Positions 1-64,000 of a DNA stretch of 64,000 nucleotides are shown here, piece after piece. Position numbers and translations under genes: made by a program. The stretch comes from Demequina litoralis. GTDB taxonomy: Bacteria > Actinomycetota > Actinomycetes > Actinomycetales > Demequinaceae. The stretch is from contig NZ_JAUHPW010000013.1 in assembly GCF_030418455.1 (NCBI RefSeq), forward strand, positions 1 through 64,000. The letters are read 5' to 3'. The notes beneath the pieces were generated by a model that searched no databases, was not told the origin of the DNA, and was given only the letters and a program-made list of their open reading frames with translations. Position 1 is the stretch's first letter. Each line of letters opens with the position of its first letter.

Positions 1-83
1 GGCCGATTCCGGGCACCGAGCACCTCGCGGGACGCTGATGCCGGTCGCGAGGAACGGGTCGCGGGTCGCAGCGCGCCGGTGCC

Positions 84-1442
84 TCAGCCTCGCAGCCGCT
101 CCGCCGCGCTGACGACTCGTCCGGCGATCGCGCGCTCGTCGGCCCGCACGAGGTGACCGTCGACCACGACGTCCTCGCCCTGGACCAGCATGCGCCGCAC
201 GCGCGGCAGCGAGCCCAGCCCGAGCGCCGCGACGGGGTCGGCGATCCCGGCGTGCTCGATCTCGCCCAGCTCCCACAGCACGAGGTCCGCGAGCTTGCCG
301 GGCTCGAGCGAGCCGATCTCCTTCTCGCGCCCCAGCACGCGCGCGCCGCCCATGGTCGCGATCCGCAGCGCGTCGCGCCCCGGCATCGCGCCCGCGCCGT
401 CGCGCAGGCGTGCGAGCAGCGCGGCCTGGCGGATCTCGGAGCCCAGCCGGCCGTGCTCGTTCGAGGCCGCGCCATCGACCCCGAGACCCACAGGAGCCCC
501 GGCGTCCACGAGCGACCTGATGGGCGCGATCCCCGCCGCGAGGCGTGCGTTCGAGGACGGGCAGTGCGCGACGCCCGTGCCCGACTCGGCGAAGCGCGCG
601 ACGTCCTCGTCGGACAGGTGGACGCAGTGCGCCATCCACACGTCGGGGCCCAGCCAGCCGAGCGACTCGAGGTAGTCCGTGGGGCTCATCCCGAAGCGCT
701 CGCGGCAGAAAGCCTCCTCCTCGACCGTCTCGGCGCCATGCGTGTGGAGGCGCACGTGAAGGTCGCGGGCGAGCGTCGCGGACTCGCGCAGCAGGTCCGA
801 CGTCACCGAGAACGGCGAGCACGGCGCGATCGCGACCCGCACCATCGAGTCGAAGGACGCGTCGTGGTACCGGGTGACGGCCTCCGCGGAGGCGGCCAGC
901 GCATCGGCCGTCGTCTCGACCGCGAAGTCGGGCGGCAGCCCGCCGGCGGACTCGCCCAGGTCCATCGAGCCGCGGGTGGCGTGCAGCCGCAGGCCGAGCG
1001 AGGCAGCCTCGTGCACGATCGACCCGACGATGTCCCCCGACCCCTGCGGGAAGATGTAGTGGTGGTCGCCCACGGTGGTGCAGCCGGACCGCGCGAGCAC
1101 CGCCATGGCCCCGGCGGCGGCCGCGCCGGCGCTGTCGGCGTCGATGCGCGACCAGGTGGGGTAGAGCGCGACCAGCCAGTCGAACAGGATCGAGTCCTGC
1201 GCCCAGCCGCGCGTGAGCCACTGGTAGAGGTGGTGGTGGGTGTTGACCAGCCCCGGGGTGACGAGCGTCCCGGAGGCGTCGACGACGTCGGGGAACGCGT
1301 CCCGCACGTCGGACGGCGCGGCGCCCTCGCCCAGGGAGACGATGCGCCCGCCCCGGACGGTGATCCAGCCGCGGGCGATCTCGGTGCCGGCGGGATCCAT
1401 CGTCGCGATGTACCCGCCCTCGATCAGCGTGCTGCCTGCCAT
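84..1442 (-). CDS. Amidohydrolase, 8-oxoguanine deaminase / TRZ-ATZ type
   Basis: 452-residue cytosolic metal-dependent hydrolase of the amidohydrolase superfamily. Visible signatures are a His-rich first metal motif (HHHLYQ, about residues 69-74), the PCSPFS segment, an HTHGAETVEEE metal/substrate motif, an HCVHL motif, and a late VDGAASNE stretch carrying the catalytic Asp, followed by the usual C-terminal 'LEPGKLADLVL' return to the beta-sandwich. The spacing matches the guanine-deaminase-like subgroup that includes 8-oxoguanine deaminase and hydroxyatrazine hydrolases, so deamination of a purine-like ring is the likely reaction. The exact substrate is inference. No purine operon is visible; the lipoprotein gene lies upstream on the same strand. 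The 83 bases before the stop, at the window edge, are too short to interpret. Confidence 0.82.
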   Translation of the reverse strand: MAGSTLIEGGYIATMDPAGTEIARGWITVRGGRIVSLGEGAAPSDVRDAFPDVVDASGTLVTPGLVNTHHHLYQWLTRGWAQDSILFDWLVALYPTWSRIDADSAGAAAAGAMAVLARSGCTTVGDHHYIFPQGSGDIVGSIVHEAASLGLRLHATRGSMDLGESAGGLPPDFAVETTADALAASAEAVTRYHDASFDSMVRVAIAPCSPFSVTSDLLRESATLARDLHVRLHTHGAETVEEEAFCRERFGMSPTDYLESLGWLGPDVWMAHCVHLSDEDVARFAESGTGVAHCPSSNARLAAGIAPIRSLVDAGAPVGLGVDGAASNEHGRLGSEIRQAALLARLRDGAGAMPGRDALRIATMGGARVLGREKEIGSLEPGKLADLVLWELGEIEHAGIADPVAALGLGSLPRVRRMLVQGEDVVVDGHLVRADERAIAGRVVSAAERLRG

Positions 1443-1475
1443 GGGCCCTCCTCGGGTGAGCCGCGCATCGTGCCC

Positions 1476-4549
<3,074 letters not shown>

Positions 4550-4589
4550 CGTCGGCGCCGCCGGGCCGATGCGCGGGAGGTCGCCCCGT

Positions 4590-4606
4590 GCCGCATGCCA
4601 TGCGGC
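4590..4606 (+). terminator. Stem-loop after ligA
   Basis: GCCGCAT-gcc-ATGCGGC forms a 7-bp perfect stem with a 3-base loop, 41 bases after the ligA stop and before the next gene. There is no T-tract, as with other hairpins in this window, so termination is an inference. Confidence 0.4.
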
Positions 4607-4680
4607 GCTCGTCGGATTCCCCCCTCACGCCCCGCGTGCGCCGTGGGTACTCTGGCCGGGAGGGGGAGTGAGGAGCCACG

Positions 4681-4914
4681 ATGAACACCGCACTCATCAT
4701 CGGCGCTGTCGCCGGACTGGTGGTCCTCGTGGTGCTTGTCATCGCGATCGTGATCGCGGTCGGCAGGCGCCAGACGACCCCGCCGCCACCGCCGGAGGAG
4801 GACGCCGGACGCGGGCCCACGGGCCAGCACCCGGACCCCGTCGAGGGCACGCCATCGGACACGTCGACGCCCCAGTGGGACCGTCGCATCGATCCCCGGG
4901 AGGGTCCACAGTGA
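4681..4914 (+). CDS. Small single-pass membrane protein
   Basis: 77 residues. One strongly hydrophobic segment (about residues 4-27, rich in Val, Leu, Ile and Ala) is followed by an Arg-Arg stop-transfer and a hydrophilic Pro-rich tail with a run of Pro. The start has a purine-rich Shine-Dalgarno (GTGAGGAG) seven bases upstream. The TGA overlaps the GTG of the following acetyltransferase, so the two are translationally coupled. No known domain is recognised. Predicted topology is N-out/C-in with a flexible cytoplasmic tail. Confidence 0.65.
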   Translation: MNTALIIGAVAGLVVLVVLVIAIVIAVGRRQTTPPPPPEEDAGRGPTGQHPDPVEGTPSDTSTPQWDRRIDPREGPQ

Positions 4915-5477
4915 GATTCGCGGTGCGCAAGGTCGGGCCGGACGAGAAGTCCCGCCTCCAGGAGATCGGCGAGCTGACGGCGCTCGCGTACCTCGCCGAC
5001 GGGCTGATCGACCACGCGCACCCGTACGTGCCGCAGCTGCGGGACGCCGCGGCACGCGCCCAGGACGCCGAGCTGCTCGCCATGATCGACGGCGAGCGCG
5101 GCGAGGGCTCGATCGTCGGCACCATCACGCTGGTGCCGCCGGGCAGCCCCTTCATCGAGCTCGCGGAGGACGCCGAGTTCGAGCTGCGCATGCTCGCGGT
5201 GTCGCCCATCGAGCGGGGCCGCGGCATCGGTCGCACCCTCACCCAGGCGGCCATGGACCGGGCCGTCGAGCAGGGGGCCAGGCGCATCGTGCTGTCGACG
5301 CTCGACACCATGCACGCCGCCCACCGCCTGTACGAGCGGATGGGCTTCCGGCGGCGCGAGGAGCTCGACTGGGTGGTCGTCGACAACGAGGACGGCTCGG
5401 TCACGCGCGTGCCGCTCGAGCACGGCGAGCCGCCCGTGGGCGCGGTGCGCCTGCTGGCCTACAGCTGGGAGCCGTGA
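4911..5477 (+). CDS. GNAT-family N-acetyltransferase
   Basis: 188 residues from a GTG that overlaps the previous stop codon. The acetyl-CoA binding motif is clear: LRMLAVSPIERGRGIGRTL (the Q/R-x-x-G-x-G/A loop) at roughly residues 94-112, followed by the AHRLYERMGF segment typical of the GNAT C-terminal strand. It should transfer an acetyl group from acetyl-CoA to an amine of a small molecule or protein. The substrate cannot be read from sequence. The long N-terminal helical part (ELTALAYLADGLIDHAHPYVPQL) is typical of actinobacterial members of unknown specificity. The frame continues upstream, but overlap with the membrane-protein gene argues for the GTG. Confidence 0.85.
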   Translation: MRFAVRKVGPDEKSRLQEIGELTALAYLADGLIDHAHPYVPQLRDAAARAQDAELLAMIDGERGEGSIVGTITLVPPGSPFIELAEDAEFELRMLAVSPIERGRGIGRTLTQAAMDRAVEQGARRIVLSTLDTMHAAHRLYERMGFRRREELDWVVVDNEDGSVTRVPLEHGEPPVGAVRLLAYSWEP

Positions 5478-5494
5478 GCCGGACCTCGCGCCAC

Positions 5495-5507
5495 TAGACT
5501 CGACGCC
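5495..5507 (+). promoter_or_regulatory. -10 element for a probably leaderless gatC transcript
   Basis: TAGACT lies at 5495-5500, seven bases before the gatC ATG, with no Shine-Dalgarno between. This spacing is the usual actinobacterial signature of a transcript starting at or next to the start codon. It is inferred from spacing only. Confidence 0.5.
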
Positions 5508-5807
5508 ATGTCTTCCCTTGAGCGATCCGATGTGGCGCGCCTCGCGGCGCTCGCCCGCATCGACATGACCGACGCGGACCTCGACCGCCTCTCGGGCCAG
5601 CTCGCCGTGATCGTCGACGCCGTCGCCAAGGTGGCCGAGGTCGCCGGCGAGGACGTCCCGGCGACGAGCCACCCGATCCCGATGGCCAACATCCACCGCG
5701 AGGACGAGGTCCGCCCGTCGCTGTCGCAGGACGATGCGCTGGCCGCCGCCCCCGAGGCGGAGGACGGGCGCTTCCGCGTCCCGCAGATCCTGGGGGAGGA
5801 GGCGTGA
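5508..5807 (+). CDS. gatC: Asp-tRNA(Asn)/Glu-tRNA(Gln) amidotransferase subunit C
   Basis: 99-residue GatC, the small belt-like subunit that holds GatA and GatB together in the transamidosome converting misacylated Glu-tRNA(Gln) and Asp-tRNA(Asn). It shows the N-terminal [24 protein letters not shown] helix pair and the C-terminal [10 protein letters not shown]...[14 protein letters not shown] belt typical of the family. It is the first gene of gatCAB. Its stop overlaps the GTG of gatA. One exact copy of the genome 10-mer (5729-5738) is embedded in it and reads Asp-Asp-Ala. Confidence 0.96.
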
Positions 5808-7321
5808 CCATGACCGACTGGACCCGCGCCACCGCCGCCCGGATGGCCGACGCCCTCGCCGCCGGCGAGGTCACCTCGGTCGAGCTCGTGCAGGCGCACC
5901 TCGACCGCATCGCCGCCGTGGACGGCCCCGTCCACGCCTTCCTCCACATCGACGCCGAGGGCGCGCTCGAGACGGCCCGCGCCGTCGACGCCGACCGTGC
6001 CGCGGGCGTCGAGCTGCCCCGCCTGGCGGGCGTGCCGATCGGCATCAAGGACGTGCTCGTCACGAAGGGCCTGCCCACCACGGCCGGCTCGCGCATCCTC
6101 GAGGGCTGGATCCCGCCGTACGACGCGACGGTGACCCGCCGCGTCCGAGAGGCCCGCATGCCCATCCTGGGCAAGACCAACATGGACGAGTTCGCGATGG
6201 GCTCCTCCACGGAGCACTCGGGCTACGGCCCCACCCGCAACCCGTGGGACCTCTCTCGGATTCCTGGAGGTTCGGGCGGCGGCTCGGCCGCGGCGCTCGC
6301 GGCCTTCGAGGCGCCCCTCACCATCGGCTCGGACACCGGCGGCTCGATCCGCCAGCCCGCCTCGGTCACCGCGACCGTGGGCGTCAAGCCGACCTATGGC
6401 GGCGTCTCCCGCTTCGGCGCGATCGCCCTCGCCTCGTCCCTCGACCAGCTGGGCCCGTGCGGCCGCACCGTGCTCGACACGGCGCTCCTGCACGAGGTGA
6501 TGGGCGGCCACGACGAGATGGACGCCACCTCGCTCGACGAGCCCGTCCCCGCCGTGGTGTCGGCTGCCATGGAGGGCGCCACGATGGACCTCACGGGTGT
6601 GAAGGTCGGTGTGGTGCGCGAGCTCAGCGGCGCGGACGGCGGCTACCAGGCCGGCGTCACGCAGCGATTCGAGGAGTCGCTGGACCGGCTGCGGGAGATG
6701 GGCGCCGAGATCGTCGAGGTCTCGTGCCCGTCCTTCGAGTACGCGCTCGCCGCCTACTACGTCATCCTCCCGTCGGAGGCCTCGTCCAACCTGGCCAAGT
6801 TCGACTCGGTCCGCTTCGGCAAGCGCGTCGAGAAGGCCACGGTCGAGAAGACGATGCTCGCGACCCGCGCCGAGGGCTTCGGCGACGAGGTCAAGCGCCG
6901 CATCATCCTCGGCACGTACGCGCTCTCGGCCGGCTACTACGACGCGTACTACGGCTCGGCGCAGAAGGTGCGCACCCTGGTGCAGCGCGACTTCGACGCG
7001 GCCTTCGCGCAGTGCGACGTCCTGGTCTCGCCCACGACGCCGACCACGCCGTTCAAGATCGGCGAGCGCATCGACGACCCGCTGGCGATGTACCTCAACG
7101 ACATCGCGACCATCCCCGCGAACCTCGCGGGCATCCCCGGCATGTCGCTCCCCTCGGGTGTCGCGCCCGAGGACGGGCTGCCGGTCGGCTTCCAGATCCT
7201 GGCGCCGGCGCACGAGGACGCCCGTCTGTACCGCATCGGCGCCGCCCTCGAGGCGTCGCTGACCGCCGAGTGGGGCGGCCCGCTGTCCACGCAGGCGCCC
7301 GAGCTGGAGGTGGCCGAGTGA
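5804..7321 (+). CDS. gatA: Glu-tRNA(Gln) amidotransferase subunit A
   Basis: 505-residue amidase-signature glutaminase that supplies ammonia to GatB. The catalytic Ser-cisSer-Lys triad is visible: K82 (GIKDVL), S157 (PGGSGGGS) and S181 (SDTGGS). The start is the GTG overlapping the gatC stop; an ATG two codons later is an alternative. Oddity: at 6254-6271 the codons TCT CGG ATT CCT GGA GGT form a run of disfavoured codons in a gene otherwise using almost only C/G-ending ones, right at the conserved active-site loop. It is coupled to gatB by another 4-base overlap. Confidence 0.97.
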
Positions 7322-8835
7322 CCACGATGACCTACGAGCAGGCGATGGAGGACTTCGACCCGGTCTTCGGCATCGAGGTCCACGTCGAGCTCAACACGAA
7401 GACCAAGATGTTCTGCGGCTGCGCCAACGAGTTCGGCGCGGAGCCCAACACGCAGGTCTGCCCGGTCTGCCTGGGCCTCCCGGGCGCGATGCCGGTCACG
7501 AACGAGAAGGCCGTCGAGTCGGCGATCCGCCTGGGCCTGGCCCTGGGCTGCTCGATCCGCGAGTCCTCGCGCTTCGCCCGGAAGAACTACTTCTACCCGG
7601 ACCTCGCGAAGGACTACCAGATCTCGCAGTACGACGAGCCGACCTGCTACGAGGGCTCCCTCGACGTGGTCCTCGACGACGGCACCGTGGTGACGATCGG
7701 CATCGAGCGCGCGCACATGGAGGAGGACGCCGGCAAGAACACCCACGTGGGTGGCACCGGCGGCATCCAGGGCGCCGACTACTCGCTGGTCGACTACAAC
7801 CGCGGCGGCGTGCCGCTGGTCGAGATCGTCACCAAGCCGATCACCGGCATGGGCGCCCGCACCGCGGAGGTGGCCCGCGCCTACGTCGCGACGATCCGCG
7901 ACATCGTCCGCGCCCTGGGCATCTCGGACGGCCGCATGGAGCAGGGCTCCGTCCGCGCCGACGTCAACCTGTCGCTGCGCCCCAAGGCGGTCGCAGGGGA
8001 GTCGCAGGACGACGTCCCCTTCGGCAAGCGCTCCGAGACCAAGAACGTGAACTCGCTGCGCGCGATCGAGCGCGCGGTGCACTTCGAGGCGGCCCGCCAG
8101 GCGATGCTGCTGCTCTCGGGCGAGCACGTGGTCCAGGAGACGCGCCACTGGCACGAGGACACCTCGTCGACCACGCCGGGCCGCTCCAAGGAGGAGGCGG
8201 AGGACTACCGCTACTTCCCGGAGCCGGACCTGCTGCCGGTCGAGCCCTCGCGCGAGTGGGTCGAGGAGCTCCGGAGCACCATCCCCGAGCACCCCGCCAA
8301 GATGCGGGCGCGCCTCCGCGAGGAGTGGGGCTTCTCCGACCTCGAGATGCGCGACGTGGTCGCGGCCGACGCGCTCATCCTCATCGCGGCCACCGTGCAG
8401 GCGGGGACGACCGCCCAGGCCGCGCGCAAGTGGTGGATGGGCGAGCTGTCGCGCGTCGCGAACGACCGCGAGGTCGCGCTCACGGGGCTGCCCGTCACCC
8501 CCGACGCGATCGCCGAGCTCCAGGGCCTCATCGACGACGGCAAGATCAACGACAAGCTCGCGCGTCAGGCGCTCGAGGGCGTCCTCGCGGGCGAGGGCTC
8601 GCCCGCCGAGGTGGTCGCGTCGCGCGGCCTCGAGGTCGTCTCCGACGACTCGGCTCTCGAGAAGGCGGTGGACGATGCGCTGGCCGCCCAGCCCGACGTC
8701 CTCGCCAAGATCCAGGACGGCAAGGTCCAGGCCGCGGGCGCGATCGTGGGCGCGGTCATGAAGGCCACGCGCGGCCAGGCGGACGCTGGCCGCGTGCGGG
8801 AGATCATCCTCCAGCGCGCCGGCGTGGAGGGCTGA
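7318..8835 (+). CDS. gatB: Asp/Glu-tRNA amidotransferase subunit B
   Basis: 505-residue GatB, the kinase/transamidase subunit that phosphorylates and amidates the tRNA-bound Glu or Asp. The cradle domain begins [17 protein letters not shown] and carries the zinc-site cysteines (FCGC...CPVCLGLPG). The conserved [20 protein letters not shown] block, the EEDAGKN site and the C-terminal tail domain (YqeY-like, about residues 350-505) are all present. Translation probably starts at the GTG overlapping gatA's stop; ATG 7327 is an alternative. A strong stem-loop closes the operon. One exact 10-mer copy (8670-8679) reads Asp-Asp-Ala. Confidence 0.97.
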
Positions 8836-8842
8836 CCCTCCC

Positions 8843-8878
8843 GTCACGCAGCACCGTCTCGTCACGCAGCACCGTCTC
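8843..8878. repeat. 18-bp perfect tandem duplication
   Basis: GTCACGCAGCACCGTCTC occurs twice head-to-tail (8843-8860 and 8861-8878), directly before the gatB terminator. It is non-coding and looks like a slip duplication. Confidence 0.85.
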
Positions 8879-8908
8879 GCGACCCCGCCCGGTTCCGGGC
8901 GGGGTCGC
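8879..8908 (+). terminator. gatCAB terminator hairpin
   Basis: A 12-bp perfect GC stem (8879-8890 with 8897-8908) with a 6-base loop GGTTCC lies 43 bases after the gatB stop. There is no T-run. The position between two transcription units supports a terminator. Confidence 0.75.
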
Positions 8909-8955
8909 GTGCGTTGCGGGACGACGCGACCGTCCCGCGGCGTTAACCTCGGATC

Positions 8956-9615
8956 ATGCTGACCGAGACCCCTGTCCGCCGTGTCGCGAGCGGAGGCCTC
9001 GCCCGCTCCGGCCCGGCCTGCGCCCTGACCTTCGACGACGGCCCCAACGGCCTCGACACGATCCGCCTGCTCGACTTCCTCAAGTCGCGCGGCATCCGGG
9101 CGGTCTTCGCGGTGATCGGCGAGGAGATCCTGCGGCCCTCCGGGATCTCCGCCGACGGCACCGCCATCCCCTCCGGCGCCGACGTGCTGCGGCGCATCGT
9201 CGCCGACGGGCATGTGCTCTGCAACCACGCCACCTCGTACGAGGACATGGGGCGGTGGAACGCGCTCGACGTGCGCGACGACATGCTCAAGAACCTCGAG
9301 ATCATCGAGGGTGCCGTCGGCGACGAGGTGCCGGTGCCGTACTGGCGGGCGCCCAACGGCTCGTGGGGCGTCACGGCCCCGGTGGCGGTGCGGCTCGGGA
9401 TGCAGCCGCTCGATGTCGCGAACACGGTCGAGGACTGGGTGGAGCAGGATCCCGCCGTCCTCGCGTCCCGGCTCCGCCTGGCCATGGTGCCGGGGGAGCT
9501 GGTGCTGCTCCACGACGGTGGTGGCAACCGCGCCGGGACCGTCGACGCCGTCATCGAGGTGGTCTCGGAGAGGCTCGACGAGGGCTGGACCTTCGTGCTC
9601 CCCGAGATGCCGTAG
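8956..9615 (+). CDS. Polysaccharide deacetylase (CE4/NodB homology)
   Basis: 219 residues, a single NodB domain without a signal peptide. Motif 1 is TFDDGP (about residues 29-34), the central metal motif region is CNHATSYEDM, motif 3 is RAPNGSW, and motif 5 is LLHDGG. Family members remove N- or O-acetyl groups from peptidoglycan, chitin or xylan using a divalent metal. Motif 2 departs from the usual H-S/T-x-x-H: only the first His is clearly present, so metal binding may differ. With no secretion signal, a cytoplasmic or small-molecule substrate is possible. The start is ATG 8956 with TAACCT six bases upstream, suggesting a leaderless mRNA. Confidence 0.85.
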   Translation: MLTETPVRRVASGGLARSGPACALTFDDGPNGLDTIRLLDFLKSRGIRAVFAVIGEEILRPSGISADGTAIPSGADVLRRIVADGHVLCNHATSYEDMGRWNALDVRDDMLKNLEIIEGAVGDEVPVPYWRAPNGSWGVTAPVAVRLGMQPLDVANTVEDWVEQDPAVLASRLRLAMVPGELVLLHDGGGNRAGTVDAVIEVVSERLDEGWTFVLPEMP

Positions 9616-9652
9616 GAACCTCGGCACACACCAGCGGCCCCACGGGGGATGT

Positions 9653-9679
9653 CGCACGCCGGCCGGTAGGCGGCGTGCG
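9653..9679 (+). terminator. Stem-loop after the deacetylase gene
   Basis: CGCACGCCG (9653-9661) pairs with CGGCGTGCG (9671-9679) around a 9-base loop, 38 bases after the stop. No T-tract is present. Confidence 0.55.
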
Positions 9680-9733
9680 CTTGTGGGGAGCGTCCGGGCG
9701 TGCGCATTCGAGGTGTCCGGGCATCCGGGCGGT

Positions 9734-9778
9734 GAGGGCGCTGAGGGCGCTGAGGGCGCTGAGGGAGCTGAGGGCGCT
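9734..9778. repeat. 9-bp tandem repeat, five units
   Basis: Five head-to-tail copies of GAGGGCGCT (the fourth reads GAGGGAGCT) lie in the gap between the deacetylase gene and the stop of the split HNH gene. Read in one frame it would give Glu-Gly-Ala repeats, but no gene with a start is supported here. Confidence 0.8.
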
Positions 9779-9832
9779 GAGGCATGGCTGTGCGGCGCCG
9801 CCCCGGAGGGGTGGCGCCGCGGGGCGGGCCAG

Positions 9833-10072
9833 CTATGACGGTTCTGGCGGAGCGCCGGGCTCGTCTTCGCCGTCGTGCTCGCCGGTCCGGGTGGTGTTCC
9901 AGGGTCGGGGTGTGCCGAACCTGGCTCGTCCTCCCTGGCGGGGTGCTCGCGACGCGTCGACGGATGCGGGCGGGATGAACCAGATCTCGGTGTTCGTCGC
10001 CCGGATCTGCCAGCCTTGATCGTGGATGACGTGATGACAGTGGGAGCACAGCAGGACGCCGTTGGCAGTGTC
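9833..10072 (-). pseudogene. C-terminal fragment of the split DUF222-HNH gene
   Basis: On the minus strand, codons from GAC 10072-10070 read T-ANGVLLCSHCHHVIHDQGW followed by a basic tail ending in TAG at 9835-9833. This is the second half of an HNH nuclease domain (the CxxCH/H...H part) and the C-terminus of a 13E12-type DUF222-HNH protein. There is no start codon; an in-frame TAG occurs in the element sequence just upstream. Its missing N-terminal 437 residues lie at 14206-15517, beyond the integrated element. Joining the two across the shared GAC codon restores one uninterrupted protein of about 516 residues. Cut off from its promoter, this piece should be silent. Confidence 0.88.
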
Positions 10073-10088
10073 TCGCTAATGTACCCCC
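10055..10088. other. Left attachment junction (integrase-proximal)
   Basis: Host sequence GACGCCGTTGGCAG is followed by the core TGTC (10069-10072), then element sequence TCGCTAATGTACCCCC leading into the integrase ATG. Reconstructed attB reads GTTGGCAG-TGTC-GGTGCGGC, and attP reads CCTTGCTGA-TGTC-TCGCTAAT. Confidence 0.82.
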
Positions 10089-11495
10089 ATGGCTGAGCGG
10101 ACTGCGGTTGCACTGTATGCGCGTATCTCACGGGACCCCAATGGCGACATGCTGGGCGTGACGCGGCAGTTGCAGGACTGCCGCGCGGAGGCCGAGCGGC
10201 GCGGGTGGACGGTCGCTGAGGAGTACGTGGACGATGACACGTCGGCGTACTCGGGCAAGAGCCGTCCCGCGTATGAGCGGATGCTGCGGGACATCACCGA
10301 TGGGCTGATCGACGGTGTGATCGTGTATCGGATGGACCGGCTGCACCGTCGCCCGCTCGAGCTCGAACACTTCGCGGACACCTGCAAGGCGGCAGGGCTG
10401 ACGGATGTGGTGTCGCTCCAGGGCGAGTTCGACATGGGCAAGTCCGATGGACTGTTCGTGGCGCGGCTGATGGCGTCGGTCGCGGCGCATGAGTCGCATG
10501 TGAAGTCCGAGCGCATCAAGCGCAAGTTCCTTCAGACCGCCGAGACGGGCGCGCCGTACATGGGCGGCGGGCACAGACCGTTCGGATACCGGGACGACCG
10601 CATGACCCCGCATGAGGTGGAGGCGGCAGCGTTCCGTGACGCGGCGGCGCGGGTGCTGGCTGGCGAGACGCTGTACTCCGTCGCGGGGTGTATGGAGGCC
10701 CAGGAGGTGACGGGCACGAAGGGATCGAAGATGACCCCGAGCGCCCTGCGGTCGCTGCTGCTGAGCCCCAGGAACTACGGCATGCGTGTCCACCAGGGGC
10801 AGATCATCGGCGAGGGCACGTGGACTCCGCTGATCAGTGCCGAGGATGGTGAGCGGCTGCGGCTGCTGCTGACGGACCCGAAGCGGCGCACCAACCGGGC
10901 GGCGCGCCGCTACCTGCTGTCGGGCATGCTCATCTGTGGCAAGTGCGGGGCAACGATGAAGTCCCACCCGCGCAATGGCGTGCGCCGCTACGGATGCGGC
11001 ATCCAGTCCACCAAGCACAACCCGTGCAAGGGCACGTACATCGTCGCTGAGCCCGTCGAGGCGCTGATCGCTGAGGCAGTCCTGGTGCGCCTGGATTCCC
11101 CCGAGCTCGTCGGAGCGCTGACCTCGACCGTGGACGAGGACAAGGTGCATGCGGTCGGCGACGAGATCGCGTCAGATCAGCGGCGCATGGATGACCTGGC
11201 AGCGATGTTCGCCGACGGGGACATCTCGCGTGAGGAGTGGAAGGTCGCCCGCGACCGGATCGAGGCGCGCATGGAGGCCAACCGCAAAGCCCTGGCACGG
11301 ATGACCCGGCGCGATGCGATCGAGGACTACATCGGTCAGGGCGCGAGCCTGCGCGATCAGTGGGACTCGCTGAACCTGTCCAAGCAGGTGCCGATCATCA
11401 AGGCCGTCATCGAGTCGGTGACGATCATGCCGTCCCGAGCATCGGGGATGCAGCGCTTCGACCCGTCCCGCGTCCAGCCCGTGTGGCGGCTGTAG
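10089..11495 (+). CDS. Large serine recombinase (site-specific integrase)
   Basis: 468 residues. The N-terminal resolvase domain has catalytic Ser14 in YARIS, then the RPAYERML and YRMDRLHRRP segments. A recombinase domain follows, then a zinc-ribbon (CGKCG...YGCG...PCKG, about residues 283-318), a coiled-coil region with many Arg/Glu (about 345-410) and a C-terminal arm. This is the phiRv1/phiC31-type layout; phiRv1 integrase has nearly the same length. It should recombine attP with attB inside the DUF222-HNH gene. It lies immediately inside the left junction, the usual place for serine integrases. No recombination directionality factor is recognised; a small element ORF could serve. Confidence 0.95.
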   Translation: MAERTAVALYARISRDPNGDMLGVTRQLQDCRAEAERRGWTVAEEYVDDDTSAYSGKSRPAYERMLRDITDGLIDGVIVYRMDRLHRRPLELEHFADTCKAAGLTDVVSLQGEFDMGKSDGLFVARLMASVAAHESHVKSERIKRKFLQTAETGAPYMGGGHRPFGYRDDRMTPHEVEAAAFRDAAARVLAGETLYSVAGCMEAQEVTGTKGSKMTPSALRSLLLSPRNYGMRVHQGQIIGEGTWTPLISAEDGERLRLLLTDPKRRTNRAARRYLLSGMLICGKCGATMKSHPRNGVRRYGCGIQSTKHNPCKGTYIVAEPVEALIAEAVLVRLDSPELVGALTSTVDEDKVHAVGDEIASDQRRMDDLAAMFADGDISREEWKVARDRIEARMEANRKALARMTRRDAIEDYIGQGASLRDQWDSLNLSKQVPIIKAVIESVTIMPSRASGMQRFDPSRVQPVWRL

Positions 11496-11664
11496 GCACG
11501 TCGCGAACACCCGCACGCGGGCCCCGCCGCGGCGCACCCATCAGCACGCCAACACGCGCCAGCACGCCCGGATCGGTGACGACCACCGGCACACCCTGAG
11601 CAGCACAGGAAGCGGCTACCCAGTCACGCAGTTGGTCGAAGGTCATTCCGTGCCGGCCCTTCAT
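11425..11664 (-). CDS. Small element protein coupled to Rep
   Basis: 79 residues from ATG 11664, which overlaps the Rep stop (ATGA). The first half (MTFDQLRDWVAASCAAQGVPVVVTDPGVLARVGVLMG, split here for reading) is helix-strand-helix-like, and I recall similar short proteins downstream of Rep in actinobacterial elements. The second half is Arg/Ala/Thr-rich and is antisense to the last 71 bases of the integrase gene, so the two genes overlap tail to tail. Function unknown; an accessory replication protein or excision factor is possible but unproven. Confidence 0.5.
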   Translation of the reverse strand: MKGRHGMTFDQLRDWVAASCAAQGVPVVVTDPGVLARVGVLMGAPRRGPRAGVRDVPTAATRAGRGTGRSAASPMLGTA

Positions 11665-12422
11665 CGGCCACCCCACTGAGCCCACAGCGCCGGCGGACCT
11701 TCCCAATCGTCCGAGTCCCCCGAGTGCCACACTCGCTGAGGCATCGACCCCAGAGCATCAGAGGCGGCATCGAGCAGCCCTTGCGAGGACGGCGCCCACA
11801 GGTGGACCTTCTCCGGCTGGAAGCCCTGACCCACGTCATAGCGGTGAAGCCCGAGCACACGTGCATCGGGGTCGGCGAAGGTCTTGGCGACGTACTTCGA
11901 GACGTACCCAGCCGCCTTGCGCGCCTCCTCGACCACCCCCGCACCGGCCCGCAGGTCCCCCATGAGTTTGATGTGCACGAAGCCGTGCCCCCACGCCTGC
12001 TCGATGACGGAGCGCTTGATGTACTTGCCGACCGCAAAGTGCACGTGCAGCCCGTGGCCGGACTTGTGCCACTCCGGTACCCACACGTACGGCAGGGGAT
12101 CGTCGCCGAGCGCGGTGCGGAGGTTGCGGAAGAACTCGCCCACGTCGGCGCGCAGCTGCAACGGATCGTGACAACCTGCACCGGCATAGGTGAGGGTGCC
12201 CATGCGGTTGAGGCGGTTCGCGGTGCAGTAGCGCCGCAGTTTGGCGCGAGCCCGGCGACCGGCCTCGCGTGCGGCGCGTTCAGGATCAGCCGCCATGCCG
12301 CGAGCCACATAGGAGCGGTCGGGGCGGTCGATGGAGGCGCGGAAGTAGCCGCCGCCTTCGAGGGCAGCGGGATACAGGGACAGGTGCCAACCGGGTGCGG
12401 TGGGCGAAGTAGCGTCAAGCAA
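11661..12422 (-). CDS. HUH rolling-circle replication initiator (Rep)
   Basis: 253 residues from a TTG at 12422 (the upstream in-frame stop is close; a later ATG is possible). Three rolling-circle motifs are visible in order: motif I MGTLTYA (residues 74-80), motif II HVH inside GHGLHVHFAVG (H126, H128), and motif III YVSKY (Y173/Y177 with K176). Such Reps nick the double-strand origin and stay linked to the 5' end through tyrosine. The gene implies that the excised element can replicate as a circle. It runs opposite to the integrase and is coupled to the 79-residue gene. Homology to a specific plasmid family was not checked. Confidence 0.85.
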   Translation of the reverse strand: MLDATSPTAPGWHLSLYPAALEGGGYFRASIDRPDRSYVARGMAADPERAAREAGRRARAKLRRYCTANRLNRMGTLTYAGAGCHDPLQLRADVGEFFRNLRTALGDDPLPYVWVPEWHKSGHGLHVHFAVGKYIKRSVIEQAWGHGFVHIKLMGDLRAGAGVVEEARKAAGYVSKYVAKTFADPDARVLGLHRYDVGQGFQPEKVHLWAPSSQGLLDAASDALGSMPQRVWHSGDSDDWEGPPALWAQWGGR

Positions 12423-12947
12423 AGCGACTCACTCACAGACGCGGCCACGAAGGGCCTGCGGAACAGGGATGGCTCGCCTGCCACGGCGGTCCCGGCTTGC
12501 ACCTGTTGGTCTGTGAGTGTGTGTGGGGAGGTGACTAGTCTCCCGGGCGGTGACTTTGCTTGTTTGCCTGTTGATCCCGACGGAGCCACCCGTCAGGGCC
12601 GGTACCGCCGATCTTGGCACACGGTGTCAGGCGGTCGCAAGGGTTGCGTGCGGTCGTCGATCCGACCCCTCCAGCGTCGCGGCTACGCGCGCCCCCTCAA
12701 CCCGCGCTGGCGCTCGGGTCGAGGAAGGTGCTCCCGCACCTGCGCGGGCCGAGCCCGCGCGTCGGTGCGGGTGGACCGGGCACGCTCCACCGCTTGGGCC
12801 TCCGGTATCGAATCGAAGCCCGAGTCTGGCGCGAGTCCCCCAAGAAGGCGGTGCAGTGCCGTACGGGGCTGGGTTGGTCTCCCGAGTTATGTTGCTACTT
12901 CAAGTGAAGAGGCGCGGCCGCGCCGCGCTGTCCCCACGCGACGTAGT
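12423..12947. other. Non-coding stretch upstream of rep: candidate replication origin region
   Basis: 525 bases between rep and the HEAT-like gene with no convincing gene (a 63-codon minus-strand frame has no recognisable content). It holds GT-rich and CT-rich tracts near 12500-12545 and one strong two-layer cruciform at 12733-12771. The position upstream of a rolling-circle rep makes it the best place for a double- or single-strand origin and for element promoters. This is inference from layout. Confidence 0.45.
12733..12771. other. Two-layer cruciform, possible origin structure
   Basis: The outer arms CCCGCACC (12733-12740) and GGTGCGGG (12764-12771) enclose inner arms GCGCGGGC (12742-12749) and GCCCGCGC (12753-12760) with a CGA loop. 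This is a very stable structure next to rep on a rolling-circle element, so nicking or single-strand origin function is plausible. It also vaguely resembles a type I-E CRISPR repeat, but it is solitary. Confidence 0.5.
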
Positions 12948-13574
12948 TCAGTCCACCCGACCACGTACTGCCTTGTCCGCCGCCCCCAGAACGTACACGC
13001 GACCATCGGCACGAGCCTCTGCCACATAGGCAGGCAATCTGGCTGAGCCAATTTCGGCGAGGACTGACAGGGCAGCGATGCGCTGATACTCAAGTCCCGA
13101 CTGCCAAGCACGTTCGGCGAGTTCTTCAGCCTGTGGAGCGCGCAGCGCACTCAGAGCCAACAGCGCGCGCCGCCTTACGTACTCGTCAGGATCCTCGACA
13201 AACTGAAGGAGCAGCTTGATCGCGCGATCGCGATGGGACCTCATCTCGCCCAGTCGAGCCGCCAGCTGCCACTTTGCGTCGGACTCGCCCTGGCGAATAG
13301 CGGCGACGGACAGGGCCAACAATGCCTCGGGGTCCTCGCTAATGCCCTCGGAGATCAATTCATCCTCGCTATCGCGAGCCAGTGCGAACAAGAGGTCTTC
13401 CAGTTGATCGCTACTCCAGGACGCGACTGGGCGACTCAGCGCGAACTGCACAGAAGACTTCCACAAATCGGGCCAATCGGGGTACTCCGATTGCCACTCA
13501 GCGGACATCGGCGCATCGCGCCACACTTCGGAAATCCACTTCCTCAGGTCATCAACGTCCTGCCCGAAACTCAT
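12948..13574 (-). CDS. HEAT-repeat-like cargo protein
   Basis: 208 residues from ATG 13574 (MSFGQDVDD); the frame runs further upstream without a better start. It is acidic and alpha-helical with at least three HEAT-like helical pairs: ALLALSVAAIRQGESDAKWQLAARLGEM, DEYVRRRALLALSAL and QRIAALSVLAEIGSARLPAYV regions. Such repeats are protein-binding scaffolds and are common among stand-alone immunity or regulatory proteins. Codon use is less extreme in G+C than host genes, fitting element cargo. Not recognised beyond the fold class; function unknown. Confidence 0.65.
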   Translation of the reverse strand: MSFGQDVDDLRKWISEVWRDAPMSAEWQSEYPDWPDLWKSSVQFALSRPVASWSSDQLEDLLFALARDSEDELISEGISEDPEALLALSVAAIRQGESDAKWQLAARLGEMRSHRDRAIKLLLQFVEDPDEYVRRRALLALSALRAPQAEELAERAWQSGLEYQRIAALSVLAEIGSARLPAYVAEARADGRVYVLGAADKAVRGRVD

Positions 13575-13669
13575 GCCTGAAGGGTAGCGCTCGCCGCACG
13601 AAGGGCTCCGCCCGGGCGGATGGATTCGCAAGTGGCTCCATTCGGCGAACGAATCGCACCTACGAGGCT

Positions 13670-14098
13670 TCAGTGCGGACTGATGAGTTCCACCGCCGGA
13701 GACTGGCGCGTCGGGTTGAGGGCCGCCGAGCCCAAGCCAGGGGCATTCGAGGTCGCAGTAATGATCTCATCATGCTGGACATGCTCGATGTAGCAGCGGT
13801 TCTCCGGAGTCCGCTCAGATCCGTATAAGAACCACTCCCAGCGGACGAAGCTAGCATCGTTGATCCTGAGACTCCCCCCCGAGACGGTGAGTCCACGCGG
13901 ATCACGAACTTCGAGGGTCTCGCTTCCATCGAACCGCACGATAAGTGCCCGCCGGTCGGCAGAGGCTTCAGCCGCGTCAACCGCGTGCCAGTTGTCGTAC
14001 GGGCGCCCGAACCAGTCGCCGAATACGCGCAAGGTCCCGCCGATGCCGATCTCTGCGGCAAAGTTGATCGCGTCGGCCATCGAATCCGCATCGCTCAC
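13670..14098 (-). CDS. Element cargo protein of unknown function, fused in frame to the host gene
   Basis: 142 residues from GTG 14098. The core pattern is GGTLRVFGDWFGRPYDNWH, then LIVRFDGSETLEVRDP, then FVRWEWFLYG..TPENRCYIE. I recall this arrangement from uncharacterised proteins in toxin-immunity neighbourhoods, but that is memory, not a search. The GTG overlaps the stop of a 30-codon frame (14187-14095), suggesting coupling to a tiny upstream ORF. Because the element inserted in frame, the host DUF222 reading frame also runs into this gene, so it may be made both alone and as the tail of a chimera. Confidence 0.55.
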   Translation of the reverse strand: MSDADSMADAINFAAEIGIGGTLRVFGDWFGRPYDNWHAVDAAEASADRRALIVRFDGSETLEVRDPRGLTVSGGSLRINDASFVRWEWFLYGSERTPENRCYIEHVQHDEIITATSNAPGLGSAALNPTRQSPAVELISPH

Positions 14099-14187
14099 GC
14101 CGCCACCATAGCTGGTTGCGTAGGGAGTCCTGCGGCTATTAGCGCCCAGCAAATTCGTTGGTCGATGTCCGCCATGGGCACATTCAT
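14095..14187 (-). CDS. Tiny ORF at the right end of the element
   Basis: 30 codons (MNVPMADIDQRICWALIAAG and onward) just inside the right junction. Its TGA overlaps the GTG of the next gene in the same direction. There is no recognisable family. It may be a translational-coupling leader or chance. Confidence 0.25.
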   Translation of the reverse strand: MNVPMADIDQRICWALIAAGLPTQPAMVAA

Positions 14188-14190
14188 GAG

Positions 14191-14225
14191 TTGCTCCCTT
14201 GCTGATGTCGGTGCGGCCCCGTCTG
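14191..14225. other. Right attachment junction
   Basis: Element sequence TTGCTCCCTTGCTGA ends in the core TGTC (14206-14209), followed by host GGTGCGGCCCCG encoding GRT of the HNH domain on the minus strand. The reading frame across the repaired junction is intact. Confidence 0.82.
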
Positions 14226-15517
14226 GACCAGAAGACGATGTGGTGGGCCTCGCACCATGCCGGAGGGGCTCCACAGAACGCGCACCCGCCGTCGCGCTCA
14301 CCCAATGCGATGCGTTGCGCGCGTGAGAAGGGGTACGTGCGCCGCCCGAGGTTGAGCACCTCGCCCTTCTCGCCCAAGAGTGCGGGGATGAGGATCGCGG
14401 AGGTGATCATGCGTTGCACAGTGGTCATGCCGATGGGTTGCGTGCAGCCGTCGACCTCGCCCAACCCGGTGCCGGTCTCGAGGTCGGTGGCGGTGGCGCG
14501 GAGGACGACGGAGGTGGTGCCGAACAGGGCGGTCGTGGTCTCACAGCCCAGGGCGTGGCGGGCCAGATCGGCCAGCGAGTCGGCGCGCATCTGATCAGTG
14601 GTGCGCGGGTCCACGCCGGGCACGTCGCGGCTTGCGCGCATCGCGTCCCCGACGAGTTTGTCCAGCGCGGCCCGGAGGGGTGCGGCGGTCTCGGGATCGA
14701 GCTCTCCGTGAAGGACGAGCATCCCTTCACGGTTCTCCCACATCCGCAGCGACCGCCGACGACGCATCCGGGCCTGCGAGCGTTCGTGCTGCTCACCGTC
14801 GATGGTCGCTTTGAAGCGGGAGACGATCTTGGCGAACCGGGACGCATCCAACCCCTTGGCGCGCTCCACCAGCTCGGCGGCGGCCTCCTGCTTGCACTCT
14901 GCAGGTACGTCCGGCGACAGGGAATCGAGCATGGTGATGATCTGGGCGCCGCAGTCTGCGGAGATCACGCCGGCATCCAGCGCAGAGGCGACCGCGGGGT
15001 AGCGCGGCTCGGGCTTGGGCTTGGGTGTCGGCTTGGGAGTCGGAGGCGGGTTGTCCTCAGGATCGTCATCGTCGTCCGGGTTGCCCTCGTCCTCCGGGTT
15101 GCCCTCGTCCTCCGGGTCATCGTCGGGCTCGTCGGGATCGGGACCGCCGCCGTCCATCTCCTCCAGAGCCCGCCCGACCTCGAGCAGCCGGCCGGCCTCG
15201 GCTCGAGTGGTGCCCATCGTCGCCGCGACGAGCTCAGCGGCGCTGCGGTAGCCGTGATGCTTGGCGATCCCGCCTCCGGGCACGTCCGACAGGCGCTCGA
15301 CATCCCGCGCCGTGCGCGCCAGCACCATGTCCACCTCGCGGGCCAGCTGCGCCGCGTCCCCGAGGCGTTCCACCACGCCCCCCGCGCCGACGCCGGCGGC
15401 CGTCAGCCCCCGCATCGTCCCCACCGCCGCCCGCGCCTCCAGGCACGCACGCCCGAACGCGTCGACCCCGGCGGCAGACCCGCCGGGGAGATCGTCGAAC
15501 AGGTACGAGGCGTTCAT
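14206..15517 (-). pseudogene. N-terminal 437 codons of split DUF222-HNH gene (13E12 family)
   Basis: The protein begins MNASYLFDDLPGG. It has a DUF222 domain (about residues 25-330) interrupted by an acidic low-complexity insert of repeated Glu-Asp-Glu-Gly-Asn-Pro and then Pro-Lys repeats (about 130-170). The first half of the HNH domain follows (CAFCG...WCEAHHIVFWSRRGRTD). The insertion falls between GRTD and TANGVLL, so the nuclease lacks its last metal-binding His residues. After the junction the frame continues for another 179 codons through element sequence to 13670, giving a 615-residue chimera. DUF222-HNH genes are multi-copy actinobacterial families of uncertain role. The remainder is at 9833-10072. 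Confidence 0.9.
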
Positions 15518-15682
15518 GGATCCATCACACCACGGGGGTCTGACAATGGGATCCGGACATCACCCCAGGTAGATGTGGAAAAAGCGTCGCCGCCAGGGTC
15601 TGTGGACATCGCCTCGCCGGCGTGCCGCGCGACAGGGCCCCGGGGCGCGTGGATGCGCGAGGTGCCGGCCGGGCGACGGCCC

Positions 15683-15713
15683 TTGACCTTCCAGTTGAGT
15701 GGAAGGAATAGCG
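15683..15713 (+). promoter_or_regulatory. MerR/CueR-type operator-promoter upstream of the metal ATPase
   Basis: A -35-like TTGACC (15683-15688) overlaps a perfect dyad CCTTCCA-gttgag-TGGAAGG (15687-15706), with a poor -10 near ATAGCG at 15708, giving a 19-base spacer. An over-long spacer filled by a CCTTCC/GGAAGG dyad is the classic site for copper/silver/gold-sensing MerR proteins. No metal-sensing MerR gene is adjacent, so the regulator would act from elsewhere. Confidence 0.75.
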
Positions 15714-15746
15714 TGTGGAGTTGTTGCCACTCCTGAGGAGGTCCCC

Positions 15747-17945
15747 ATGGCACGCGACCACGGCACGATGGCGCACGAGGCGCCCGCGCCCGACGACCAC
15801 ACCGACCACACCGACCACACCGGCCATGCCGAGCACGGCGACCACACCAGCGACGCGAACAGCAAGACCGGCAAGACCGGCAGGACCGGCAGGACCGGCA
15901 AGGGCAGCAGCCACGCCAACCATGACGCCCACACCCACCACGGCACGGACCACAGCGGCCACGCGATGCTCTTCAAGCGGCTGTTCTGGTGGAACCTGCT
16001 CCTCGCGATCCCGGTGATCGCGACGAGCGAGATGGTCGAGGGCTGGCTCGGCTACGACCTGCCCGGCTCGGCGTGGATCCCGCCGGTGCTGGGCACCGTG
16101 ATCTTCCTCTGGGGCGGCTGGCCGTTCCTCAGCATGGCCTGGCGCGACGAGATCACCGTCCGCAAGCCGGGCATGATGACCCTGATCTCGCTCGCCATCA
16201 GTACAGCGTTCATAGCGTCCGCGGCGGCCACGTTCGGCGTCGGCGACCTGAGCTTCTGGTGGGAGCTCGCGGCGCTGATCGTCGTCATGCTCTTGGGCCA
16301 CTGGCAGGAGATGAAGGCGGTGGGTCAGGCGCAGGGCGCCCTCGCCGCCCTCGCCGAGCTGCTGCCGGACGATGCGGAGCGCACCACCCCGGACGGCGGC
16401 ACCGAGCACGTGAGCATCGGCGACCTCCAGAACGGCGACACCGTCGTCGTCCGCCCCGGCGGCCGCATCCCGGCCGACGGCGCCATCGTCAAGGGCGACG
16501 CCAGCATCGACGAGTCGATGATCACCGGCGAGTCCGCCCCGGTGGCCAAGGGCGAGGGCGACCACGTGGTCGCCGGCACCGTCGCGACCGACGGCGCGCT
16601 ACGCGTCGAGGTCACCGCCACCGGCGACGACACCGCCCTCGCCGGCATCCAGCGCATGGTCCAGGACGCCCAGAACAGCCGTTCGGGCACGCGCAAGCTC
16701 GCCGACCGCGCCGCCGCATGGCTCTTCTGGATCGCCCTCGCCGCCGCCGCCCTCACCTTCGCGGTCCACGCCGTGCTCGGCGACCCCGCGCAGGGCCTCA
16801 CCGCCGCCGTCTCGGTCCTCGTGATCGCCTGCCCGCACGCGCTCGGCCTCGCCATCCCGCTCGTCATCGCGATCGCGACCTCCACCAGCGCCAAGCAGGG
16901 CATCCTCGTCAAGGACACGGCGGCGCTCGAGGCCATGCGCACCATCGACGCGGTCCTCTTCGACAAGACCGGCACCCTCACCCGCGGCGAGCACGCGCTC
17001 ACCGGCACCGCTGCCGCCGGCACCGCCACCACCGACGCGATCGACGACGACACGATGCTCGCCCTCGCCGCCGCCGTCGAGCAGGACTCCGAGCACCCCA
17101 TCGGTCGTGCCGTCGTCGCGGCCGCCCAGGACCGCGGCCTCGACATCCCGACCGCCGAGGACGCGGACACGCTGCCCGGACGCGGCGTCCGCGCCCGCGT
17201 CGACGGGAAGGACGTCGCCGTCGGCGGCCCCAGCCTGCTCGACCACCTCGGCATCGAGGCACCGGCCAGCCTGGACGATGCGGCGGCCGGGTGGCGCGAG
17301 AAGGGCGGCGCGGTGCTGCACGTCGTGGTCGACGGCGAGGTCGTCGGCGCCTTCACCACCGCCGACCCGATCCGCGAGGAGTCCCGCCAGGCCGTCGAGG
17401 CGCTCCACGCCCGCGGCATCGACGTCGCCCTCATCACCGGCGACTCGCAGGCCGTCGCGGACGCCGTCGCGCGCGAGCTCGGCATCGACGACGTCTTCGC
17501 CGAGGTCCTCCCCGACGACAAGGACCAGGCGGTCGCCGACCTTCAGGGCAAGGGCAAGAAGGTCGCCATGGTGGGCGACGGCGTGAACGATGCGCCGGCC
17601 CTGGCGCGCGCCGACGTCGGCCTGGCCATCGGCGCCGGCACCGACGTCGCGATGGAGGCCGCGGGCGTGGTGCTCGCGGGCTCGGATCCGCGCGGCGTCG
17701 TCGGCGTGATCGAGCTCTCGCATGCGAGCTACCGCAAGATGCGCCAGAACCTCGTGTGGGCCACCGGCTACAACGCCGTGGCGATCCCGGTCGCCGCGGG
17801 CGCGTTCCAGTGGGCGGGCCTCACCATGCCGCCCGCGGTCGCGGCGATCGCGATGAGCCTGTCGACCATCGTGGTGGCCGCGAACGCGCAGCTGCTGCGC
17901 CGGGTCGCCCTCAAGCCCGAGGAGGTCGCCGCCGACGAGGCCTGA
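15747..17945 (+). CDS. copB: P1B-type heavy-metal ATPase (CopB/P1B-3-like)
   Basis: 732 residues from ATG 15747 with Shine-Dalgarno GAGGAGG. The N-terminus (about 85 residues) is His/Asp-rich with H-T-D-H-T-D-H repeats and a Lys-Thr-Gly run, a probable metal-collecting tail; no CxxC domain is present. The membrane metal site is CPH (C362-P363-H364), which marks the P1B-3 subgroup proposed to export copper or silver. The phosphorylation site is DKTGT (D406), TGES and the GDGVNDAPAL hinge are intact. A small stretch around 16201-16220 uses rare codons AGT, ACA and ATA. It is controlled by a MerR-type site. The downstream gene converges. Confidence 0.93.
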   Translation: MARDHGTMAHEAPAPDDHTDHTDHTGHAEHGDHTSDANSKTGKTGRTGRTGKGSSHANHDAHTHHGTDHSGHAMLFKRLFWWNLLLAIPVIATSEMVEGWLGYDLPGSAWIPPVLGTVIFLWGGWPFLSMAWRDEITVRKPGMMTLISLAISTAFIASAAATFGVGDLSFWWELAALIVVMLLGHWQEMKAVGQAQGALAALAELLPDDAERTTPDGGTEHVSIGDLQNGDTVVVRPGGRIPADGAIVKGDASIDESMITGESAPVAKGEGDHVVAGTVATDGALRVEVTATGDDTALAGIQRMVQDAQNSRSGTRKLADRAAAWLFWIALAAAALTFAVHAVLGDPAQGLTAAVSVLVIACPHALGLAIPLVIAIATSTSAKQGILVKDTAALEAMRTIDAVLFDKTGTLTRGEHALTGTAAAGTATTDAIDDDTMLALAAAVEQDSEHPIGRAVVAAAQDRGLDIPTAEDADTLPGRGVRARVDGKDVAVGGPSLLDHLGIEAPASLDDAAAGWREKGGAVLHVVVDGEVVGAFTTADPIREESRQAVEALHARGIDVALITGDSQAVADAVARELGIDDVFAEVLPDDKDQAVADLQGKGKKVAMVGDGVNDAPALARADVGLAIGAGTDVAMEAAGVVLAGSDPRGVVGVIELSHASYRKMRQNLVWATGYNAVAIPVAAGAFQWAGLTMPPAVAAIAMSLSTIVVAANAQLLRRVALKPEEVAADEA

Positions 17946-17956
17946 TCACGGCGCGC

Positions 17957-19300
17957 CTACCGCTCCGCGAGCTTCTCCAGCAGCAGCGCCTGCGCGACGA
18001 TCATCCGCTCGATCTCGTCGGGGTCCACGCTCTCGTCCGACGCGTGGATGCGCGCCTTGTCCATGTCCTCGGGTCCCCACAGCACGAACTCCGCGGCCGG
18101 GCACGCCTCGTGGAGCGTCTGGAGCAGCGGGATCGACCCGCCCGACCCGACCTCGGAGGCCTCCGACCCGAAGGCCTCCGACATGGCCTCGCGCGCGGCG
18201 GACACGCCCGAGCCGCCGCTCGGCACCAGGAACGCCGGCGCGGCCTTGACCCGCTTCACCTCGACCTGAGCCCCCCACGGCGCGTGGGACTCGAGGTGCG
18301 CGACGAGCGCGTCGAGCTCGGCCTCCGGATCCGTGCCGGGGACGATGCGCATCGAGATCTTCGCGCTCGCCTGCGGCAGGATCACGTTCGAGGACCCCGC
18401 GATCGACGTCGTGTCGATGCCGATCGCGTTGATCGACGGCTTGGCCCACAGGCGGTCCGAGACCGTCCCGGTGCCGATCAGCGACACCCCGTCGAGCAGC
18501 GGCACGCCCTCGAGGAAGCTCTCCTCGCTCTGCTCGGCGCCCTCCCACGTGCCGGTGGTGACGCCCGCGACGGCCACGTCGCCCGCATCGTCCACGAGCG
18601 TGGACAGGAGGCGCGCGAGCGCCATCATCGCGTCCGGGGCGGCGCCGCCGAAGACGCCCGAGTGCAGCGGGTGGTCGAGCGTGCGCACGGTGACCGTGCA
18701 CGAGACGTCGCCGCGCAGCGCGGTGGTGAGCACCGGCTCGCCCGCGACGAGGTTGCCCATGTCGCACACGACGAACAGGTCGCACTGGAACAGGTCGGGG
18801 TGCGCCTCGACGAACTCCTCCAGGTTGCTCTCGGTCTCCTCCATGCCCTCGAGGATCAGCCGGATGGTGACCGGCGGCTTCCCGTCGAAGGCGCGCATCA
18901 TGCCGAGGTGCGTCGCGAGGCCCGACTTGTCGTCGGCGGCGCCGCGCCCGTACAGGCGGCCGTCCTCCTTGCGCGTCGGCGTCCACGGGTCCGTGGTCCA
19001 GCCCTGCGACTCGGGTGCCGGCTGCACGTCGTAGTGCGCGTACAGCACCACCACCGGCGAACCGGGAGGCCCGGGCAGCTCGGCGTAGATCGGCGGGTAG
19101 CCGTGCGGCACCTCGGCGAGATGCGCATCCGTGAAGCCGGCCTCGCGGAACAGCTCGAGGGTGCGCTCGGCCATGCGGTGCATCGGCTCCTCGGGGTAGC
19201 CCGGGAACGCGACGGACGGGATCGAGATGAGCTCCTCGAGGTCCGCGATGACGCCGGGCATGAGCGCCCGGACCTTCTGCTGGATGTCCGCTGCGGGCAT
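17957..19300 (-). CDS. M20-family dipeptidase / peptidase
   Basis: 447 residues, a cytosolic zinc peptidase. First metal motif: YAHYDVQP (about residues 87-94). Then GRGAADDKSG (bridging Asp), EGMEETES (catalytic Glu pair) and, later, a dimerisation domain with PLHSGVFGG. The C-terminal catalytic return has GGSIPLLQ. The layout matches PepV/carnosinase-type M20 dipeptidases cleaving short peptides. It follows the Dcu-type transporter by 49 bases on the same strand, so both may form one unit; a link between dicarboxylate/aspartate uptake and peptide cleavage is only suggestive. Two copies of the 10-mer signal lie inside. Confidence 0.88.
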   Translation of the reverse strand: MPAADIQQKVRALMPGVIADLEELISIPSVAFPGYPEEPMHRMAERTLELFREAGFTDAHLAEVPHGYPPIYAELPGPPGSPVVVLYAHYDVQPAPESQGWTTDPWTPTRKEDGRLYGRGAADDKSGLATHLGMMRAFDGKPPVTIRLILEGMEETESNLEEFVEAHPDLFQCDLFVVCDMGNLVAGEPVLTTALRGDVSCTVTVRTLDHPLHSGVFGGAAPDAMMALARLLSTLVDDAGDVAVAGVTTGTWEGAEQSEESFLEGVPLLDGVSLIGTGTVSDRLWAKPSINAIGIDTTSIAGSSNVILPQASAKISMRIVPGTDPEAELDALVAHLESHAPWGAQVEVKRVKAAPAFLVPSGGSGVSAAREAMSEAFGSEASEVGSGGSIPLLQTLHEACPAAEFVLWGPEDMDKARIHASDESVDPDEIERMIVAQALLLEKLAER

Positions 19301-19349
19301 GAGGGGTCGCCTTCCGTTCGAGGTGTCGGGGGTGTCGTGGGGTGCCGGG

Positions 19350-20696
19350 TCAGAAGAACGCGCCGATCACCGCTCCGACCACGACTGTAGTGACCGAGAG
19401 GATGAGCATCGGCATGAAGAAGCTGTGGTCGAGGAGCTTGGTGCCGAGCTTGGTGGACCCGGTTTCGTCGAAGTTCGCGGCGGCGATCTGGGGGCCGTTG
19501 GCCGGCAGCGTGTAGACGCCGCCGAGGCCGCCGGCCCACATGCCGGCGACGGCTCCCACGGGGAGGCCCGCCGCGAGGCCGATGGGCACGATCGTGTTGG
19601 TCGCGGTGGACTGGCTCGTGGTCATCGCCGCGACCAGGAACACGGCGAGGGCGAAGAGGAGCGGGACGCTGGTGACCCACGAGCCGACGGACTCGACGAT
19701 GAACTCCTCGTGCGCCGCGATGAAGGTCGCGGTGAGCCATGCGATGCCGAACAGGGCGATGGCGGCGACCATGCCCGCCTTGAACACCGACTGATCGGGC
19801 ACCGCGCCCACCTTCGGCCGGCCCACGAAGATGATGAGCGCGCTGACCACGAGCATCACCAGGATGATCGTGACGCCCATGTCGACCCGCACGCTCTCGC
19901 CGTCGACCGTGTACGTCGGGCGCAGGCCCTCGAAGATCCCGAACGCGACGATCGCGAACACGCCGATGAGGAACGTGACCGCCGCGTTCCGCCCCCGCGC
20001 GGTGTAGGTGAGGCGTGCGCTCGCGGGCCCTCCCGCATCGTCCTTGAGCGCCGCGACCGCGCCGGCGGCGATGCGCTCCTGGATCTCGGGGTCGTCGTCC
20101 ATGTCCTTCCACATGCGGTTCACCACGAGGGACGTCACCACGATGCCGATGACGCAGGCGGGGAACGTGATCGCGAGGATCTGCGCGAGGCCGAGGTTGT
20201 ACGGGGCGACGTCGGTGAACGCCAGCATCGCGGCCATCGCGGCGGACACGGGCGAGGCGGCCAGCGCGATGCCGGACTGCACCACCGTCACGGTCAGCGG
20301 CCGCGCGGGACGGATCCCGTTCTTCACCGAGAGGTCGTAGACCACGGGCAGCAGCGGGAAGACGATGTTGCCCGTTCCCGCGCCGGCGCAGAACAGGAAC
20401 GCGGTCAGCGGCGCGATGAGCGTGATCTGCTTGGGCCGGCTCTCGATCACCCGCGCCGCCATCGCGACCATCCAGTCGATGCCGCCCGCGGCCTGCATGA
20501 GCGCCGCCGCGGTGACCACGCCGAGGATGATGCCGATGGCGGTGATGGGCGCCGCGCCCGGCGCCTCGCCGAACAGGAACACCAGCACGAAGGTGCCGAC
20601 GCCGCCCCAGATGCCGACACCGATGCCGCCCGTCCGGGTGCCGAGCACGATCGACCCGAGCACCACGATGGCCTCGAGCACGAAGCTCACGGTCAT
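19350..20696 (-). CDS. Anaerobic C4-dicarboxylate transporter, DcuA/DcuB family
   Basis: 448 residues with about ten hydrophobic segments. The N-terminus LEAIVVLGSIVLGTRTGGIGVG and the following AALMQAAGGIDWMV and AGTGNIVFPLLPVVYD blocks match the DcuA/DcuB antiporter family, which exchanges fumarate, malate or aspartate for succinate across the membrane. A charged cytoplasmic loop (about residues 205-235) divides the two halves. It lies immediately upstream of the M20 peptidase. In actinobacteria its direction and substrate are not known; aspartate or succinate are the usual guesses. Confidence 0.85.
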   Translation of the reverse strand: MTVSFVLEAIVVLGSIVLGTRTGGIGVGIWGGVGTFVLVFLFGEAPGAAPITAIGIILGVVTAAALMQAAGGIDWMVAMAARVIESRPKQITLIAPLTAFLFCAGAGTGNIVFPLLPVVYDLSVKNGIRPARPLTVTVVQSGIALAASPVSAAMAAMLAFTDVAPYNLGLAQILAITFPACVIGIVVTSLVVNRMWKDMDDDPEIQERIAAGAVAALKDDAGGPASARLTYTARGRNAAVTFLIGVFAIVAFGIFEGLRPTYTVDGESVRVDMGVTIILVMLVVSALIIFVGRPKVGAVPDQSVFKAGMVAAIALFGIAWLTATFIAAHEEFIVESVGSWVTSVPLLFALAVFLVAAMTTSQSTATNTIVPIGLAAGLPVGAVAGMWAGGLGGVYTLPANGPQIAAANFDETGSTKLGTKLLDHSFFMPMLILSVTTVVVGAVIGAFF

Positions 20697-20713
20697 GGTT
20701 CGGTCCCCATCGC

Positions 20714-20730
20714 CGGCCCCCTCGGGGCCG
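20714..20730 (-). terminator. Stem-loop between xylB and the dcu gene
   Basis: CGGCCCC-ctc-GGGGCCG, a 7-bp perfect stem, lies between the xylB stop (20807) and the transporter start (20696). It probably ends the xyl transcript or sits in the transporter leader. Confidence 0.5.
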
Positions 20731-20806
20731 CCGTCGACCCCTCAGGCTGACATTACGCGTGAGGTCCGACGGCCGCCTGGGGAGGGACGATGCGCGACCC
20801 GCACGG

Positions 20807-22219
20807 TCAGGGGAGGTAGGCCCCCGCGGCGGCGGCGTACGCCTCCATGATCTCCGGCCGGGTGTCCTGCGCAGGCGCCGCGACCACGGCGAGCGGCCAC
20901 GCGGGCCGCGAACCCGTCAGCGCCCACGCGGCTTGCGCCGCGGCGCCCGCGGCGACGTACTCGCCGGGCTCGGGCACCTCGACGGGCACGTCGAACACCT
21001 GGGCGGCGATGGCCTGCACCGCGGGGTTCTGCGCCGAGCCGCCGACCAGCAGCGCGCGCTTCGCGACCACCCCGGCGGACAGGATCGCCTCCATGCCCAC
21101 CGCCTGCGCCGCGAGCATGCCCTCGATCGCGGCGCGGGCCATGTTCGCGCGCGTGGTGTTCGCCAGCGTCATCCCGGACAGCGTCGCGGTGGCGTCGGGC
21201 AGGTTGGGGGTGCGCTCGCCCTCGAAGTAGGGGACCAGGGTGAGGCCGCCGGCGCCCGGCTCGGCCTCCATCGCCAGCTCGCCCAGCTCGTCGTAGCCCA
21301 CGCCCAGCACGCGCGCGAACGCGTCGAGCACGCGCGAGGCGTTGAGGGTGCACACGAGCGGCAGGTGCTCGCCGGAGGCGGACGCGAAGCCCGCCACGAT
21401 GCCGGTCGCGTCGCGGAAGCCCTGCTCGGTCACCGCGAACACGGTCCCCGACGTGCCCAGCGACACGACCACGTCGCCCACCGTCGCGCCGAGCCCCAGC
21501 CCCGCGGCGGCGTTGTCGCCGGCGCCGGGCCCGACCACGCAGGCGGACCCGTCGACGGTGCCCGCCCGCTCGCCCGGCCCGAGCACGCGCGGCACCACCG
21601 CATCGTGCCCCAGCGCGGCGACCAGCAGGTCGCGGTCGTACTCGCCGGTGGCGGGGTTCCAGTAGCCCGTGCCCGAGACGTCGGAGCGGTCCGTCGTCAG
21701 CTCCGTGAGCACCGGTCCCAGCGGGGACGATGCGACGGGCCCGTATCCCCGCAGGCGCCAGGTCAGCCAGTCGTGGGGGAGGGCGACGGCGGCCACGCGG
21801 GAGGCGTTCTCGGGCTCGGCGTCGCGCAGCCAGCGCAGCTTGGTCGAGGTGAACGAGGCGACGGGCACCAGTCCCGTGCGCTCGGCGAGCGCCTCCGCCC
21901 CGAACTCCGCGATGAGGTCCGCGGCGGCGCCGGCCGAGCGGGTGTCGTTCCACAGCAGCGCGTCGCGGACCACCTCGCCGTCCGCGTCCAGAGCGACCAT
22001 GCCGTGCTGCTGCCCGCCCACGGAGATCGCGGCGACGTCGTCGAGCCCGCCTGCCTCGGCGAGAGCCGCCTGGAGGGCGTCCCACCAGAACGCGGGGTCC
22101 ACCGATGTCCCGTCGGGGTGCGACGCGCGGCCCTGGCGCACCACCTCGCCGGACTCGAGGTCGCGGACCACGACCTTGCAGGACTGGGTGGACGAGTCGA
22201 CTCCGGCGACGAGCGTCAT
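20807..22219 (-). CDS. xylB: Xylulokinase
   Basis: 470-residue FGGY-family sugar kinase. The N-terminal phosphate loop is [11 protein letters not shown], the conserved [14 protein letters not shown] motif (catalytic region) follows, then LLWNDTRS (substrate site) and the C-terminal ATP-binding block with [21 protein letters not shown]. It phosphorylates D-xylulose to xylulose-5-phosphate, the step after XylA. It is encoded directly downstream of xylA on the same strand, separated by 90 bases that contain a strong hairpin, which would lower xylB expression relative to xylA. Confidence 0.96.
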
Positions 22220-22252
22220 GCGGCGGGCCTTTCAGGGGTCAGGAAGGGGAGT

Positions 22253-22294
22253 GGCGCCCCGCCCGTCCCAAGGAGGTCGGACAGGCGGGGCGCC
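22253..22294 (-). terminator. Hairpin between xylA and xylB
   Basis: GGCGCCCCGCC (22253-22263) pairs perfectly with GGCGGGGCGCC (22284-22294), with an inner GTCC/GGAC pairing. On the transcribed strand it follows xylA's stop by 15 bases. Likely a partial terminator or mRNA stabiliser setting the xylA:xylB ratio. Confidence 0.65.
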
Positions 22295-22309
22295 GGGAGG
22301 GGGGAACGG

Positions 22310-23500
22310 TCAGCGGGCGCCCATGAGGTGTTCGACGGCGAGCTGCTGCAGGCGGACGTAGCCGAAGCCCTTGCCGTCGAAGTACGCGTCCGGGTCGAAG
22401 TCCTCGTATGCGGAGGTGTCGGCGAGCAGGTCCGCGGTGGTCTCGCCGGCGCCGAGCGTGGTCTGCGCGAGCTCGCCCTGGCGGGTCGCCGCGATGGCCT
22501 CCTGGACCTCGGGGTCCGCACGGAAGGCCGCGGCGCGCTCCTTGAGGATGAGGTACATCCGCATGTTCGCCTTCGCGGACTCCCACACGCCGTCGAAGTC
22601 CTCGGTGCGCGAGGGCTTGTAGTCGAAGTGGCGCGGGCCGGTGTAGGCCGGCGAGCCGTTCGGGCCGCCGTTCTCGAGCAGGTCGACGAGCGAGAACGCG
22701 TTGATGAGGTCGCCGTGGCCGAACACGAGGTCCTGGTCGTACTTGATGCCGCGCTGGCCGTTGAGGTCGATGTGGAACAGCTTGCCGTGGTCGAGCGCCT
22801 GCGCGATGCCCGCGGTGAAGTTGAGGCCCGCCATCTGCTCGTGGCCCACCTCGGGGTTGAGGCCCACGAGCTCGGGGTGGTCGAGCGTGTTGATGAACGC
22901 CATCGCGTGGCCGACCGTCGGCAGCAGGATGTCGCCGCGCGGCTCGTTGGGCTTGGGCTCGATCGCGAACTTGAGGTCGTAGCCCTTCTCGAGGACGTAG
23001 TCGCCGAAGATGTTGGCGGCCTCGCGGTAGCGCTCGAGGGCGACGCGGATGTCCTTGGAGAAGTCGTACTCGGCGCCCTCACGGCCGCCCCACATGACGA
23101 ACGTCTTCGCGCCCAGCTCCGCGGCGAGGTCGATGTTGCGGAGGATCTTGCGGATCGTGAAGCGGCGCACGTCGCGCGCGTTCGAGGTGACGCCGCCGTC
23201 CTTGAACACCGGGTGCGAGAACGTGTTGGTGGTGATCATCGGGATCGTCATCCCGGTCTCGTCGCACGCCTTCTTGAGCGCGTCGATCGCGGCGCGGCGG
23301 TCCGCGTCCGAGGACCCGAACGGGAAGAGGTCGTCGTCGTGGAACGTCATGCCGTACGCGCCCAGCTCGGCGAGCTTGTGGATCGCCTCGACCGGGTCGA
23401 GCGGGCCGCGGGTCGCGGTGCCGAACGGGTCGGCGGCCGGCCATCCGATGGTCCAGAGGCCGAACGTGAAGTGGTCGGCGGGGGTGGGCGTGAAGGACAT
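22310..23500 (-). CDS. xylA: Xylose isomerase
   Basis: 396 residues, the class I (shorter, actinobacterial) xylose isomerase type. Key segments: [29 protein letters not shown] (catalytic His54 region), [25 protein letters not shown] (metal Glu and catalytic Lys), [16 protein letters not shown], and [24 protein letters not shown] (metal Asp). It converts D-xylose to D-xylulose. It is divergent from the ROK regulator with an operator-like palindrome between. Start ATG 23500 with GGAGACG Shine-Dalgarno. Confidence 0.97.
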
Positions 23501-23531
23501 CGCGTCTCCAGTCGTCGTTGAGAGGGTTAAA

Positions 23532-23550
23532 ATGTTCCCGCAGAAAACAT
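23532..23550. promoter_or_regulatory. Putative ROK/XylR operator in the xylA promoter
   Basis: ATGTT-cccgcagaa-AACAT is an inverted repeat in a local A/T-rich island (the only one in this gap), 32 bases upstream of xylA. It lies between xylA and the divergent ROK-family gene, the usual place for a xylose repressor site. Inference from position and symmetry. Confidence 0.5.
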
Positions 23551-23718
23551 ATACCCGGCGGGTGGCCGCGTCAAAACGCGGCGCCGCGTCGCCGGGACGA
23601 TGCGCGGACCGCCGGGGCAGCCCCCGACGGGACGATGCGGGTCGGCCCCGCGCGCGGAGCCCCGGTGCACCCCGGAGGGGCGCCGGGACGGCATACTGAC
23701 GGACACGGAGGAGGAGCG

Positions 23719-24879
23719 ATGAGCGAGGATCTGGCGAGCGCCGCGGTGCCCGCGCACACCACGGTGGCGCGCGGCAGCCGCAACGACAACACGCGCCGTC
23801 ACAACCTGTCCTCCCTGCTCACGGCCGTCCACTACGGCGGGCCCCTCACCCGCGCCCAGCTCACGCGCGACACGGGCCTCAACCGCTCGACCATCGGCGG
23901 GCTCGTGACGGAGCTCGCGCAGCTGGGGCTCGTCATCGAGGACTCCGCCGCCGAGACCGGTGCGGTCGGCCGCCCCAGCCTCATCGTCCGCCCCGACCGC
24001 AGGGTCGTCGCGCTCGCGCTCCACCCCGACGTCGACGCGATCGAGCTCGGCGCCGTCGCGATCGACGGCACCGTGCTCGCGCGCCGCCGCGCATCCGTCG
24101 ACGCGCCGCCGACCCCGCAGGACGCCGCCGCCTTCGCGTGGGAGGCCGCGCGCGAGATCGGCCAGGAGATCCCGGGCCTGCGCGTCGTCGGCGCGGGCGC
24201 GGCCGTGCCGGGCCTCGTCGCCGCGGACGGCGCCACCGTCGTCGACGCGCCCCACCTCGGTTGGCGCGGCGTCGACTTCCGCGAGGTGCTCGCCGAGGCG
24301 CTGACCCTCCCGGTGGTGGTGGGCAACGACGCGAACATGGGCCTGCGCGCCGAGTGGAGCTTCGGCGCCGCGCGCGGCGTCGACACCGTGGTCTTCCTCA
24401 ACGGCTCGGCATCCGGCATCGGCGGCGCCGCCCTCGTGGGCGGCCGCATGCTGCGCGGGGGCCGCGGCTACGGCGGCGAGTTCGGCCACATGATGATCCG
24501 CTCGGACGGCGAGCGCTGCTCGTGCGGGCGCTCGGGCTGCCTCGAGACCGTGCTCAACGCCGAACGCCTCGACGCCGTCGCGCACGACGACGCCGCGCTC
24601 GACGCGCTCGCCTCGACCCTCGCGGACGCGATCGCGAACCTCGAGTGCGCCTTCGACCCGGACCTCGTCCTCCTCGGCGGCTACCTCGGCTCCCTCTACG
24701 CCGTGCGCCGCCCGCTCGTCGACGCCCGCGTCGAGGAGCTTGCCTTCCGCCCCGACGTCGAGGATGTGGCGATCGCGCGCACCGCGCTCGGCGGCAACCG
24801 CCTCCTCATCGGCGCCGCGGAGCGCGCCTTCGCCGCGCTCCTGCAGGACCCGGCGGGCGTCGCCCTCGTCGCGCTGTAG
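23719..24879 (+). CDS. ROK-family transcriptional regulator, probable xylose repressor
   Basis: 386 residues from ATG 23719 (Shine-Dalgarno GGAGGAG). The N-terminal winged helix spans about 30-85 ([31 protein letters not shown]), followed by a ROK domain. It carries the ROK zinc signature [11 protein letters not shown] and a sugar/ATP-fold [12 protein letters not shown] segment and EFGHM. Divergent placement next to xylA suggests it represses xylAB until a sugar ligand binds. The specific inducer is inference. The frame is open to 23518, but those codons overlap the promoter region and two copies of the 10-mer signal. Confidence 0.9.
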
Positions 24880-24918
24880 CCCCCTCGCGCGCGGCGCGGG
24901 CCCTGGCAGACTGGCGGC

Positions 24919-25869
24919 ATGATCACCGTCTCCGTGCCCTCCCCGGAGGTCGCCGACGCGCTCGGCGACGTCGGCCCCGACGCGCGCGTCATCGTGTGGG
25001 ACCCGGCCGTGTCCGACCCTCCGGAGGAGGAGCGCGAGCGCATCACCATCGCGTGCCTCGCGCATTTCACCGGGGGCCGCCGCCTCTACGGGCGCCTCGC
25101 GACCTGCCCCGACCTCAAGGTGATCCAGATCGCCTCGGCCGGCTACGAGCACGCCCTGCCGTTCGTGCCGCCCGGCGTGTCCCTCGCCAACGCGCGCGGC
25201 GTCCACGACACGCGCGTCGCCGAGATGACGCTGCTGCTCGCGCTCGCCTCGCAGCGGCGGCTGCCGCGCTTCCTCGATTCCCAGCGTCGCGGCGTGTGGG
25301 AGCAGGACCTCGAGGCGCCGTCGCTCGCGGACTCCCGCGCGCTCGTCGTCGGCTACGGCTCGATCGGCGCCGCGATCGGCGCGCGCCTGCGTGCCTGCGA
25401 GGTGGAGGTCGAGGGCGTCGCCCGTACCGCGCGGATCGCCGCTGACGGCACGCTCGTGCATGCCGCCGACGACCTCCTCAGCCTGCTGCCGCACCAGGAC
25501 CTCGTCGTCGTCGTGACGCCGCACGCCGAGGACACCGACAGGCTGGTCGATGCGGCCTTCCTTGCCGCGATGAGGGACGATGCGCTGCTCATCAACGTGG
25601 GACGCGGCAAGGTGGTCGACACCGACGCCCTGCTCGCGGAGCTCGGGTCCGGCCGCCTGCGCGCCGCCCTCGACGTCACGGACCCCGAGCCGCTGCCCGA
25701 CGGCCACCCGCTGTGGTCGGCGCCGAACTGCATCGTCGTGCCCCACGTGGCCGGCGTCGAGCGCCTCACGAACCGTCGCTACACGGACCTGGTGCGCGCG
25801 CAGGTCGAGGCCCGGCGGCATGGCGACGACCCGGTCAACTTCGTGATGATGGGCGCCTTCCCCGCGTAA
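24919..25869 (+). CDS. D-isomer-specific 2-hydroxyacid dehydrogenase
   Basis: 316 residues. NAD-binding Rossmann motif VVGYGSIGAAIGARL (about 146-160), then the family signatures LLPHQDLVVVVTPHAEDT, LINVGRGKVVDTDAL and the catalytic Arg, Glu and His (RG..., DVTDPEPLPDGHPLW, PHVAG). Reduces a 2-oxoacid or oxidises a D-2-hydroxyacid; substrate unknown. It follows the ROK gene by 39 bases on the same strand and may be co-transcribed. CAGACT lies six bases upstream of the ATG, so a separate leaderless start is also possible. Its stop codon is inside a terminator hairpin. Confidence 0.87.
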   Translation: MITVSVPSPEVADALGDVGPDARVIVWDPAVSDPPEEERERITIACLAHFTGGRRLYGRLATCPDLKVIQIASAGYEHALPFVPPGVSLANARGVHDTRVAEMTLLLALASQRRLPRFLDSQRRGVWEQDLEAPSLADSRALVVGYGSIGAAIGARLRACEVEVEGVARTARIAADGTLVHAADDLLSLLPHQDLVVVVTPHAEDTDRLVDAAFLAAMRDDALLINVGRGKVVDTDALLAELGSGRLRAALDVTDPEPLPDGHPLWSAPNCIVVPHVAGVERLTNRRYTDLVRAQVEARRHGDDPVNFVMMGAFPA

Positions 25870-25891
25870 GCCCCCCTTCCGCGGGGAAGGC
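25855..25891 (+). terminator. Terminator hairpin overlapping a stop codon
   Basis: GCCTTCCCCGCG (25855-25866) pairs with CGCGGGGAAGGC (25880-25891), a 12-bp perfect stem whose 5' arm is the last codons of the dehydrogenase gene; the TAA lies in the loop. Confidence 0.7.
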
Positions 25892-26019
25892 ACCGCCCCT
25901 CAGCGTCGGCGCCGGTGGCGGGTCGTCGACCCCGCGGGCGCCTCACCTCGCCAGGCTAGGCACAGGTCGCCGGGGCGTGCGGCGGTCGTGACCATTTCGT
26001 GACCAACCGGACGAACCTC

Positions 26020-26379
26020 TCAGGCGCCGTCCTGCAGCGCGATCCAGGCGGCCACGATCGAGGCGAGCTCGTCGCGCCGCTCCTCGGCCTCCGCGACCGA
26101 CGCGAAGGTCATGGTCCGGCCCTCCTTGCCCTCGCCCGTGAGGTGAGGATGCTCGCCCGGGATGAGCGCGCCCTTGTGGAACATCAGCGTCGCGTGCTGG
26201 CGCGAGCGCGGGAAGAAGCTCGCGAGGTTGCCGCGGTACGTGAACGTCGGCGCCTGCCATTTGATGCACTCGCCCACGCGGGGGTCGGCCTCGAGCACGA
26301 TCCTCCGCACCCGCTCGACCACGTCCTTCATCGGGTTGTCGTACGCCGCCATCCAGGCGTCGACCTCGTTGTCCGCCAT
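26020..26379 (-). CDS. DUF1801-family protein
   Basis: 119 residues. It shows the DUF1801/YdhG-like fold pattern: MKDVVERVRRIVLEADPRVGECIKWQAPTF, then FFPRSRQHATLMFHKGALI and a C-terminal helix. These small cytosolic proteins resemble the SufE/YdhG-like or 'iron chaperone' group, but their role is unsettled. It lies downstream of the alkylation-repair genes on the same strand, separated by nine bases from ogt, so it is probably in the same transcript. Confidence 0.8.
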   Translation of the reverse strand: MADNEVDAWMAAYDNPMKDVVERVRRIVLEADPRVGECIKWQAPTFTYRGNLASFFPRSRQHATLMFHKGALIPGEHPHLTGEGKEGRTMTFASVAEAEERRDELASIVAAWIALQDGA

Positions 26380-26388
26380 CCCTCGAGG

Positions 26389-26883
26389 CTAGCCCCGTTC
26401 GTGCGCGAGCAGCCAGCGCTTGCGCTCGATCCCGCCGGCGTAGCCGGTGAGCGCGCCGTCCGCTCCCACGACGCGGTGGCACGGCACGGCCACCGTGAGC
26501 GGGTTGCGGCCGATCGCCGCGGCGACGGCGCGCGTGGCCGTCGGCCGCCCGATCCTGGCCGCGACCTGCGTATATGTCCAGGTCCGGCCCGCGGGGATGT
26601 CGCGTAGCGCCTCCCACACCTCGCGCTGGAACGGGGTGCCGGGCGCGACCGCGTCGACGGGCACGTCCGCCGCCTCGCCCGCGAAGTACGCGGCGAAGGC
26701 GCGCTCGGCGCGATCGAGCGCCGGGTGCGTTGCGGGCGCCTCGAGGGCCTCGAGCTCCGGCCGCCTGCGATGGTCCGCGAAGTAGGCGCCGCGCAGCCCG
26801 TCGTCGGCGGCGACCAGGGTGAGCGGGCCGAGCGGGGTGGCGACGTCGCGTCGCACCAGCGTGGACGAGGTGGGAGTGGTCAT
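26389..26883 (-). CDS. ogt: Methylated-DNA-protein cysteine methyltransferase (Ogt)
   Basis: 164 residues. It has the suicide-acceptor motif PCHRV with flanking AAIGRNPLTVAVPCHRVVGADGALTGYAGG and an upstream helix-turn-helix (RTWTYTQVAARIGRP). It repairs O6-alkylguanine and O4-alkylthymine by taking the alkyl group onto Cys. The ATG overlaps the stop of the Ada-AlkA gene (ATGA), so the two are made together as one alkylation-repair unit. Confidence 0.95.
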   Translation of the reverse strand: MTTPTSSTLVRRDVATPLGPLTLVAADDGLRGAYFADHRRRPELEALEAPATHPALDRAERAFAAYFAGEAADVPVDAVAPGTPFQREVWEALRDIPAGRTWTYTQVAARIGRPTATRAVAAAIGRNPLTVAVPCHRVVGADGALTGYAGGIERKRWLLAHERG

Positions 26884-28364
26884 GAGATCCGTCCTTCCGT
26901 CACCGCGGTCCACAGGTGCATGGCCGCGTACGCCCTCCAGGGCCTCCAGTCCTCCGCCGCCGCGGCGAGCGCCCGCGCGTCCAGCCCGGCGGCCTTCTGC
27001 AGCACGAGGTCGCCCGCGGGGAACGCGTCCGGGTCGCCGAGCGCCCGCAGCGCCACGTACTCCGCCGTCCACGGGCCGATGCCGGGGATCGCGAGCAGCG
27101 CCGTGCGCGCCTCCGCGCGGTCCGCGCCGGGGCCGAGGTCGAGAGAGCCGTCGAGCATCGCGCGTGCCGCCGTGGAGATCGCCCGCCAGCGTGTGCGCGG
27201 CACGAGCCCGATCGTCGGGTCCACGTCCGCGAGCGCCTCGGGGGAGGGGAACACGCGCTGCAGGCCGTCGGCCGGCGCGGGTGCCTCCTCCCCGAATCGC
27301 GTGACCATCGCGCCGAGCGTCCGTCGCGCCCCGACCACGCTCACCTGCTGGCCGACGATCGCCCGCACCACCATCTCGAACGGATCCACCGCTCCCGGCA
27401 CCCGCAGCCCCGGGACGGCCGCCACCAGCGGCGCCAGGAGGGACGATGCGGCGAGCGCCTCGTCGACCGCCGCCGGATCCGCATCGAGGTCGAGCAGGCG
27501 GCGGCAGCGGGCGACCGCGGCGCCCAGGTCGCGCACGTCGGCCAGGGCGAGCCGCGCCCGCACGTGCCCGGCCTCCGCCGCCAGGGTGACCGTCCCCGAC
27601 CCGTGCGGGAGGCGCATCGTCCTGCCGTACGCGGCGCCGTCCCAGGTCTCGACGCCCTCGACGGCCCGCGCGCCGACGAAGGCAAGCGTCCTCTCCACGG
27701 CGGCCGGCTCGCGGTGGCGCAGCCGCAGCTCCAGCGCCGCGGGTCCCGCGCTCGCGCGTGCTCCCGCGCGGCGCCGCACCTCGCTCGGCGCGAGCGCCCA
27801 GGCGGTCCGCGCGGCGTCGTTGAACTGCCGCACCGAGCCGAAGCCCGCGGCGAAGGCGACGTCCGCGACGGGCATCGCGGTGGTCTCCAGCAGCGTGCGC
27901 GCGTGGTGGAGCCGATGCGCGATGGCGAGCGCCTGCGGGCTCGCGCCGAGCTCGTCGACGAGCACGCGGGAGACGTGACGCTCGGTGTAGCCCAGCCGGC
28001 GCGCGAGGCCCGCGACGCCCTCGCGCTCGACCACGCCGTCGTCGATGAGACGGACCGCGCGGCTCGCGACGTCCTGGCCCACCTTCCAGCGGGGTGAGCC
28101 CGGCGCATCGTCCGGGAAGCATCTCCGGCATGACCGGAAGCCGGCGTGCTGCGCGGCCGCGGCGCTCGGGTAGAACGTGACGTTCGCCCGCGCCGGGGTG
28201 CGGGCGGGGCACGACGGGCGGCAGTAGATGCCCGTGGTGAGGACGGCGGTCACGAAGTGCCCGTCGTAGCGCGCGTCCTTGCCGCGGATCACCGCGTAGC
28301 GCGTCTCGTCGTCCCACATGCCCTCGAGTGTGGCCCATCCGGACGGGGTGCCGCTCGCGGTCAT
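26880..28364 (-). CDS. Ada-type regulator fused to AlkA 3-methyladenine DNA glycosylase
   Basis: 494 residues, three parts. The N-terminal Ada zinc domain has C48, C52, C79 and C82, the same spacing as the Zn-Cys4 methyl-acceptor centre of E. coli Ada. An AraC-type DNA-binding domain (about 100-200) follows. The C-terminal AlkA domain (about 210-494) has an HhH motif LLAIPGIGPWTAEYVALRALGD and the catalytic Asp in FPAGD. It should sense methyl-phosphotriesters, activate repair genes and excise alkylated bases. A known actinobacterial fusion. Translation may begin at the first Met or a few codons later (MWDDETRYAV). Confidence 0.93.
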   Translation of the reverse strand: MTASGTPSGWATLEGMWDDETRYAVIRGKDARYDGHFVTAVLTTGIYCRPSCPARTPARANVTFYPSAAAAQHAGFRSCRRCFPDDAPGSPRWKVGQDVASRAVRLIDDGVVEREGVAGLARRLGYTERHVSRVLVDELGASPQALAIAHRLHHARTLLETTAMPVADVAFAAGFGSVRQFNDAARTAWALAPSEVRRRAGARASAGPAALELRLRHREPAAVERTLAFVGARAVEGVETWDGAAYGRTMRLPHGSGTVTLAAEAGHVRARLALADVRDLGAAVARCRRLLDLDADPAAVDEALAASSLLAPLVAAVPGLRVPGAVDPFEMVVRAIVGQQVSVVGARRTLGAMVTRFGEEAPAPADGLQRVFPSPEALADVDPTIGLVPRTRWRAISTAARAMLDGSLDLGPGADRAEARTALLAIPGIGPWTAEYVALRALGDPDAFPAGDLVLQKAAGLDARALAAAAEDWRPWRAYAAMHLWTAVTEGRIS

Positions 28365-28428
28365 CGGACATGGCTGCGCGGGTGGGATCGCCCCTCGGCG
28401 ACGATCCCGTCCCGGCGTCGCCGGCGGG

Positions 28429-28755
28429 TCAGGTGGAGGGCGTGCCTCCCGCCATGGCGTGCCGTGCGGCGAGCACCAGGTACGCCAGGTTGGCGGCCGC
28501 GGCGACGCCGTAGCCGAGCGCGAGGCCCAGGCGCGCGCGCCTCGCGGACCGCGAGTCGCCGGAGCGGACGGCGCGCAGCGCCAGGTGGCCCAGCACGATC
28601 GCGGCCGGGAACAACAGCGCCACGCCCGCGGCGACGGAGGCGTCGGCGAGCCAGTCCTTGCGGGTGCCGGGCAGCGGGCCCAGGTACGGGTAGTAGCCGT
28701 GCGGGAGCTCGGGGTGTCCCACGTAGCCGAGGTACTCGGGGGGTGCGGGTGTCAT
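28429..28755 (-). CDS. Small two-TM membrane protein
   Basis: 108 residues from ATG 28755 with a clear GGAGG. A Pro/Tyr-rich N-terminus (YLGYVGHPELPHGYYPYLGP) is followed by two hydrophobic segments (about residues 40-60 and 78-100) joined by a basic loop SGDSRSARRARLG. It resembles actinobacterial DUF4190-like membrane proteins, of unknown role. It stands between the Ada-AlkA gene and the photolyase gene on the same strand but with its own 5' gap. Confidence 0.65.
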   Translation of the reverse strand: MTPAPPEYLGYVGHPELPHGYYPYLGPLPGTRKDWLADASVAAGVALLFPAAIVLGHLALRAVRSGDSRSARRARLGLALGYGVAAAANLAYLVLAARHAMAGGTPST

Positions 28756-28963
28756 GGTGCCTCCTTCCCGGCGCCCGCCGGTGAGGGCGGCGGCCGGGGC
28801 CGTGCGCCCGGGGGCGCCCTCGCTGGCGGGCTCCACGGTACGGGCGGCGTGTGTCGGGCGCGTGACGGCCGGGAAATAACTCTGTTACGGCCGGACGATG
28901 CGCGGGCCGGGTGGGGCGGGACGGGCGGCTGGGCGCCGGAGGAGGCGCCGCGCGCACGCGGCC

Positions 28964-30292
28964 TCAGCGGGCCGCGCGTGCCTCCTTGCCGCGCTTGAGG
29001 TCGGCGAGCGCGACGGCCCGCTCGGCGGCGTGGTCGACCATCGGCGCGGGGTAGGCCGGGGTGTCCACCTCGGCGACCCAGCGCTCGACGTAGCGCCTCT
29101 CGGGGTCGTACCGCTCGGCCTGCGAGGTCGGGTTGAAGATCCGGAAGAACGGCGCGGCGTCGCGGCCGGTGCCCGCCACCCACTGCCAGTTGAGCTGGTT
29201 CTGCGCGTGGTCGTAGTCGAGCAGCGCGCGACGGAAGTACGACGCGCCGCGCTGCCACGGCAGGTGCAGGTCCTTCACCAGGAAGCTGGCGACCACCATC
29301 CGCACCCGGTTGTGCATCGTGCCGGTGGCGGCGAGCTGGCGCATGCCCGCATCCACGAGCGGGAAGCCGGTGCGGCCGTCGCGCCACGCCATGAACGCCT
29401 CGTCCGCCTCGGCGCCCGTGGCCCAGGCGTCGTCGGGCAGCGCGGGGGTGAGGGACTCGTGCTGCGCGCTGGGGTGGCGGAACAGCACATCCGCATGGAA
29501 CTCGCGCCACGCGAGCTCGGACTCGAGCCTGCGTGCCGCCTCGCCGCGCACGGCGGCCGTCGCGGCGAGCACCGTGCGCGGGTGGATCTGGCCGTACGCG
29601 AGCGGCACGGACAGGTGCGAGGTCGAGTCGAGGTCGGGACGGTCGCGCTCGGTCGCGTAGCGCGCGAGGTCGCCTGCGACGTAGTCGTCCCACGCCGCCA
29701 GCACGCGCTCCTCGCGGAACTCGTGCCGCTCGGCGAGGAGGTCGTCCGCGTCGCCATGCGCCGCCGCCTGGTCGAGGTCGACGTCGGACTCCACGCGGGC
29801 GAAGCCGCCGGGGTCGGCGTGCTCGGCGGGCGCATGCCAGCCGTGCTCGCGCCACGCGTGCGAGAACGGGGTGAACACCTTGTACTCGGTGCCGTCGCCC
29901 TTGACCACGCGTCCCGGCGCCACCGCGTACGGCGTCCCGACCAGCCGCAGCTCGCGCCCGTCCACCTCGAGCGCCGCGGCGACGGCGTCCTGCGCGCGGA
30001 TGCCCGCGGGGGAGGCCTCGCGGGCCGCGAACACCGTCCGCGCATCGTGCTCCCGCGCGACGGCGAGGATCGCATCGGCAGGGTCGCCGCGCCGGACGCC
30101 GACCACGCCGCCGGTGTCCTCGCGCAGGCTCCACAGCGCGCGCGCGAGGTGGGCGCGTCGTCGCCCGGACCACAGGTGCACGCCGCGGCTCCACGCGAAG
30201 ACCGCCGCCGCGGGGCCGTCCTCCTGCGCCGCGAGCAGCGCCGGGTTGTCCGCGAGGCGCGCGTCGCGCCGGATCCACCACACCGAGGTCAT
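28964..30292 (-). CDS. phrB: Deoxyribodipyrimidine photo-lyase
   Basis: 442 residues. The N-terminal antenna-binding Rossmann domain (SVWWIRRDARLADNPAL) is followed by the FAD domain with TSHLSVPLAYGQIHPR, ELAWREFHADVLF, FPLVDAGMRQLAATGTMHNRVRM and FLVKDLHLPWQRGASYFRRALLDYDHAQNQLNWQWVAGTG. These are class I CPD photolyase signatures, including the Trp electron-transfer chain region. It repairs UV pyrimidine dimers with blue light and FADH-. No regulator is adjacent. It adds to the DNA-repair content of this section (ogt, ada-alkA). Confidence 0.95.
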   Translation of the reverse strand: MTSVWWIRRDARLADNPALLAAQEDGPAAAVFAWSRGVHLWSGRRRAHLARALWSLREDTGGVVGVRRGDPADAILAVAREHDARTVFAAREASPAGIRAQDAVAAALEVDGRELRLVGTPYAVAPGRVVKGDGTEYKVFTPFSHAWREHGWHAPAEHADPGGFARVESDVDLDQAAAHGDADDLLAERHEFREERVLAAWDDYVAGDLARYATERDRPDLDSTSHLSVPLAYGQIHPRTVLAATAAVRGEAARRLESELAWREFHADVLFRHPSAQHESLTPALPDDAWATGAEADEAFMAWRDGRTGFPLVDAGMRQLAATGTMHNRVRMVVASFLVKDLHLPWQRGASYFRRALLDYDHAQNQLNWQWVAGTGRDAAPFFRIFNPTSQAERYDPERRYVERWVAEVDTPAYPAPMVDHAAERAVALADLKRGKEARAAR

Positions 30293-30308
30293 GCCACCCC
30301 AACGCGCC

Positions 30309-30336
30309 GAGCCCGCCGCGGGATTCCGGCGGGCTC
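30309..30336 (-). terminator. Terminator of the 30341-30658 lipoprotein gene
   Basis: GAGCCCGCCG and CGGCGGGCTC form a 10-bp perfect stem around CGGGATTC, just past the lipoprotein stop on the minus strand. Confidence 0.7.
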
Positions 30337-30340
30337 CGGC

Positions 30341-30658
30341 TCAGTCGTCCGAGTCTGGCGTGACGAGCTCGGCACCGCTGTTGCGCACGACGATGCGGTC
30401 GGGCGGGCAGACGGGGCCCCGGACGGTGAGGACCGTGCCGTCCTCGAGCGTGACCGTGACGTCGCCGTCCGTGCAGCCGAGGTCGAGGTAGATGATCCCG
30501 CCGTTGGCCTCGACGTACGTGACGTCGTCGTCGACGTTCACCTCGATCCGCGCGTCGGTCTCGTTGGTGATCTCGAGGCCGCCGGCATCGGTGCAGCCGG
30601 CGAGCGCGACGCCGGCGAGGACCGTGGCGACGATGCTCGCCCTGCGGTGACGCGACAT
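30341..30658 (-). CDS. Small lipoprotein, unknown function
   Basis: 105 residues. Signal sequence with lipobox LAGC (Cys22), then a short beta-rich acidic domain: LEITNETDARIEVNVDDDV, YVEANGGIIYLDLGC and GDVTVTLEDGTVLTVRGPVC. Two later cysteines could form a disulfide. Predicted to be anchored to the outer face of the cytoplasmic membrane. No family recognised. It is monocistronic with its own terminator. Confidence 0.7.
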   Translation of the reverse strand: MSRHRRASIVATVLAGVALAGCTDAGGLEITNETDARIEVNVDDDVTYVEANGGIIYLDLGCTDGDVTVTLEDGTVLTVRGPVCPPDRIVVRNSGAELVTPDSDD

Positions 30659-30773
30659 CTCCAGCCTTTCCGCGCCGACGAGTGTCGCGCGCCGCTGCGA
30701 GCATCGTGCCTCGAAGGATGGCTGAACAGGAGGTGCGACGCGCGGGCCTGGGAGGGTCCGTCCCAGACATGAC

Positions 30774-30810
30774 GACGGCCCCGCCCGGCGTGGAGCCGGA
30801 CAGGGCCGTC
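30774..30810 (-). terminator. Terminator downstream of the first flavin reductase
   Basis: GACGGCCC (30774-30781) pairs with GGGCCGTC (30803-30810), with an inner CCGGC/GCCGG stem, 14 bases after the reductase stop on the minus strand. Confidence 0.7.
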
Positions 30811-30823
30811 GGGGCCGGGCGAG

Positions 30824-31378
30824 CTACGCGACGGCGACCGGCGCGTGCTTCTCGACGTGCGCGATCGCGGCCGCGAGGAAGCCCTCGAGCACCGGGCGCG
30901 CGGTCTCGAGCAGCGAGCCGTCGGCGGAGAAGACCGCGGTGTGCTGCAGGAAGACCTCGGGCTGGCCCAGCGTCGGCGCGTTGAAGTGGCCGAGGATCGC
31001 ACGCAGGTGCTGCTGTGCGACAGCGGTGCCGATCGCGCCCACGGAGGAGCCCGCGATCGCGACGGGCTTGCCGTTGAACGAGTTCGTGCCCCACGGGCGC
31101 GCGGCCCAGTCCAGCGCGTTCTTGAGGACGCCGGGCAGCGAGCGGCTGTACTCGGGGGTGAGGATGATGACGCCGTCGACGCCCTCGATCGCGGCCTTCC
31201 ACTCGAGCGCGGCGGCCGGGTAGTTCGCGTCGTGGTCCGGCGTGTAGAGCGGCAGCGCGGAGAAGTCGAGCTCGATCAGCTCGACGCCCTCGGGTGCGAG
31301 CTCCGCGAGCGCGCGACCGAGCTGGCGGTTGATGGACGTGCTCGAGAGCGAGCCTGCGATGTATCCGATGCGGGTCAT
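30824..31378 (-). CDS. NADPH-dependent FMN reductase family protein (1)
   Basis: 184 residues from ATG 31378, a flavodoxin-like fold. It has the phosphate-binding N-terminus GYIAGSLSSTSINRQLGRAL and the family signature ITPEYSRSLPGVLKNALDW. It should bind FMN and reduce quinones, azo compounds or chromate-like acceptors using NADPH; the physiological substrate is unknown. It is the last of three same-strand genes (MerR regulator, reductase 2, reductase 1) but has its own 5' region with repeated TGAC-GTCA elements, suggesting separate redox or drug control. Confidence 0.9.
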   Translation of the reverse strand: MTRIGYIAGSLSSTSINRQLGRALAELAPEGVELIELDFSALPLYTPDHDANYPAAALEWKAAIEGVDGVIILTPEYSRSLPGVLKNALDWAARPWGTNSFNGKPVAIAGSSVGAIGTAVAQQHLRAILGHFNAPTLGQPEVFLQHTAVFSADGSLLETARPVLEGFLAAAIAHVEKHAPVAVA

Positions 31379-31446
31379 GGTGGTCTCCTGTGCTGAGGTG
31401 GGGTGGAAACGCCGACGCCGTAGTCGGACGGCCATCGCAACGACGA

Positions 31447-31480
31447 TGACACGTCAACTATTCCAGAAGATGACGAGTCA
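31447..31480 (-). promoter_or_regulatory. Paired TGACnnGTCA elements upstream of reductase 1
   Basis: TGACACGTCA (31447-31456) and TGACGAGTCA (31471-31480) are two imperfect palindromes 24 bp apart, each part of a longer GATGACnnGTCAAC repeat. They lie 70-100 bases upstream of the reductase start. Likely binding sites for a dimeric regulator. Confidence 0.55.
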
Positions 31481-31560
31481 ACAAAGCCCTTGGGGGGATT
31501 TTCGGCGGGACGATGCGCGGGCGCGGGGCGACGGCGTGGTCGCGTCGCGGGACGCGTCCG

Positions 31561-32307
31561 TCAGGCGGCCGGTGCGCCCGTGGTGGAGTCCGTGCGCAGG
31601 GTCGCGTACAAGGGGTCGCCGGTCTGCACGAGCGGGTCGGTCGTGGCGACCGTGTCGACGAAGGCGGGGATGCCGCCGGCGGGGCTCACCGGCGCGGCGG
31701 CGCGCTCGGCACGGACCGCGCGGACGGGATCGCTCGGCACGGTGGGCAGGGGGCCGGACCCACCCGCCCGCATCACGTGCGCGACGTAGCCCGCCGCCGC
31801 GCCGAGGAGCGCGTGAGCCTGGGCGTCCAGCTCGGCGCTGTGGCAGCGGCCGTGCGCGCTGAAGTCCGAGGATTGGACCGTGAGCGTCCGCTCGGGCTGT
31901 CCCATGACGAGCGCCCCGGCGTCGGCCAGCACGCTCCGCAGGTGGACGATCGCCATGAAGCTGCCGACCCGCGGAGCCGCGGCCCCGGCGATCACGACGG
32001 GCTTGTCCTCGAGCGACGAGGGCGAGCACGACGCCCAGTCGAGCGCGTGCTTGAGGACCCCGGGGATCGACCGTTCGTGGGTGGGCGTGATGACCAGCAG
32101 GCCGTCCACGGCGTCGATCTGGCGCTTCCACTCGAGCCCGGCGTGCGGCAGCGGCGCGTCGGAGTACGGCGCGTGAAGCGGCAGGTCGTTCGGGGTGAGC
32201 TCGACCAGCCGGGTGCCGGCGGGCGCCGCCGCGTGGAGCAGCGACGACAGGAGGCGGGTGGTGCGCGCCTGGGGCAGGTGGCCCAGGAGGAGACCGATGA
32301 CCGGCAT
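31561..32307 (-). CDS. NADPH-dependent FMN reductase family protein (2), with C-terminal extension
   Basis: 248 residues from ATG 32307. The flavodoxin-like domain (residues 1-185) has VIGLLLGHLPQARTTRLL and the signature ITPTHERSIPGVLKHALDW, closely parallel to the downstream reductase. A C-terminal extension of about 65 residues (Pro/Ala/Thr-rich) is absent from reductase 1 and resembles the tail of CE1759-type FMN reductases. Substrate unknown. It lies directly after the MerR/TipA-like gene on the same strand. Confidence 0.85.
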   Translation of the reverse strand: MPVIGLLLGHLPQARTTRLLSSLLHAAAPAGTRLVELTPNDLPLHAPYSDAPLPHAGLEWKRQIDAVDGLLVITPTHERSIPGVLKHALDWASCSPSSLEDKPVVIAGAAAPRVGSFMAIVHLRSVLADAGALVMGQPERTLTVQSSDFSAHGRCHSAELDAQAHALLGAAAGYVAHVMRAGGSGPLPTVPSDPVRAVRAERAAAPVSPAGGIPAFVDTVATTDPLVQTGDPLYATLRTDSTTGAPAA

Positions 32308-32420
32308 GGGGGTCCTTCCTCGACTGCGGAGCGGGGCGGTGGCACAGCGGCCGCCTCCCATGGCGGTTGGGCGGTGCAACGCTCCTGGTGCAGAAGGCAT
32401 TCCCGGCGCGGCGCGCGGTG

Positions 32421-33170
32421 TCAGTCCGGCAGGCCCTTCGCGAAGACCGCGATCGCGTCCCGGAGCAGCGCCGCGGTGCCGTCGCCGTGCTTGTCGTACG
32501 TCGCGCGGAAGCGTGCATCGTCGACGTACATGCGGCCCAGCCCCGTGTACGCCTCGCGGCCGGGGGTCCAGAACAGCGACACCCATGCGTGGTGCCGCGC
32601 GACGAGGGCCTGTGCCTCGGCGCCCGCGGGATCCGCGTCGTCCGCGGCGAGCCGGGCGAGCTTCGCCGCGACCGCCTCGTGCTCGGCGAGGTGCGCACGT
32701 TGCGCCTCGGACGACAGTCCCTTCCATGCCGCGTTCGACCGGGCCACCGCATCGTCCCCCCAGCGCTCCCGCGCCTCGGGCTCGTAGCGCTCGTGGTCGA
32801 AGCCGTCGAACATGTCGTCCGTTGTCATGGGCAGTCCCTTCTCGAGTCGGATGAGGGTGCGCTCGACCGTCGCGGCGAGCGCGGCGACGCGGTCGCGTCG
32901 GGCGAGGAGCGCCGTGTGGTGGTCCCGCATCAGCGCGGCGGTGAGCGCGGGGTCGTCGGTGTCGACGATGCTGGCGATGGTCTCGAGCGGCACGTCCAGC
33001 TCGCGCAGCACCAGGATGTGCTGGAGCCGCAGCAGCTCCGCCTCGCCGTAGTGGCGCCGGCCGTCGTGGCCGGTCCAGGCGGGGGTGAGCAGCCCGATCG
33101 CGTCGTAGTGGCGCAGCGTCCGGCTCGTCACGCCCGTGAGCCGTGCGACGGCGGCGATGTCGAGGTCCAT
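32421..33170 (-). CDS. MerR-family regulator with TipAS-type ligand domain
   Basis: 249 residues from ATG 33170. The N-terminal MerR winged helix (DIAAVARLTGVTSRTLRHYDAIGLLTPAWTGHDGRRHYGEAEL) and dimerisation helix are followed by a TipAS domain (about 125-249, with DMFDGFDHERYEPEARERWGD and HAWVSLFWTPGREAYTGLGRMYVDD). TipA-type proteins bind thiopeptides or other hydrophobic drugs and turn on their promoters. There is no Cys-containing metal loop, so it is not the copper sensor for the CopB gene. It may control itself and the two flavin reductases downstream. Confidence 0.9.
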   Translation of the reverse strand: MDLDIAAVARLTGVTSRTLRHYDAIGLLTPAWTGHDGRRHYGEAELLRLQHILVLRELDVPLETIASIVDTDDPALTAALMRDHHTALLARRDRVAALAATVERTLIRLEKGLPMTTDDMFDGFDHERYEPEARERWGDDAVARSNAAWKGLSSEAQRAHLAEHEAVAAKLARLAADDADPAGAEAQALVARHHAWVSLFWTPGREAYTGLGRMYVDDARFRATYDKHGDGTAALLRDAIAVFAKGLPD

Positions 33171-33178
33171 GCCGACCA

Positions 33179-33210
33179 CGGTAGAAGTTGACGTCGCGTC
33201 AACGTCAAGT
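33179..33210 (-). promoter_or_regulatory. MerR-type self-regulatory promoter
   Basis: On the minus strand a TTGACG -35 is followed by the dyad TTGACG-cga-CGTCAA and a TACCGT -10 with a 19-base spacer, just upstream of the TipA-like gene. The long spacer with a central dyad is typical of MerR-activated promoters. Confidence 0.6.
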
Positions 33211-33224
33211 CGGGCCGGACGCGA

Positions 33225-33258
33225 GGGAGCCCGGCGGCCGCGCGGCCGCCGGGCTCCC
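33225..33258 (-). terminator. Perfect 34-bp palindrome, terminator
   Basis: Two 17-bp arms (33225-33241 and 33242-33258) are exact reverse complements with no spacer. The palindrome lies nine bases past the stop of the secreted propeller gene and upstream of the MerR promoter. Very stable; the likely terminator between the two units. Confidence 0.75.
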
Positions 33259-33266
33259 CAGGGCGG

Positions 33267-34940
33267 CTAGCGGATGCTGATCTCGAACAGCGTCGTCGTG
33301 CCGGACACCTCGTTGGCCACCGCGAGCAGCGGCGCGCCCGACGGCGAGTCCGCCGCGGGGATGAACGCGAGGCCCTCGGGGCCGAGGTCGCCGGCGGACG
33401 CGAGCTCGTCCTCGGGGTCGAACCCGAAGTCGCGGTTGCTCACGTAGGTGACGAACGTCGATGCGGCGGGATCGGTGACGTCGTAGACCATGACGCCGCC
33501 GACGCGCTCGAGGCCGACGAACGCGTACGTGCGTCCCTCGACCTCGCCGATCGTCACGCCCTCGGGCTCGGGCCCCTTGTTGTCGGAACGGTTGTCGAGC
33601 TCGTTGTTGGTGTTGCTCGCGTTGAAGGACTCCGGGGCGGCCGCGGCCGTGATCTGCTCGAAGTCGTCGCCCGAGTCGAAGACCTGCGCGCCGTCGGTGG
33701 TCCAGATCGAGAACGACCGCGCACCGAACGCGTACAGCTCCTCGTAGCAGCTGCCGTCCGCGCTCAGGCCGGACTCGGGAGTGAAGTCGAGCCTGCCGAG
33801 CAGCTCGTTGTCGCCGAGCCCCGCGGCGGGGTTGTCGTCGCACAGGACGAGATCGTCGTATCCGACCGGCTCCTCGTAGTCGCCCCACTCGCGGGCGTCG
33901 CCCTCGTTGGCGGTCACCAGGTAGGTCTCGCCGTCGACGGTGTAGGAGGCGATCGCGTCGGGCATGTAAAGCCCGTGGATCGGCCACGTCTGGATGCTGA
34001 CGCCGCCGTCCCTGTTGGATGCGTCGATGCCGTTGCCCGCGACCGCGTGGTCCTTGGCGCCGAGCGGGAGGATGTCGGTCACGCGCGCGGTGTGCAGGTC
34101 CACGACCGCGATCGCGTTGTTCTCCTGCAGCGTCACGTACGCGGTGGTCGACGCGGCGTCGACCGTGACGTACTCAGGCTCGAGGTTGCGCGACACGGGG
34201 TGGTTCGCGCCATCGATGCCTGCGAAGATGCGCACGCCCTCGGGCAGGCGGCTGCCCTCGTACGAGTGGAAGGTCGCGGTGCGGACCTTGGCCTGCTTCG
34301 GGACCGCGACCGTGCCCGGCAGCGACACCACGCTGATCGTGCCCTCAGGGTCGACGTCGTAGTCGTCGTTCGGCTCGCCCTCGTCGGCGGTGACGGCCCT
34401 GCTGCCGTCGGGGGTGATCGTGACCATGTCCGGCTGCGCGCCCACGCGCACCGCGCCGAGCGCCGTGCCGTCGCCCGCGGCGTCGAAGAACACCAGCCAG
34501 CCCCTGTCCGTCTTCGGGTCGCTCTCGACCGCGACCAGGACCAGCCCGTCCTCGCGCACGGCGACCGAGTTCGCGACGGCGCCGGCCGGGATCACCGACT
34601 TGTCGGCGGCGGTGACGCCCGCGGTGACGAGGTCGAGGAGCTCGGTCGGGTCGGTCGGGTCGCTCGCATCGAGGACGCGCACCTGGCCGGCGAGGGCGTC
34701 GACCGTGAAGAGGCGCTGCGTGGCGGCGTGGAACTGCACGATCTCGGCAGCCGACTCGTCGAACACGCCCGTCTCGTGGGTGCCGATGGGCGTGAGAGAC
34801 AGCGCGGCGTCGCTCGCCGAGTACGCGATCGGGGCGCCGACGATCGCGGCGTAGGCGGGTGCGGCGGCCGCGGCGCCGAGGGCGACGACTGCGCCCACGG
34901 CGAGGCCGCGGCGGGCGAGCGGACGGGTGACAGGTGACAC
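33267..34940 (-). CDS. Secreted choice-of-anchor I-type beta-propeller protein
   Basis: 557 residues if translated from GTG 34940, which has an ideal GGAGG; ATG 34952 would make GGAGG part of the coding region. A signal peptide ([22 protein letters not shown]) is followed by a propeller-like domain with repeated 'DP..FAV', EPEYV, '[14 protein letters not shown]' (Ca/acidic loop), a Cys pair (LVLCDD..., GSCYEELYA) and [10 protein letters not shown]. The pattern matches the 'choice-of-anchor I' family, often annotated as alkaline-phosphatase-like. Enzymatic activity is unproven. A run of Pho-box-like repeats upstream supports a role in phosphate scavenging. Confidence 0.82.
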
Positions 34941-35065
34941 GGAGACCTCCATGGCTCGGGCGCGGCCGAGCCCCGGCCGCAGGGGTCGTGCGTGGAACGG
35001 TGCGACCGTCGCTTCGGGAGGTTCCTCCCGCCGGCGCCCGGCCGCAATCAACGTATCGACGCGAA

Positions 35066-35105
35066 GGTGACGAATCGGGCGCCAAGCGGTGAATCCTGGG
35101 TGAAC
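35066..35105 (-). promoter_or_regulatory. Pho-box-like array (four 11-bp units)
   Basis: Units in 11-bp phase on the + strand: GGTGACG (35066), GGGCGCC (35077, weak), GGTGAAT (35088) and GGTGAAC (35099). Read on the minus strand these are GTTCACC-type half-sites. PhoP boxes in streptomycetes are 11-bp direct repeats of this sequence. They lie 125-165 bases upstream of the secreted propeller gene. Confidence 0.6.
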
Positions 35106-35284
35106 GTTCCGCCCCCGCGGTGCCCCCCGCGCGTCGGGACACCTCTTGCTCCCGGGCGCGACGGGCATGGAGGCGCGGCCCGCCGCCGCCGCGTCGTCCC
35201 TTCTCACGCCGCAAAGGGACGATGCGCGCCGCCGCCTCCGTCGGGGTGTCCACGATGCGGGCGTCGCGTCCCACCGCATCGTCC

Positions 35285-35290
35285 TAGACT
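35285..35290 (+). promoter_or_regulatory. -10 element for leaderless ilvD
   Basis: TAGACT lies seven bases before the ilvD ATG with no Shine-Dalgarno. A reverse-complement copy of the genome 10-mer (35275-35284) abuts it directly. Confidence 0.5.
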
Positions 35291-35297
35291 CGGCCTC

Positions 35298-36995
35298 ATG
35301 ACGCAGACCCCCGACATCAAGCCCCGGTCGCGCCAGGTCACTGACGGCCTGGAGGCGACCGCGTCCCGCGGCATGCTCCGCGCGGTCGGTCTCGGCGACG
35401 AGGACTTCGCGAAGCCGCAGATCGGCATCGCGTCCTCGTGGAACGAGATCACCCCCTGCAACCTGTCGCTCCAGCGCCTCGCCGCATCGTCCAAGAACGG
35501 CGTGCACGCCGGCGGCGGCTACCCGCTCGAGTTCGGCACCATCTCCGTGTCGGACGGCATCTCGATGGGCCACGAGGGCATGCACTTCTCGCTCGTGTCG
35601 CGCGACCTCATCGCGGACTCGGTCGAGACGGTGATGATGGCGGAGCGCCTCGACGGCTCGGTGCTGCTCGCCGGCTGCGACAAGTCGCTGCCCGGCATGC
35701 TCATGGCCGCGGCCCGCCTCGACCTCGCGAGCGTGTTCCTCTACGCGGGCTCGATCATGCCGGGCCACGTCACCCTCTCGGACGGCACGTCCAAGGACGT
35801 CACCATCATCGACGCGTTCGAGGCGGTCGGCGCGTGCGCCCGCGGCCTCATGTCCGAGGAGGACCGTCTCGCGATCGAGAAGGCGATCTGCCCGGGCGAG
35901 GGCGCGTGCGGCGGCATGTACACCGCCAACACGATGGCGTCCGTGGGCGAGGCCCTCGGTATGTCGATCCCCGGCTCCGCCGCCCCGCCGAGCGCGGACC
36001 GTCGCCGCGACTACTACGCCCACAAGTCGGGCGAGGCGGTCGTCAACATGCTGCGTCTCGGCATCACGGCGCGCGACATCATGACCAAGGAGGCGTTCGA
36101 GAACGCCATCGCCGTCGTCATGGCGTTCGGCGGCTCGACCAACGCCGTCCTCCACCTCCTCGCGATCGCGAACGAGGCCGAGGTCGACCTCACGCTCGAC
36201 GACTTCGCGCGCGTGGCCTCCAAGGTCCCGCACCTGGGCGACCTCAAGCCGTTCGGCCAGTTCGTCATGAACGACGTCGACCGCGTGGGCGGCGTGCCCG
36301 CCGTCATGAAGACGCTGCTCGACGCGGGCCTCATGCACGGCGACGTCATGACGGTCACCGGCAAGACGCTCGCCGAGAACATGGACGAGCTCAAGCCCGC
36401 CGCCATCGACGGTCGCGTGGTCCGTGCGCTCAACAACCCGATCCACAAGACCGGCGGCATCACCATCCTCAAGGGCTCGCTCGCCCCCGAGGGTGCGGTG
36501 GTGAAGTCGGCCGGCTTCGACGACGACGTCTTCGAGGCCACCGCCCGCGTCTTCGACCGCGAGCGGGCCGCGCTCGACGCCCTCGAGGACGGCACCATCC
36601 AGGCCGGCGACTGCGTCGTCATCCGCTACGAGGGCCCCAAGGGCGGCCCCGGCATGCGCGAGATGCTCGCCATCACCGCCGCGATCAAGGGCGCGGGCCT
36701 GGGCAAGGACGTCCTCCTCATCACGGACGGCCGCTTCTCCGGCGGCACCACGGGCCTGTGCGTCGGTCACATCGCGCCGGAGGCCGTCGACGGCGGCCCC
36801 ATCGCGTTCGTGCGCGACGGCGACAGGATCACGCTCGACGTCGCCAACGGCACGCTCGAGCTGCACGTCTCCGACGAGGAGCTCGCCGCCCGCCAGGAGG
36901 GCTGGGAGCCCATCCCCGCGCGGTTCACCAAGGGCGTGCTGGGCAAGTACCAGAAGCTCGTCGGCTCGGCCTCGCGCGGCGCCGTCCTCAGCTGA
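35298..36995 (+). CDS. ilvD: Dihydroxy-acid dehydratase
   Basis: 565 residues. It dehydrates 2,3-dihydroxy-isovalerate and -methylvalerate in Val/Ile/Leu synthesis. Fe-S ligand cysteines are in GCDKSLPG and [12 protein letters not shown]; a further one (TPCN) is near the N-terminus. [18 protein letters not shown] is the C-terminal signature. It is separated from ilvBHC by the ECF/TolB-like module but is clearly part of the same pathway. One 10-mer copy (35483) is in its early coding region. Confidence 0.97.
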
Positions 36996-37017
36996 GCCCC
37001 GCGGCTCGACCGCCTTC

Positions 37018-37052
37018 GAGCGCCCCGTCCGGTCCCGCCGGGCGGGGCGCTC
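37018..37052 (+). terminator. ilvD terminator
   Basis: GAGCGCCCCG (37018-37027) pairs perfectly with CGGGGCGCTC (37043-37052) around a GC-rich loop, 22 bases past the stop. Confidence 0.7.
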
Positions 37053-37114
37053 GTGCGTCGAGACGATGCGTGGTCCTGGTGGGGCGGGCGAGGCTCGCCC
37101 GTCCGCGGCGCGGG

Positions 37115-37146
37115 CGGCGACCGGCGAGGGCGGCGACCGGCGAGGG
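37115..37146. repeat. 16-bp perfect tandem repeat
   Basis: CGGCGACCGGCGAGGG occurs twice in a row (37115-37130 and 37131-37146) in the ~305-base gap between ilvD and the first TolB-like gene. The gap also holds the ilvD terminator and a GGGCGAG-g-CTCGCCC hairpin (37086-37100). No gene is seen there. Confidence 0.75.
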
Positions 37147-37300
37147 CCCGCGAGGGTGCCTCGAGGCCCGTTCCGGGCCCCCAAAAGGTGCAGTCCGGAC
37201 ATCCCCCCGGTGGCATCGCGTGACATCGCCAGGGAAGGTTCCGGAGGGGCGGTGCGTACCGCTAACCTACGGGGACAGTTGACCGAGCCTTGGGGGAGCG

Positions 37301-38791
37301 ATGACCGACGGGGCGCCCGGGCCCGCCGCACGCCGCAGGCGTGCCTCGCGTCGGCTCTGGATCCCCGCGGCGCTCGGCGCGATCGCCCTCGCGGTCGCCC
37401 TCGGCGTCGACGTCGCGCAGTCGAAGGTCGAGGCCGCCGACGCCGTCGCTGCCGCGCAGCCCGACGCCGGCGGCCACGTCGCGGCGTCGTCGGCGCCGGT
37501 CGAGACCTCCGCGGCGCCCGACGTCGACGACCCGGCGCTCGCGACGTCGTCGATCCTCGGCAGCGCAGACGCGGTCGCGGCCGACGCATGCCTGCCCACC
37601 GAGGTCCCCACCACCACGGTGGAGGCGGGCCGCTCGGTGCTTCCGACCGACGCGGACGCGACCACCGAGGCCTCCGACCCGAGCCAGACCGGTCTGGACG
37701 TCACCTACGCGGGGCCGCAGTTCTCGGCGGACGGCAAGCGACTCTTCTCGCTGCTCCGGCACGACGGCTCGTCGACCGCGGAGCTCTTCAGCACGCCGAC
37801 GGTGACCTCGATGGTCGCGCTCGGGAGCGACTGGGTCTCGGCGCCCGTGGAGTGGGACCCGGCCGGCGCCACCGCGGCGGTCGCGCGCCGCATGAACGAC
37901 GGCACGCTCGAGCTCGTCACGGTCGACGGACAGAGCGGGGCGGTGTCCTTCCTCGCGAAGTTCCCCGCAGCCGTCGCGGGCGGGCTGAGCTGGTCCGACG
38001 ACGGTGCCTGCATCGCGCTCGCGGTCACGGACGACCTCTCGGCCGCGACCGACGAGCCTCGCTACCAGGACTACGAGATCGCGGTCGTGCGCGTCGCGGA
38101 CGGCGCGACCACGTGGATCGGCACGGGTGCCTACCCGCGGTTCCTGCCGGACGGCGACGTGATGTACCTCGGTCCGCGCGCGAGCGGCCGCCTCGCGTAC
38201 TGGCGTGCCTCGTCCGACGGCACCGAGCGCACGCTCCTCACCGCCCTGTCCACCGACCCCGGCTCGACCCGGTTGAGCTCCGACCGCGAGGCCGTCGCCT
38301 ACGTGGTCGAGGGCGAGTCGCTCGAGGTGCGCGTCGCGGACACCGGCGCGCGTGGCAGCCGCCTGGTGGCACGCATCGACGGCGCCTCGTGGGGCTACGT
38401 CAAGTGGATGGCGGACGACTCGTCGCTCCTCGTCACCGGCGCCCAGCCCTCCGGCCGGCCGCGCTTGTGGACCATCGACATCGAGTCCGGCGACGTAACG
38501 CGGGTCAAGACGCCGGGTCTCACCCGCCAGGAGCGGCTCTCGTACGCCGCACCCGTCCCCGACGGCTCCGGCGTCGTCGTGATGGTGAACTCGACCCGCG
38601 GCGACGCGCCCGTCTCGCGCCCGGTGCTGCTGAGCGGCGGAGACGCCGTCGACCTCACGCGGCCCGTCGCTGGCTGGGCGTCGTGCGCCCCCACGTGGGC
38701 CCCCGACGGCGACACCCTCGCGACCTGTCACGCGCGCTCGACCGTCGACGGCGAGACGGTGCCCGGCAGCCTCGTCCTGACTCGCCGTTGA
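37301..38791 (+). CDS. Membrane-anchored TolB-like beta-propeller protein (paralogue A)
   Basis: 496 residues. A short basic N-terminus and one TM helix (RRLWIPAALGAIALAVALGVDVA) are followed by an Ala/Pro/Thr-rich stalk to about residue 130 and then a six-bladed WD40/TolB-type propeller. Blade signatures are FSADGKRLF, WSDDGACIAL, FLPDGDVMYL, WMADDSSLLV, VPDGSGVVV and the C-terminal WAPDGDTLATC. The propeller is extracellular. It shares layout and C-terminal TRR ending with the gene at 41057-42622. The start is preceded by a G-run (CTTGGGGGAGCG). Function unknown; possible sensor or binding partner in the ECF-linked module. Confidence 0.78.
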   Translation: MTDGAPGPAARRRRASRRLWIPAALGAIALAVALGVDVAQSKVEAADAVAAAQPDAGGHVAASSAPVETSAAPDVDDPALATSSILGSADAVAADACLPTEVPTTTVEAGRSVLPTDADATTEASDPSQTGLDVTYAGPQFSADGKRLFSLLRHDGSSTAELFSTPTVTSMVALGSDWVSAPVEWDPAGATAAVARRMNDGTLELVTVDGQSGAVSFLAKFPAAVAGGLSWSDDGACIALAVTDDLSAATDEPRYQDYEIAVVRVADGATTWIGTGAYPRFLPDGDVMYLGPRASGRLAYWRASSDGTERTLLTALSTDPGSTRLSSDREAVAYVVEGESLEVRVADTGARGSRLVARIDGASWGYVKWMADDSSLLVTGAQPSGRPRLWTIDIESGDVTRVKTPGLTRQERLSYAAPVPDGSGVVVMVNSTRGDAPVSRPVLLSGGDAVDLTRPVAGWASCAPTWAPDGDTLATCHARSTVDGETVPGSLVLTRR

Positions 38792-38909
38792 GCCGCGCGG
38801 CCTGCGGTCCGACATGCCCGGCCGGACCTGCGCGACGACCCGATGACCGGACCCGACCCAACCTCCGACGAGGTTCTCGCGTTCCTCAGGCGAGAGGGGT
38901 GATCGGATC

Positions 38910-39455
38910 GTGGTGACCAAGGCGTCGCAACCCATGTTCGATGCGCTGTGCGGCGAGCGGTACGGGCGCCTCATGGCGTTGGCGACGATGCTGGCGGGGC
39001 CCGATGAAGCGCCCGACCTCGTGCACGACGCGATGATCGCGGTGTTCGCCAAGCACCGGCGGTTCGCGTCGTTGAACGCGGCGGACGCGTATGTGAGGCG
39101 CGCGATCGCGACGCGCTTCATCGACCGGGGGCGTCGTCGCACGCGCCACGACGCGACGGTGAAGCGGCTTGCCGCGCAGACGCCTTCGGCGCACGAGGAC
39201 CACCTGCCCGAGCCGCGACCGGATCTGGACCTCGCGCTCATGGAGCTCCCGCCGCGTGTCCGAGCGTGCGTCGTCCTCCGGTACCTCGACGACCTCAGCG
39301 TGCGCGACACCGCCGGCGCGCTCGGCCTGTCGGAGGGGGCTGTCAAGCGCTACGTCTCCGACGGGCTCGCGGCGCTCAACGCACGGCTGGGCACGGACGC
39401 GCGCCCGGACGACTCGGATCGGGTGCCCGTCGGCACCGTGAGGGGGCAGCGATGA
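38910..39455 (+). CDS. ECF-family RNA polymerase sigma factor (SigE/SigJ-like group)
   Basis: 181 residues from GTG 38910 (a second GTG follows at 38913). Sigma region 2: YGRLMALATMLAGPDEAPDLVHDAMIAVFAKHRRF, then region 4: ELPPRVRACVVLRYLDDLSVRDTAGALGLSEGAVKRYVSDGLAAL. It should direct RNA polymerase to a small regulon at the membrane or under stress. Its stop overlaps the ATG of the next gene (ATGA), so a TM-anchored partner is made with it, although that partner has no recognisable zinc anti-sigma motif. Confidence 0.9.
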   Translation: MVTKASQPMFDALCGERYGRLMALATMLAGPDEAPDLVHDAMIAVFAKHRRFASLNAADAYVRRAIATRFIDRGRRRTRHDATVKRLAAQTPSAHEDHLPEPRPDLDLALMELPPRVRACVVLRYLDDLSVRDTAGALGLSEGAVKRYVSDGLAALNARLGTDARPDDSDRVPVGTVRGQR

Positions 39456-40927
39456 CCAGCCTCGAGGACATGATGAGGGACCGCGAGCGTGCCATCGCGT
39501 CCAGCACCACCGTGCCGACCGCGACCACGATCGGTGCGCTCGGCTCCGTGGCACGCCGCCGCCGTCGCACGAGGTCCGCGATCGCCGCGGGCGCCGCGGT
39601 GGCCGCGGTCGGCGTGATCGGCGGCGTCGGGGCGCTCGCGCTCGGCGCCCGAGCCGACGTCCCCGCTCCCGCCGCGCCGACGAGCTCCGCCTCGCCGAGC
39701 GCCAGTGCCAGCGCCGTACCCGGGCCGACGGCCTCAGCCTCGCCGAGCGCCGAGCCCTCGCCGGATCCCGACCTGCCTCTAGCGCAGATCGTGCCCGGCT
39801 ACGCTCCCGTGCCACAGCTGTCCGCGGAGGCGATCCCGTGGGGCGAGGTGGGTCCCGGTTGGTTCGTCGTCACACTTCACGACGACGTCGACCAGCAGAC
39901 GCTGTTCGCAGACCAGACGGACCCCTGGGATCCCGCCGTGCTCCCGGCGTACGAGGGAAGCCTCTCGCTCGTGTCCCCGGACGGCGACTGGTATGCCGCG
40001 CGGACGCTCGACGAGCTCGGGAGCGGTCTCCCGCTCGCCTGGGACGGTGCGAACCTGTGGACTGGGACCACGCTGTACCCGGGCTCCGAGCACGGCTTCT
40101 ACGACATCGACCTCGTGAGCGTCGAGACCGGGGCTCCGGCGGGATCCATCGACAGGGTGCCGTGGGAGCTCGCCGCGCCTTTCGCGCCCGGCGAGGCGCT
40201 CGTGTACGCCTGGGGCGGCGAGGGCCTCGCCAACGTCGTCGCGACCGCCGCACCAGGCGGGGCGGGCGCCTGCAGCGACCTGCCGCGAGGCTTCTTCGCG
40301 GCCGGATGGGAGCCGCGGGACATGTCGTACCTGTACTCGCCCGTCGACGGCGGCCGCATCGTCTGCTTCGGCTTCGCCGACGACTCGTCCCGCACGAGGG
40401 TGTGGCTGGTCGACGTCGACGACGTCGCGCGGAGCGAGCTGCTCGCCGAGTTCGCCCACCCGGCGACCCGCTACAGCTTCGTCGGCTGGATCGACGACGA
40501 CACGTTCCTCTTCGCCCGCAGGCCCGAGTCGGGGCCCGGCGCGGAGGCGCTCTTCCGCTACGACCTTCGTGACGGGTCGATCACCGAGGTGGACGCCTCG
40601 ATCTACGCCGACGTCCACTACCGGTCCACGGAGGGGTACTTCCATCGCGTCAGCCAGCGGCACATCGTCGCCTCTCTGGTCGACGGGGGGTGGGAGGTGG
40701 CGCTGTACGGGCTCGACGGCTCGCCCGTGGCGACCATCGAGGGCGTCTGCCCGAGCGACGACCGGGGGCTGTCGAGCGAGACGCGGACGTCCGGCGACCG
40801 TCTCATCGTGACCTGCCCGACGGACGGTGACGTCGCGATGTACGACCTGGGGAGCGGCGCCCCCGTGGGCAGCTGGGACGTGGGTGCCGGTCGCATCCTG
40901 CAGGCCTTCGACCATCCGGACCGATGA
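39452..40927 (+). CDS. TM-anchored extracytoplasmic protein coupled to the ECF sigma
   Basis: 491 residues. A short cytoplasmic N-terminus (MTSLEDMMRDRERAIASSTT and an RRRRRTRS stop-transfer) precedes one TM helix (AAGAAVAAVGVIGGVGALALG), a Ser/Pro/Ala-rich stalk (about 70-110) and a large acidic extracellular domain. The domain has propeller-like repeats: WFVVTLHDD, LSLVSPDGDWYA, 'GGRIVCFGFADDSSRTRVWLVD', 'GWIDDDTFLFARRPESGPG' and 'GDRLIVTCPTDGDVAMYD', and several cysteines. Coupling to the ECF sigma suggests anti-sigma or sensor function, but the cytoplasmic part is short and has no known ASD. Alternatively it is the sigma target. Confidence 0.72.
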   Translation: MTSLEDMMRDRERAIASSTTVPTATTIGALGSVARRRRRTRSAIAAGAAVAAVGVIGGVGALALGARADVPAPAAPTSSASPSASASAVPGPTASASPSAEPSPDPDLPLAQIVPGYAPVPQLSAEAIPWGEVGPGWFVVTLHDDVDQQTLFADQTDPWDPAVLPAYEGSLSLVSPDGDWYAARTLDELGSGLPLAWDGANLWTGTTLYPGSEHGFYDIDLVSVETGAPAGSIDRVPWELAAPFAPGEALVYAWGGEGLANVVATAAPGGAGACSDLPRGFFAAGWEPRDMSYLYSPVDGGRIVCFGFADDSSRTRVWLVDVDDVARSELLAEFAHPATRYSFVGWIDDDTFLFARRPESGPGAEALFRYDLRDGSITEVDASIYADVHYRSTEGYFHRVSQRHIVASLVDGGWEVALYGLDGSPVATIEGVCPSDDRGLSSETRTSGDRLIVTCPTDGDVAMYDLGSGAPVGSWDVGAGRILQAFDHPDR

Positions 40928-41056
40928 CCGCCCCCGCGGACCCAACCGATCCGCGACCGGCATCGTTATCGACACGAGACCGGGAGGATGCATAACCGTC
41001 ACCCCGTGTCGCTAAGTTGCCAGGCAGGACGACGCCGATCTACCGGGGGGGTAGCG

Positions 41057-42622
41057 ATGACCGACGACCGAGCGGGGTGGCTCGAGGTGCTCAAGGCGCC
41101 CAAGGTGTGGATCCCCGCTGCTGCGGCGGTGACGGTGATCGCGGTCTCGGTCGGCCTCATCGTGACGACCACCGCGCGACGGGACGATGCGGTGGCCGCC
41201 GTCGGTGCATCGTCCGGCCCGACGCCGAGCGCGTCGGTGACATCCCAGGCGGGCGACCCCGACGTGGTCGTGGCGGCGGCGGAGTCGCCGACACCTTCCC
41301 CGTCGCCCTCGGTCAGCGCAAGCGCCGACCCGACCGAGGACGAGGATGCGTTCGTCCCGATGGGGGACGATGACCTGACGATGCCCGTCGCCGAGCCCTG
41401 CGTGCCGGTGCCGGCGGCGGTGACCCCGGTCGCGCACCAGGAGGGAGTGCTCCCGACCGCTACCGGTGCCACCACCACGGTTGTGGAGCCCAGGCCGACG
41501 CAGGAGCTCTCCGCCTTCCTGGATCCCGCGTTCTCCGCGGACGGCACCACGCTTGCCATGGAGGAGTCCGGCGAGGGCAGGTCCACCGTGCGGCTGTTCG
41601 ACACGGCCACCATGGACACGGTCGCCGCCCTCGTGTCCGACGACGACGCCGCGTTCGCCTGGGACCCGTCGGGCACCAGGCTCGCTGCCGCACGGGTCGT
41701 CGACGACGCGCTCCGCGTCGAGATCGTCGACCCCGCGTCCGGCGACGCCTCGGTCCTGGCGGAGCTCGCCTTCCACGAGCCCCAGGCTCTCGCCTGGTCG
41801 ACCGACGGATCCTGCCTGGCCGTGTCGTCCCGAAGCATGACCATCAGCAACGACGACGAGCGTCGCGTCTGGGTGCACCACATCTCGCTGATCCGGGTCT
41901 CGGACGGCGAGGTGGTGCGGCTCGGGCGAGGTTCGGACCCCGTCTTCGCGCCGGATGGCGGCCTGCTCTTCCGCGCGCCGGACGAGGCCGAGACCGTCCG
42001 CCTCATGCGGGCTGTACCCGGCACCTACGAGGTGGAGCTGGTCGGCAAGGGCGATGGCCTGGGAGCCACCGCGCTGCTGACCCTCTCCGGCGTCGACCCG
42101 TCACCGGACGCGCGCCACGTCGCCTACCTCGACCGTGGCACCGAGGGGCGCAGCCTCCGGGTGGCCGCGACTGACGGGTCGAGCGACATCGAGGTCGCGT
42201 CGCTGGATGCCTCGCGCGCCATGCTCGTCGGCTGGTCGCCCGACGGCTCGACCGTGCTGGTGAAGAGCTTCGTCGGACCGATGGACGTCGAGCTGCTCGC
42301 GATCGAGGTGACGAGCGGTGCCGTCACCGTGGTCGACGTGCCCCTGAACACGGGGGAGTGGATCGCGGGCGGGTCGTTCACCGCGGACGGCTCGGGCGTG
42401 CTCGTCGCGGTGAACAAGTGGCGCAAGCCGGGCGAGAACAACTCCTCGCGGATGGTGCTCGTCACCGACGCGGGCGCGCGTCAGGTCGGGGGCACGCAGC
42501 GGGGCTGGGCCCACTCGGCGCCCACGTGGTCGCCCTCGGGCGATGTCCTCGTGATGTCCGCCGGTCAGATCCTCACCCGGGACCTCGAGCTGGACGGCAG
42601 CCTCGTCGTGACCCGCCGCTGA
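41057..42622 (+). CDS. Membrane-anchored TolB-like beta-propeller protein (paralogue B)
   Basis: 521 residues from ATG 41057, preceded by a seven-G run. One TM helix (VWIPAAAAVTVIAVSVGLIVTTT) and a long Ser/Pro/Thr stalk precede a propeller with blades FSADGTTLAM, WDPSGTRLAA, WSTDGSCLAV, FAPDGGLLF, WSPDGSTVLV, FTADGSGVLVAV and WSPSGDVLVM, ending LDGSLVVTRR. The TM region, stalk and final blade match paralogue A. It is the last gene of the four-gene module before the ilvB leader. An inverted pair of the genome 10-mer is inside the stalk region (41182 and 41206). Confidence 0.78.
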   Translation: MTDDRAGWLEVLKAPKVWIPAAAAVTVIAVSVGLIVTTTARRDDAVAAVGASSGPTPSASVTSQAGDPDVVVAAAESPTPSPSPSVSASADPTEDEDAFVPMGDDDLTMPVAEPCVPVPAAVTPVAHQEGVLPTATGATTTVVEPRPTQELSAFLDPAFSADGTTLAMEESGEGRSTVRLFDTATMDTVAALVSDDDAAFAWDPSGTRLAAARVVDDALRVEIVDPASGDASVLAELAFHEPQALAWSTDGSCLAVSSRSMTISNDDERRVWVHHISLIRVSDGEVVRLGRGSDPVFAPDGGLLFRAPDEAETVRLMRAVPGTYEVELVGKGDGLGATALLTLSGVDPSPDARHVAYLDRGTEGRSLRVAATDGSSDIEVASLDASRAMLVGWSPDGSTVLVKSFVGPMDVELLAIEVTSGAVTVVDVPLNTGEWIAGGSFTADGSGVLVAVNKWRKPGENNSSRMVLVTDAGARQVGGTQRGWAHSAPTWSPSGDVLVMSAGQILTRDLELDGSLVVTRR

Positions 42623-42804
42623 GCGGCGCCCACCCCGACAGCCGGCACGGATCTCACGGCGACACGCCGCGAGCAGGGCGCCAGCTCGCCGGCGGGCCCG
42701 GCGCGTCGCGCCCGGATCCGTGCGTACTGTCGGGCGAGGAGAAGGCGACGCTCGTCTCAGTATTCAAGACGGTGAACCACAATGCGAGATTAGTTGTCCA
42801 TATG

Positions 42805-42834
42805 GTGACACCCGCCCGGGCCCGGGCGTAGAGT
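42805..42834 (+). promoter_or_regulatory. ilvBHC promoter
   Basis: GTGACA (42805-42810) as -35, 18-base spacer, and TAGAGT (42829-42834) as -10. The leader peptide ATG begins seven bases after the -10, so transcription probably starts at or next to it. Confidence 0.6.
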
Positions 42835-42841
42835 CGCATCC

Positions 42842-42892
42842 ATGCAGACGATCCTTGTACGAGTTACCAGGCGCGCGGACCGCGACCGGTAG
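42842..42892 (+). CDS. ilvB leader peptide (attenuation)
   Basis: A 16-codon reading frame: MQTILVRVTRRADRDR then TAG. Ile-Leu-Val and a further Val stand at positions 4, 5, 6 and 8, and three of those four use codons disfavoured in this genome (CTT, GTA, GTT), so shortage of charged Leu or Val tRNA would stall the ribosome there. The next structure downstream is a terminator. Corynebacterial ilvBNC operons are known to use such a leader. It seems to be leaderless, with no Shine-Dalgarno. Confidence 0.75.
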   Translation: MQTILVRVTRRADRDR

Positions 42893-42914
42893 CACCGAAC
42901 TCGTCCGCGCGCTG

Positions 42915-42946
42915 ACCCCGAAGCCGCCAGGCTGAGGGGTTTTCTC
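42915..42946 (+). terminator. ilvBHC attenuator terminator
   Basis: ACCCC-gaa-GCC...GGC-tga-GGGGT forms a two-part stem (42915-42940) followed by TTTCTC, one of very few hairpins here with a U-rich tail. It starts 22 bases past the leader stop and 57 bases ahead of ilvB, the right place for ribosome-controlled attenuation. Confidence 0.7.
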
Positions 42947-42996
42947 ATGCGAGGCGGACGCAAGGATCCGTCTCCACCCGACGACCAGGAGAGAAG

Positions 42997-44868
42997 ATGG
43001 CTCAGGTTCAGGCCAAGCCGGGCATGCCCGCGGCCCGCATCGCCCGCCAGGCACCGAGCACGACGTCGCTCGCGCGCCCCACGCCGCAGTCGAACCCGGA
43101 TCCCGCGCTCAACGGCGTCGAGATGACCGGCGCGGAGTCGATCATCCGCTCGCTCGAGTGCGCCGGCGCGACCGACGTCTTCGGCATCCCCGGCGGCGCG
43201 ATCCTCCCGACCTACGACCCGCTCATGGACTCGTCCAAGCTGCGCCACATCCTGGTGCGCCACGAGCAGGGCGCCGGCCACGCCGCACAGGGCTACGCCC
43301 ACGCGACCGGCAAGGTGGGCGTCTGCATCGCGACCTCCGGTCCCGGCGCGACCAACCTCGTCACCCCGATCGCCGACGCGAACATGGACTCGATCCCCAT
43401 GGTCGCGATCACCGGCCAGGTGGGCGCGGCGATGATCGGCACGGACGCCTTCCAGGAGGCGGACATCGTCGGCATCACGGCGCCCATCACCAAGCACAAC
43501 GTGCTGGTGACGGACCCCGCCGAGATCCCGGCCGCGATCGCGGAGGCCTTCTACATCGCGAGCCACGGCCGTCCCGGCCCCGTCCTCGTCGACATCGCCA
43601 AGTCCGCGCAGCAGGCCACGACCACCTTCCAGTGGCCCGGCCGTATCGAGCTGCCCGGCTTCAACGCCGGCGTGCGCCCGCACCAGAAGACGGTGCAGGA
43701 GGCGGCCCGCCTGCTCGCGACCGCCCGCCGCCCCGTGCTCTACGTCGGCGGCGGCGTCATCCGCGCCGGCGCGGGGGCCGGCCTGCGCAAGCTCACCGAC
43801 CTCTCCGGCGCGGCCGTGGTCACCACGCTCATGGCCCGCGGCGCGCTGCCCGACAGCCACCCGCAGCACCTCGGCATGCCCGGCATGCACGGCACCGTCC
43901 CGGCGGTGGCGGCGCTCCAGAAGGCGGACCTCATCGTCGCGCTCGGCGCCCGCTTCGACGACCGCGTCACCGGCAACCTCAACAGCTTCGCCCCGCACGC
44001 GACCATCGTGCACGCGGACATCGACCCGGCGGAGATCGGCAAGAACCGTGCGGTCGACGTGCCGATCGTGGGTGACCTCAAGGAGGTCTTCGAGGCGCTC
44101 GTCCCGGCTCTCGCGCACGAGCACGAGCGCCACGGCAAGCCCGACCTCGAGGCCTGGTGGGCGCAGCTCGACGACTGGCGCACCACGTACGCGCTGGGCT
44201 ACACGCCCACCAAGGACGGGCTGTCGAGCCCCCAGCACGTGATCCAGCGCCTGGGCCAGCTCAACGACCCCGAGTCGACCATCTACACCTCCGGCGTGGG
44301 CCAGCACCAGATGTGGGCGAGCCAGTTCATCCGGTACGAGCGCCCCAACACGTGGATCAACTCGGGCGGCCTCGGCACCATGGGCTTCTCGGTGCCCGCC
44401 GCGATGGGCGCGCAGGTGGGCCAGCCCGACCAGACCGTGTGGGCGATCGACGGCGACGGCTGCTTCCAGATGACCAACCAGGAGCTGGTCACGTGCGCGA
44501 TCAACGAGATCCCCATCAAGGTCGCGCTCATCAACAACTCGAGCCTGGGCATGGTCCGTCAGTGGCAGACCCTCTTCTACGAGGGCCGCTACTCCAACAC
44601 GGACCTGCACACCGGTCACGGCACGCGCCGCGTCCCCGACTTCGTCAAGCTCGCGGAGGCGATGGGCTGCGTGGGCCTGCGCTGCGAGTCCGACGCGGAC
44701 GTCGACGCGACCATCAAGCGCGCCAACGAGATCGACGACCAGCCCGTGGTCGTGGACTTCACGGTGTCGCGCGACGCGATGGTGTGGCCCATGGTCGCCG
44801 CCGGCACCAGCAACGACGAGATCCAGTACGCCCAGGGCATCGCCCCCAAGTGGGACCGGGAGGACTGA
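42997..44868 (+). CDS. ilvB: Acetolactate synthase large subunit
   Basis: 623 residues. ThDP-dependent enzyme condensing two pyruvates, or pyruvate and 2-oxobutyrate, at the first common step of Val/Leu/Ile synthesis. [13 protein letters not shown] and [14 protein letters not shown] (catalytic Glu) are in the N-terminal domain. [19 protein letters not shown] is in the middle domain, and the ThDP/Mg motif [14 protein letters not shown] is in the C-terminal domain. The N-terminus is about 40 residues longer than in E. coli, normal for actinobacteria. It has a GGAGAG Shine-Dalgarno and is four bases upstream of ilvH. Confidence 0.97.
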
Positions 44869-44872
44869 ACCC

Positions 44873-45394
44873 ATGACCAAGCACACCCTGTCCGTGCTCG
44901 TCGAGAACAAGCCCGGCGTGCTCGCGCGCGTCGCCGGCCTGTTCTCGCGCCGCGCGTTCAACATCCACTCGCTCGCCGTGGGTCAGACCGAGCACCCGGA
45001 GATCTCCCGCATCACCGTGGTCGTCGACGTCGACGAGCTCCCGCTCGAGCAGGTGACGAAGCAGCTCAACAAGCTGGTCCACGTGCTCAAGATCGTCGAG
45101 CTCGAGCGCGACCGCTCGGTCCAGCGCGACCTGCTGCTGGTCAAGGTGCGCGCGGACGCCCGCCAGCGCACCGACGTCCTCCAGATCGTCGACCTGTTCC
45201 GCGCGCACATCGTCGACGTCTCCACGGACTCGGTCGTCATCGAGGCCGTCGGCACGCCCGACAAGCTCGAGGCGCTGCTCGCGGCCCTCGCGCCGCACGA
45301 CGTCCGCGAGATCGTCCAGTCCGGCACCGTCGCCATCGGCCGCGGCGCCCGCTCCATCACGGAGCGCGCGCTCGACCGCGTCGCCACCGCCTAG
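44873..45394 (+). CDS. ilvH: Acetolactate synthase small (regulatory) subunit
   Basis: 173 residues (also called ilvN in actinobacteria). The N-terminal ACT domain HTLSVLVENKPGVLARVAGLFSRRAFNIHSLAVG carries the valine-binding site, and the C-terminal domain (about 80-165) is the conserved ALS_ss_C. It activates IlvB and gives feedback inhibition by valine. The next gap carries a perfect inverted pair of the genome 10-mer. Confidence 0.97.
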   Translation: MTKHTLSVLVENKPGVLARVAGLFSRRAFNIHSLAVGQTEHPEISRITVVVDVDELPLEQVTKQLNKLVHVLKIVELERDRSVQRDLLLVKVRADARQRTDVLQIVDLFRAHIVDVSTDSVVIEAVGTPDKLEALLAALAPHDVREIVQSGTVAIGRGARSITERALDRVATA

Positions 45395-45399
45395 CCGCC

Positions 45400-46511
<1,112 letters not shown>

Positions 46512-46532
46512 TCCTGCTCACCTGAGCCGATG

Positions 46533-46566
46533 CGAAGGGGAGGTCCCGTCCGGGGCCTCCCCTTCG
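46533..46566 (+). terminator. ilvBHC terminator
   Basis: An 11-bp perfect stem (46533-46543 with 46556-46566) around a 12-base loop, 21 bases past the ilvC stop. No T-tract beyond two T. Confidence 0.75.
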
Positions 46567-46608
46567 TCGTGCCGCCGTCCGCGCAGCCGCGATCGAGGCG
46601 CGCGCGAT

Positions 46609-46659
46609 GTCTCATGATGCGAGACCGCGTTGCCGAATGGTGGACAACGGCCCTAGGAT
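46609..46659 (+). promoter_or_regulatory. leuB promoter with upstream operator-like palindrome
   Basis: GTCTC-atgatgc-GAGAC (46609-46625) is immediately upstream of TTGCCG (46630-46635), 18-base spacer, and TAGGAT (46654-46659). Its position suggests a site for an activator or repressor of leucine genes (an IclR/NdgR-LtbR type is the usual actinobacterial one). The regulator is not in the window. Confidence 0.5.
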
Positions 46660-46751
46660 GAGCGGACGACAGGCCGGCGTCGCCGCCCCCGCCCACGAGG
46701 CGGACGGGTGGCCCCGCGCCGGCCACGATCACGACTTCGAAGGGGAACCTC

Positions 46752-47801
46752 ATGACGTCCTACCGCCTCGCGGTGGTCGCCGGCGACGGCATCGGTCCGG
46801 AGGTCGTGGCGGAGGGGCTCAAGTGCCTCGCCGCCGCGACGGAGGGCACCGGCATCACGTTCGAGACCACCGAGTTCGACCTCGGCGCGAAGCGCTGGCA
46901 CGCGACGGGGGAGACCCTCACGGATGCGGACCTCGAGGCGATCAAGGGCCACGACGTCATCCTGCTCGGCGCGATCGGCGACCCGACGGTGCCGTCCGGC
47001 GTCCTCGAGCGCGGCCTGCTGCTCAAGCTCCGCTTCGAGCTGGACCAGTACGTCAACCTCCGTCCCTCGCGCCTGTACCCGGGCGAGGTCTCGCCGCTGA
47101 GCGACCCGGGCGACATCGACTTCGTCGTGGTCCGCGAGGGCACCGAGGGTCCGTACGTGGGCAACGGCGGCGCGCTGCGCGTCGACACCCCGCACGAGAT
47201 CGCGACCGAGGTGTCGGTCAACACCCGTCACGGTGTCGAGCGCGTGGTCCGCTACGCCTTCGACGTCGCCTCCAAGCGCGAGCGCAAGCACGTCACCCTG
47301 GTGCACAAGCACAACGTGCTCGTCCACGCGGGCCACCTGTGGCGCCGCACGGTCGAGGCCGTCGCGCCCGAGTTCCCCGGCGTCACGTGGGACTACCTGC
47401 ACGTCGACGCGGCGACCATCAAGCTCGTCACGGCCCCCGCATCGTTCGACGTCATCGTCACCGACAACCTCTTCGGCGACATCCTGACCGACGAGGCCGC
47501 GGCCATCTCGGGCGGCATCGGCCTCGCGGCGTCCGGCAACGTGAACCCCGACAAGACCGGCCCCTCGATGTTCGAGCCGGTCCACGGCTCCGCGCCCGAC
47601 ATCGCCGGCCAGCAGAAGGCGGACCCGTCCGCCACGGTGCTGTCGGTCGCGATGATGCTCGACTTCCTCGGCCACGCCGAGCTCGCCGCCAAGGTCGAGG
47701 CCGCCGTCGCGGACGATGCGGCGGCCAAGGTCGCGGAGGGCTGGGGCCCCCGCACCACGGTCGAGGTGGGCGACGCGCTCGCCGCCCGCATCCGCGGCTA
47801 G
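46752..47801 (+). CDS. leuB: 3-isopropylmalate dehydrogenase
   Basis: 349 residues. Oxidative decarboxylation of 3-isopropylmalate in leucine synthesis. Features: [51 protein letters not shown], the metal Asp motif [14 protein letters not shown] and the adenine-binding [23 protein letters not shown]. The actinobacterial type is shorter in loops. An exact 10-mer copy (47711) reads Asp-Asp-Ala near the end. It is followed by ilvE on the same strand. Confidence 0.97.
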
Positions 47802-47827
47802 GCGCGAGGCCCAACGCCACCCGTCGC

Positions 47828-47879
47828 AGTGGTACCAATCGCTACGAGGTCGCACCAAGTCGTAGCGATTGGTACCACT
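47828..47879. promoter_or_regulatory. 20-bp perfect inverted repeat upstream of ilvE
   Basis: AGTGGTACCAATCGCTACGA (47828-47847) and its exact reverse complement (47860-47879) are separated by 12 bases. Each arm contains GGTACC. It is 26 bases past the leuB stop and about 30 bases before a TACTCT -10. Too long for a chance match; probably a dimer/tetramer operator or an RNA hairpin. Confidence 0.75.
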
Positions 47880-47906
47880 CGGCGGGGTGGCGGCAACCCC
47901 GCCGAG
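47878..47906 (+). terminator. Second hairpin upstream of ilvE
   Basis: CTCGGCGGGGT (47878-47888) and ACCCCGCCGAG (47896-47906) form an 11-bp stem. It shares two bases with the preceding palindrome's right arm, so the two structures could compete. It ends just before a TACTCT -10-like element (47910-47915). Likely the leuB terminator. Confidence 0.65.
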
Positions 47907-47948
47907 CACTACTCTCGTACCCACCCCCCATCACAGGAAGGCTTCGAC

Positions 47949-49058
47949 GTGACCGACACCGCTGCATCGTCCACCGCGGAGGCCTTCCGCGTCGTCAAGA
48001 ACCCGAACCCGGCCACCGATGCCGAGCGCGCGGAGAAGCTCAAGGACCTCGCGTTCGGGCTCCAGTTCACGGACCACATGGCCCACATGACCTGGACGGC
48101 CGACGGGGGTTGGGGCGACCGCCGCGTGGAGCCCTACGGCCCGATCCCGATGGATCCCGCCGCGTCGGTGCTGCACTACGCGCAGGAGGTCTTCGAGGGT
48201 CTCAAGGCGTACCGGTGGGCCGACGGCTCGATCCACCTCTTCCGCCCGGTCGCGAACGCCGAGCGCCTCCAGCGCTCCTCGTGGCGCATGGCGCTGCCGG
48301 AGCTGCCGGTCGAGGACTTCATGGCCTCGATCGACGCGCTCCTCGAGCTCGACCACGCCTGGGTGCCGGACGCTCCCGAGACCTCCCTCTACCTGCGGCC
48401 GTTCCTCATCGGCACGGACGTCTTCCTGGGCCTGCGCGCGCCCAAGCGGGTCGACTACCTGCTCATCGCGTCGCCGTCGGGCCCGTACTTCCCGGGCGGC
48501 ATCAAGCCGGTGAGCATCTGGGTCGAGCGCGACTACCACCGCGCGGGCCCCGGCGGCACCGGCGCCGCGAAGTGCGGAGGCAACTACGCCGCGTCGCTGC
48601 GCCCGCAGATGGCCGCCTACGAGCGCGGCTTCGACCAGGTCCTGTACCTCGACGCCGCCACCAACGCGGTGCTCGAGGAGCTCGGCGGGATGAACGTGTT
48701 CGCGGTCCGCAAGGACGGCACCGTCCTCACGCCGATCATCAACGGCAACATCCTCGAGGGGGTCACGCGCAAGAGCGTGATCCAGCTGGTCGAGGAGCGC
48801 GACCTCAAGGTGGTCGAGCGCGACATCACCCTCGCGGAGCTGCGCGAGGGCATCGAGGACGGCGAGATCACCGAGGTGTTCGCGTGCGGCACCGCGGCGA
48901 TCATCACGCCCGTGGGACGCATCGCCTCGGCCGACTTCGACGTCACCGTCGGCGATGGCGAGCCCGGCGACGTCACCAGCGCGATCCGTCAACGCCTCAC
49001 CGACATCCAGTACGGCCGCGCCGAGGACACCTACGGCTGGATGACCCGGGTCCGCTGA
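47949..49058 (+). CDS. ilvE: Branched-chain amino acid aminotransferase
   Basis: 369 residues from GTG 47949 with AGGAAGG upstream. Class IV PLP aminotransferase: Lys208 in GAAKCGGNYAAS is the Schiff-base lysine. VLHYAQEVFEGLKAYRWADGSIHLFRP, RPFLIGTD and the GVTRKSVIQL / EVFACGTAAIITPVG signatures are present. It makes Val, Leu and Ile from their keto acids. The frame continues upstream to 47829 through the palindrome, but that stretch is regulatory DNA. Confidence 0.96.
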   Translation: MTDTAASSTAEAFRVVKNPNPATDAERAEKLKDLAFGLQFTDHMAHMTWTADGGWGDRRVEPYGPIPMDPAASVLHYAQEVFEGLKAYRWADGSIHLFRPVANAERLQRSSWRMALPELPVEDFMASIDALLELDHAWVPDAPETSLYLRPFLIGTDVFLGLRAPKRVDYLLIASPSGPYFPGGIKPVSIWVERDYHRAGPGGTGAAKCGGNYAASLRPQMAAYERGFDQVLYLDAATNAVLEELGGMNVFAVRKDGTVLTPIINGNILEGVTRKSVIQLVEERDLKVVERDITLAELREGIEDGEITEVFACGTAAIITPVGRIASADFDVTVGDGEPGDVTSAIRQRLTDIQYGRAEDTYGWMTRVR

Positions 49059-49197
49059 CGGGACGATGCGCGGCGCGCCACCGCGCCGCGCCGTCGCGCG
49101 TGCGTCGGGAGGCCTGCCGGCTCTCGCGCCCTCGCGTTCGCGCCGCCGACCCCGCATGATGGGACGCGAGCGCATCAGCGACCGCAAGGAGGAGCCC

Positions 49198-49641
49198 GTG
49201 CCCGTCAAGGACCTCGTGCTGACCAGCCCCGACATCGCCGGCATGGAGCGGATCGACGACCGGTTCGCCGGCCAGTTCGGCGCGGAGACGCCTCGCATGG
49301 TCGTCGACGGGATCCCAGCGGAGGCCGTCGAGCTCGCGCTCGTGTGCCACGATCCCGACGCTCCCAAGCCGCTCGGATTCACCCACTGGACGCTGTACGG
49401 GCTCGCGCCGCTCGACGGCGAGATCGACGTCGCGGCGGGTCGCCAAGGCCCGAACGACGACGGCGGGCACGGCTACGTGGGCCCGTTCCCGCCCTACGGC
49501 CACGGCGACCACCGCTACTACTTCTGGGTGTACGCGCTCAGCCGCCCCGTCATCGGCGAGCCCGCACGCGACGCCTTCCTCCACGCCTACGGCGACGCGA
49601 TCATCGAGCAGGCGCGCCTGGTCGGCACCTACTCGCGCTGA
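49198..49641 (+). CDS. PEBP / YbhB-YbcL family protein
   Basis: 147 residues from GTG 49198 with AAGGAGGAG. Phosphatidylethanolamine-binding (Raf-kinase-inhibitor-like) fold: LTSPDIAGMERIDDRFAG, then LALVCHDPDAPKPLGFTHWTLYGL and YVGPFPPYGHGDHRYYFWVYAL. The ligand pocket residues D, P and H are there. Bacterial members' roles are unclear. It is downstream of ilvE, with an intervening 10-mer copy right after that stop. Confidence 0.88.
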   Translation: MPVKDLVLTSPDIAGMERIDDRFAGQFGAETPRMVVDGIPAEAVELALVCHDPDAPKPLGFTHWTLYGLAPLDGEIDVAAGRQGPNDDGGHGYVGPFPPYGHGDHRYYFWVYALSRPVIGEPARDAFLHAYGDAIIEQARLVGTYSR

Positions 49642-49764
49642 CGCGCGCACCCGTGGCCCCGGGCGGGATGCGTGGGCGACGATGCGCGCGCCGCTCCGGT
49701 CGCGGCTCGGCCGGGTCGGGCGCATCCTGAGGGATAGCCCCCACGCACTCCCAGGAGCAGCCGC

Positions 49765-50748
49765 ATGACCACCGTGGCCCCGCGCGTCTCCCGACGCGAC
49801 GACGAGCGCTACCGCGCGGCCGAGCGGGACGTGTGGGCGCTCCACGGGATGGCGCCCGTCGAACGCTGGATCGAGGTGCCGGACTACGGCATCCGCGTGC
49901 GGGTCCTCGAGCACGGCGAGGGACGGCCGGTGGTGTTCGTCCACGGCAACCCGACCGCCGGCAACGTGTTCGTGCCGCTCGTGGCCGCGCTGCCCGGTGT
50001 GCGCGCGATCGTGGTCGACCGTCCGGGCTGCGGATTGAGCGAGGCGCTCGACTACTCCCAGATGACGCCCGAGGATCTCAGGCGCGCGATCACCACCTAC
50101 GTCGCGGCGGTGATCGAGGGGCTCGTCGGCGGTCCGGCGCACCTGCTGGGCAACTCGGCGGGCGGGGGCACGGTGCTGGTGGCGGCCGCGCGGCTGCCGG
50201 ACCTCGTCGAGAGCGTCGTGATCGAGGGCGTGCCCGCGGTGCGCGGCATGCGGCTGCCGCGCGAGCTGCGCCTGACGGCGCTCACCCCCGTCGCCCGCGT
50301 GGTCGCGGCGCACAAGGTCAACGAGGCGGACCTGCGCCGGTCCTTCCGCGCGATGGGCCACGGGGATCTGCTCGAGGCGGGCGGTCCGCCAGCCGCCGAG
50401 CTCGCGTGGCGCATGGCGCTGTCGCGCTACACCGACACCTACTGGCACGAGCTCTCGCTCATCCGTCGCACCGCCACCTGGCGCGGCCTGCGCCCCGACT
50501 GGGTCGCCGGCAAGGAGACGCTCGAGGCGCTGCGCATGCCCAGCCTGTGGATCGTCGGCGACCGCGATCCGTTCGCACGCCCCGAGCGGGTGCGCGCGTG
50601 GGCGCGCCACGCGCGCGACTCGACCGTGCACGTCATGGAGGGCTCGGGCCATCAGCCGTGGCTCGACGACCCGGCGCGGCACGCGCACCTCATCACGCGC
50701 TGGTGGGACCCCGGGCCTTCCGGCCCGCAACAACCTACGGTTGCGTAG
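49765..50748 (+). CDS. Alpha/beta-hydrolase
   Basis: 327 residues. An N-terminal helix (RVSRRDDERYRAAERDVW) precedes the hydrolase core: VVFVHGNPTAGNVFVPL (oxyanion hole), DRPGCGLSE, the nucleophile elbow LLGNSAGGGTV, WIVGDRDPFARPERV (acid) and GSGHQPWLDDP (His). Likely an esterase, lipase or C-C hydrolase; substrate unknown. The TAG stop lies inside the fadD operator palindrome, so the two genes are tightly packed. Confidence 0.86.
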   Translation: MTTVAPRVSRRDDERYRAAERDVWALHGMAPVERWIEVPDYGIRVRVLEHGEGRPVVFVHGNPTAGNVFVPLVAALPGVRAIVVDRPGCGLSEALDYSQMTPEDLRRAITTYVAAVIEGLVGGPAHLLGNSAGGGTVLVAAARLPDLVESVVIEGVPAVRGMRLPRELRLTALTPVARVVAAHKVNEADLRRSFRAMGHGDLLEAGGPPAAELAWRMALSRYTDTYWHELSLIRRTATWRGLRPDWVAGKETLEALRMPSLWIVGDRDPFARPERVRAWARHARDSTVHVMEGSGHQPWLDDPARHAHLITRWWDPGPSGPQQPTVA

Positions 50749-50756
50749 GTTAGGCT
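50732..50756 (+). promoter_or_regulatory. fadD operator palindrome and -10
   Basis: AACCTACG-gttg-CGTAGGTT (50732-50751) is a perfect 8-bp inverted repeat, and its last T starts the -10-like TAGGCT (50751-50756), six bases ahead of the fadD ATG. A bound TetR-type repressor would block a leaderless start. The family of the regulator is inference. Confidence 0.65.
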
Positions 50757-50762
50757 TCTTCC

Positions 50763-52574
50763 ATGCAGAGCAGCATGACGTCCCCCGCCCTTGCCACCGT
50801 CGACGACCGCCTCGACCTCACCGCGCTCCTGCGCGCGCGCACCGCGGCCGACCCGGCCGCGCCCTTCGCCGAGGTCAAGGACGAGTCCGGCGTCTGGCAC
50901 ACCGTCACCCGCGCCGACTTCGAGCGGCGCGTGCGCGCCGTCGCGAAGGGTCTGATCGCCGCGGGCGTGTCCGCGGGCGACCGCGTCGGCGTCATGGGCG
51001 ACACGAGCCTCGAGTGGTCCGTCATGGACTTCGCGGTCCTCGCGGTGGGCGGCGTCACCGTCCCGATCTACCCCTCCTCCTCCGCAGCGCAGTGCGCGTG
51101 GATCGTCGAGGACGCGGGCCTCGGCTTCGTGGCCGCGGAGACAGCCGAGCAGCGCGCGATGCTGACCGGGCTCGAGCACGCCCCCACCGCCCTCGCGCTC
51201 ACCGCCGAGGGCCTCGAGGCCGTCGCTGCCAAGGGCGAGGAGGTCACCGACGACGCCCTCGACGCGCGCACCGCGGACGTGGTGCTCGACGACCTCGCCT
51301 CGATCATCTACACCTCCGGTACCACCGGCCGCCCCAAGGGGGCGATGCTCACCCATGGCAACCTGGTGGCCCACTGCGCGAACATCGAGCTCGATCCGCA
51401 CTTCGGCGCCTTCGTGCAGGGCCAGACCCGCGTGCTGCTGTTCCTGCCGCTCGCGCACGTCTTCGCCCGCCTCGCGATGGTGCTCGCGCTGTCGTCCGGG
51501 GCCGTCATCGGCTACACGCCGAACCACCGCACGCTCGCCGCGGACCTCGCATCCTTCCGGCCAACCTGGATGCCGCTCGTCCCGCGCGTGCTCGAGACCA
51601 TCTACAACCGTGCCGACGGCGCGCAGACCGGCGTCAAGAAGAGGATCTTCCGCTGGTCCGCGTGGGTCGCGCGCGAGGTGTCGAAGGCTCAGGAGTCCCG
51701 CGGGCCCGGCATCGTCCTCAAGTCGCAGTACGCCGTCGCCAACGCGCTGGTGCTGAAGAAGATCCGCCACCTTCTCGGCGGGCAGCTCGGCTACGTGCTC
51801 GCGGGCGGCGCGAAGCTGACGCCGAGCATCGGCCACTTCTTCCGCGGCCTCGGCGTCACCGTGATGCAGGGCTACGGCCTCACCGAGACCACCGCCGCCC
51901 ACATGGGCACCCCGAGCACCGGTCAGGTCATGGGCACCGTGGGCCACCCGATCGCCGGCTGCGAGATCACGCTCGCCGAGGACGGCGAGATCCTCGCGCG
52001 CGGCGTCAACCTCTTCGCCGGCTACTGGAACGCGCCCGAGGCCACCGCCGCCGTCATGCGCGACGGCTGGTTCGCGACCGGGGACCTCGGCGAGATCCAC
52101 GACGGCAACCTCACGATCACGGGCCGCAAGAAAGAGATCCTCGTGCTCTCCTCGGGCAAGAACGTCCAGCCCGCCACGCTCGAGGACTCGCTGCGCTCCC
52201 ACCCGGCGATCCAGGACTCCGTGGTGATCGGCGACGGCCGCCACTTCGTGTCGGCGGTGGTCACGCTCGACCCGGTCCTGCTGCCCACCTGGCTCGCGGC
52301 GCACGACCTGCCCGACATGCCCGTCGAGGAGGCCGCTCGCCATGAGCGGGTGCGCGAGCTCATCGGCCGTGCCATCACCACGGCGAACGAGCACGTCTCC
52401 CGGGCCGAGGCGATCCGCGAGTTCCGCATCCTGCCGCGCGAGTTCACCGAGGCCCGCGAGGAGATGACAGCCTCGCTCAAGGTGCGCCGCGAGACGGTCA
52501 TGGAGCACTTCGCCGAGGTGATCGAGGCGATCTACGCACCCGCCGGCGGCGCGCCCAAGGCGGCCCGCTCCTAG
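50763..52574 (+). CDS. fadD: Long-chain fatty-acid-CoA ligase
   Basis: 603 residues, ANL (AMP-forming) superfamily. ATP motif YTSGTTGRPKGAMLTHGN (about 181-198), then GYGLTETTAAHMGTPSTG (A5), GWFATGDLGEIHDGNLTITGRKKEI (A7/A8) and the C-terminal LVLSSGKNVQPATLEDSL with catalytic Lys later. It activates fatty acids to acyl-CoA for oxidation or lipid synthesis. Larger than the E. coli FadD and closest in pattern to actinobacterial FadD15-type enzymes. Controlled through the overlapping palindrome. Confidence 0.93.
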   Translation: MQSSMTSPALATVDDRLDLTALLRARTAADPAAPFAEVKDESGVWHTVTRADFERRVRAVAKGLIAAGVSAGDRVGVMGDTSLEWSVMDFAVLAVGGVTVPIYPSSSAAQCAWIVEDAGLGFVAAETAEQRAMLTGLEHAPTALALTAEGLEAVAAKGEEVTDDALDARTADVVLDDLASIIYTSGTTGRPKGAMLTHGNLVAHCANIELDPHFGAFVQGQTRVLLFLPLAHVFARLAMVLALSSGAVIGYTPNHRTLAADLASFRPTWMPLVPRVLETIYNRADGAQTGVKKRIFRWSAWVAREVSKAQESRGPGIVLKSQYAVANALVLKKIRHLLGGQLGYVLAGGAKLTPSIGHFFRGLGVTVMQGYGLTETTAAHMGTPSTGQVMGTVGHPIAGCEITLAEDGEILARGVNLFAGYWNAPEATAAVMRDGWFATGDLGEIHDGNLTITGRKKEILVLSSGKNVQPATLEDSLRSHPAIQDSVVIGDGRHFVSAVVTLDPVLLPTWLAAHDLPDMPVEEAARHERVRELIGRAITTANEHVSRAEAIREFRILPREFTEAREEMTASLKVRRETVMEHFAEVIEAIYAPAGGAPKAARS

Positions 52575-52730
52575 CGACTCCCAATGACACATGTGACGCA
52601 TGGGGAAGCGGGCCGCGTGCCGCGACCGCCGCATCGTCCCGGCGCCCCCGACAGGTGGGGGCCTTCCCGCCGTCGCCGCCCCGACGTAGCCTGACGGGGT
52701 CGCGCCGCGGCGCGGCAGGGGAGGGCCGTC

Positions 52731-53695
<965 letters not shown>

Positions 53696-53699
<4 letters not shown>

Positions 53700-54544
53700 C
53701 CGCCCAGGCCTCGCGGCAGCAGGAGGAGAGCGCGCCTCGGGTCGAGGCGATCGCCGCGGCCCTGGTCGGCGGCAGCCGTCCGTCACGGCCGTCACCGCTC
53801 AGCAGCTCGATCTCGTTCGGCTGGCGCGCCCTGCTGAAGATCAAGCACGTGCCCGAGCAGCTCGCGGACGTCACGCTCTTCCCGGTGATCATGACGCTGC
53901 TGTTCACCTTCCTGTTCGGCGGCGCCATCGCGGGGTCCGTCGACTCCTACATCGCGTACATCGCGCCGGGTGTGCTGGTCCAGTCGGTGCTGTTCATCAC
54001 GATGTACAGCGCCTCGACGCTGCGCACCGACATCGACCGCGGGGTCTTCGACCGTTTCCGGTCGTTGCCGATCTGGCGTCCGTCCCCGCTCATCGGCATG
54101 CTGCTCGGCGACGCCGTGCGCTACTCGCTCGGCGCGGCGGTGACGGCGGCGGTCTGCCTGCTCATCGGCTGGAGGCCCGAGGGCGGGTTCCTCGGTGTCC
54201 TTGCGGGCGTCGGCGTGGTCCTCACGTTCGCGTTCGGGCTCGGCTGGCTGTGGCTGTTCTTCGGCCTGATCCTGCGCACGCCCGGCTCGGTGACGGCGGT
54301 CTCGACCATCGTGCTCATGCCGGTCCTGTTCGGCTCCAACATCTTCGTCGACCCGTCCACCATGCCCGGGTGGCTCCAGGGCTGGGTCGAGATCAACCCG
54401 GTCTCGGACCTGGTGACCACCACGCGCGCGTTCATGAACGGCACACCGGTCGGGCCCGAGCTGGGCGTGACGCTGGCGTGGTCCGCGGGTCTCGTCGCGG
54501 TGTTCGGCTCGCTGACGATGTGGCGGTACCGCAACCCGCGCTGA
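53696..54544 (+). CDS. ABC-2 type transporter permease, DrrB type
   Basis: 282 residues from ATG 53696 overlapping the ATPase stop (ATGA). Six hydrophobic segments after a cytoplasmic N-terminus. The family motif [37 protein letters not shown] and [39 protein letters not shown] are characteristic of daunorubicin-resistance-type permeases. The pair probably exports a drug or a lipid; no substrate gene or regulator is adjacent. Confidence 0.92.
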
Positions 54545-54633
54545 CGCGCGTCCGCCCTGGTCGACAAGCCATTTTCGGCATCGGGGGACCAAAGTTGTCA
54601 CGGAGTGCCTCCCGAGTAGGGAATGATTCTCCG

Positions 54634-55023
54634 GTGACTTTGACGCAGGACATCGAGCCCCGGACGTACTTCCGCACCTTCGAGGCCGCGCTGGCGGACT
54701 TCAAGCCCCCGGCCGAGAACATCGACCAGATCATCGACGTGGTCCGTACCCTCAGCTACGAGCACGTCTACATCCCCGAGTCGCGCGCCTTCATCGCGCT
54801 CGAGCCCGCGGGCAGCACCAGCCCCGTGGCGTTCATCGCCCACGGCTACATCGCCGTGCACCCGCAGGAGGGCGACAACTACTGGATCGAGCTGCCGGCG
54901 CACCAGGCCGCCGCCAAGGGCTTCGCCGCCGTCGCGAAGCAGGTGGAGGAGGCCGTGATCCCCACGTGCGCGACGTGCTTCACCAACCTCCCGTCGACCG
55001 GGATGTGCGACTACTGCGACTAG
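54634..55023 (+). CDS. Small protein with C-terminal zinc-ribbon-like cysteines
   Basis: 129 residues from GTG 54634. A mixed alpha/beta domain (about 1-105: EPRTYFRTFEAALADFKPP, YEHVYIPESRAFIALEP, VAFIAHGYIAVHPQEGDNYWIEL) ends in two cysteine pairs, CATC...CDYC, likely a zinc knuckle. Predicted cytosolic. I do not recognise the family. The next gene downstream also encodes a small protein with Cys pairs, so the two may be related in role. Confidence 0.65.
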   Translation: MTLTQDIEPRTYFRTFEAALADFKPPAENIDQIIDVVRTLSYEHVYIPESRAFIALEPAGSTSPVAFIAHGYIAVHPQEGDNYWIELPAHQAAAKGFAAVAKQVEEAVIPTCATCFTNLPSTGMCDYCD

Positions 55024-55312
55024 ACCTCGGCTGAGCGCCGGGCGAATCCGCTCCGATCTGGACGCGCCGCCCCCATTCATCGCCGATAATTGACTCGACC
55101 CCGAGGTCGGGTGCCCTCTTCATTCCAGTTCCGGGTTCCCGATCTCGGGGTCGCCTCATGTCCGGGCGGCGCTCCCACGCCCGAAACCCGGAAAAACGGG
55201 ACCAACGGTGCTTGTGTGCATCGTTGGAGGGTTCCTACCCTTGGCCGCATCGTCACGAGGACCGCCATCGGGGGCGGGCCGCGGACGACGCGCAGCTCAG
55301 AGAGGAGCCGCC
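55024..55312. other. Structured non-coding gap
   Basis: 289 bases with no gene. A 15-bp stem (55097-55111 with 55138-55152, one G-U pair) encloses a 26-base loop, followed by CCCG...CGGG pairing near 55178-55200 and a variant 10-mer CGCATCGTCA at 55244. It may hold a terminator plus a promoter, or a small structured RNA. Confidence 0.4.
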
Positions 55313-55534
55313 ATGCCGGAGGTGCTCGCTCAAGTAGAGGTCGGTCAGATCGCGCAGTCCGCCTCGTTCGTCTGCGAGGCGCGCGGTCATCAGTTCATCG
55401 ACGAGGTCCGCCTCGATGCGAAGCTGGCGAAGGAGGATCGCCGATATCGCGAGGGCGTGCGCTGGATCCGGCAGTGGAGCGGCTACTGCGCATGCTGCGG
55501 CCGGCGCGTACGGGTCACGCCCCTCGCCGCCTGA
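55313..55534 (+). CDS. Small cysteine-pair protein, unknown
   Basis: 73 residues from ATG 55313 with GAGAGGAG. Basic and helical (FIDEVRLDAKLAKEDRRYREGVRWIRQWSG) with a C-terminal CACCGRRVRVT and an upstream single Cys, so a zinc site with few ligands is possible. No domain is recognised. It converges on the reductase gene, with five bases between the stops. Confidence 0.55.
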   Translation: MPEVLAQVEVGQIAQSASFVCEARGHQFIDEVRLDAKLAKEDRRYREGVRWIRQWSGYCACCGRRVRVTPLAA

Positions 55535-55538
55535 TCCC

Positions 55539-56105
55539 TCAGAGGACGTCGTACACGAGCGTGACGTGGCCGCTCGGAAGGGCGTCGATCTCCACGGGGC
55601 GCAGCGTGCGCGCATGCCGCAGCCCCGGGGTGGTGGTGCGGCCCTCGCCGATGAGCACCGGGACGATGCGCAGCCGCACCACCTCGACCAGTTCGGCCTG
55701 GAGCAGGGCGCCGGCGAGCATGAGGCTGCCCCACAGCACGATGTCGCCGTCGTAGCGGTGCTTGAGCCGGCGCACGGTGTCGCGCGGCTCGCCCACCTCG
55801 ACGGTCGCCGACGCATAGTCGCCCCACGGCGCGCGCCTCAGCGTGTTCGTGACGACGTGCTTGGGGGTCTCGTTGATGAAGTCGGCGAGGGGCTCCTCGT
55901 CCGTGGTCCTGCCGGGCCAGTAGTCGGAGAACAGCTCGTAGGTGGTGCGGCCCAGCAGGATCGCGTCGACGTTCTCGAGCATCGCGATCTGCCCGGGGTC
56001 CGTCGCGTCGAACGGTCCGGGGATGCGCATGAAGTCGAGCCGGCCGTCCGGGCCTGCGGCGAAGCCGTCGACCGTGACGATCTGCTCGACGATGAGGCGA
56101 CCCAT
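55539..56105 (-). CDS. RibD C-terminal / dihydrofolate-reductase-like protein
   Basis: 188 residues. The fold of RibD_C: MGRLIVEQIVTVDGFAAGPDG, then AILLGRTTYELFSDYWPGRTT, HVVTNTLR, then IVLWGSLMLAGALLQAELVEVVRLRIVPVLIGEGRTTTPG. Such stand-alone proteins bind NADPH and reduce an unknown pteridine- or flavin-like molecule. A 10-mer copy (55661) lies within it. Confidence 0.86.
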   Translation of the reverse strand: MGRLIVEQIVTVDGFAAGPDGRLDFMRIPGPFDATDPGQIAMLENVDAILLGRTTYELFSDYWPGRTTDEEPLADFINETPKHVVTNTLRRAPWGDYASATVEVGEPRDTVRRLKHRYDGDIVLWGSLMLAGALLQAELVEVVRLRIVPVLIGEGRTTTPGLRHARTLRPVEIDALPSGHVTLVYDVL

Positions 56106-56148
56106 ACGGCCAGAGTAGGTCGCGTCACCCCAGGTGCGCGCGCCGTCG

Positions 56149-56667
56149 CTAGGGACGATGCGCGGGCTCGGCGGCGCGGTCGTCCGGGGTCTTCATACGG
56201 GTGACCGCGCGCAGGTCGCGGCCCGCGATCACCAACGTCACGATGGCCGGCAGGGCGATCACCGTGTCCCACAGCTGGCCGGGCGCGCCCATGCCGATCA
56301 CGGCGTCGCTCGGCTGCACGGCGATCCACTGCGACACGGCGAGCACGGCGATCCACGCGGCCATCCCGGCCACGGTCACCCACGCGACGACGCGCCAGGC
56401 CTTGACCACGCCTGCGTTCTCGGCGGCGCGGGTGCGACGGACGATCCATCCGGCGACGAGTGCGAACGCGGTCACGAGCATCACCGCGCCGAGGAGCCAG
56501 TTGGCCTCCTTGGGCATCGCCCGCTCGGCCGGGATGACGCTCGCGCTCGGGTCGTCCCACGTGCGCAGCTGCTCGGGCACGCTGACCACGACGAGCAGCG
56601 CGCCGAGCGCAAGCACGATGCGCACCGTCAGGGAGCCTGCTGCCACGAGCCGCGACCACTGTGTCAT
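56149..56667 (-). CDS. Four-TM membrane protein, unknown
   Basis: 172 residues with four hydrophobic segments (about 15-32, 57-76, 92-112, 134-148). A basic loop RRTRAAENAGVVKAW separates segments 2 and 3. No catalytic motif. Its last codons and stop (Pro-Ala-His-Arg-Pro-stop) are formed by the genome 10-mer in its extended form. It is not closely coupled to either neighbour. Confidence 0.65.
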   Translation of the reverse strand: MTQWSRLVAAGSLTVRIVLALGALLVVVSVPEQLRTWDDPSASVIPAERAMPKEANWLLGAVMLVTAFALVAGWIVRRTRAAENAGVVKAWRVVAWVTVAGMAAWIAVLAVSQWIAVQPSDAVIGMGAPGQLWDTVIALPAIVTLVIAGRDLRAVTRMKTPDDRAAEPAHRP

Positions 56668-56700
56668 GCGGCCATCGTGCCTGGTCAGCGGGGGAGGGCG

Positions 56701-57147
56701 CTAGGGTTCTCGGGTTTCGGCGCGGGCGCGGCGCTCCCGCACGGTCGTGATGATCGTCGCCGCGACCTCGGCGGGGTCCTCGTGCTCCCAGAACCGCAGG
56801 ACGAGCCATCCCGCGTCCTCCAGCGTGCCCGTCGTCTCGATGTCGCGCTCCCGGTTGCGTTCGAGCTTGGGCAGCCAGTACTCGCTGTTCGCCTGGGGGC
56901 TCGTGCCGTGGACGGGGCAGGAGTGCCAGAAGCACCCGTCGACGAACACGGCGACCTTCGTCGGGCGGAACAGCAGGTCGGCGGTGCGGCGCACGCCCTT
57001 GATCGGCGTGGCGGCGACGCGGTACCTGAGGCCGGACGCGTGGACGAGCCGGCGGACGGCGAGCTCGGGCTTGGTGTCGCGCTTCTTGTTGCCCTTCATG
57101 GAACGCGCGACACCTGGGCTCGATGCCCACGAACCTGCTGTGTCCAC
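56701..57147 (-). CDS. vsr: Very-short-patch-repair (Vsr) endonuclease
   Basis: 148 residues. It nicks next to T:G mismatches from deaminated 5-methylcytosine. Conserved blocks: RSMKGNKKRDTKPELAVRRLVHASGLRYRV, then RRTADLLFRPTKVAVFVDGCFWHSCPVHG (catalytic Asp and zinc Cys/His) and NSEYWLPKLERNRERD. Vsr genes normally accompany a cytosine-5 methylase, and none is visible here; the HNH nuclease gene upstream is the only partner. Start at ATG 57147; a slightly later start is possible. Confidence 0.92.
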   Translation of the reverse strand: MDTAGSWASSPGVARSMKGNKKRDTKPELAVRRLVHASGLRYRVAATPIKGVRRTADLLFRPTKVAVFVDGCFWHSCPVHGTSPQANSEYWLPKLERNRERDIETTGTLEDAGWLVLRFWEHEDPAEVAATIITTVRERRARAETREP

Positions 57148-57192
57148 GCTCGGAGCATAGGCATGAGCGTTAGAGCTCGGCCTCGCACGAGG

Positions 57193-58086
57193 CTACGTGG
57201 TGGCCAAGAACTCCTTGAAGGTGAGCCCGAGACGATACGGATCGGGGCGGTCTCGGCGTGCCCGCGGGACGATCGTCAGCGATCGCCCGGGGAGCCGCTG
57301 AAGTGCGTGCTCCCACACCGGTCCGTCGGCGATCTCGAGGATGTCGCGGCGTACGTGCAAGCGTAGATCCTCGTCAATTCCCAACTGTTTGCCGTCGTAT
57401 GCGCGGTGATGGATCGAGCAGAGCGCGAGGCCGTTCTCCACGACGGGCTGGCCGTTCGGATCCTTGTCTCCCCGGATGTGGGCCGCATCGAGCAGCGCGG
57501 CCTCGGGCAGTGCGCAGATCGCGCATCGGGACTCGTACGCGGCCATCACGATCGCCCTGAACCGTGGCTGGTGAAGCCTTCGCTCGACCATGGTCTGAGC
57601 CCATTCGCGCTCGATCGGCGAGACGAGGTCGGTAGCTCGCACTTCCCCTTCGGCGAGCGCGATCGTGAACTCACGACTCGAGTCGTCCCTGGTCACCGCC
57701 GCGACCATTCCGACAGGAAGATACGTGTACGGCATCGGCTTGTACAGGTACAGGACCGGCACGCCGTCGCGATGTGCCGCGAACAGCTTGTTGTTGGACG
57801 AGTCGATTTTGCCGTGCTTGTTCACGCAGTACGGGTACTGCCATACGCCCGGCTGTACCTGGCGGTCGGGGTAGCGGCCGTTCTCGACTGTGGTGATGGA
57901 CAGGGTGTGGCGCCACTCGCCAGGGTTGCGGATGCCGCGTCCCTGCGGGTCGATCAGGGGGAGACGCACGCCGTCGATCGTGTAGTCGAGCAGCCAGTCA
58001 CGGTGGAGCGGTTGAGTGCCGTCCTCGCTCGCTTCCATGACGTCCCGGAAGATGCGCGCCCGGATTGTTCGGCTGTCCTCGACCAT
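57193..58086 (-). CDS. HNH endonuclease, putative modification-dependent restriction enzyme
   Basis: 297 residues from ATG 58086. The N-terminal half (LIDPQGRGIRNPGEWRHTLSITTVENGRYPDRQVQPGVWQYPYCVNKHG and LFAAHRDGVPVLYLYKPMPYTYLPVGMVAAV, in pieces) looks like a PUA/SRA-type modified-base reader. The C-terminal HNH domain has CAICALPEAALLDAAHIRGDKD...ENGLALCSIHHRAYD. This layout resembles methyl- or phosphorothioate-directed type IV enzymes. G+C is locally a little lower than in neighbours. The reader assignment is inference from pattern, not a search. Adjacent to vsr. Confidence 0.75.
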   Translation of the reverse strand: MVEDSRTIRARIFRDVMEASEDGTQPLHRDWLLDYTIDGVRLPLIDPQGRGIRNPGEWRHTLSITTVENGRYPDRQVQPGVWQYPYCVNKHGKIDSSNNKLFAAHRDGVPVLYLYKPMPYTYLPVGMVAAVTRDDSSREFTIALAEGEVRATDLVSPIEREWAQTMVERRLHQPRFRAIVMAAYESRCAICALPEAALLDAAHIRGDKDPNGQPVVENGLALCSIHHRAYDGKQLGIDEDLRLHVRRDILEIADGPVWEHALQRLPGRSLTIVPRARRDRPDPYRLGLTFKEFLATT

Positions 58087-58192
58087 CCCCGCAGCTTGCC
58101 GCAACGCGTCGCGAGAAGCTACCCCCGCATCGTCCCACCGGGCCCGATCCCGCCCACCGGAATACCCTCGAACAGAAGGGGGTTCCGCCACC

Positions 58193-58840
58193 ATGACCAC
58201 CATCGGCATCATCGGTTCCGGTCGCATCGGCTCCAACGTCGCCGCCGCGGCGGTGCGGGCCGGCTACGACGTCGTCCTGTCCAACTCGCGCGGCCCCGAC
58301 ACGCTCGCGCCCCTGGTGCACAAGCTTGGGCCCCACGCCAGCGCGGCCCACCCCGCAGAGGCGGCGCACCGCGGCGACCTGGTCCTGGTCGCGGTCCCGC
58401 TCGGCAAGGTCGACGAGATCCCCGCCGGTGCGCTCGCGGGCAAGGTCGTCATGGATGCCAACAACTACTACCCGCAGCGCGACGGCCGCATCGCCGCGCT
58501 GGACGACAACAGCACGACCACCTCGCAGCTGCTGCAGGACCTCGCGCCCGGCGCCCGCGTGGTGAAGGCGTTCAACAGCATCTACGCGGCCGAGATCTCC
58601 GAGCACGGCAGCCCGTCCGGCACCTTGGACCGCCGCGCGCTCCCGATCGCGGGCGACGACCCGGCCGCCAAGCACCTCGTCGCCTCCTTCATCGACGCGA
58701 TCGGCTTCGACACGGTCGACGTGGGTCCGCTGTCCGAGTCGTGGAGGGTCGAGAGGGACACCCCCGCCTACACCGTGCGCACGACGCGCGGCGAGCTCGA
58801 GGCGATCCTCCCGACGGTGGAGCGCGTCCGCCAGGGGTAG
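58193..58840 (+). CDS. NADPH-dependent F420 reductase-like protein (NAD(P)-binding)
   Basis: 215 residues. The Rossmann motif TIGIIGSGRIGSNVAAAAVRAG is followed by VLSNSRGP, LVAVPLGKVDEIP and VMDANNYYPQRDG, and KAFNSIYAAEI; these are shared by F420H2:NADP oxidoreductase and its F420-independent relatives. The substrate is uncertain. It is divergent from the HNH gene, with a 10-mer copy (58126) in the gap. Confidence 0.82.
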   Translation: MTTIGIIGSGRIGSNVAAAAVRAGYDVVLSNSRGPDTLAPLVHKLGPHASAAHPAEAAHRGDLVLVAVPLGKVDEIPAGALAGKVVMDANNYYPQRDGRIAALDDNSTTTSQLLQDLAPGARVVKAFNSIYAAEISEHGSPSGTLDRRALPIAGDDPAAKHLVASFIDAIGFDTVDVGPLSESWRVERDTPAYTVRTTRGELEAILPTVERVRQG

Positions 58841-58909
58841 CCCGAAAGCCCCTGGTCTGTCCCAAATCTGAGAGTTACACTGCCTCTCACTAGCTGGGGG
58901 GTTAGTGCG

Positions 58910-59473
58910 ATGAAGCCTTGGGGTAGTGCGCCACGCCACGGATCCGATAGCGACCCGGCGGGCCCGCGCGCCCCGCGGCCGGGCGACGGATCCGGGGTCG
59001 CCCGCGCGCGCCGGCCGCGCGTCTGGATCCTGCTGCTGGTCGCCTTCGTCGCCTTCTGCATCTGGGACGGGCTCCAGAGCGCGGACGATGCGGTCGCGCG
59101 CCAGGCGGCCGCGTCGAGCGGCCTCGTCGTCGGAGACACGTACTGCGACCACACCCGGGTGAGCGAGATCGAGGGCGGCTATCGGGTCGAGGTGCGCAAG
59201 CAGTACGACGAGAGCGTTCCCGGCCCGCCCCTCACCTTCGACCTCGTGGCGTCCTCCGAGGATGTCTCGCACGCGAGCGGCTGGGAGCCGATCGAATGGT
59301 CCGAGGGCGTCGCGTACCTGCGCCCCGGGAACGATCCCGCGCTCGCGCTCGCCATGGGCGGGCGCTGGTGGACCGCGCGCCTGGTGGGGGAGGAGGAGGC
59401 GCTCGTCGGCGACGAGCTTGTCCACGCGTTCTCGGTGCTCGACGACGTCCTCGAGATGCGTGTCGCGCTGTGA
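58910..59473 (+). CDS. Single-pass membrane protein (tandem paralogue 1 of 3)
   Basis: 187 residues: Pro/Gly/Arg-rich cytoplasmic N-terminus, one TM helix (VWILLLVAFVAFCIWDGL), then an extracellular domain with ADDAVARQAAASSGLVVGDTYC, YRVEVRKQYDESVPGPPLTF and a closing WWTARL...FSVLDDVLEMRV. The layout and the 'ARxAAxxxGI/LxV' helix are shared with the next two genes. Starts with a G-run leader (GCTGGGGGGTTAGTGCG). Not recognised. Confidence 0.7.
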   Translation: MKPWGSAPRHGSDSDPAGPRAPRPGDGSGVARARRPRVWILLLVAFVAFCIWDGLQSADDAVARQAAASSGLVVGDTYCDHTRVSEIEGGYRVEVRKQYDESVPGPPLTFDLVASSEDVSHASGWEPIEWSEGVAYLRPGNDPALALAMGGRWWTARLVGEEEALVGDELVHAFSVLDDVLEMRVAL

Positions 59474-59536
59474 CGCGCCTCCTCGTCTCGCGCACGCGGC
59501 GGCGCTAGCCTGACGGGACTACCAGGGGGGATCACG

Positions 59537-60133
59537 ATGATCGCAGGGCAGCAGCCGTCCGCTCACCAGGATCAGGGTCCGGTCGACCCGTCCATCGGCG
59601 GCGTCAGCGCCGGGGGAGACGGCGTCGCGCCGCTCGACCATCGCAACCGGTTGTGGCCCGCGCTGCTCGCCATCGTGGTGGTCGCGGCCTTCGCGGTCTT
59701 CGCCTGGAACAAGCTCACGGATCCCGTCGACTCGGCAGCCCGAGCGGCGATGGCGGCGGACGGCATCGCCGTCCAGGAGCACGCGTCGGACGTCGTGACC
59801 GTCACCGAGCCTCCCGGGGGCGGCTACCAGGTCTTCGTGTCCGAGACGGTGGGCACGCGCTCGCAGCTGTCCGGCGCGACCTACATCATCACGCCCGCGA
59901 CCGACGATCCCACCGGCGACGGCGAGTGGCAGCCCTACCCGTGGGAGGGCGTCGACGCCTATTCCTCGGACGGCGACAACGGACCGCTCTACATCGACGC
60001 GGGCGCGCACCGATGGCTGGTGACGCTCGGCGGGGTGGGAGTCGCCGGCGTCGACGAGGACGGGCGCTGGGACGCGCTCGTCGAGCACTGGGACGAGCTG
60101 CACCAGACGATCGAGTTCGTCCCCGCGTCGTAG
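59537..60133 (+). CDS. Single-pass membrane protein (tandem paralogue 2 of 3)
   Basis: 198 residues: cytoplasmic N-terminus, TM helix (LWPALLAIVVVAAFAVFAW), then AARAAMAADGIAVQEHASDVVTVTEPPGGGYQVFVSE, ATYIITPATDD and a C-terminal YIDAGAHRWLVTLGG...HWDELHQTIEFVP. Same order of elements as its neighbours, low sequence identity. Leader G-run CCAGGGGGGATCACG before ATG 59537. Its TAG is immediately followed by an exact 10-mer. Confidence 0.7.
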   Translation: MIAGQQPSAHQDQGPVDPSIGGVSAGGDGVAPLDHRNRLWPALLAIVVVAAFAVFAWNKLTDPVDSAARAAMAADGIAVQEHASDVVTVTEPPGGGYQVFVSETVGTRSQLSGATYIITPATDDPTGDGEWQPYPWEGVDAYSSDGDNGPLYIDAGAHRWLVTLGGVGVAGVDEDGRWDALVEHWDELHQTIEFVPAS

Positions 60134-60178
60134 GGACGATGCGCGGGCAGGTTCCACCTGGCGCCAAGGGGGCATGAC

Positions 60179-60730
60179 GTGACCACGGAGACGCCGATCG
60201 ACGGGCCTCAGCTTCCGCCGCGCGCGAAGCGCGCCGACCGGAGATGGCTCGTCGTGGCGATCGCGGTGATCGCCGCGTCGGCCGTGCTGGTCGCGTGGCA
60301 GGTCTCGAGGAGCGCGCAGGGCTCGGTGGCCCGCCACGCCGCCGCGGAGCAGGGCATCGAGGTGGTCGGCGACGACTGGGTCAAGGTCGAGCAGACCGAG
60401 GCCGGCTTCCGCGTGTGCGTCTACACCGGCACCGGTGACTCGGGTGACTTCGAGGAGTCCAGCGACATCTGCGACATCGCCGTCTACACCTACGAGATCG
60501 TGCCGGCTACGGCAGGCGAGGCGGACGGCTGGCAGCGCTTCGAATGGCCGGACGGCTCGCTCGACGCCCGCTGGGATCCCGCCGCCTCGCCCGACCCGCT
60601 CCTCGTCGTCGACGCGGGCTACCGCTCCTGGAAGGTGCGCGCGACCTCGCGCCACGGCACGTCGGAGGAGGACGTCCGGCGCAATCTCGCGGTGCTGCTC
60701 GACGACGTCGCCTTCATTCCGTCCCCCTAG
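60179..60730 (+). CDS. Single-pass membrane protein (tandem paralogue 3 of 3)
   Basis: 183 residues from GTG 60179: TM helix (WLVVAIAVIAASAVLVAWQV), VARHAAAEQGIEVVGDDWVKVEQTEAGFRVCVYTG, then YTYEIVPATAGEADGWQRFEWPDGS and DAGYRSWKVRATSRHGTSEEDVRRNLAVLLDDVAFIP. Two Cys (VCVY and DICD) are likely disulfide-bonded outside. Completes the array of three. Leader G-run CAAGGGGGCATGAC. Confidence 0.7.
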   Translation: MTTETPIDGPQLPPRAKRADRRWLVVAIAVIAASAVLVAWQVSRSAQGSVARHAAAEQGIEVVGDDWVKVEQTEAGFRVCVYTGTGDSGDFEESSDICDIAVYTYEIVPATAGEADGWQRFEWPDGSLDARWDPAASPDPLLVVDAGYRSWKVRATSRHGTSEEDVRRNLAVLLDDVAFIPSP

Positions 60731-60863
60731 CAGGAGGGACGATGCGGCGCGGGTTTCGCGCTTGAGTGCACCTCGGGCGGGTGCGAAGATGAACAAAAGG
60801 TGAACGTCACGGGCTCCGGCCCGACGGCCGCAACCTCCGCAACGGCGCGGAAGGGAGATCGCC

Positions 60864-61112
60864 ATGACCATCACGCCGGCGAACCACTTCGATCGCGAGT
60901 CCGCCCACGAGCATGTCGACCGCGCGCTCGACGACGCCGTCACGCATCTCGCCGAGCACTTCATCGAGTTCGACCGTCCGCTCATCCAGCGCATGGTCCG
61001 CGAGTCGTACGAGAAGCTCGCCGCCACCGCGGTGGTGCACCAGCACCTCGTCACCCTCGCGGAGCACCGCGCCTGGCTGCGCCTCGACGACCTGCGCACG
61101 TCCCGGATGTAG
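60864..61112 (+). CDS. Three-helix-bundle protein (DUF3562-like)
   Basis: 82 residues. Three helices: REsAHEHVDRALDDAVTHLAEHF, RPLIQRMVRESYEKLAATAVV and HQHLVTLAEHRAWLRLDDL. Similar to the actinobacterial three-helix-bundle dimerisation proteins that often neighbour arsenic or stress operons. Shine-Dalgarno GGAAGGGAG upstream. Role unknown; proximity to the ArsR operon may be meaningful. Confidence 0.65.
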   Translation: MTITPANHFDRESAHEHVDRALDDAVTHLAEHFIEFDRPLIQRMVRESYEKLAATAVVHQHLVTLAEHRAWLRLDDLRTSRM

Positions 61113-61172
61113 CCGTCCCGCTGAGAGCCCGACCACCTGGGACCACGGTCCCGCGCATCGTCGCGCCCGCGG

Positions 61173-61502
61173 GTGGATGCTTCAAGGGTGATTGGTTCAA
61201 GATTTCCTGAACAGTATGCCGCCGACGCGGCGCTGCTGGCCGCCGTCGCGGACCCGATCCGCCTCCAGCTGGTCGCCCAGCTCGCGAACGGCACCTCGTG
61301 CGTGTGCAACCTCGTGACGGACCCCGAGATCCCGGGCAACCTGCTGAGCTACCACCTCAAGAAGCTGCGCGACGCCGGGCTGATCGAGGGCGCCCGCCGC
61401 GGCCGCTGGATCGACTACTCCCTCACCGACGGCGCCCTCGAGCGCCTCTGCGCGGCCCTGCCGGCCCCGCTCGACGCCCTCCCGCTCACGAGCACGCGAT
61501 GA
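61173..61502 (+). CDS. ArsR/SmtB-family metalloregulator
   Basis: 109 residues from GTG 61173 (GTG 61188 is an alternative start). Winged helix: LAAVADPIRLQLVAQLANGTSCVCNLVTDPEIPGNLLSYHLKKLRDAGLIEGARRGRWIDYSL. The CVC pair in alpha-3 is the classic metal/arsenite site. It should repress this operon and be released by metal or arsenic. The stop overlaps the permease start. A TTCAAG direct repeat lies across the two candidate starts. Confidence 0.9.
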   Translation: MDASRVIGSRFPEQYAADAALLAAVADPIRLQLVAQLANGTSCVCNLVTDPEIPGNLLSYHLKKLRDAGLIEGARRGRWIDYSLTDGALERLCAALPAPLDALPLTSTR

Positions 61503-62551
61503 CCACCGACGCGCCCGCCCGGACCGGCCACCCCGGCCTCCGCAGGGGCGCGACCCTCGCGGCCGCGGCGCTCGCATGGTGGGCGCTGTACTCGCTCAAC
61601 CTGCCCTTCTGGGACTGGCTGCTCGGCGACGTCGCGGGCCTCGACCTCGACTCGCGCGCCGGGGGAGCGGTCCACTTCTTCCTCTACGACAGCGTCAAGA
61701 TCCTGCTGCTTCTCGCGGGGATCATCTTCGTCGTCACCGTCCTCCGCTCGTTCATGAGCGTCGAGCGCACCCGCGCGCTGCTCGGTGGGAAGCGCGAAGG
61801 TGTGGGCAACGTGCTCGCCGCGGGTCTCGGCGTCGTCACCCCGTTCTGTTCGTGCTCCGCGGTGCCCGCGTTCATCGGCTTCGTCGCCGCGGGCGTCCCG
61901 CTCGGCGTCACCATGAGCTTCCTCATCGCCAGCCCGTTGGTGAACGAGATCGCGATCGCCCTGCTGCTCGGGCTCTTCGGCATCGGGCCCACGCTCCTCT
62001 ACGTCGCGGCGGGCCTCACGATCGCGATCGTCGCCGGCTGGGTCATCGGCCGCCTCAAGCTCGAGCGGTACGTTGAGCCCTTCGTCTTCGAGACCAAGCT
62101 GCGCGGCAAGCCCCTCGACCCGGCCTACGGGCTCACCTGGGACGACCGCATCCGCATGGGCGTCGAGGAGGTCGGCGCGATCCTGCGCAAGATCTGGCCC
62201 TACCTGCTCGTGGGCATCGGCCTTGGCGCCGCGATCCACGGCTGGGTGCCCGCCGAGTGGTTCGCGGAGCACGCCTCCGCCGACAACCCGTTCGGCGTCC
62301 TGGTGGCCGTCGGCCTCGGCGTCCCGCTCTACTCCAACGCCGCGGGCATCCTCCCGCTGGTCGACGTGCTGTTCGCCAAGGGCGTCCCCATGGGAACGCT
62401 GCTCGCCTTCATGATGGCGACGGTCGCGCTCAGCCTGCCCGAGACCATCCTGCTCAAGCGGGTCCTCAAGCCCCGCCTCATCGTGACCTTCGTCGGCATC
62501 GTCGCCGTCGGCATCGTCGCGGTGGGCTACCTCTTCAACGCCATCCTCTGA
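61499..62551 (+). CDS. Permease (ArsP/SO_0444-like, DUF318)
   Basis: 350 residues from ATG 61499 with at least eight hydrophobic segments. The VVTPFCSCSAVPAFIGFVAAGVPLGVTMSFLIASPLVNE block is the family signature; the CSCS cysteines likely bind the substrate. GVPLYSNAAGILPLVDVL is the second conserved half. Members export organoarsenicals or metals. Sits between an ArsR regulator and a small thioredoxin-like protein, the usual arrangement in actinobacteria. Confidence 0.9.
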   Translation: MTTDAPARTGHPGLRRGATLAAAALAWWALYSLNLPFWDWLLGDVAGLDLDSRAGGAVHFFLYDSVKILLLLAGIIFVVTVLRSFMSVERTRALLGGKREGVGNVLAAGLGVVTPFCSCSAVPAFIGFVAAGVPLGVTMSFLIASPLVNEIAIALLLGLFGIGPTLLYVAAGLTIAIVAGWVIGRLKLERYVEPFVFETKLRGKPLDPAYGLTWDDRIRMGVEEVGAILRKIWPYLLVGIGLGAAIHGWVPAEWFAEHASADNPFGVLVAVGLGVPLYSNAAGILPLVDVLFAKGVPMGTLLAFMMATVALSLPETILLKRVLKPRLIVTFVGIVAVGIVAVGYLFNAIL

Positions 62552-62565
62552 GAAAGGGCACCGCC

Positions 62566-62808
62566 ATGCACATCAAGATCCTCGGCCCCGGCTGCGCGAA
62601 CTGCGCGAACCTCGAGCGCGCCACGCGCGAGGCGATCGACGGTCTCGGGCTGTCCGCCACCGTCGAGAAGGTGACGGACTACGGCGAGATCGCCGCCTAC
62701 GGCATCATGCGCACCCCGGGCCTCGTCGTCGACGAGGAGGTCGTCCTCGCCGGCCTCGTCCCCACCGCAGCGCGGGTCAAGGAGCTGCTCGCCGCGCGCA
62801 CGGCGTAG
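62566..62808 (+). CDS. Small thioredoxin-like redox protein (CxxC)
   Basis: 80 residues: MHIKILGPGCANCANLERATREAI, with CANC in place of CGPC, and RTPGLVVDEEVVLAGLVP. A glutaredoxin-like fold of the 'redox-active disulfide protein 2' type. In this operon it likely passes electrons or metal to the permease. Its TAG is followed by an exact 10-mer. trxB starts 74 bases later. Confidence 0.88.
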   Translation: MHIKILGPGCANCANLERATREAIDGLGLSATVEKVTDYGEIAAYGIMRTPGLVVDEEVVLAGLVPTAARVKELLAARTA

Positions 62809-62882
62809 GGACGATGCGCGGGCCGGGTGAACATCCGGTGACCGCCCTTGCGCTTTGATGTGACGTCTGCCTAAATAGAGAC

Positions 62883-63854
62883 ATGTCGAATCAGCGCGAG
62901 CTCATCATCGTCGGTTCCGGCCCTGCCGGGTACACCGCTGCCATCTATGCCGCCCGTGCGGGTTTCCATCCGCTGGTGATCGCCGGGTCGATCACGGCCG
63001 GTGGCGCCCTGATGAACACCACGGAGGTGGAGAACTTCCCCGGTTTCGTGGAGGGCGTGCAGGGGCCGGAGCTGATGGAGACCCTGCAGGCGCAGGCCGA
63101 GCGTTTCGGTGCCGAGGTCATCTTCGACGACGCGACCTCGCTGGACCTCGAGGGCCCGGTCAAGAGGGTCGTGACGGGCATGTCGGGCGAGTTCGCCGCG
63201 AAGGCCGTCATCCTCGCCACCGGGTCCGCGTACCGCGAGCTCGGTCTGGACGACGAGAAGCGGCTGTCGGGCAAGGGCGTGTCGTGGTGCGCGACCTGTG
63301 ACGGGTTCTTCTTCCGCGACCAGACGGTCGTGGTGGTCGGTGGTGGCGACTCCGCGGTCGAGGAGGCCACGTTCCTGACCCGTTTCGCCTCGAAGGTGTA
63401 CCTGGTGCACCGCCGCGACGAGCTGCGGGCCTCCAAGATCATGGCCGACCGTGCCCACGCGGACCCCAAGATCGAGTTCGTGTGGAACTCCGAGGTGACC
63501 GGCCTGGACGGCGACGCCAAGCTCGAGGGCGTGCGCCTGCGCGACCGGGTGAGCGGCGAGGAGTCGACGCTGGCCGCGACGGGCCTGTTCGTCGCGATCG
63601 GTCACGAGCCCCGCTCCGAGCTGGTCAAGGGCGTCATCGACACCGACGAGGGCGGCTACGTGCAGGTGATCGGCCGCACCACCGCCACGAACGTCGACGG
63701 CGTGTTCGCGTGCGGCGACCTCGTCGACAACCGCTACCGCCAGGCCATCACCGCCGCCGGCTCCGGCTGCGCCGCCGCCCTCGACGCCCAGCACTTCCTC
63801 GACAGCCTCGACGACCTCGAGGCCCAGCCGGCGCTGGCCGGCGAACCCGCATAA
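62883..63854 (+). CDS. trxB: Thioredoxin reductase (NADPH)
   Basis: 323 residues. FAD motif [20 protein letters not shown], redox pair C136-A-T-C139 in [13 protein letters not shown] motif [17 protein letters not shown], and C-terminal [29 protein letters not shown]. It reduces thioredoxin, and here may also serve the small redox protein upstream. TAAATA lies five bases before the ATG, as in leaderless starts. No trxA follows in the window; a second ArsR gene does. Confidence 0.95.
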
Positions 63855-63878
63855 GGATCCCAACGGAGGGAGCCCGTC

Positions 63879-64000
63879 ATGTCCACCCCCACCGCCACCC
63901 ACCCCGCGCACGAGAGCTGCGTCGCGACCCGGGTCGAGGCGCACACCATCGCCCCGGAGCTCGCCGATCGCGCCGCGGCCGTCCTCAAGGCCGTGGCCGA
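63879..64000 (+). CDS. ArsR-family regulator, N-terminal fragment (runs off the window)
   Basis: 40 codons remain: MSTPTATHPAHESCVATRVEAHT then IAPELADRAAAVLKAVA. The second part is the typical first helix of ArsR/SmtB regulators, and the N-terminal His/Cys-rich stretch (HPAHESC) could be part of a metal site as in CadC/AztR-type sensors. Shine-Dalgarno GGAGGGAG upstream. Probably the start of another metal- or arsenic-resistance unit. Confidence 0.7.
   Translation, partial: MSTPTATHPAHESCVATRVEAHTIAPELADRAAAVLKAVA

Follow-up and report, generated by a model that had tools for sequence, protein, structure and literature searches.

An abundant 10-base word of Demequina litoralis as a putative DNA uptake signal with dialects among Actinomycetes

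Introduction

The uptake signal sequences (USS) of the Pasteurellaceae have flanking preferences, and their flanks are AT-rich. The DNA uptake sequences (DUS) of the Neisseriaceae occur, according to the available text of PMC3630211, as eight dialects with a conserved core and with inverted pairs. Among actinomycetes, Micrococcus luteus undergoes natural transformation by Flp/Tad pili (available parts of PMC4322843 and PMC6370729); the main text of PMC4322843 never uses the term 'uptake sequence'. It has been stated in print that uptake in monoderm bacteria has no sequence specificity (PMC12153270).

The word studied here, GGACGATGCG, resembles the Neisseriaceae DUS, as given in the accessible part of PMC3630211, in several features, i.e., a length of ten bases, dialects round a conserved core, occurrence on both strands, permissiveness of intergenic positions, and inverted pairs. 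It differs from them in sequence, phylum, and envelope (monoderm Actinomycetes). The similar word of a second actinomycete family, f19, also occurs without type IVa pili, unlike the DUS. With the Pasteurellaceae USS it shares the character of a short, high-copy word (PMC1626085 and PMC1939737, as far as available). Its sequence is unrelated to theirs, and its flanks are weakly G/C, not AT-rich. Micrococcus luteus, in which the available text describes DNA uptake via ComEA/ComEC, is likewise an actinomycete and might serve as a model for genomes that lack type IVa pili.

An earlier note on this DNA had called the word undescribed, which holds for the open-access papers listed in the literature searches; among the matches listed for the letters of the words, all were unrelated by title.

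Copies of the word in the window

The window, i.e., the whole 64-kb stretch of Demequina litoralis DNA that was analysed, was scanned on both strands. It contains 36 exact copies of GGACGATGCG, 24 on the plus and 12 on the minus strand (Table 1), whereas 100 dinucleotide shuffles gave 1.0 on average and never more than 4. About 35 copies had been reported before. All 35 listed positions and strands proved right on rescanning, and one minus-strand copy had been overlooked. The strand bias of 24:11 then described is local, because the 1,564 copies in the genome are divided 793:771. Sixteen copies had been placed in gene gaps or at stops; by the crude gene calls made for this analysis, 15 of the 36 are intergenic. 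No RNA family or tRNA was found in a scan of the window.

Table 1. Copies of GGACGATGCG in the window
Feature	Position	Strand	Match
GGACGATGCG copy, overlooked by the earlier note	4399..4408	-	exact
GGACGATGCG copy	5729..5738	+	exact
GGACGATGCG copy	8670..8679	+	exact
GGACGATGCG copy	15411..15420	-	exact
GGACGATGCG copy	16367..16376	+	exact
GGACGATGCG copy	17273..17282	+	exact
GGACGATGCG copy	18340..18349	+	exact
GGACGATGCG copy	18584..18593	-	exact
GGACGATGCG copy	20034..20043	-	exact
GGACGATGCG copy	20785..20794	+	exact
GGACGATGCG copy	21725..21734	+	exact
GGACGATGCG copy, direct pair, member 1 (partner 23630)	23595..23604	+	exact
GGACGATGCG copy, direct pair, member 2 (partner 23595)	23630..23639	+	exact
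GGACGATGCG copy	25575..25584	+	exact
GGACGATGCG copy	27441..27450	+	exact
GGACGATGCG copy	27613..27622	-	exact
GGACGATGCG copy	28104..28113	-	exact
GGACGATGCG copy	28893..28902	+	exact
GGACGATGCG copy	31508..31517	+	exact
GGACGATGCG copy	32748..32757	-	exact
GGACGATGCG copy, head-to-head pair, left arm	35217..35226	+	exact
GGACGATGCG copy, head-to-head pair, right arm	35275..35284	-	exact
GGACGATGCG copy	35483..35492	-	exact
GGACGATGCG copy	41182..41191	+	exact
GGACGATGCG copy, head-to-head pair, left arm (11 bases between arms)	45400..45409	+	exact
GGACGATGCG copy, head-to-head pair, right arm (11 bases between arms)	45421..45430	-	exact
GGACGATGCG copy	47711..47720	+	exact
GGACGATGCG copy	49061..49070	+	exact
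GGACGATGCG copy	52630..52639	-	exact
GGACGATGCG copy	55661..55670	+	exact
GGACGATGCG copy	56153..56162	+	exact
GGACGATGCG copy	58126..58135	-	exact
GGACGATGCG copy	59083..59092	+	exact
GGACGATGCG copy	60134..60143	+	exact
GGACGATGCG copy	60737..60746	+	exact
GGACGATGCG copy	62809..62818	+	exact

Abundance and structure of the word

The genome of Demequina litoralis carries about one GGACGATGCG per 1.9 kb, and the reversed word, used as a control, occurs 5 times in the same genome against 1,564. The comparison with codon-shuffled and Markov models that the earlier note had proposed was run on a 464-kb sample, and the word was far above expectation. Coding copies numbered 121 against 12.4 after codon shuffling (60 shuffles, maximum 19), i.e., about 10-fold, and intergenic copies 70 against a Markov expectation of 0.63, i.e., about 110-fold. 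The density was 1.26 per kb between genes and 0.30 in genes, an approximately fourfold difference. For the word GCCCGACGCT in the sister genome G008, 108 coding copies were seen against 5.0 expected and 63 intergenic copies against 0.50 (480 kb). Counts equalled expectation in two control pairs of genome and word.

The coding copies of GGACGATGCG lie in several frames and in both orientations. They had been said to read mostly Asp-Asp-Ala with GAT; the x-Asp-Asp-Ala frame accounts for 12 of the 21 coding copies in the window and 66 of the 121 in the 464-kb sample. The preference for GAC was borne out, with a GAC:GAT ratio of about 13:1 in called genes.

The word is non-palindromic, and its strict core is CGATGC in GGACGATGCG and CGACGC in one sister. 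Words with one mismatch in core positions 4-9 occur at 0-3 times the Markov expectation (small counts), and those with a mismatch at positions 1, 2, and 10 at up to 5, 4, and 3 times, respectively. The sequence shared among copies is about 10 bases only, and the flanks show weak G/C preferences; among 70 intergenic GGACGATGCG copies, 74% have G at -1 and 76% have it at +13. The proposed extension of many gap copies to GGGACGATGCGCGGGC thus stands as a tendency only. Head-to-head pairs less than 60 bases apart are in excess, i.e., 6 against 1.4 expected in one sample and 7 against 1.1 in another.

Dialects within Demequina

A dialect was assigned for 27 of 37 Demequina genomes, and the other 10 were weak or unresolved. 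Twelve genomes are rich in GGACGATGCG (711-1,564 copies), 14 are rich in GGCCGATGC (584-2,018 copies), and one, G008, is rich in GCCCGACGCT. The three words have CGA[T/C]GC in common, in register. The word had been regarded as genome-specific, which does not hold, since sister Demequina carry it or its in-register variants; the comparison with related genomes, also proposed there, revealed species variants around a common core. In 22 genomes from other families, 3-37 GGACGATGCG and 72-252 GGCCGATGC were counted.

At aligned sites compared among the GGACGATGCG species, the word was kept in 150 of 314 cells (controls, 24%). At aligned sites in the GGCCGATGC species, GGACGATGCG was kept in 0 of 305 cells (controls, 11%). 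Only about two orthologous sites showed a switch of dialect in place. Four Demequina genomes (G001, G003, G011, and G032) have few copies, and a de novo word search in 120 kb each of G001, G003, and G027 gave no clear word.

Foreign and atypical DNA

A serine recombinase gene and a Rep-like one lie in the gap 8680-15410, which is free of GGACGATGCG; the chance of this at the density of the window is about 0.023. This agrees with the remark that the integrated element has no copy. The wider claim that the word is excluded from foreign DNA fits this empty gap and the three most atypical of 92 segments of 5 kb, which have zero copies. However, no depletion was found in codon-atypical genes by decile, and the number of copies did not follow atypicality over the 92 segments (rho 0.08, p 0.44). 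A general exclusion of GGACGATGCG from atypical DNA is not supported by this wider comparison, and its exclusion from foreign DNA is supported only weakly.

Reading as a DNA uptake signal and its alternatives

GGACGATGCG is probably the D. litoralis dialect of a DNA uptake signal. The likeness to a DNA uptake sequence, already pointed out by the earlier note, is seen in the density, the presence on both strands, the enrichment between genes and in head-to-head pairs, and the dialects with a common core. The word would be bound at the cell surface by a DNA receptor belonging to the competence machinery, and the fragments bearing the word would enter, pass ComEC, and recombine. This uptake bias itself would spread and retain newly arisen copies. 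As the specificity of the receptor drifts, the genomic copies would follow, and dialects favouring the DNA of close kin would be formed. Against this reading stand the split comEC of G008, the abundance of the f19 word in genomes without signs of type IVa pili, the few-copy Demequina that keep the candidate pilin, the imperfect match of dialects to the pilin tree, the absence of depletion in codon-atypical genes, the weak enrichment of the Cryobacterium 8-mer, and the rarity of in-place switching.

Chi sites are frequent, non-palindromic, and species-variable words, and in E. coli Chi favours the leading strand. The present word fits the former traits and might be a Chi-like recombination site, read by an AddAB/RecBCD-type enzyme and kept for channelling break repair; such a site needs no working comEC, and G008 seems to be without one. 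Even so, this explanation is unlikely. Polarity was examined in G008 alone, a complete sister chromosome, by using its own dialect GCCCGACGCT, which is distributed 88:84 by strand. No replichore skew was found there, i.e., the best half/half split tried had an orientation bias of 52%, which was equalled or exceeded by 500 of 500 shuffles. Together with this absent skew, the fourfold density between genes weakens the Chi likeness that had been suggested, and the excess of head-to-head pairs also speaks against it. The same split speaks against the polar segregation motif of the earlier note, and a chromosome-architecture site in general, i.e., a KOPS-, matS- or parS-like motif to which a nucleoid or segregation protein binds, is quite improbable. 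Such a site would agree with the occurrence of GCCCGACGCT in every one of the 24 stretches sampled around the G008 chromosome and with the retention of the word at orthologous places above controls, whereas polarity is absent, regional clustering is not evident in the G008 sample, and sister species differ in dialect, with near-loss in some.

Remnants of mobile or terminator-like repeats, i.e., copies that were duplicated and not recognised, would give intergenic enrichment and hairpin-like pairs. However, the copies have only about 10 bases in common with weak flank preferences, and genes hold 121 of the 191 copies in the sample, in several reading frames and in either orientation, so this origin is very doubtful. 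Codon or amino-acid usage, i.e., runs of Asp-Asp-Ala, could be suspected of producing the word, given the 66 of 121 coding copies in that frame, but the probability of this is negligible. Synonymous shuffles, which gave 12.4 copies where 121 were seen, rule out the artefact; the 70 intergenic copies compare with an expectation of 0.63, and in the Asp-Asp-Ala frame the word requires GAT, which is about 13 times rarer than GAC.

Competence genes and candidate receptor

A ComEC match was found in 24 of 25 Demequina genomes, and the genome lacking it is 85% complete. In G008, a genome rich in its own dialect, the ComEC match is divided between two reading frames; the split may reflect lost competence or an assembly error. 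A PilB-like T2SSE match at 1e-137 or lower was present in 25 of 25 Demequina, and the D. litoralis genome encodes a type IVa pilus cluster.

The candidate for the Demequina receptor is a small type IV pilin, an orphan encoded near metE. It has two invariant cysteines in five aligned sequences, and metE, a GNAT gene, or both lie nearby at all 28 loci. None of its 23 sequence matches with solved structures was named ComP, the type of DUS receptor that is an orphan minor type IV pilin with a disulfide-bonded part. The pilin is kept in all four few-copy Demequina. Placed on the orphan pilin tree, dialect requires 10 changes, where the least possible is 4 and the shuffled mean is 14.3. The dialects are clustered on the tree, yet not one to one with the pilin sequence, and the link was not accepted as proof.

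Words in other Actinomycetes

In family f19, the similar word CGGATGCCG reaches 800 or more copies in 18 of 24 genomes. ComEC was found in 24 of 24 genomes of this family and PilB in 10 of 24. Fourteen of the 24 have neither a strong PilB match nor a pilin leader above the cut-off, and 13 of these carry 353-3,084 CGGATGCCG, with 800 or more in 11. Because 13 of the 14 keep the word, a T4a pilin is excluded as the general receptor. An order-wide tie of the motif to type IVa pili was likewise rejected, as it fails in f19. In this family, the role of receptor would fall to a Tad pilus or to some other surface protein.

With some reserve, we lean towards sequence-specific uptake in monoderm Actinomycetes, by [C/G]GA[T/C]GC dialects in at least Demequina, Cryobacterium, Leifsonia, and relatives, with an origin apart from the Neisseriaceae and Pasteurellaceae and, in one family where it would work without type IVa pili, a new kind of receptor. 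If true, such a dialect system would overturn the printed statement on monoderms (PMC12153270). It would also offer a further origin for studying how uptake tags arise and switch, and would suggest that these genera are naturally transformable, for which the right 10-mer in transforming DNA is suggested as a laboratory aid.

In Cryobacterium, the 8-mer examined shows an enrichment of only about 3-fold, and its density is lower in intergenic than in coding DNA. The Cryobacterium word has 10-25 copies in two Cellulomonas, one Actinotalea, one Pengzhenrongella, one Nocardioides, and two MAGs. Loci of Cellulomonas and Actinotalea (at most 23 kb each) contained no single word of comparable clarity. 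One of their top words was CCGAGCAGG in locus L084, with 9 copies against 0.86 expected.

Abundance of the word in the host genome

The signal of GGACGATGCG is real, strong and common to most of Demequina, in which it takes the form of dialects. The earlier note had claimed about 35 copies in the window; all 35 positions were correct, and one minus-strand copy at 4399 had been overlooked. This gives 36 in total (24 plus, 12 minus), whereas 100 dinucleotide shuffles averaged 1.0. Across the whole genome of the host, Demequina litoralis (3,024,998 bases in 22 contigs, 72% G+C), 793 plus and 771 minus copies were found, and the same word read backwards occurred five times. GGACGATGCG was the 10-mer that most exceeded its order-2 Markov expectation, both in the window and in a separate 400-kb sample.

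Genes and intergenic gaps were compared in the window and 400 kb of host contig C1, using a simple gene caller and 60 synonymous shuffles. The count against a codon-shuffled model, which the earlier note had proposed, bore out the excess, i.e., 121 copies in genes vs. 12.4 after shuffling (maximum 19). Between genes, 70 copies were found vs. 0.63 expected, and an earlier version of the same test gave 124 vs. 12.9 (coding) and 67 vs. 0.45 (intergenic). The density was 1.26 per kb in intergenic DNA vs. 0.30 per kb in genes. Control pairs were near expectation, i.e., GGACGATGCG in the genome G027 (coding 1 vs. 0.7, intergenic 0 vs. 0.11) and GGCCGATGC, a main word of sister species, in G003 (5 vs. 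4.3 and 1 vs. 0.27). The sense frame x-Asp-Asp-Ala, which requires GAT, a codon about 13 times rarer than GAC, held 66 of the 121 coding copies. The excess is more than codon usage gives.

Among gap types, the word occurred at 1.78 per kb in co-directional, 1.35 in divergent and 1.15 in convergent gaps, and its spacing over the 400 kb resembled random (CV 1.0). Copies were scarcest in the two most codon-typical gene deciles, at 0.17 and 0.12 per kb, and the most codon-atypical decile held 0.33 per kb. As the earlier note had said, the integrated element is without the motif, no copy lying in its lower-G+C stretch. Other words were also over-represented in positions 1-400000 of C1 (L003-L022), e.g., GTAGTAGT (24 vs. 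0.3) and CTCTCCCCCG (17 vs. 0.46).

Features located in the window and on host contig C1
Feature	Position	Strand	Content or remark
Small integrated element	window 10149-12143		serine recombinase (Resolvase, Recombinase, Zn_ribbon_recom domains)
Rep ORF2/G2P-like gene	beside the serine recombinase of the 10149-12143 element	minus	
DUF222 protein, 615 aa	window 13670-15517	minus	adjoins the element
Head-to-head GGACGATGCG pair	window 35217-35284		
Head-to-head GGACGATGCG pair	window 45400-45430		
Type IVa pilus cluster	C1 284.8-297.7 kb		two T2SSE ATPases, PilC, pilin gene, more pilin-like genes, prepilin peptidase, PilM, PilN, PilO

Fine structure of the word

The perfect word was counted 193 times vs. 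7.4 expected by the Markov model, and every one-mismatch word was far lower. Mismatches at the core positions 4-9 (CGATGC) reached 0 to 3 times expectation, in most cases less than 2; the counts were small. Positions 1, 2 and 10 gave up to 5, 4 and 3 times, respectively; of the changes at position 3, C alone exceeded expectation (1.9 times). In G008, a sister with a complete chromosome and its own word, tolerance was greatest at positions 2 (G, T) and 10 (C). Around the 70 intergenic copies of GGACGATGCG, G was found at -1 in 74%, at +13 in 76% and at +14 in 63%. Head-to-head pairs with a separation below 60 bases numbered six in the host (1.4 expected per orientation; 3 ++, 1 -- and 1 -+ in the remaining orientations) and seven in G008 (1.1 expected; 1 ++ and 4 -+).

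Dialects within Demequina

Among 37 Demequina genomes including the host, GGACGATGCG was counted 711-1,564 times in 12, 235 times in G026 and 10-123 times in the remaining 24; 22 genomes from other families of the order held 3-37. Fourteen Demequina other than these 12 held 584-2,018 copies of GGCCGATGC, which numbered 134-664 in the 12 and 72-252 in other families (reversed controls 41-231). G008 had high counts of neither word, its abundant one being GCCCGACGCT (172 vs. 3.9 expected in 480 kb; coding 108 vs. 5.0 shuffled, intergenic 63 vs. 0.50). GCCCGACGCT was weakly present in G011 (15 vs. 1.65 in 120 kb), and GCCGATGCCG was found in G017 (26 vs. 2.8 in 140 kb). A dialect was assigned for 27 of the 37 genomes, and was weak or unassigned in G001, G003, G005, G006, G011, G012, G017, G026, G027 and G032. 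In register, GGACGATGCG, GGCCGATGC[TCG] and GCCCGACGCT have CGA[T/C]GC in common, and the main words diverge at positions 2, 3 and 10, and also at 7 in G008. G017 (L031-L033, L145-L148) also holds a repeated word around CCTGGTAGCAAGGC (11-mers 8 copies vs. 0.05-0.1), which is perhaps a short dispersed repeat.

Orthologous sites were compared in loci of about 21.7 kb around pilB from nine species taken as GGACGATGCG users and nine as GGCCGATGC users, a grouping by word counts in one locus each that is rough for some, e.g., D. sediminicola. Of 314 aligned species-pair cells among GGACGATGCG species, 150 retained this word, vs. 24% of control 10-mers. In GGCCGATGC species it was retained in 0 of 305 cells vs. 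11% of controls, these non-independent cells deriving from 36 species-sites. The most frequent substitute was GGCCGATGCG (17 cells); because these come from about two orthologous sites, in-place dialect switching is suggested, no more. At 41 GGCCGATGC sites, 332 cells of GGACGATGCG species included 33 CGCCGACGC, 26 GGACGATGC and 18 GGCCGATGC, and GGCCGATGC species retained their word in 94 of 311 cells.

Related words in other families

AGCGGATGCC was counted 533-913 times in four Cryobacterium genomes (reversed control 23-31), 160 times in Leifsonia flava (control 34) and 10-25 times in seven further genomes reached via loci. The better word of L. flava was CGGATGCCG (96 vs. 8.4 in 102 kb; coding 81 vs. 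8.7 shuffled, intergenic 15 vs. 0.53). The 8-mer GCGGATGC was about 3-fold enriched in two Cryobacterium samples (genes 52 vs. 16.6 and 31 vs. 10.8; between genes 4 vs. 1.3 and 4 vs. 1.4), but, unlike a DNA uptake sequence (DUS), it was less dense between genes than within them.

Among 297 genomes drawn from the order, the 24 of a second family, f19, held 800-3,277 copies of CGGATGCCG (18 genomes), 353-677 (five) or 175 (G117). Within 60 kb of G090, a member of f19, coding copies were 38 vs. 4.1 shuffled and intergenic copies 8 vs. 0.41. Some genomes of other families with low counts likewise exceeded their reversed control 3- to 4.5-fold (e.g., G168, 138 vs. 31), so that lower f19 counts, e.g., G276 (353 vs. 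129), are not clear alone. Outside f19, more than 400 copies were found in three genomes of 8.2-9.4 Mb (controls 254-290) and in G264 (445 vs. 118), of family f17, which may be a further user. f19 is probably Microbacteriaceae, since at the pilus locus of its member G328 L. flava was the best match for four of five proteins compared with loci (top 89% over 1,017 residues). In the 14 kb around pilB of G328 (L271), CGGATGCCG was not among the top words. In register, AGCGGATGCC and CGGATGCCG have GATGC in common with most Demequina words, and common descent is possible.

Strand polarity and likely function

The copies of GCCCGACGCT in G008 were split 88:84 between strands. Over 24 sampled stretches of this complete chromosome, the best half/half split gave 52% orientation agreement, which was equalled or exceeded by 500 of 500 shuffles. 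The result concerns the GCCCGACGCT dialect, the host assembly being in 22 contigs, and the lack of orientation bias speaks against a KOPS-like motif and against Chi sites of the E. coli type. A DUS is the best explanation of GGACGATGCG-type words, and a fairly probable one; uptake, a receptor and drive are what we infer from directly observed copy number, dialects and core, with no polarity in one sister. Known uptake sequences and monoderms are treated in PMC5031613 and PMC12153270, and neisserial DUS in PMC3630211. Among the open-access PubMed Central papers listed, no report was found of an uptake sequence in Actinobacteria/Actinomycetota, Demequina, Microbacterium, Leifsonia or Cryobacterium, or of the words themselves.

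Pilus genes and receptor candidates

In the host pilus cluster, PilB has MshEN and shares 99% identity with Demequina rhizosphaerae PilB. The second T2SSE ATPase was called PilT by position, the peptidase and PilN were named by place and look, and the PilO match is at cut-off. Two 5-kb windows of 64-67% G+C here (C1 285-295 kb, L017) were free of GGACGATGCG. The 80 PilB loci kept included 23 from Demequina and three more from Demequinaceae. A PilB-like match (<=1e-137) was found in 25 of 25 Demequina and a ComEC match in 24 of 25; G018 had an additional weak ComEC match. In G008 the ComEC match falls into two pieces that overlap but differ in frame (L289, C1 2037501-2042500 of that genome), so its comEC is broken or misassembled.

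All 24 f19 genomes have ComEC. PilB matches below 1e-180 and above-cut-off pilin leaders coincide in the same 10 genomes, and G104 has one sub-threshold leader match. Of the 14 genomes without such PilB and leader, 13 hold at least 353 copies of CGGATGCCG, which excludes a type IVa pilin as the receptor throughout. Another actinomycete, Micrococcus luteus, uses Flp/Tad pili for DNA uptake (PMC4322843, PMC6370729), and by analogy uptake of this type is a possible way out for these genomes.

The candidate receptor in Demequina is an orphan pilin, i.e., a small type IV pilin gene near metE. Its profile was matched by 44 of 44 Demequina genomes, the best match in some being the cluster pilin. At 28 of 28 loci (30 profile matches minus two inside the pilus cluster) it lies close to metE and/or a GNAT gene, and to both at 21. 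Its sequence relatives with solved structures were mostly type IV pilins, none named ComP, and two cysteines were invariant in five aligned sequences. On a tree of 26 of the 28 sequences (G004 and G007 left out; four rows without a dialect label), dialect labels were clustered, not one to one, with 10 changes vs. a shuffled mean of 14.3.
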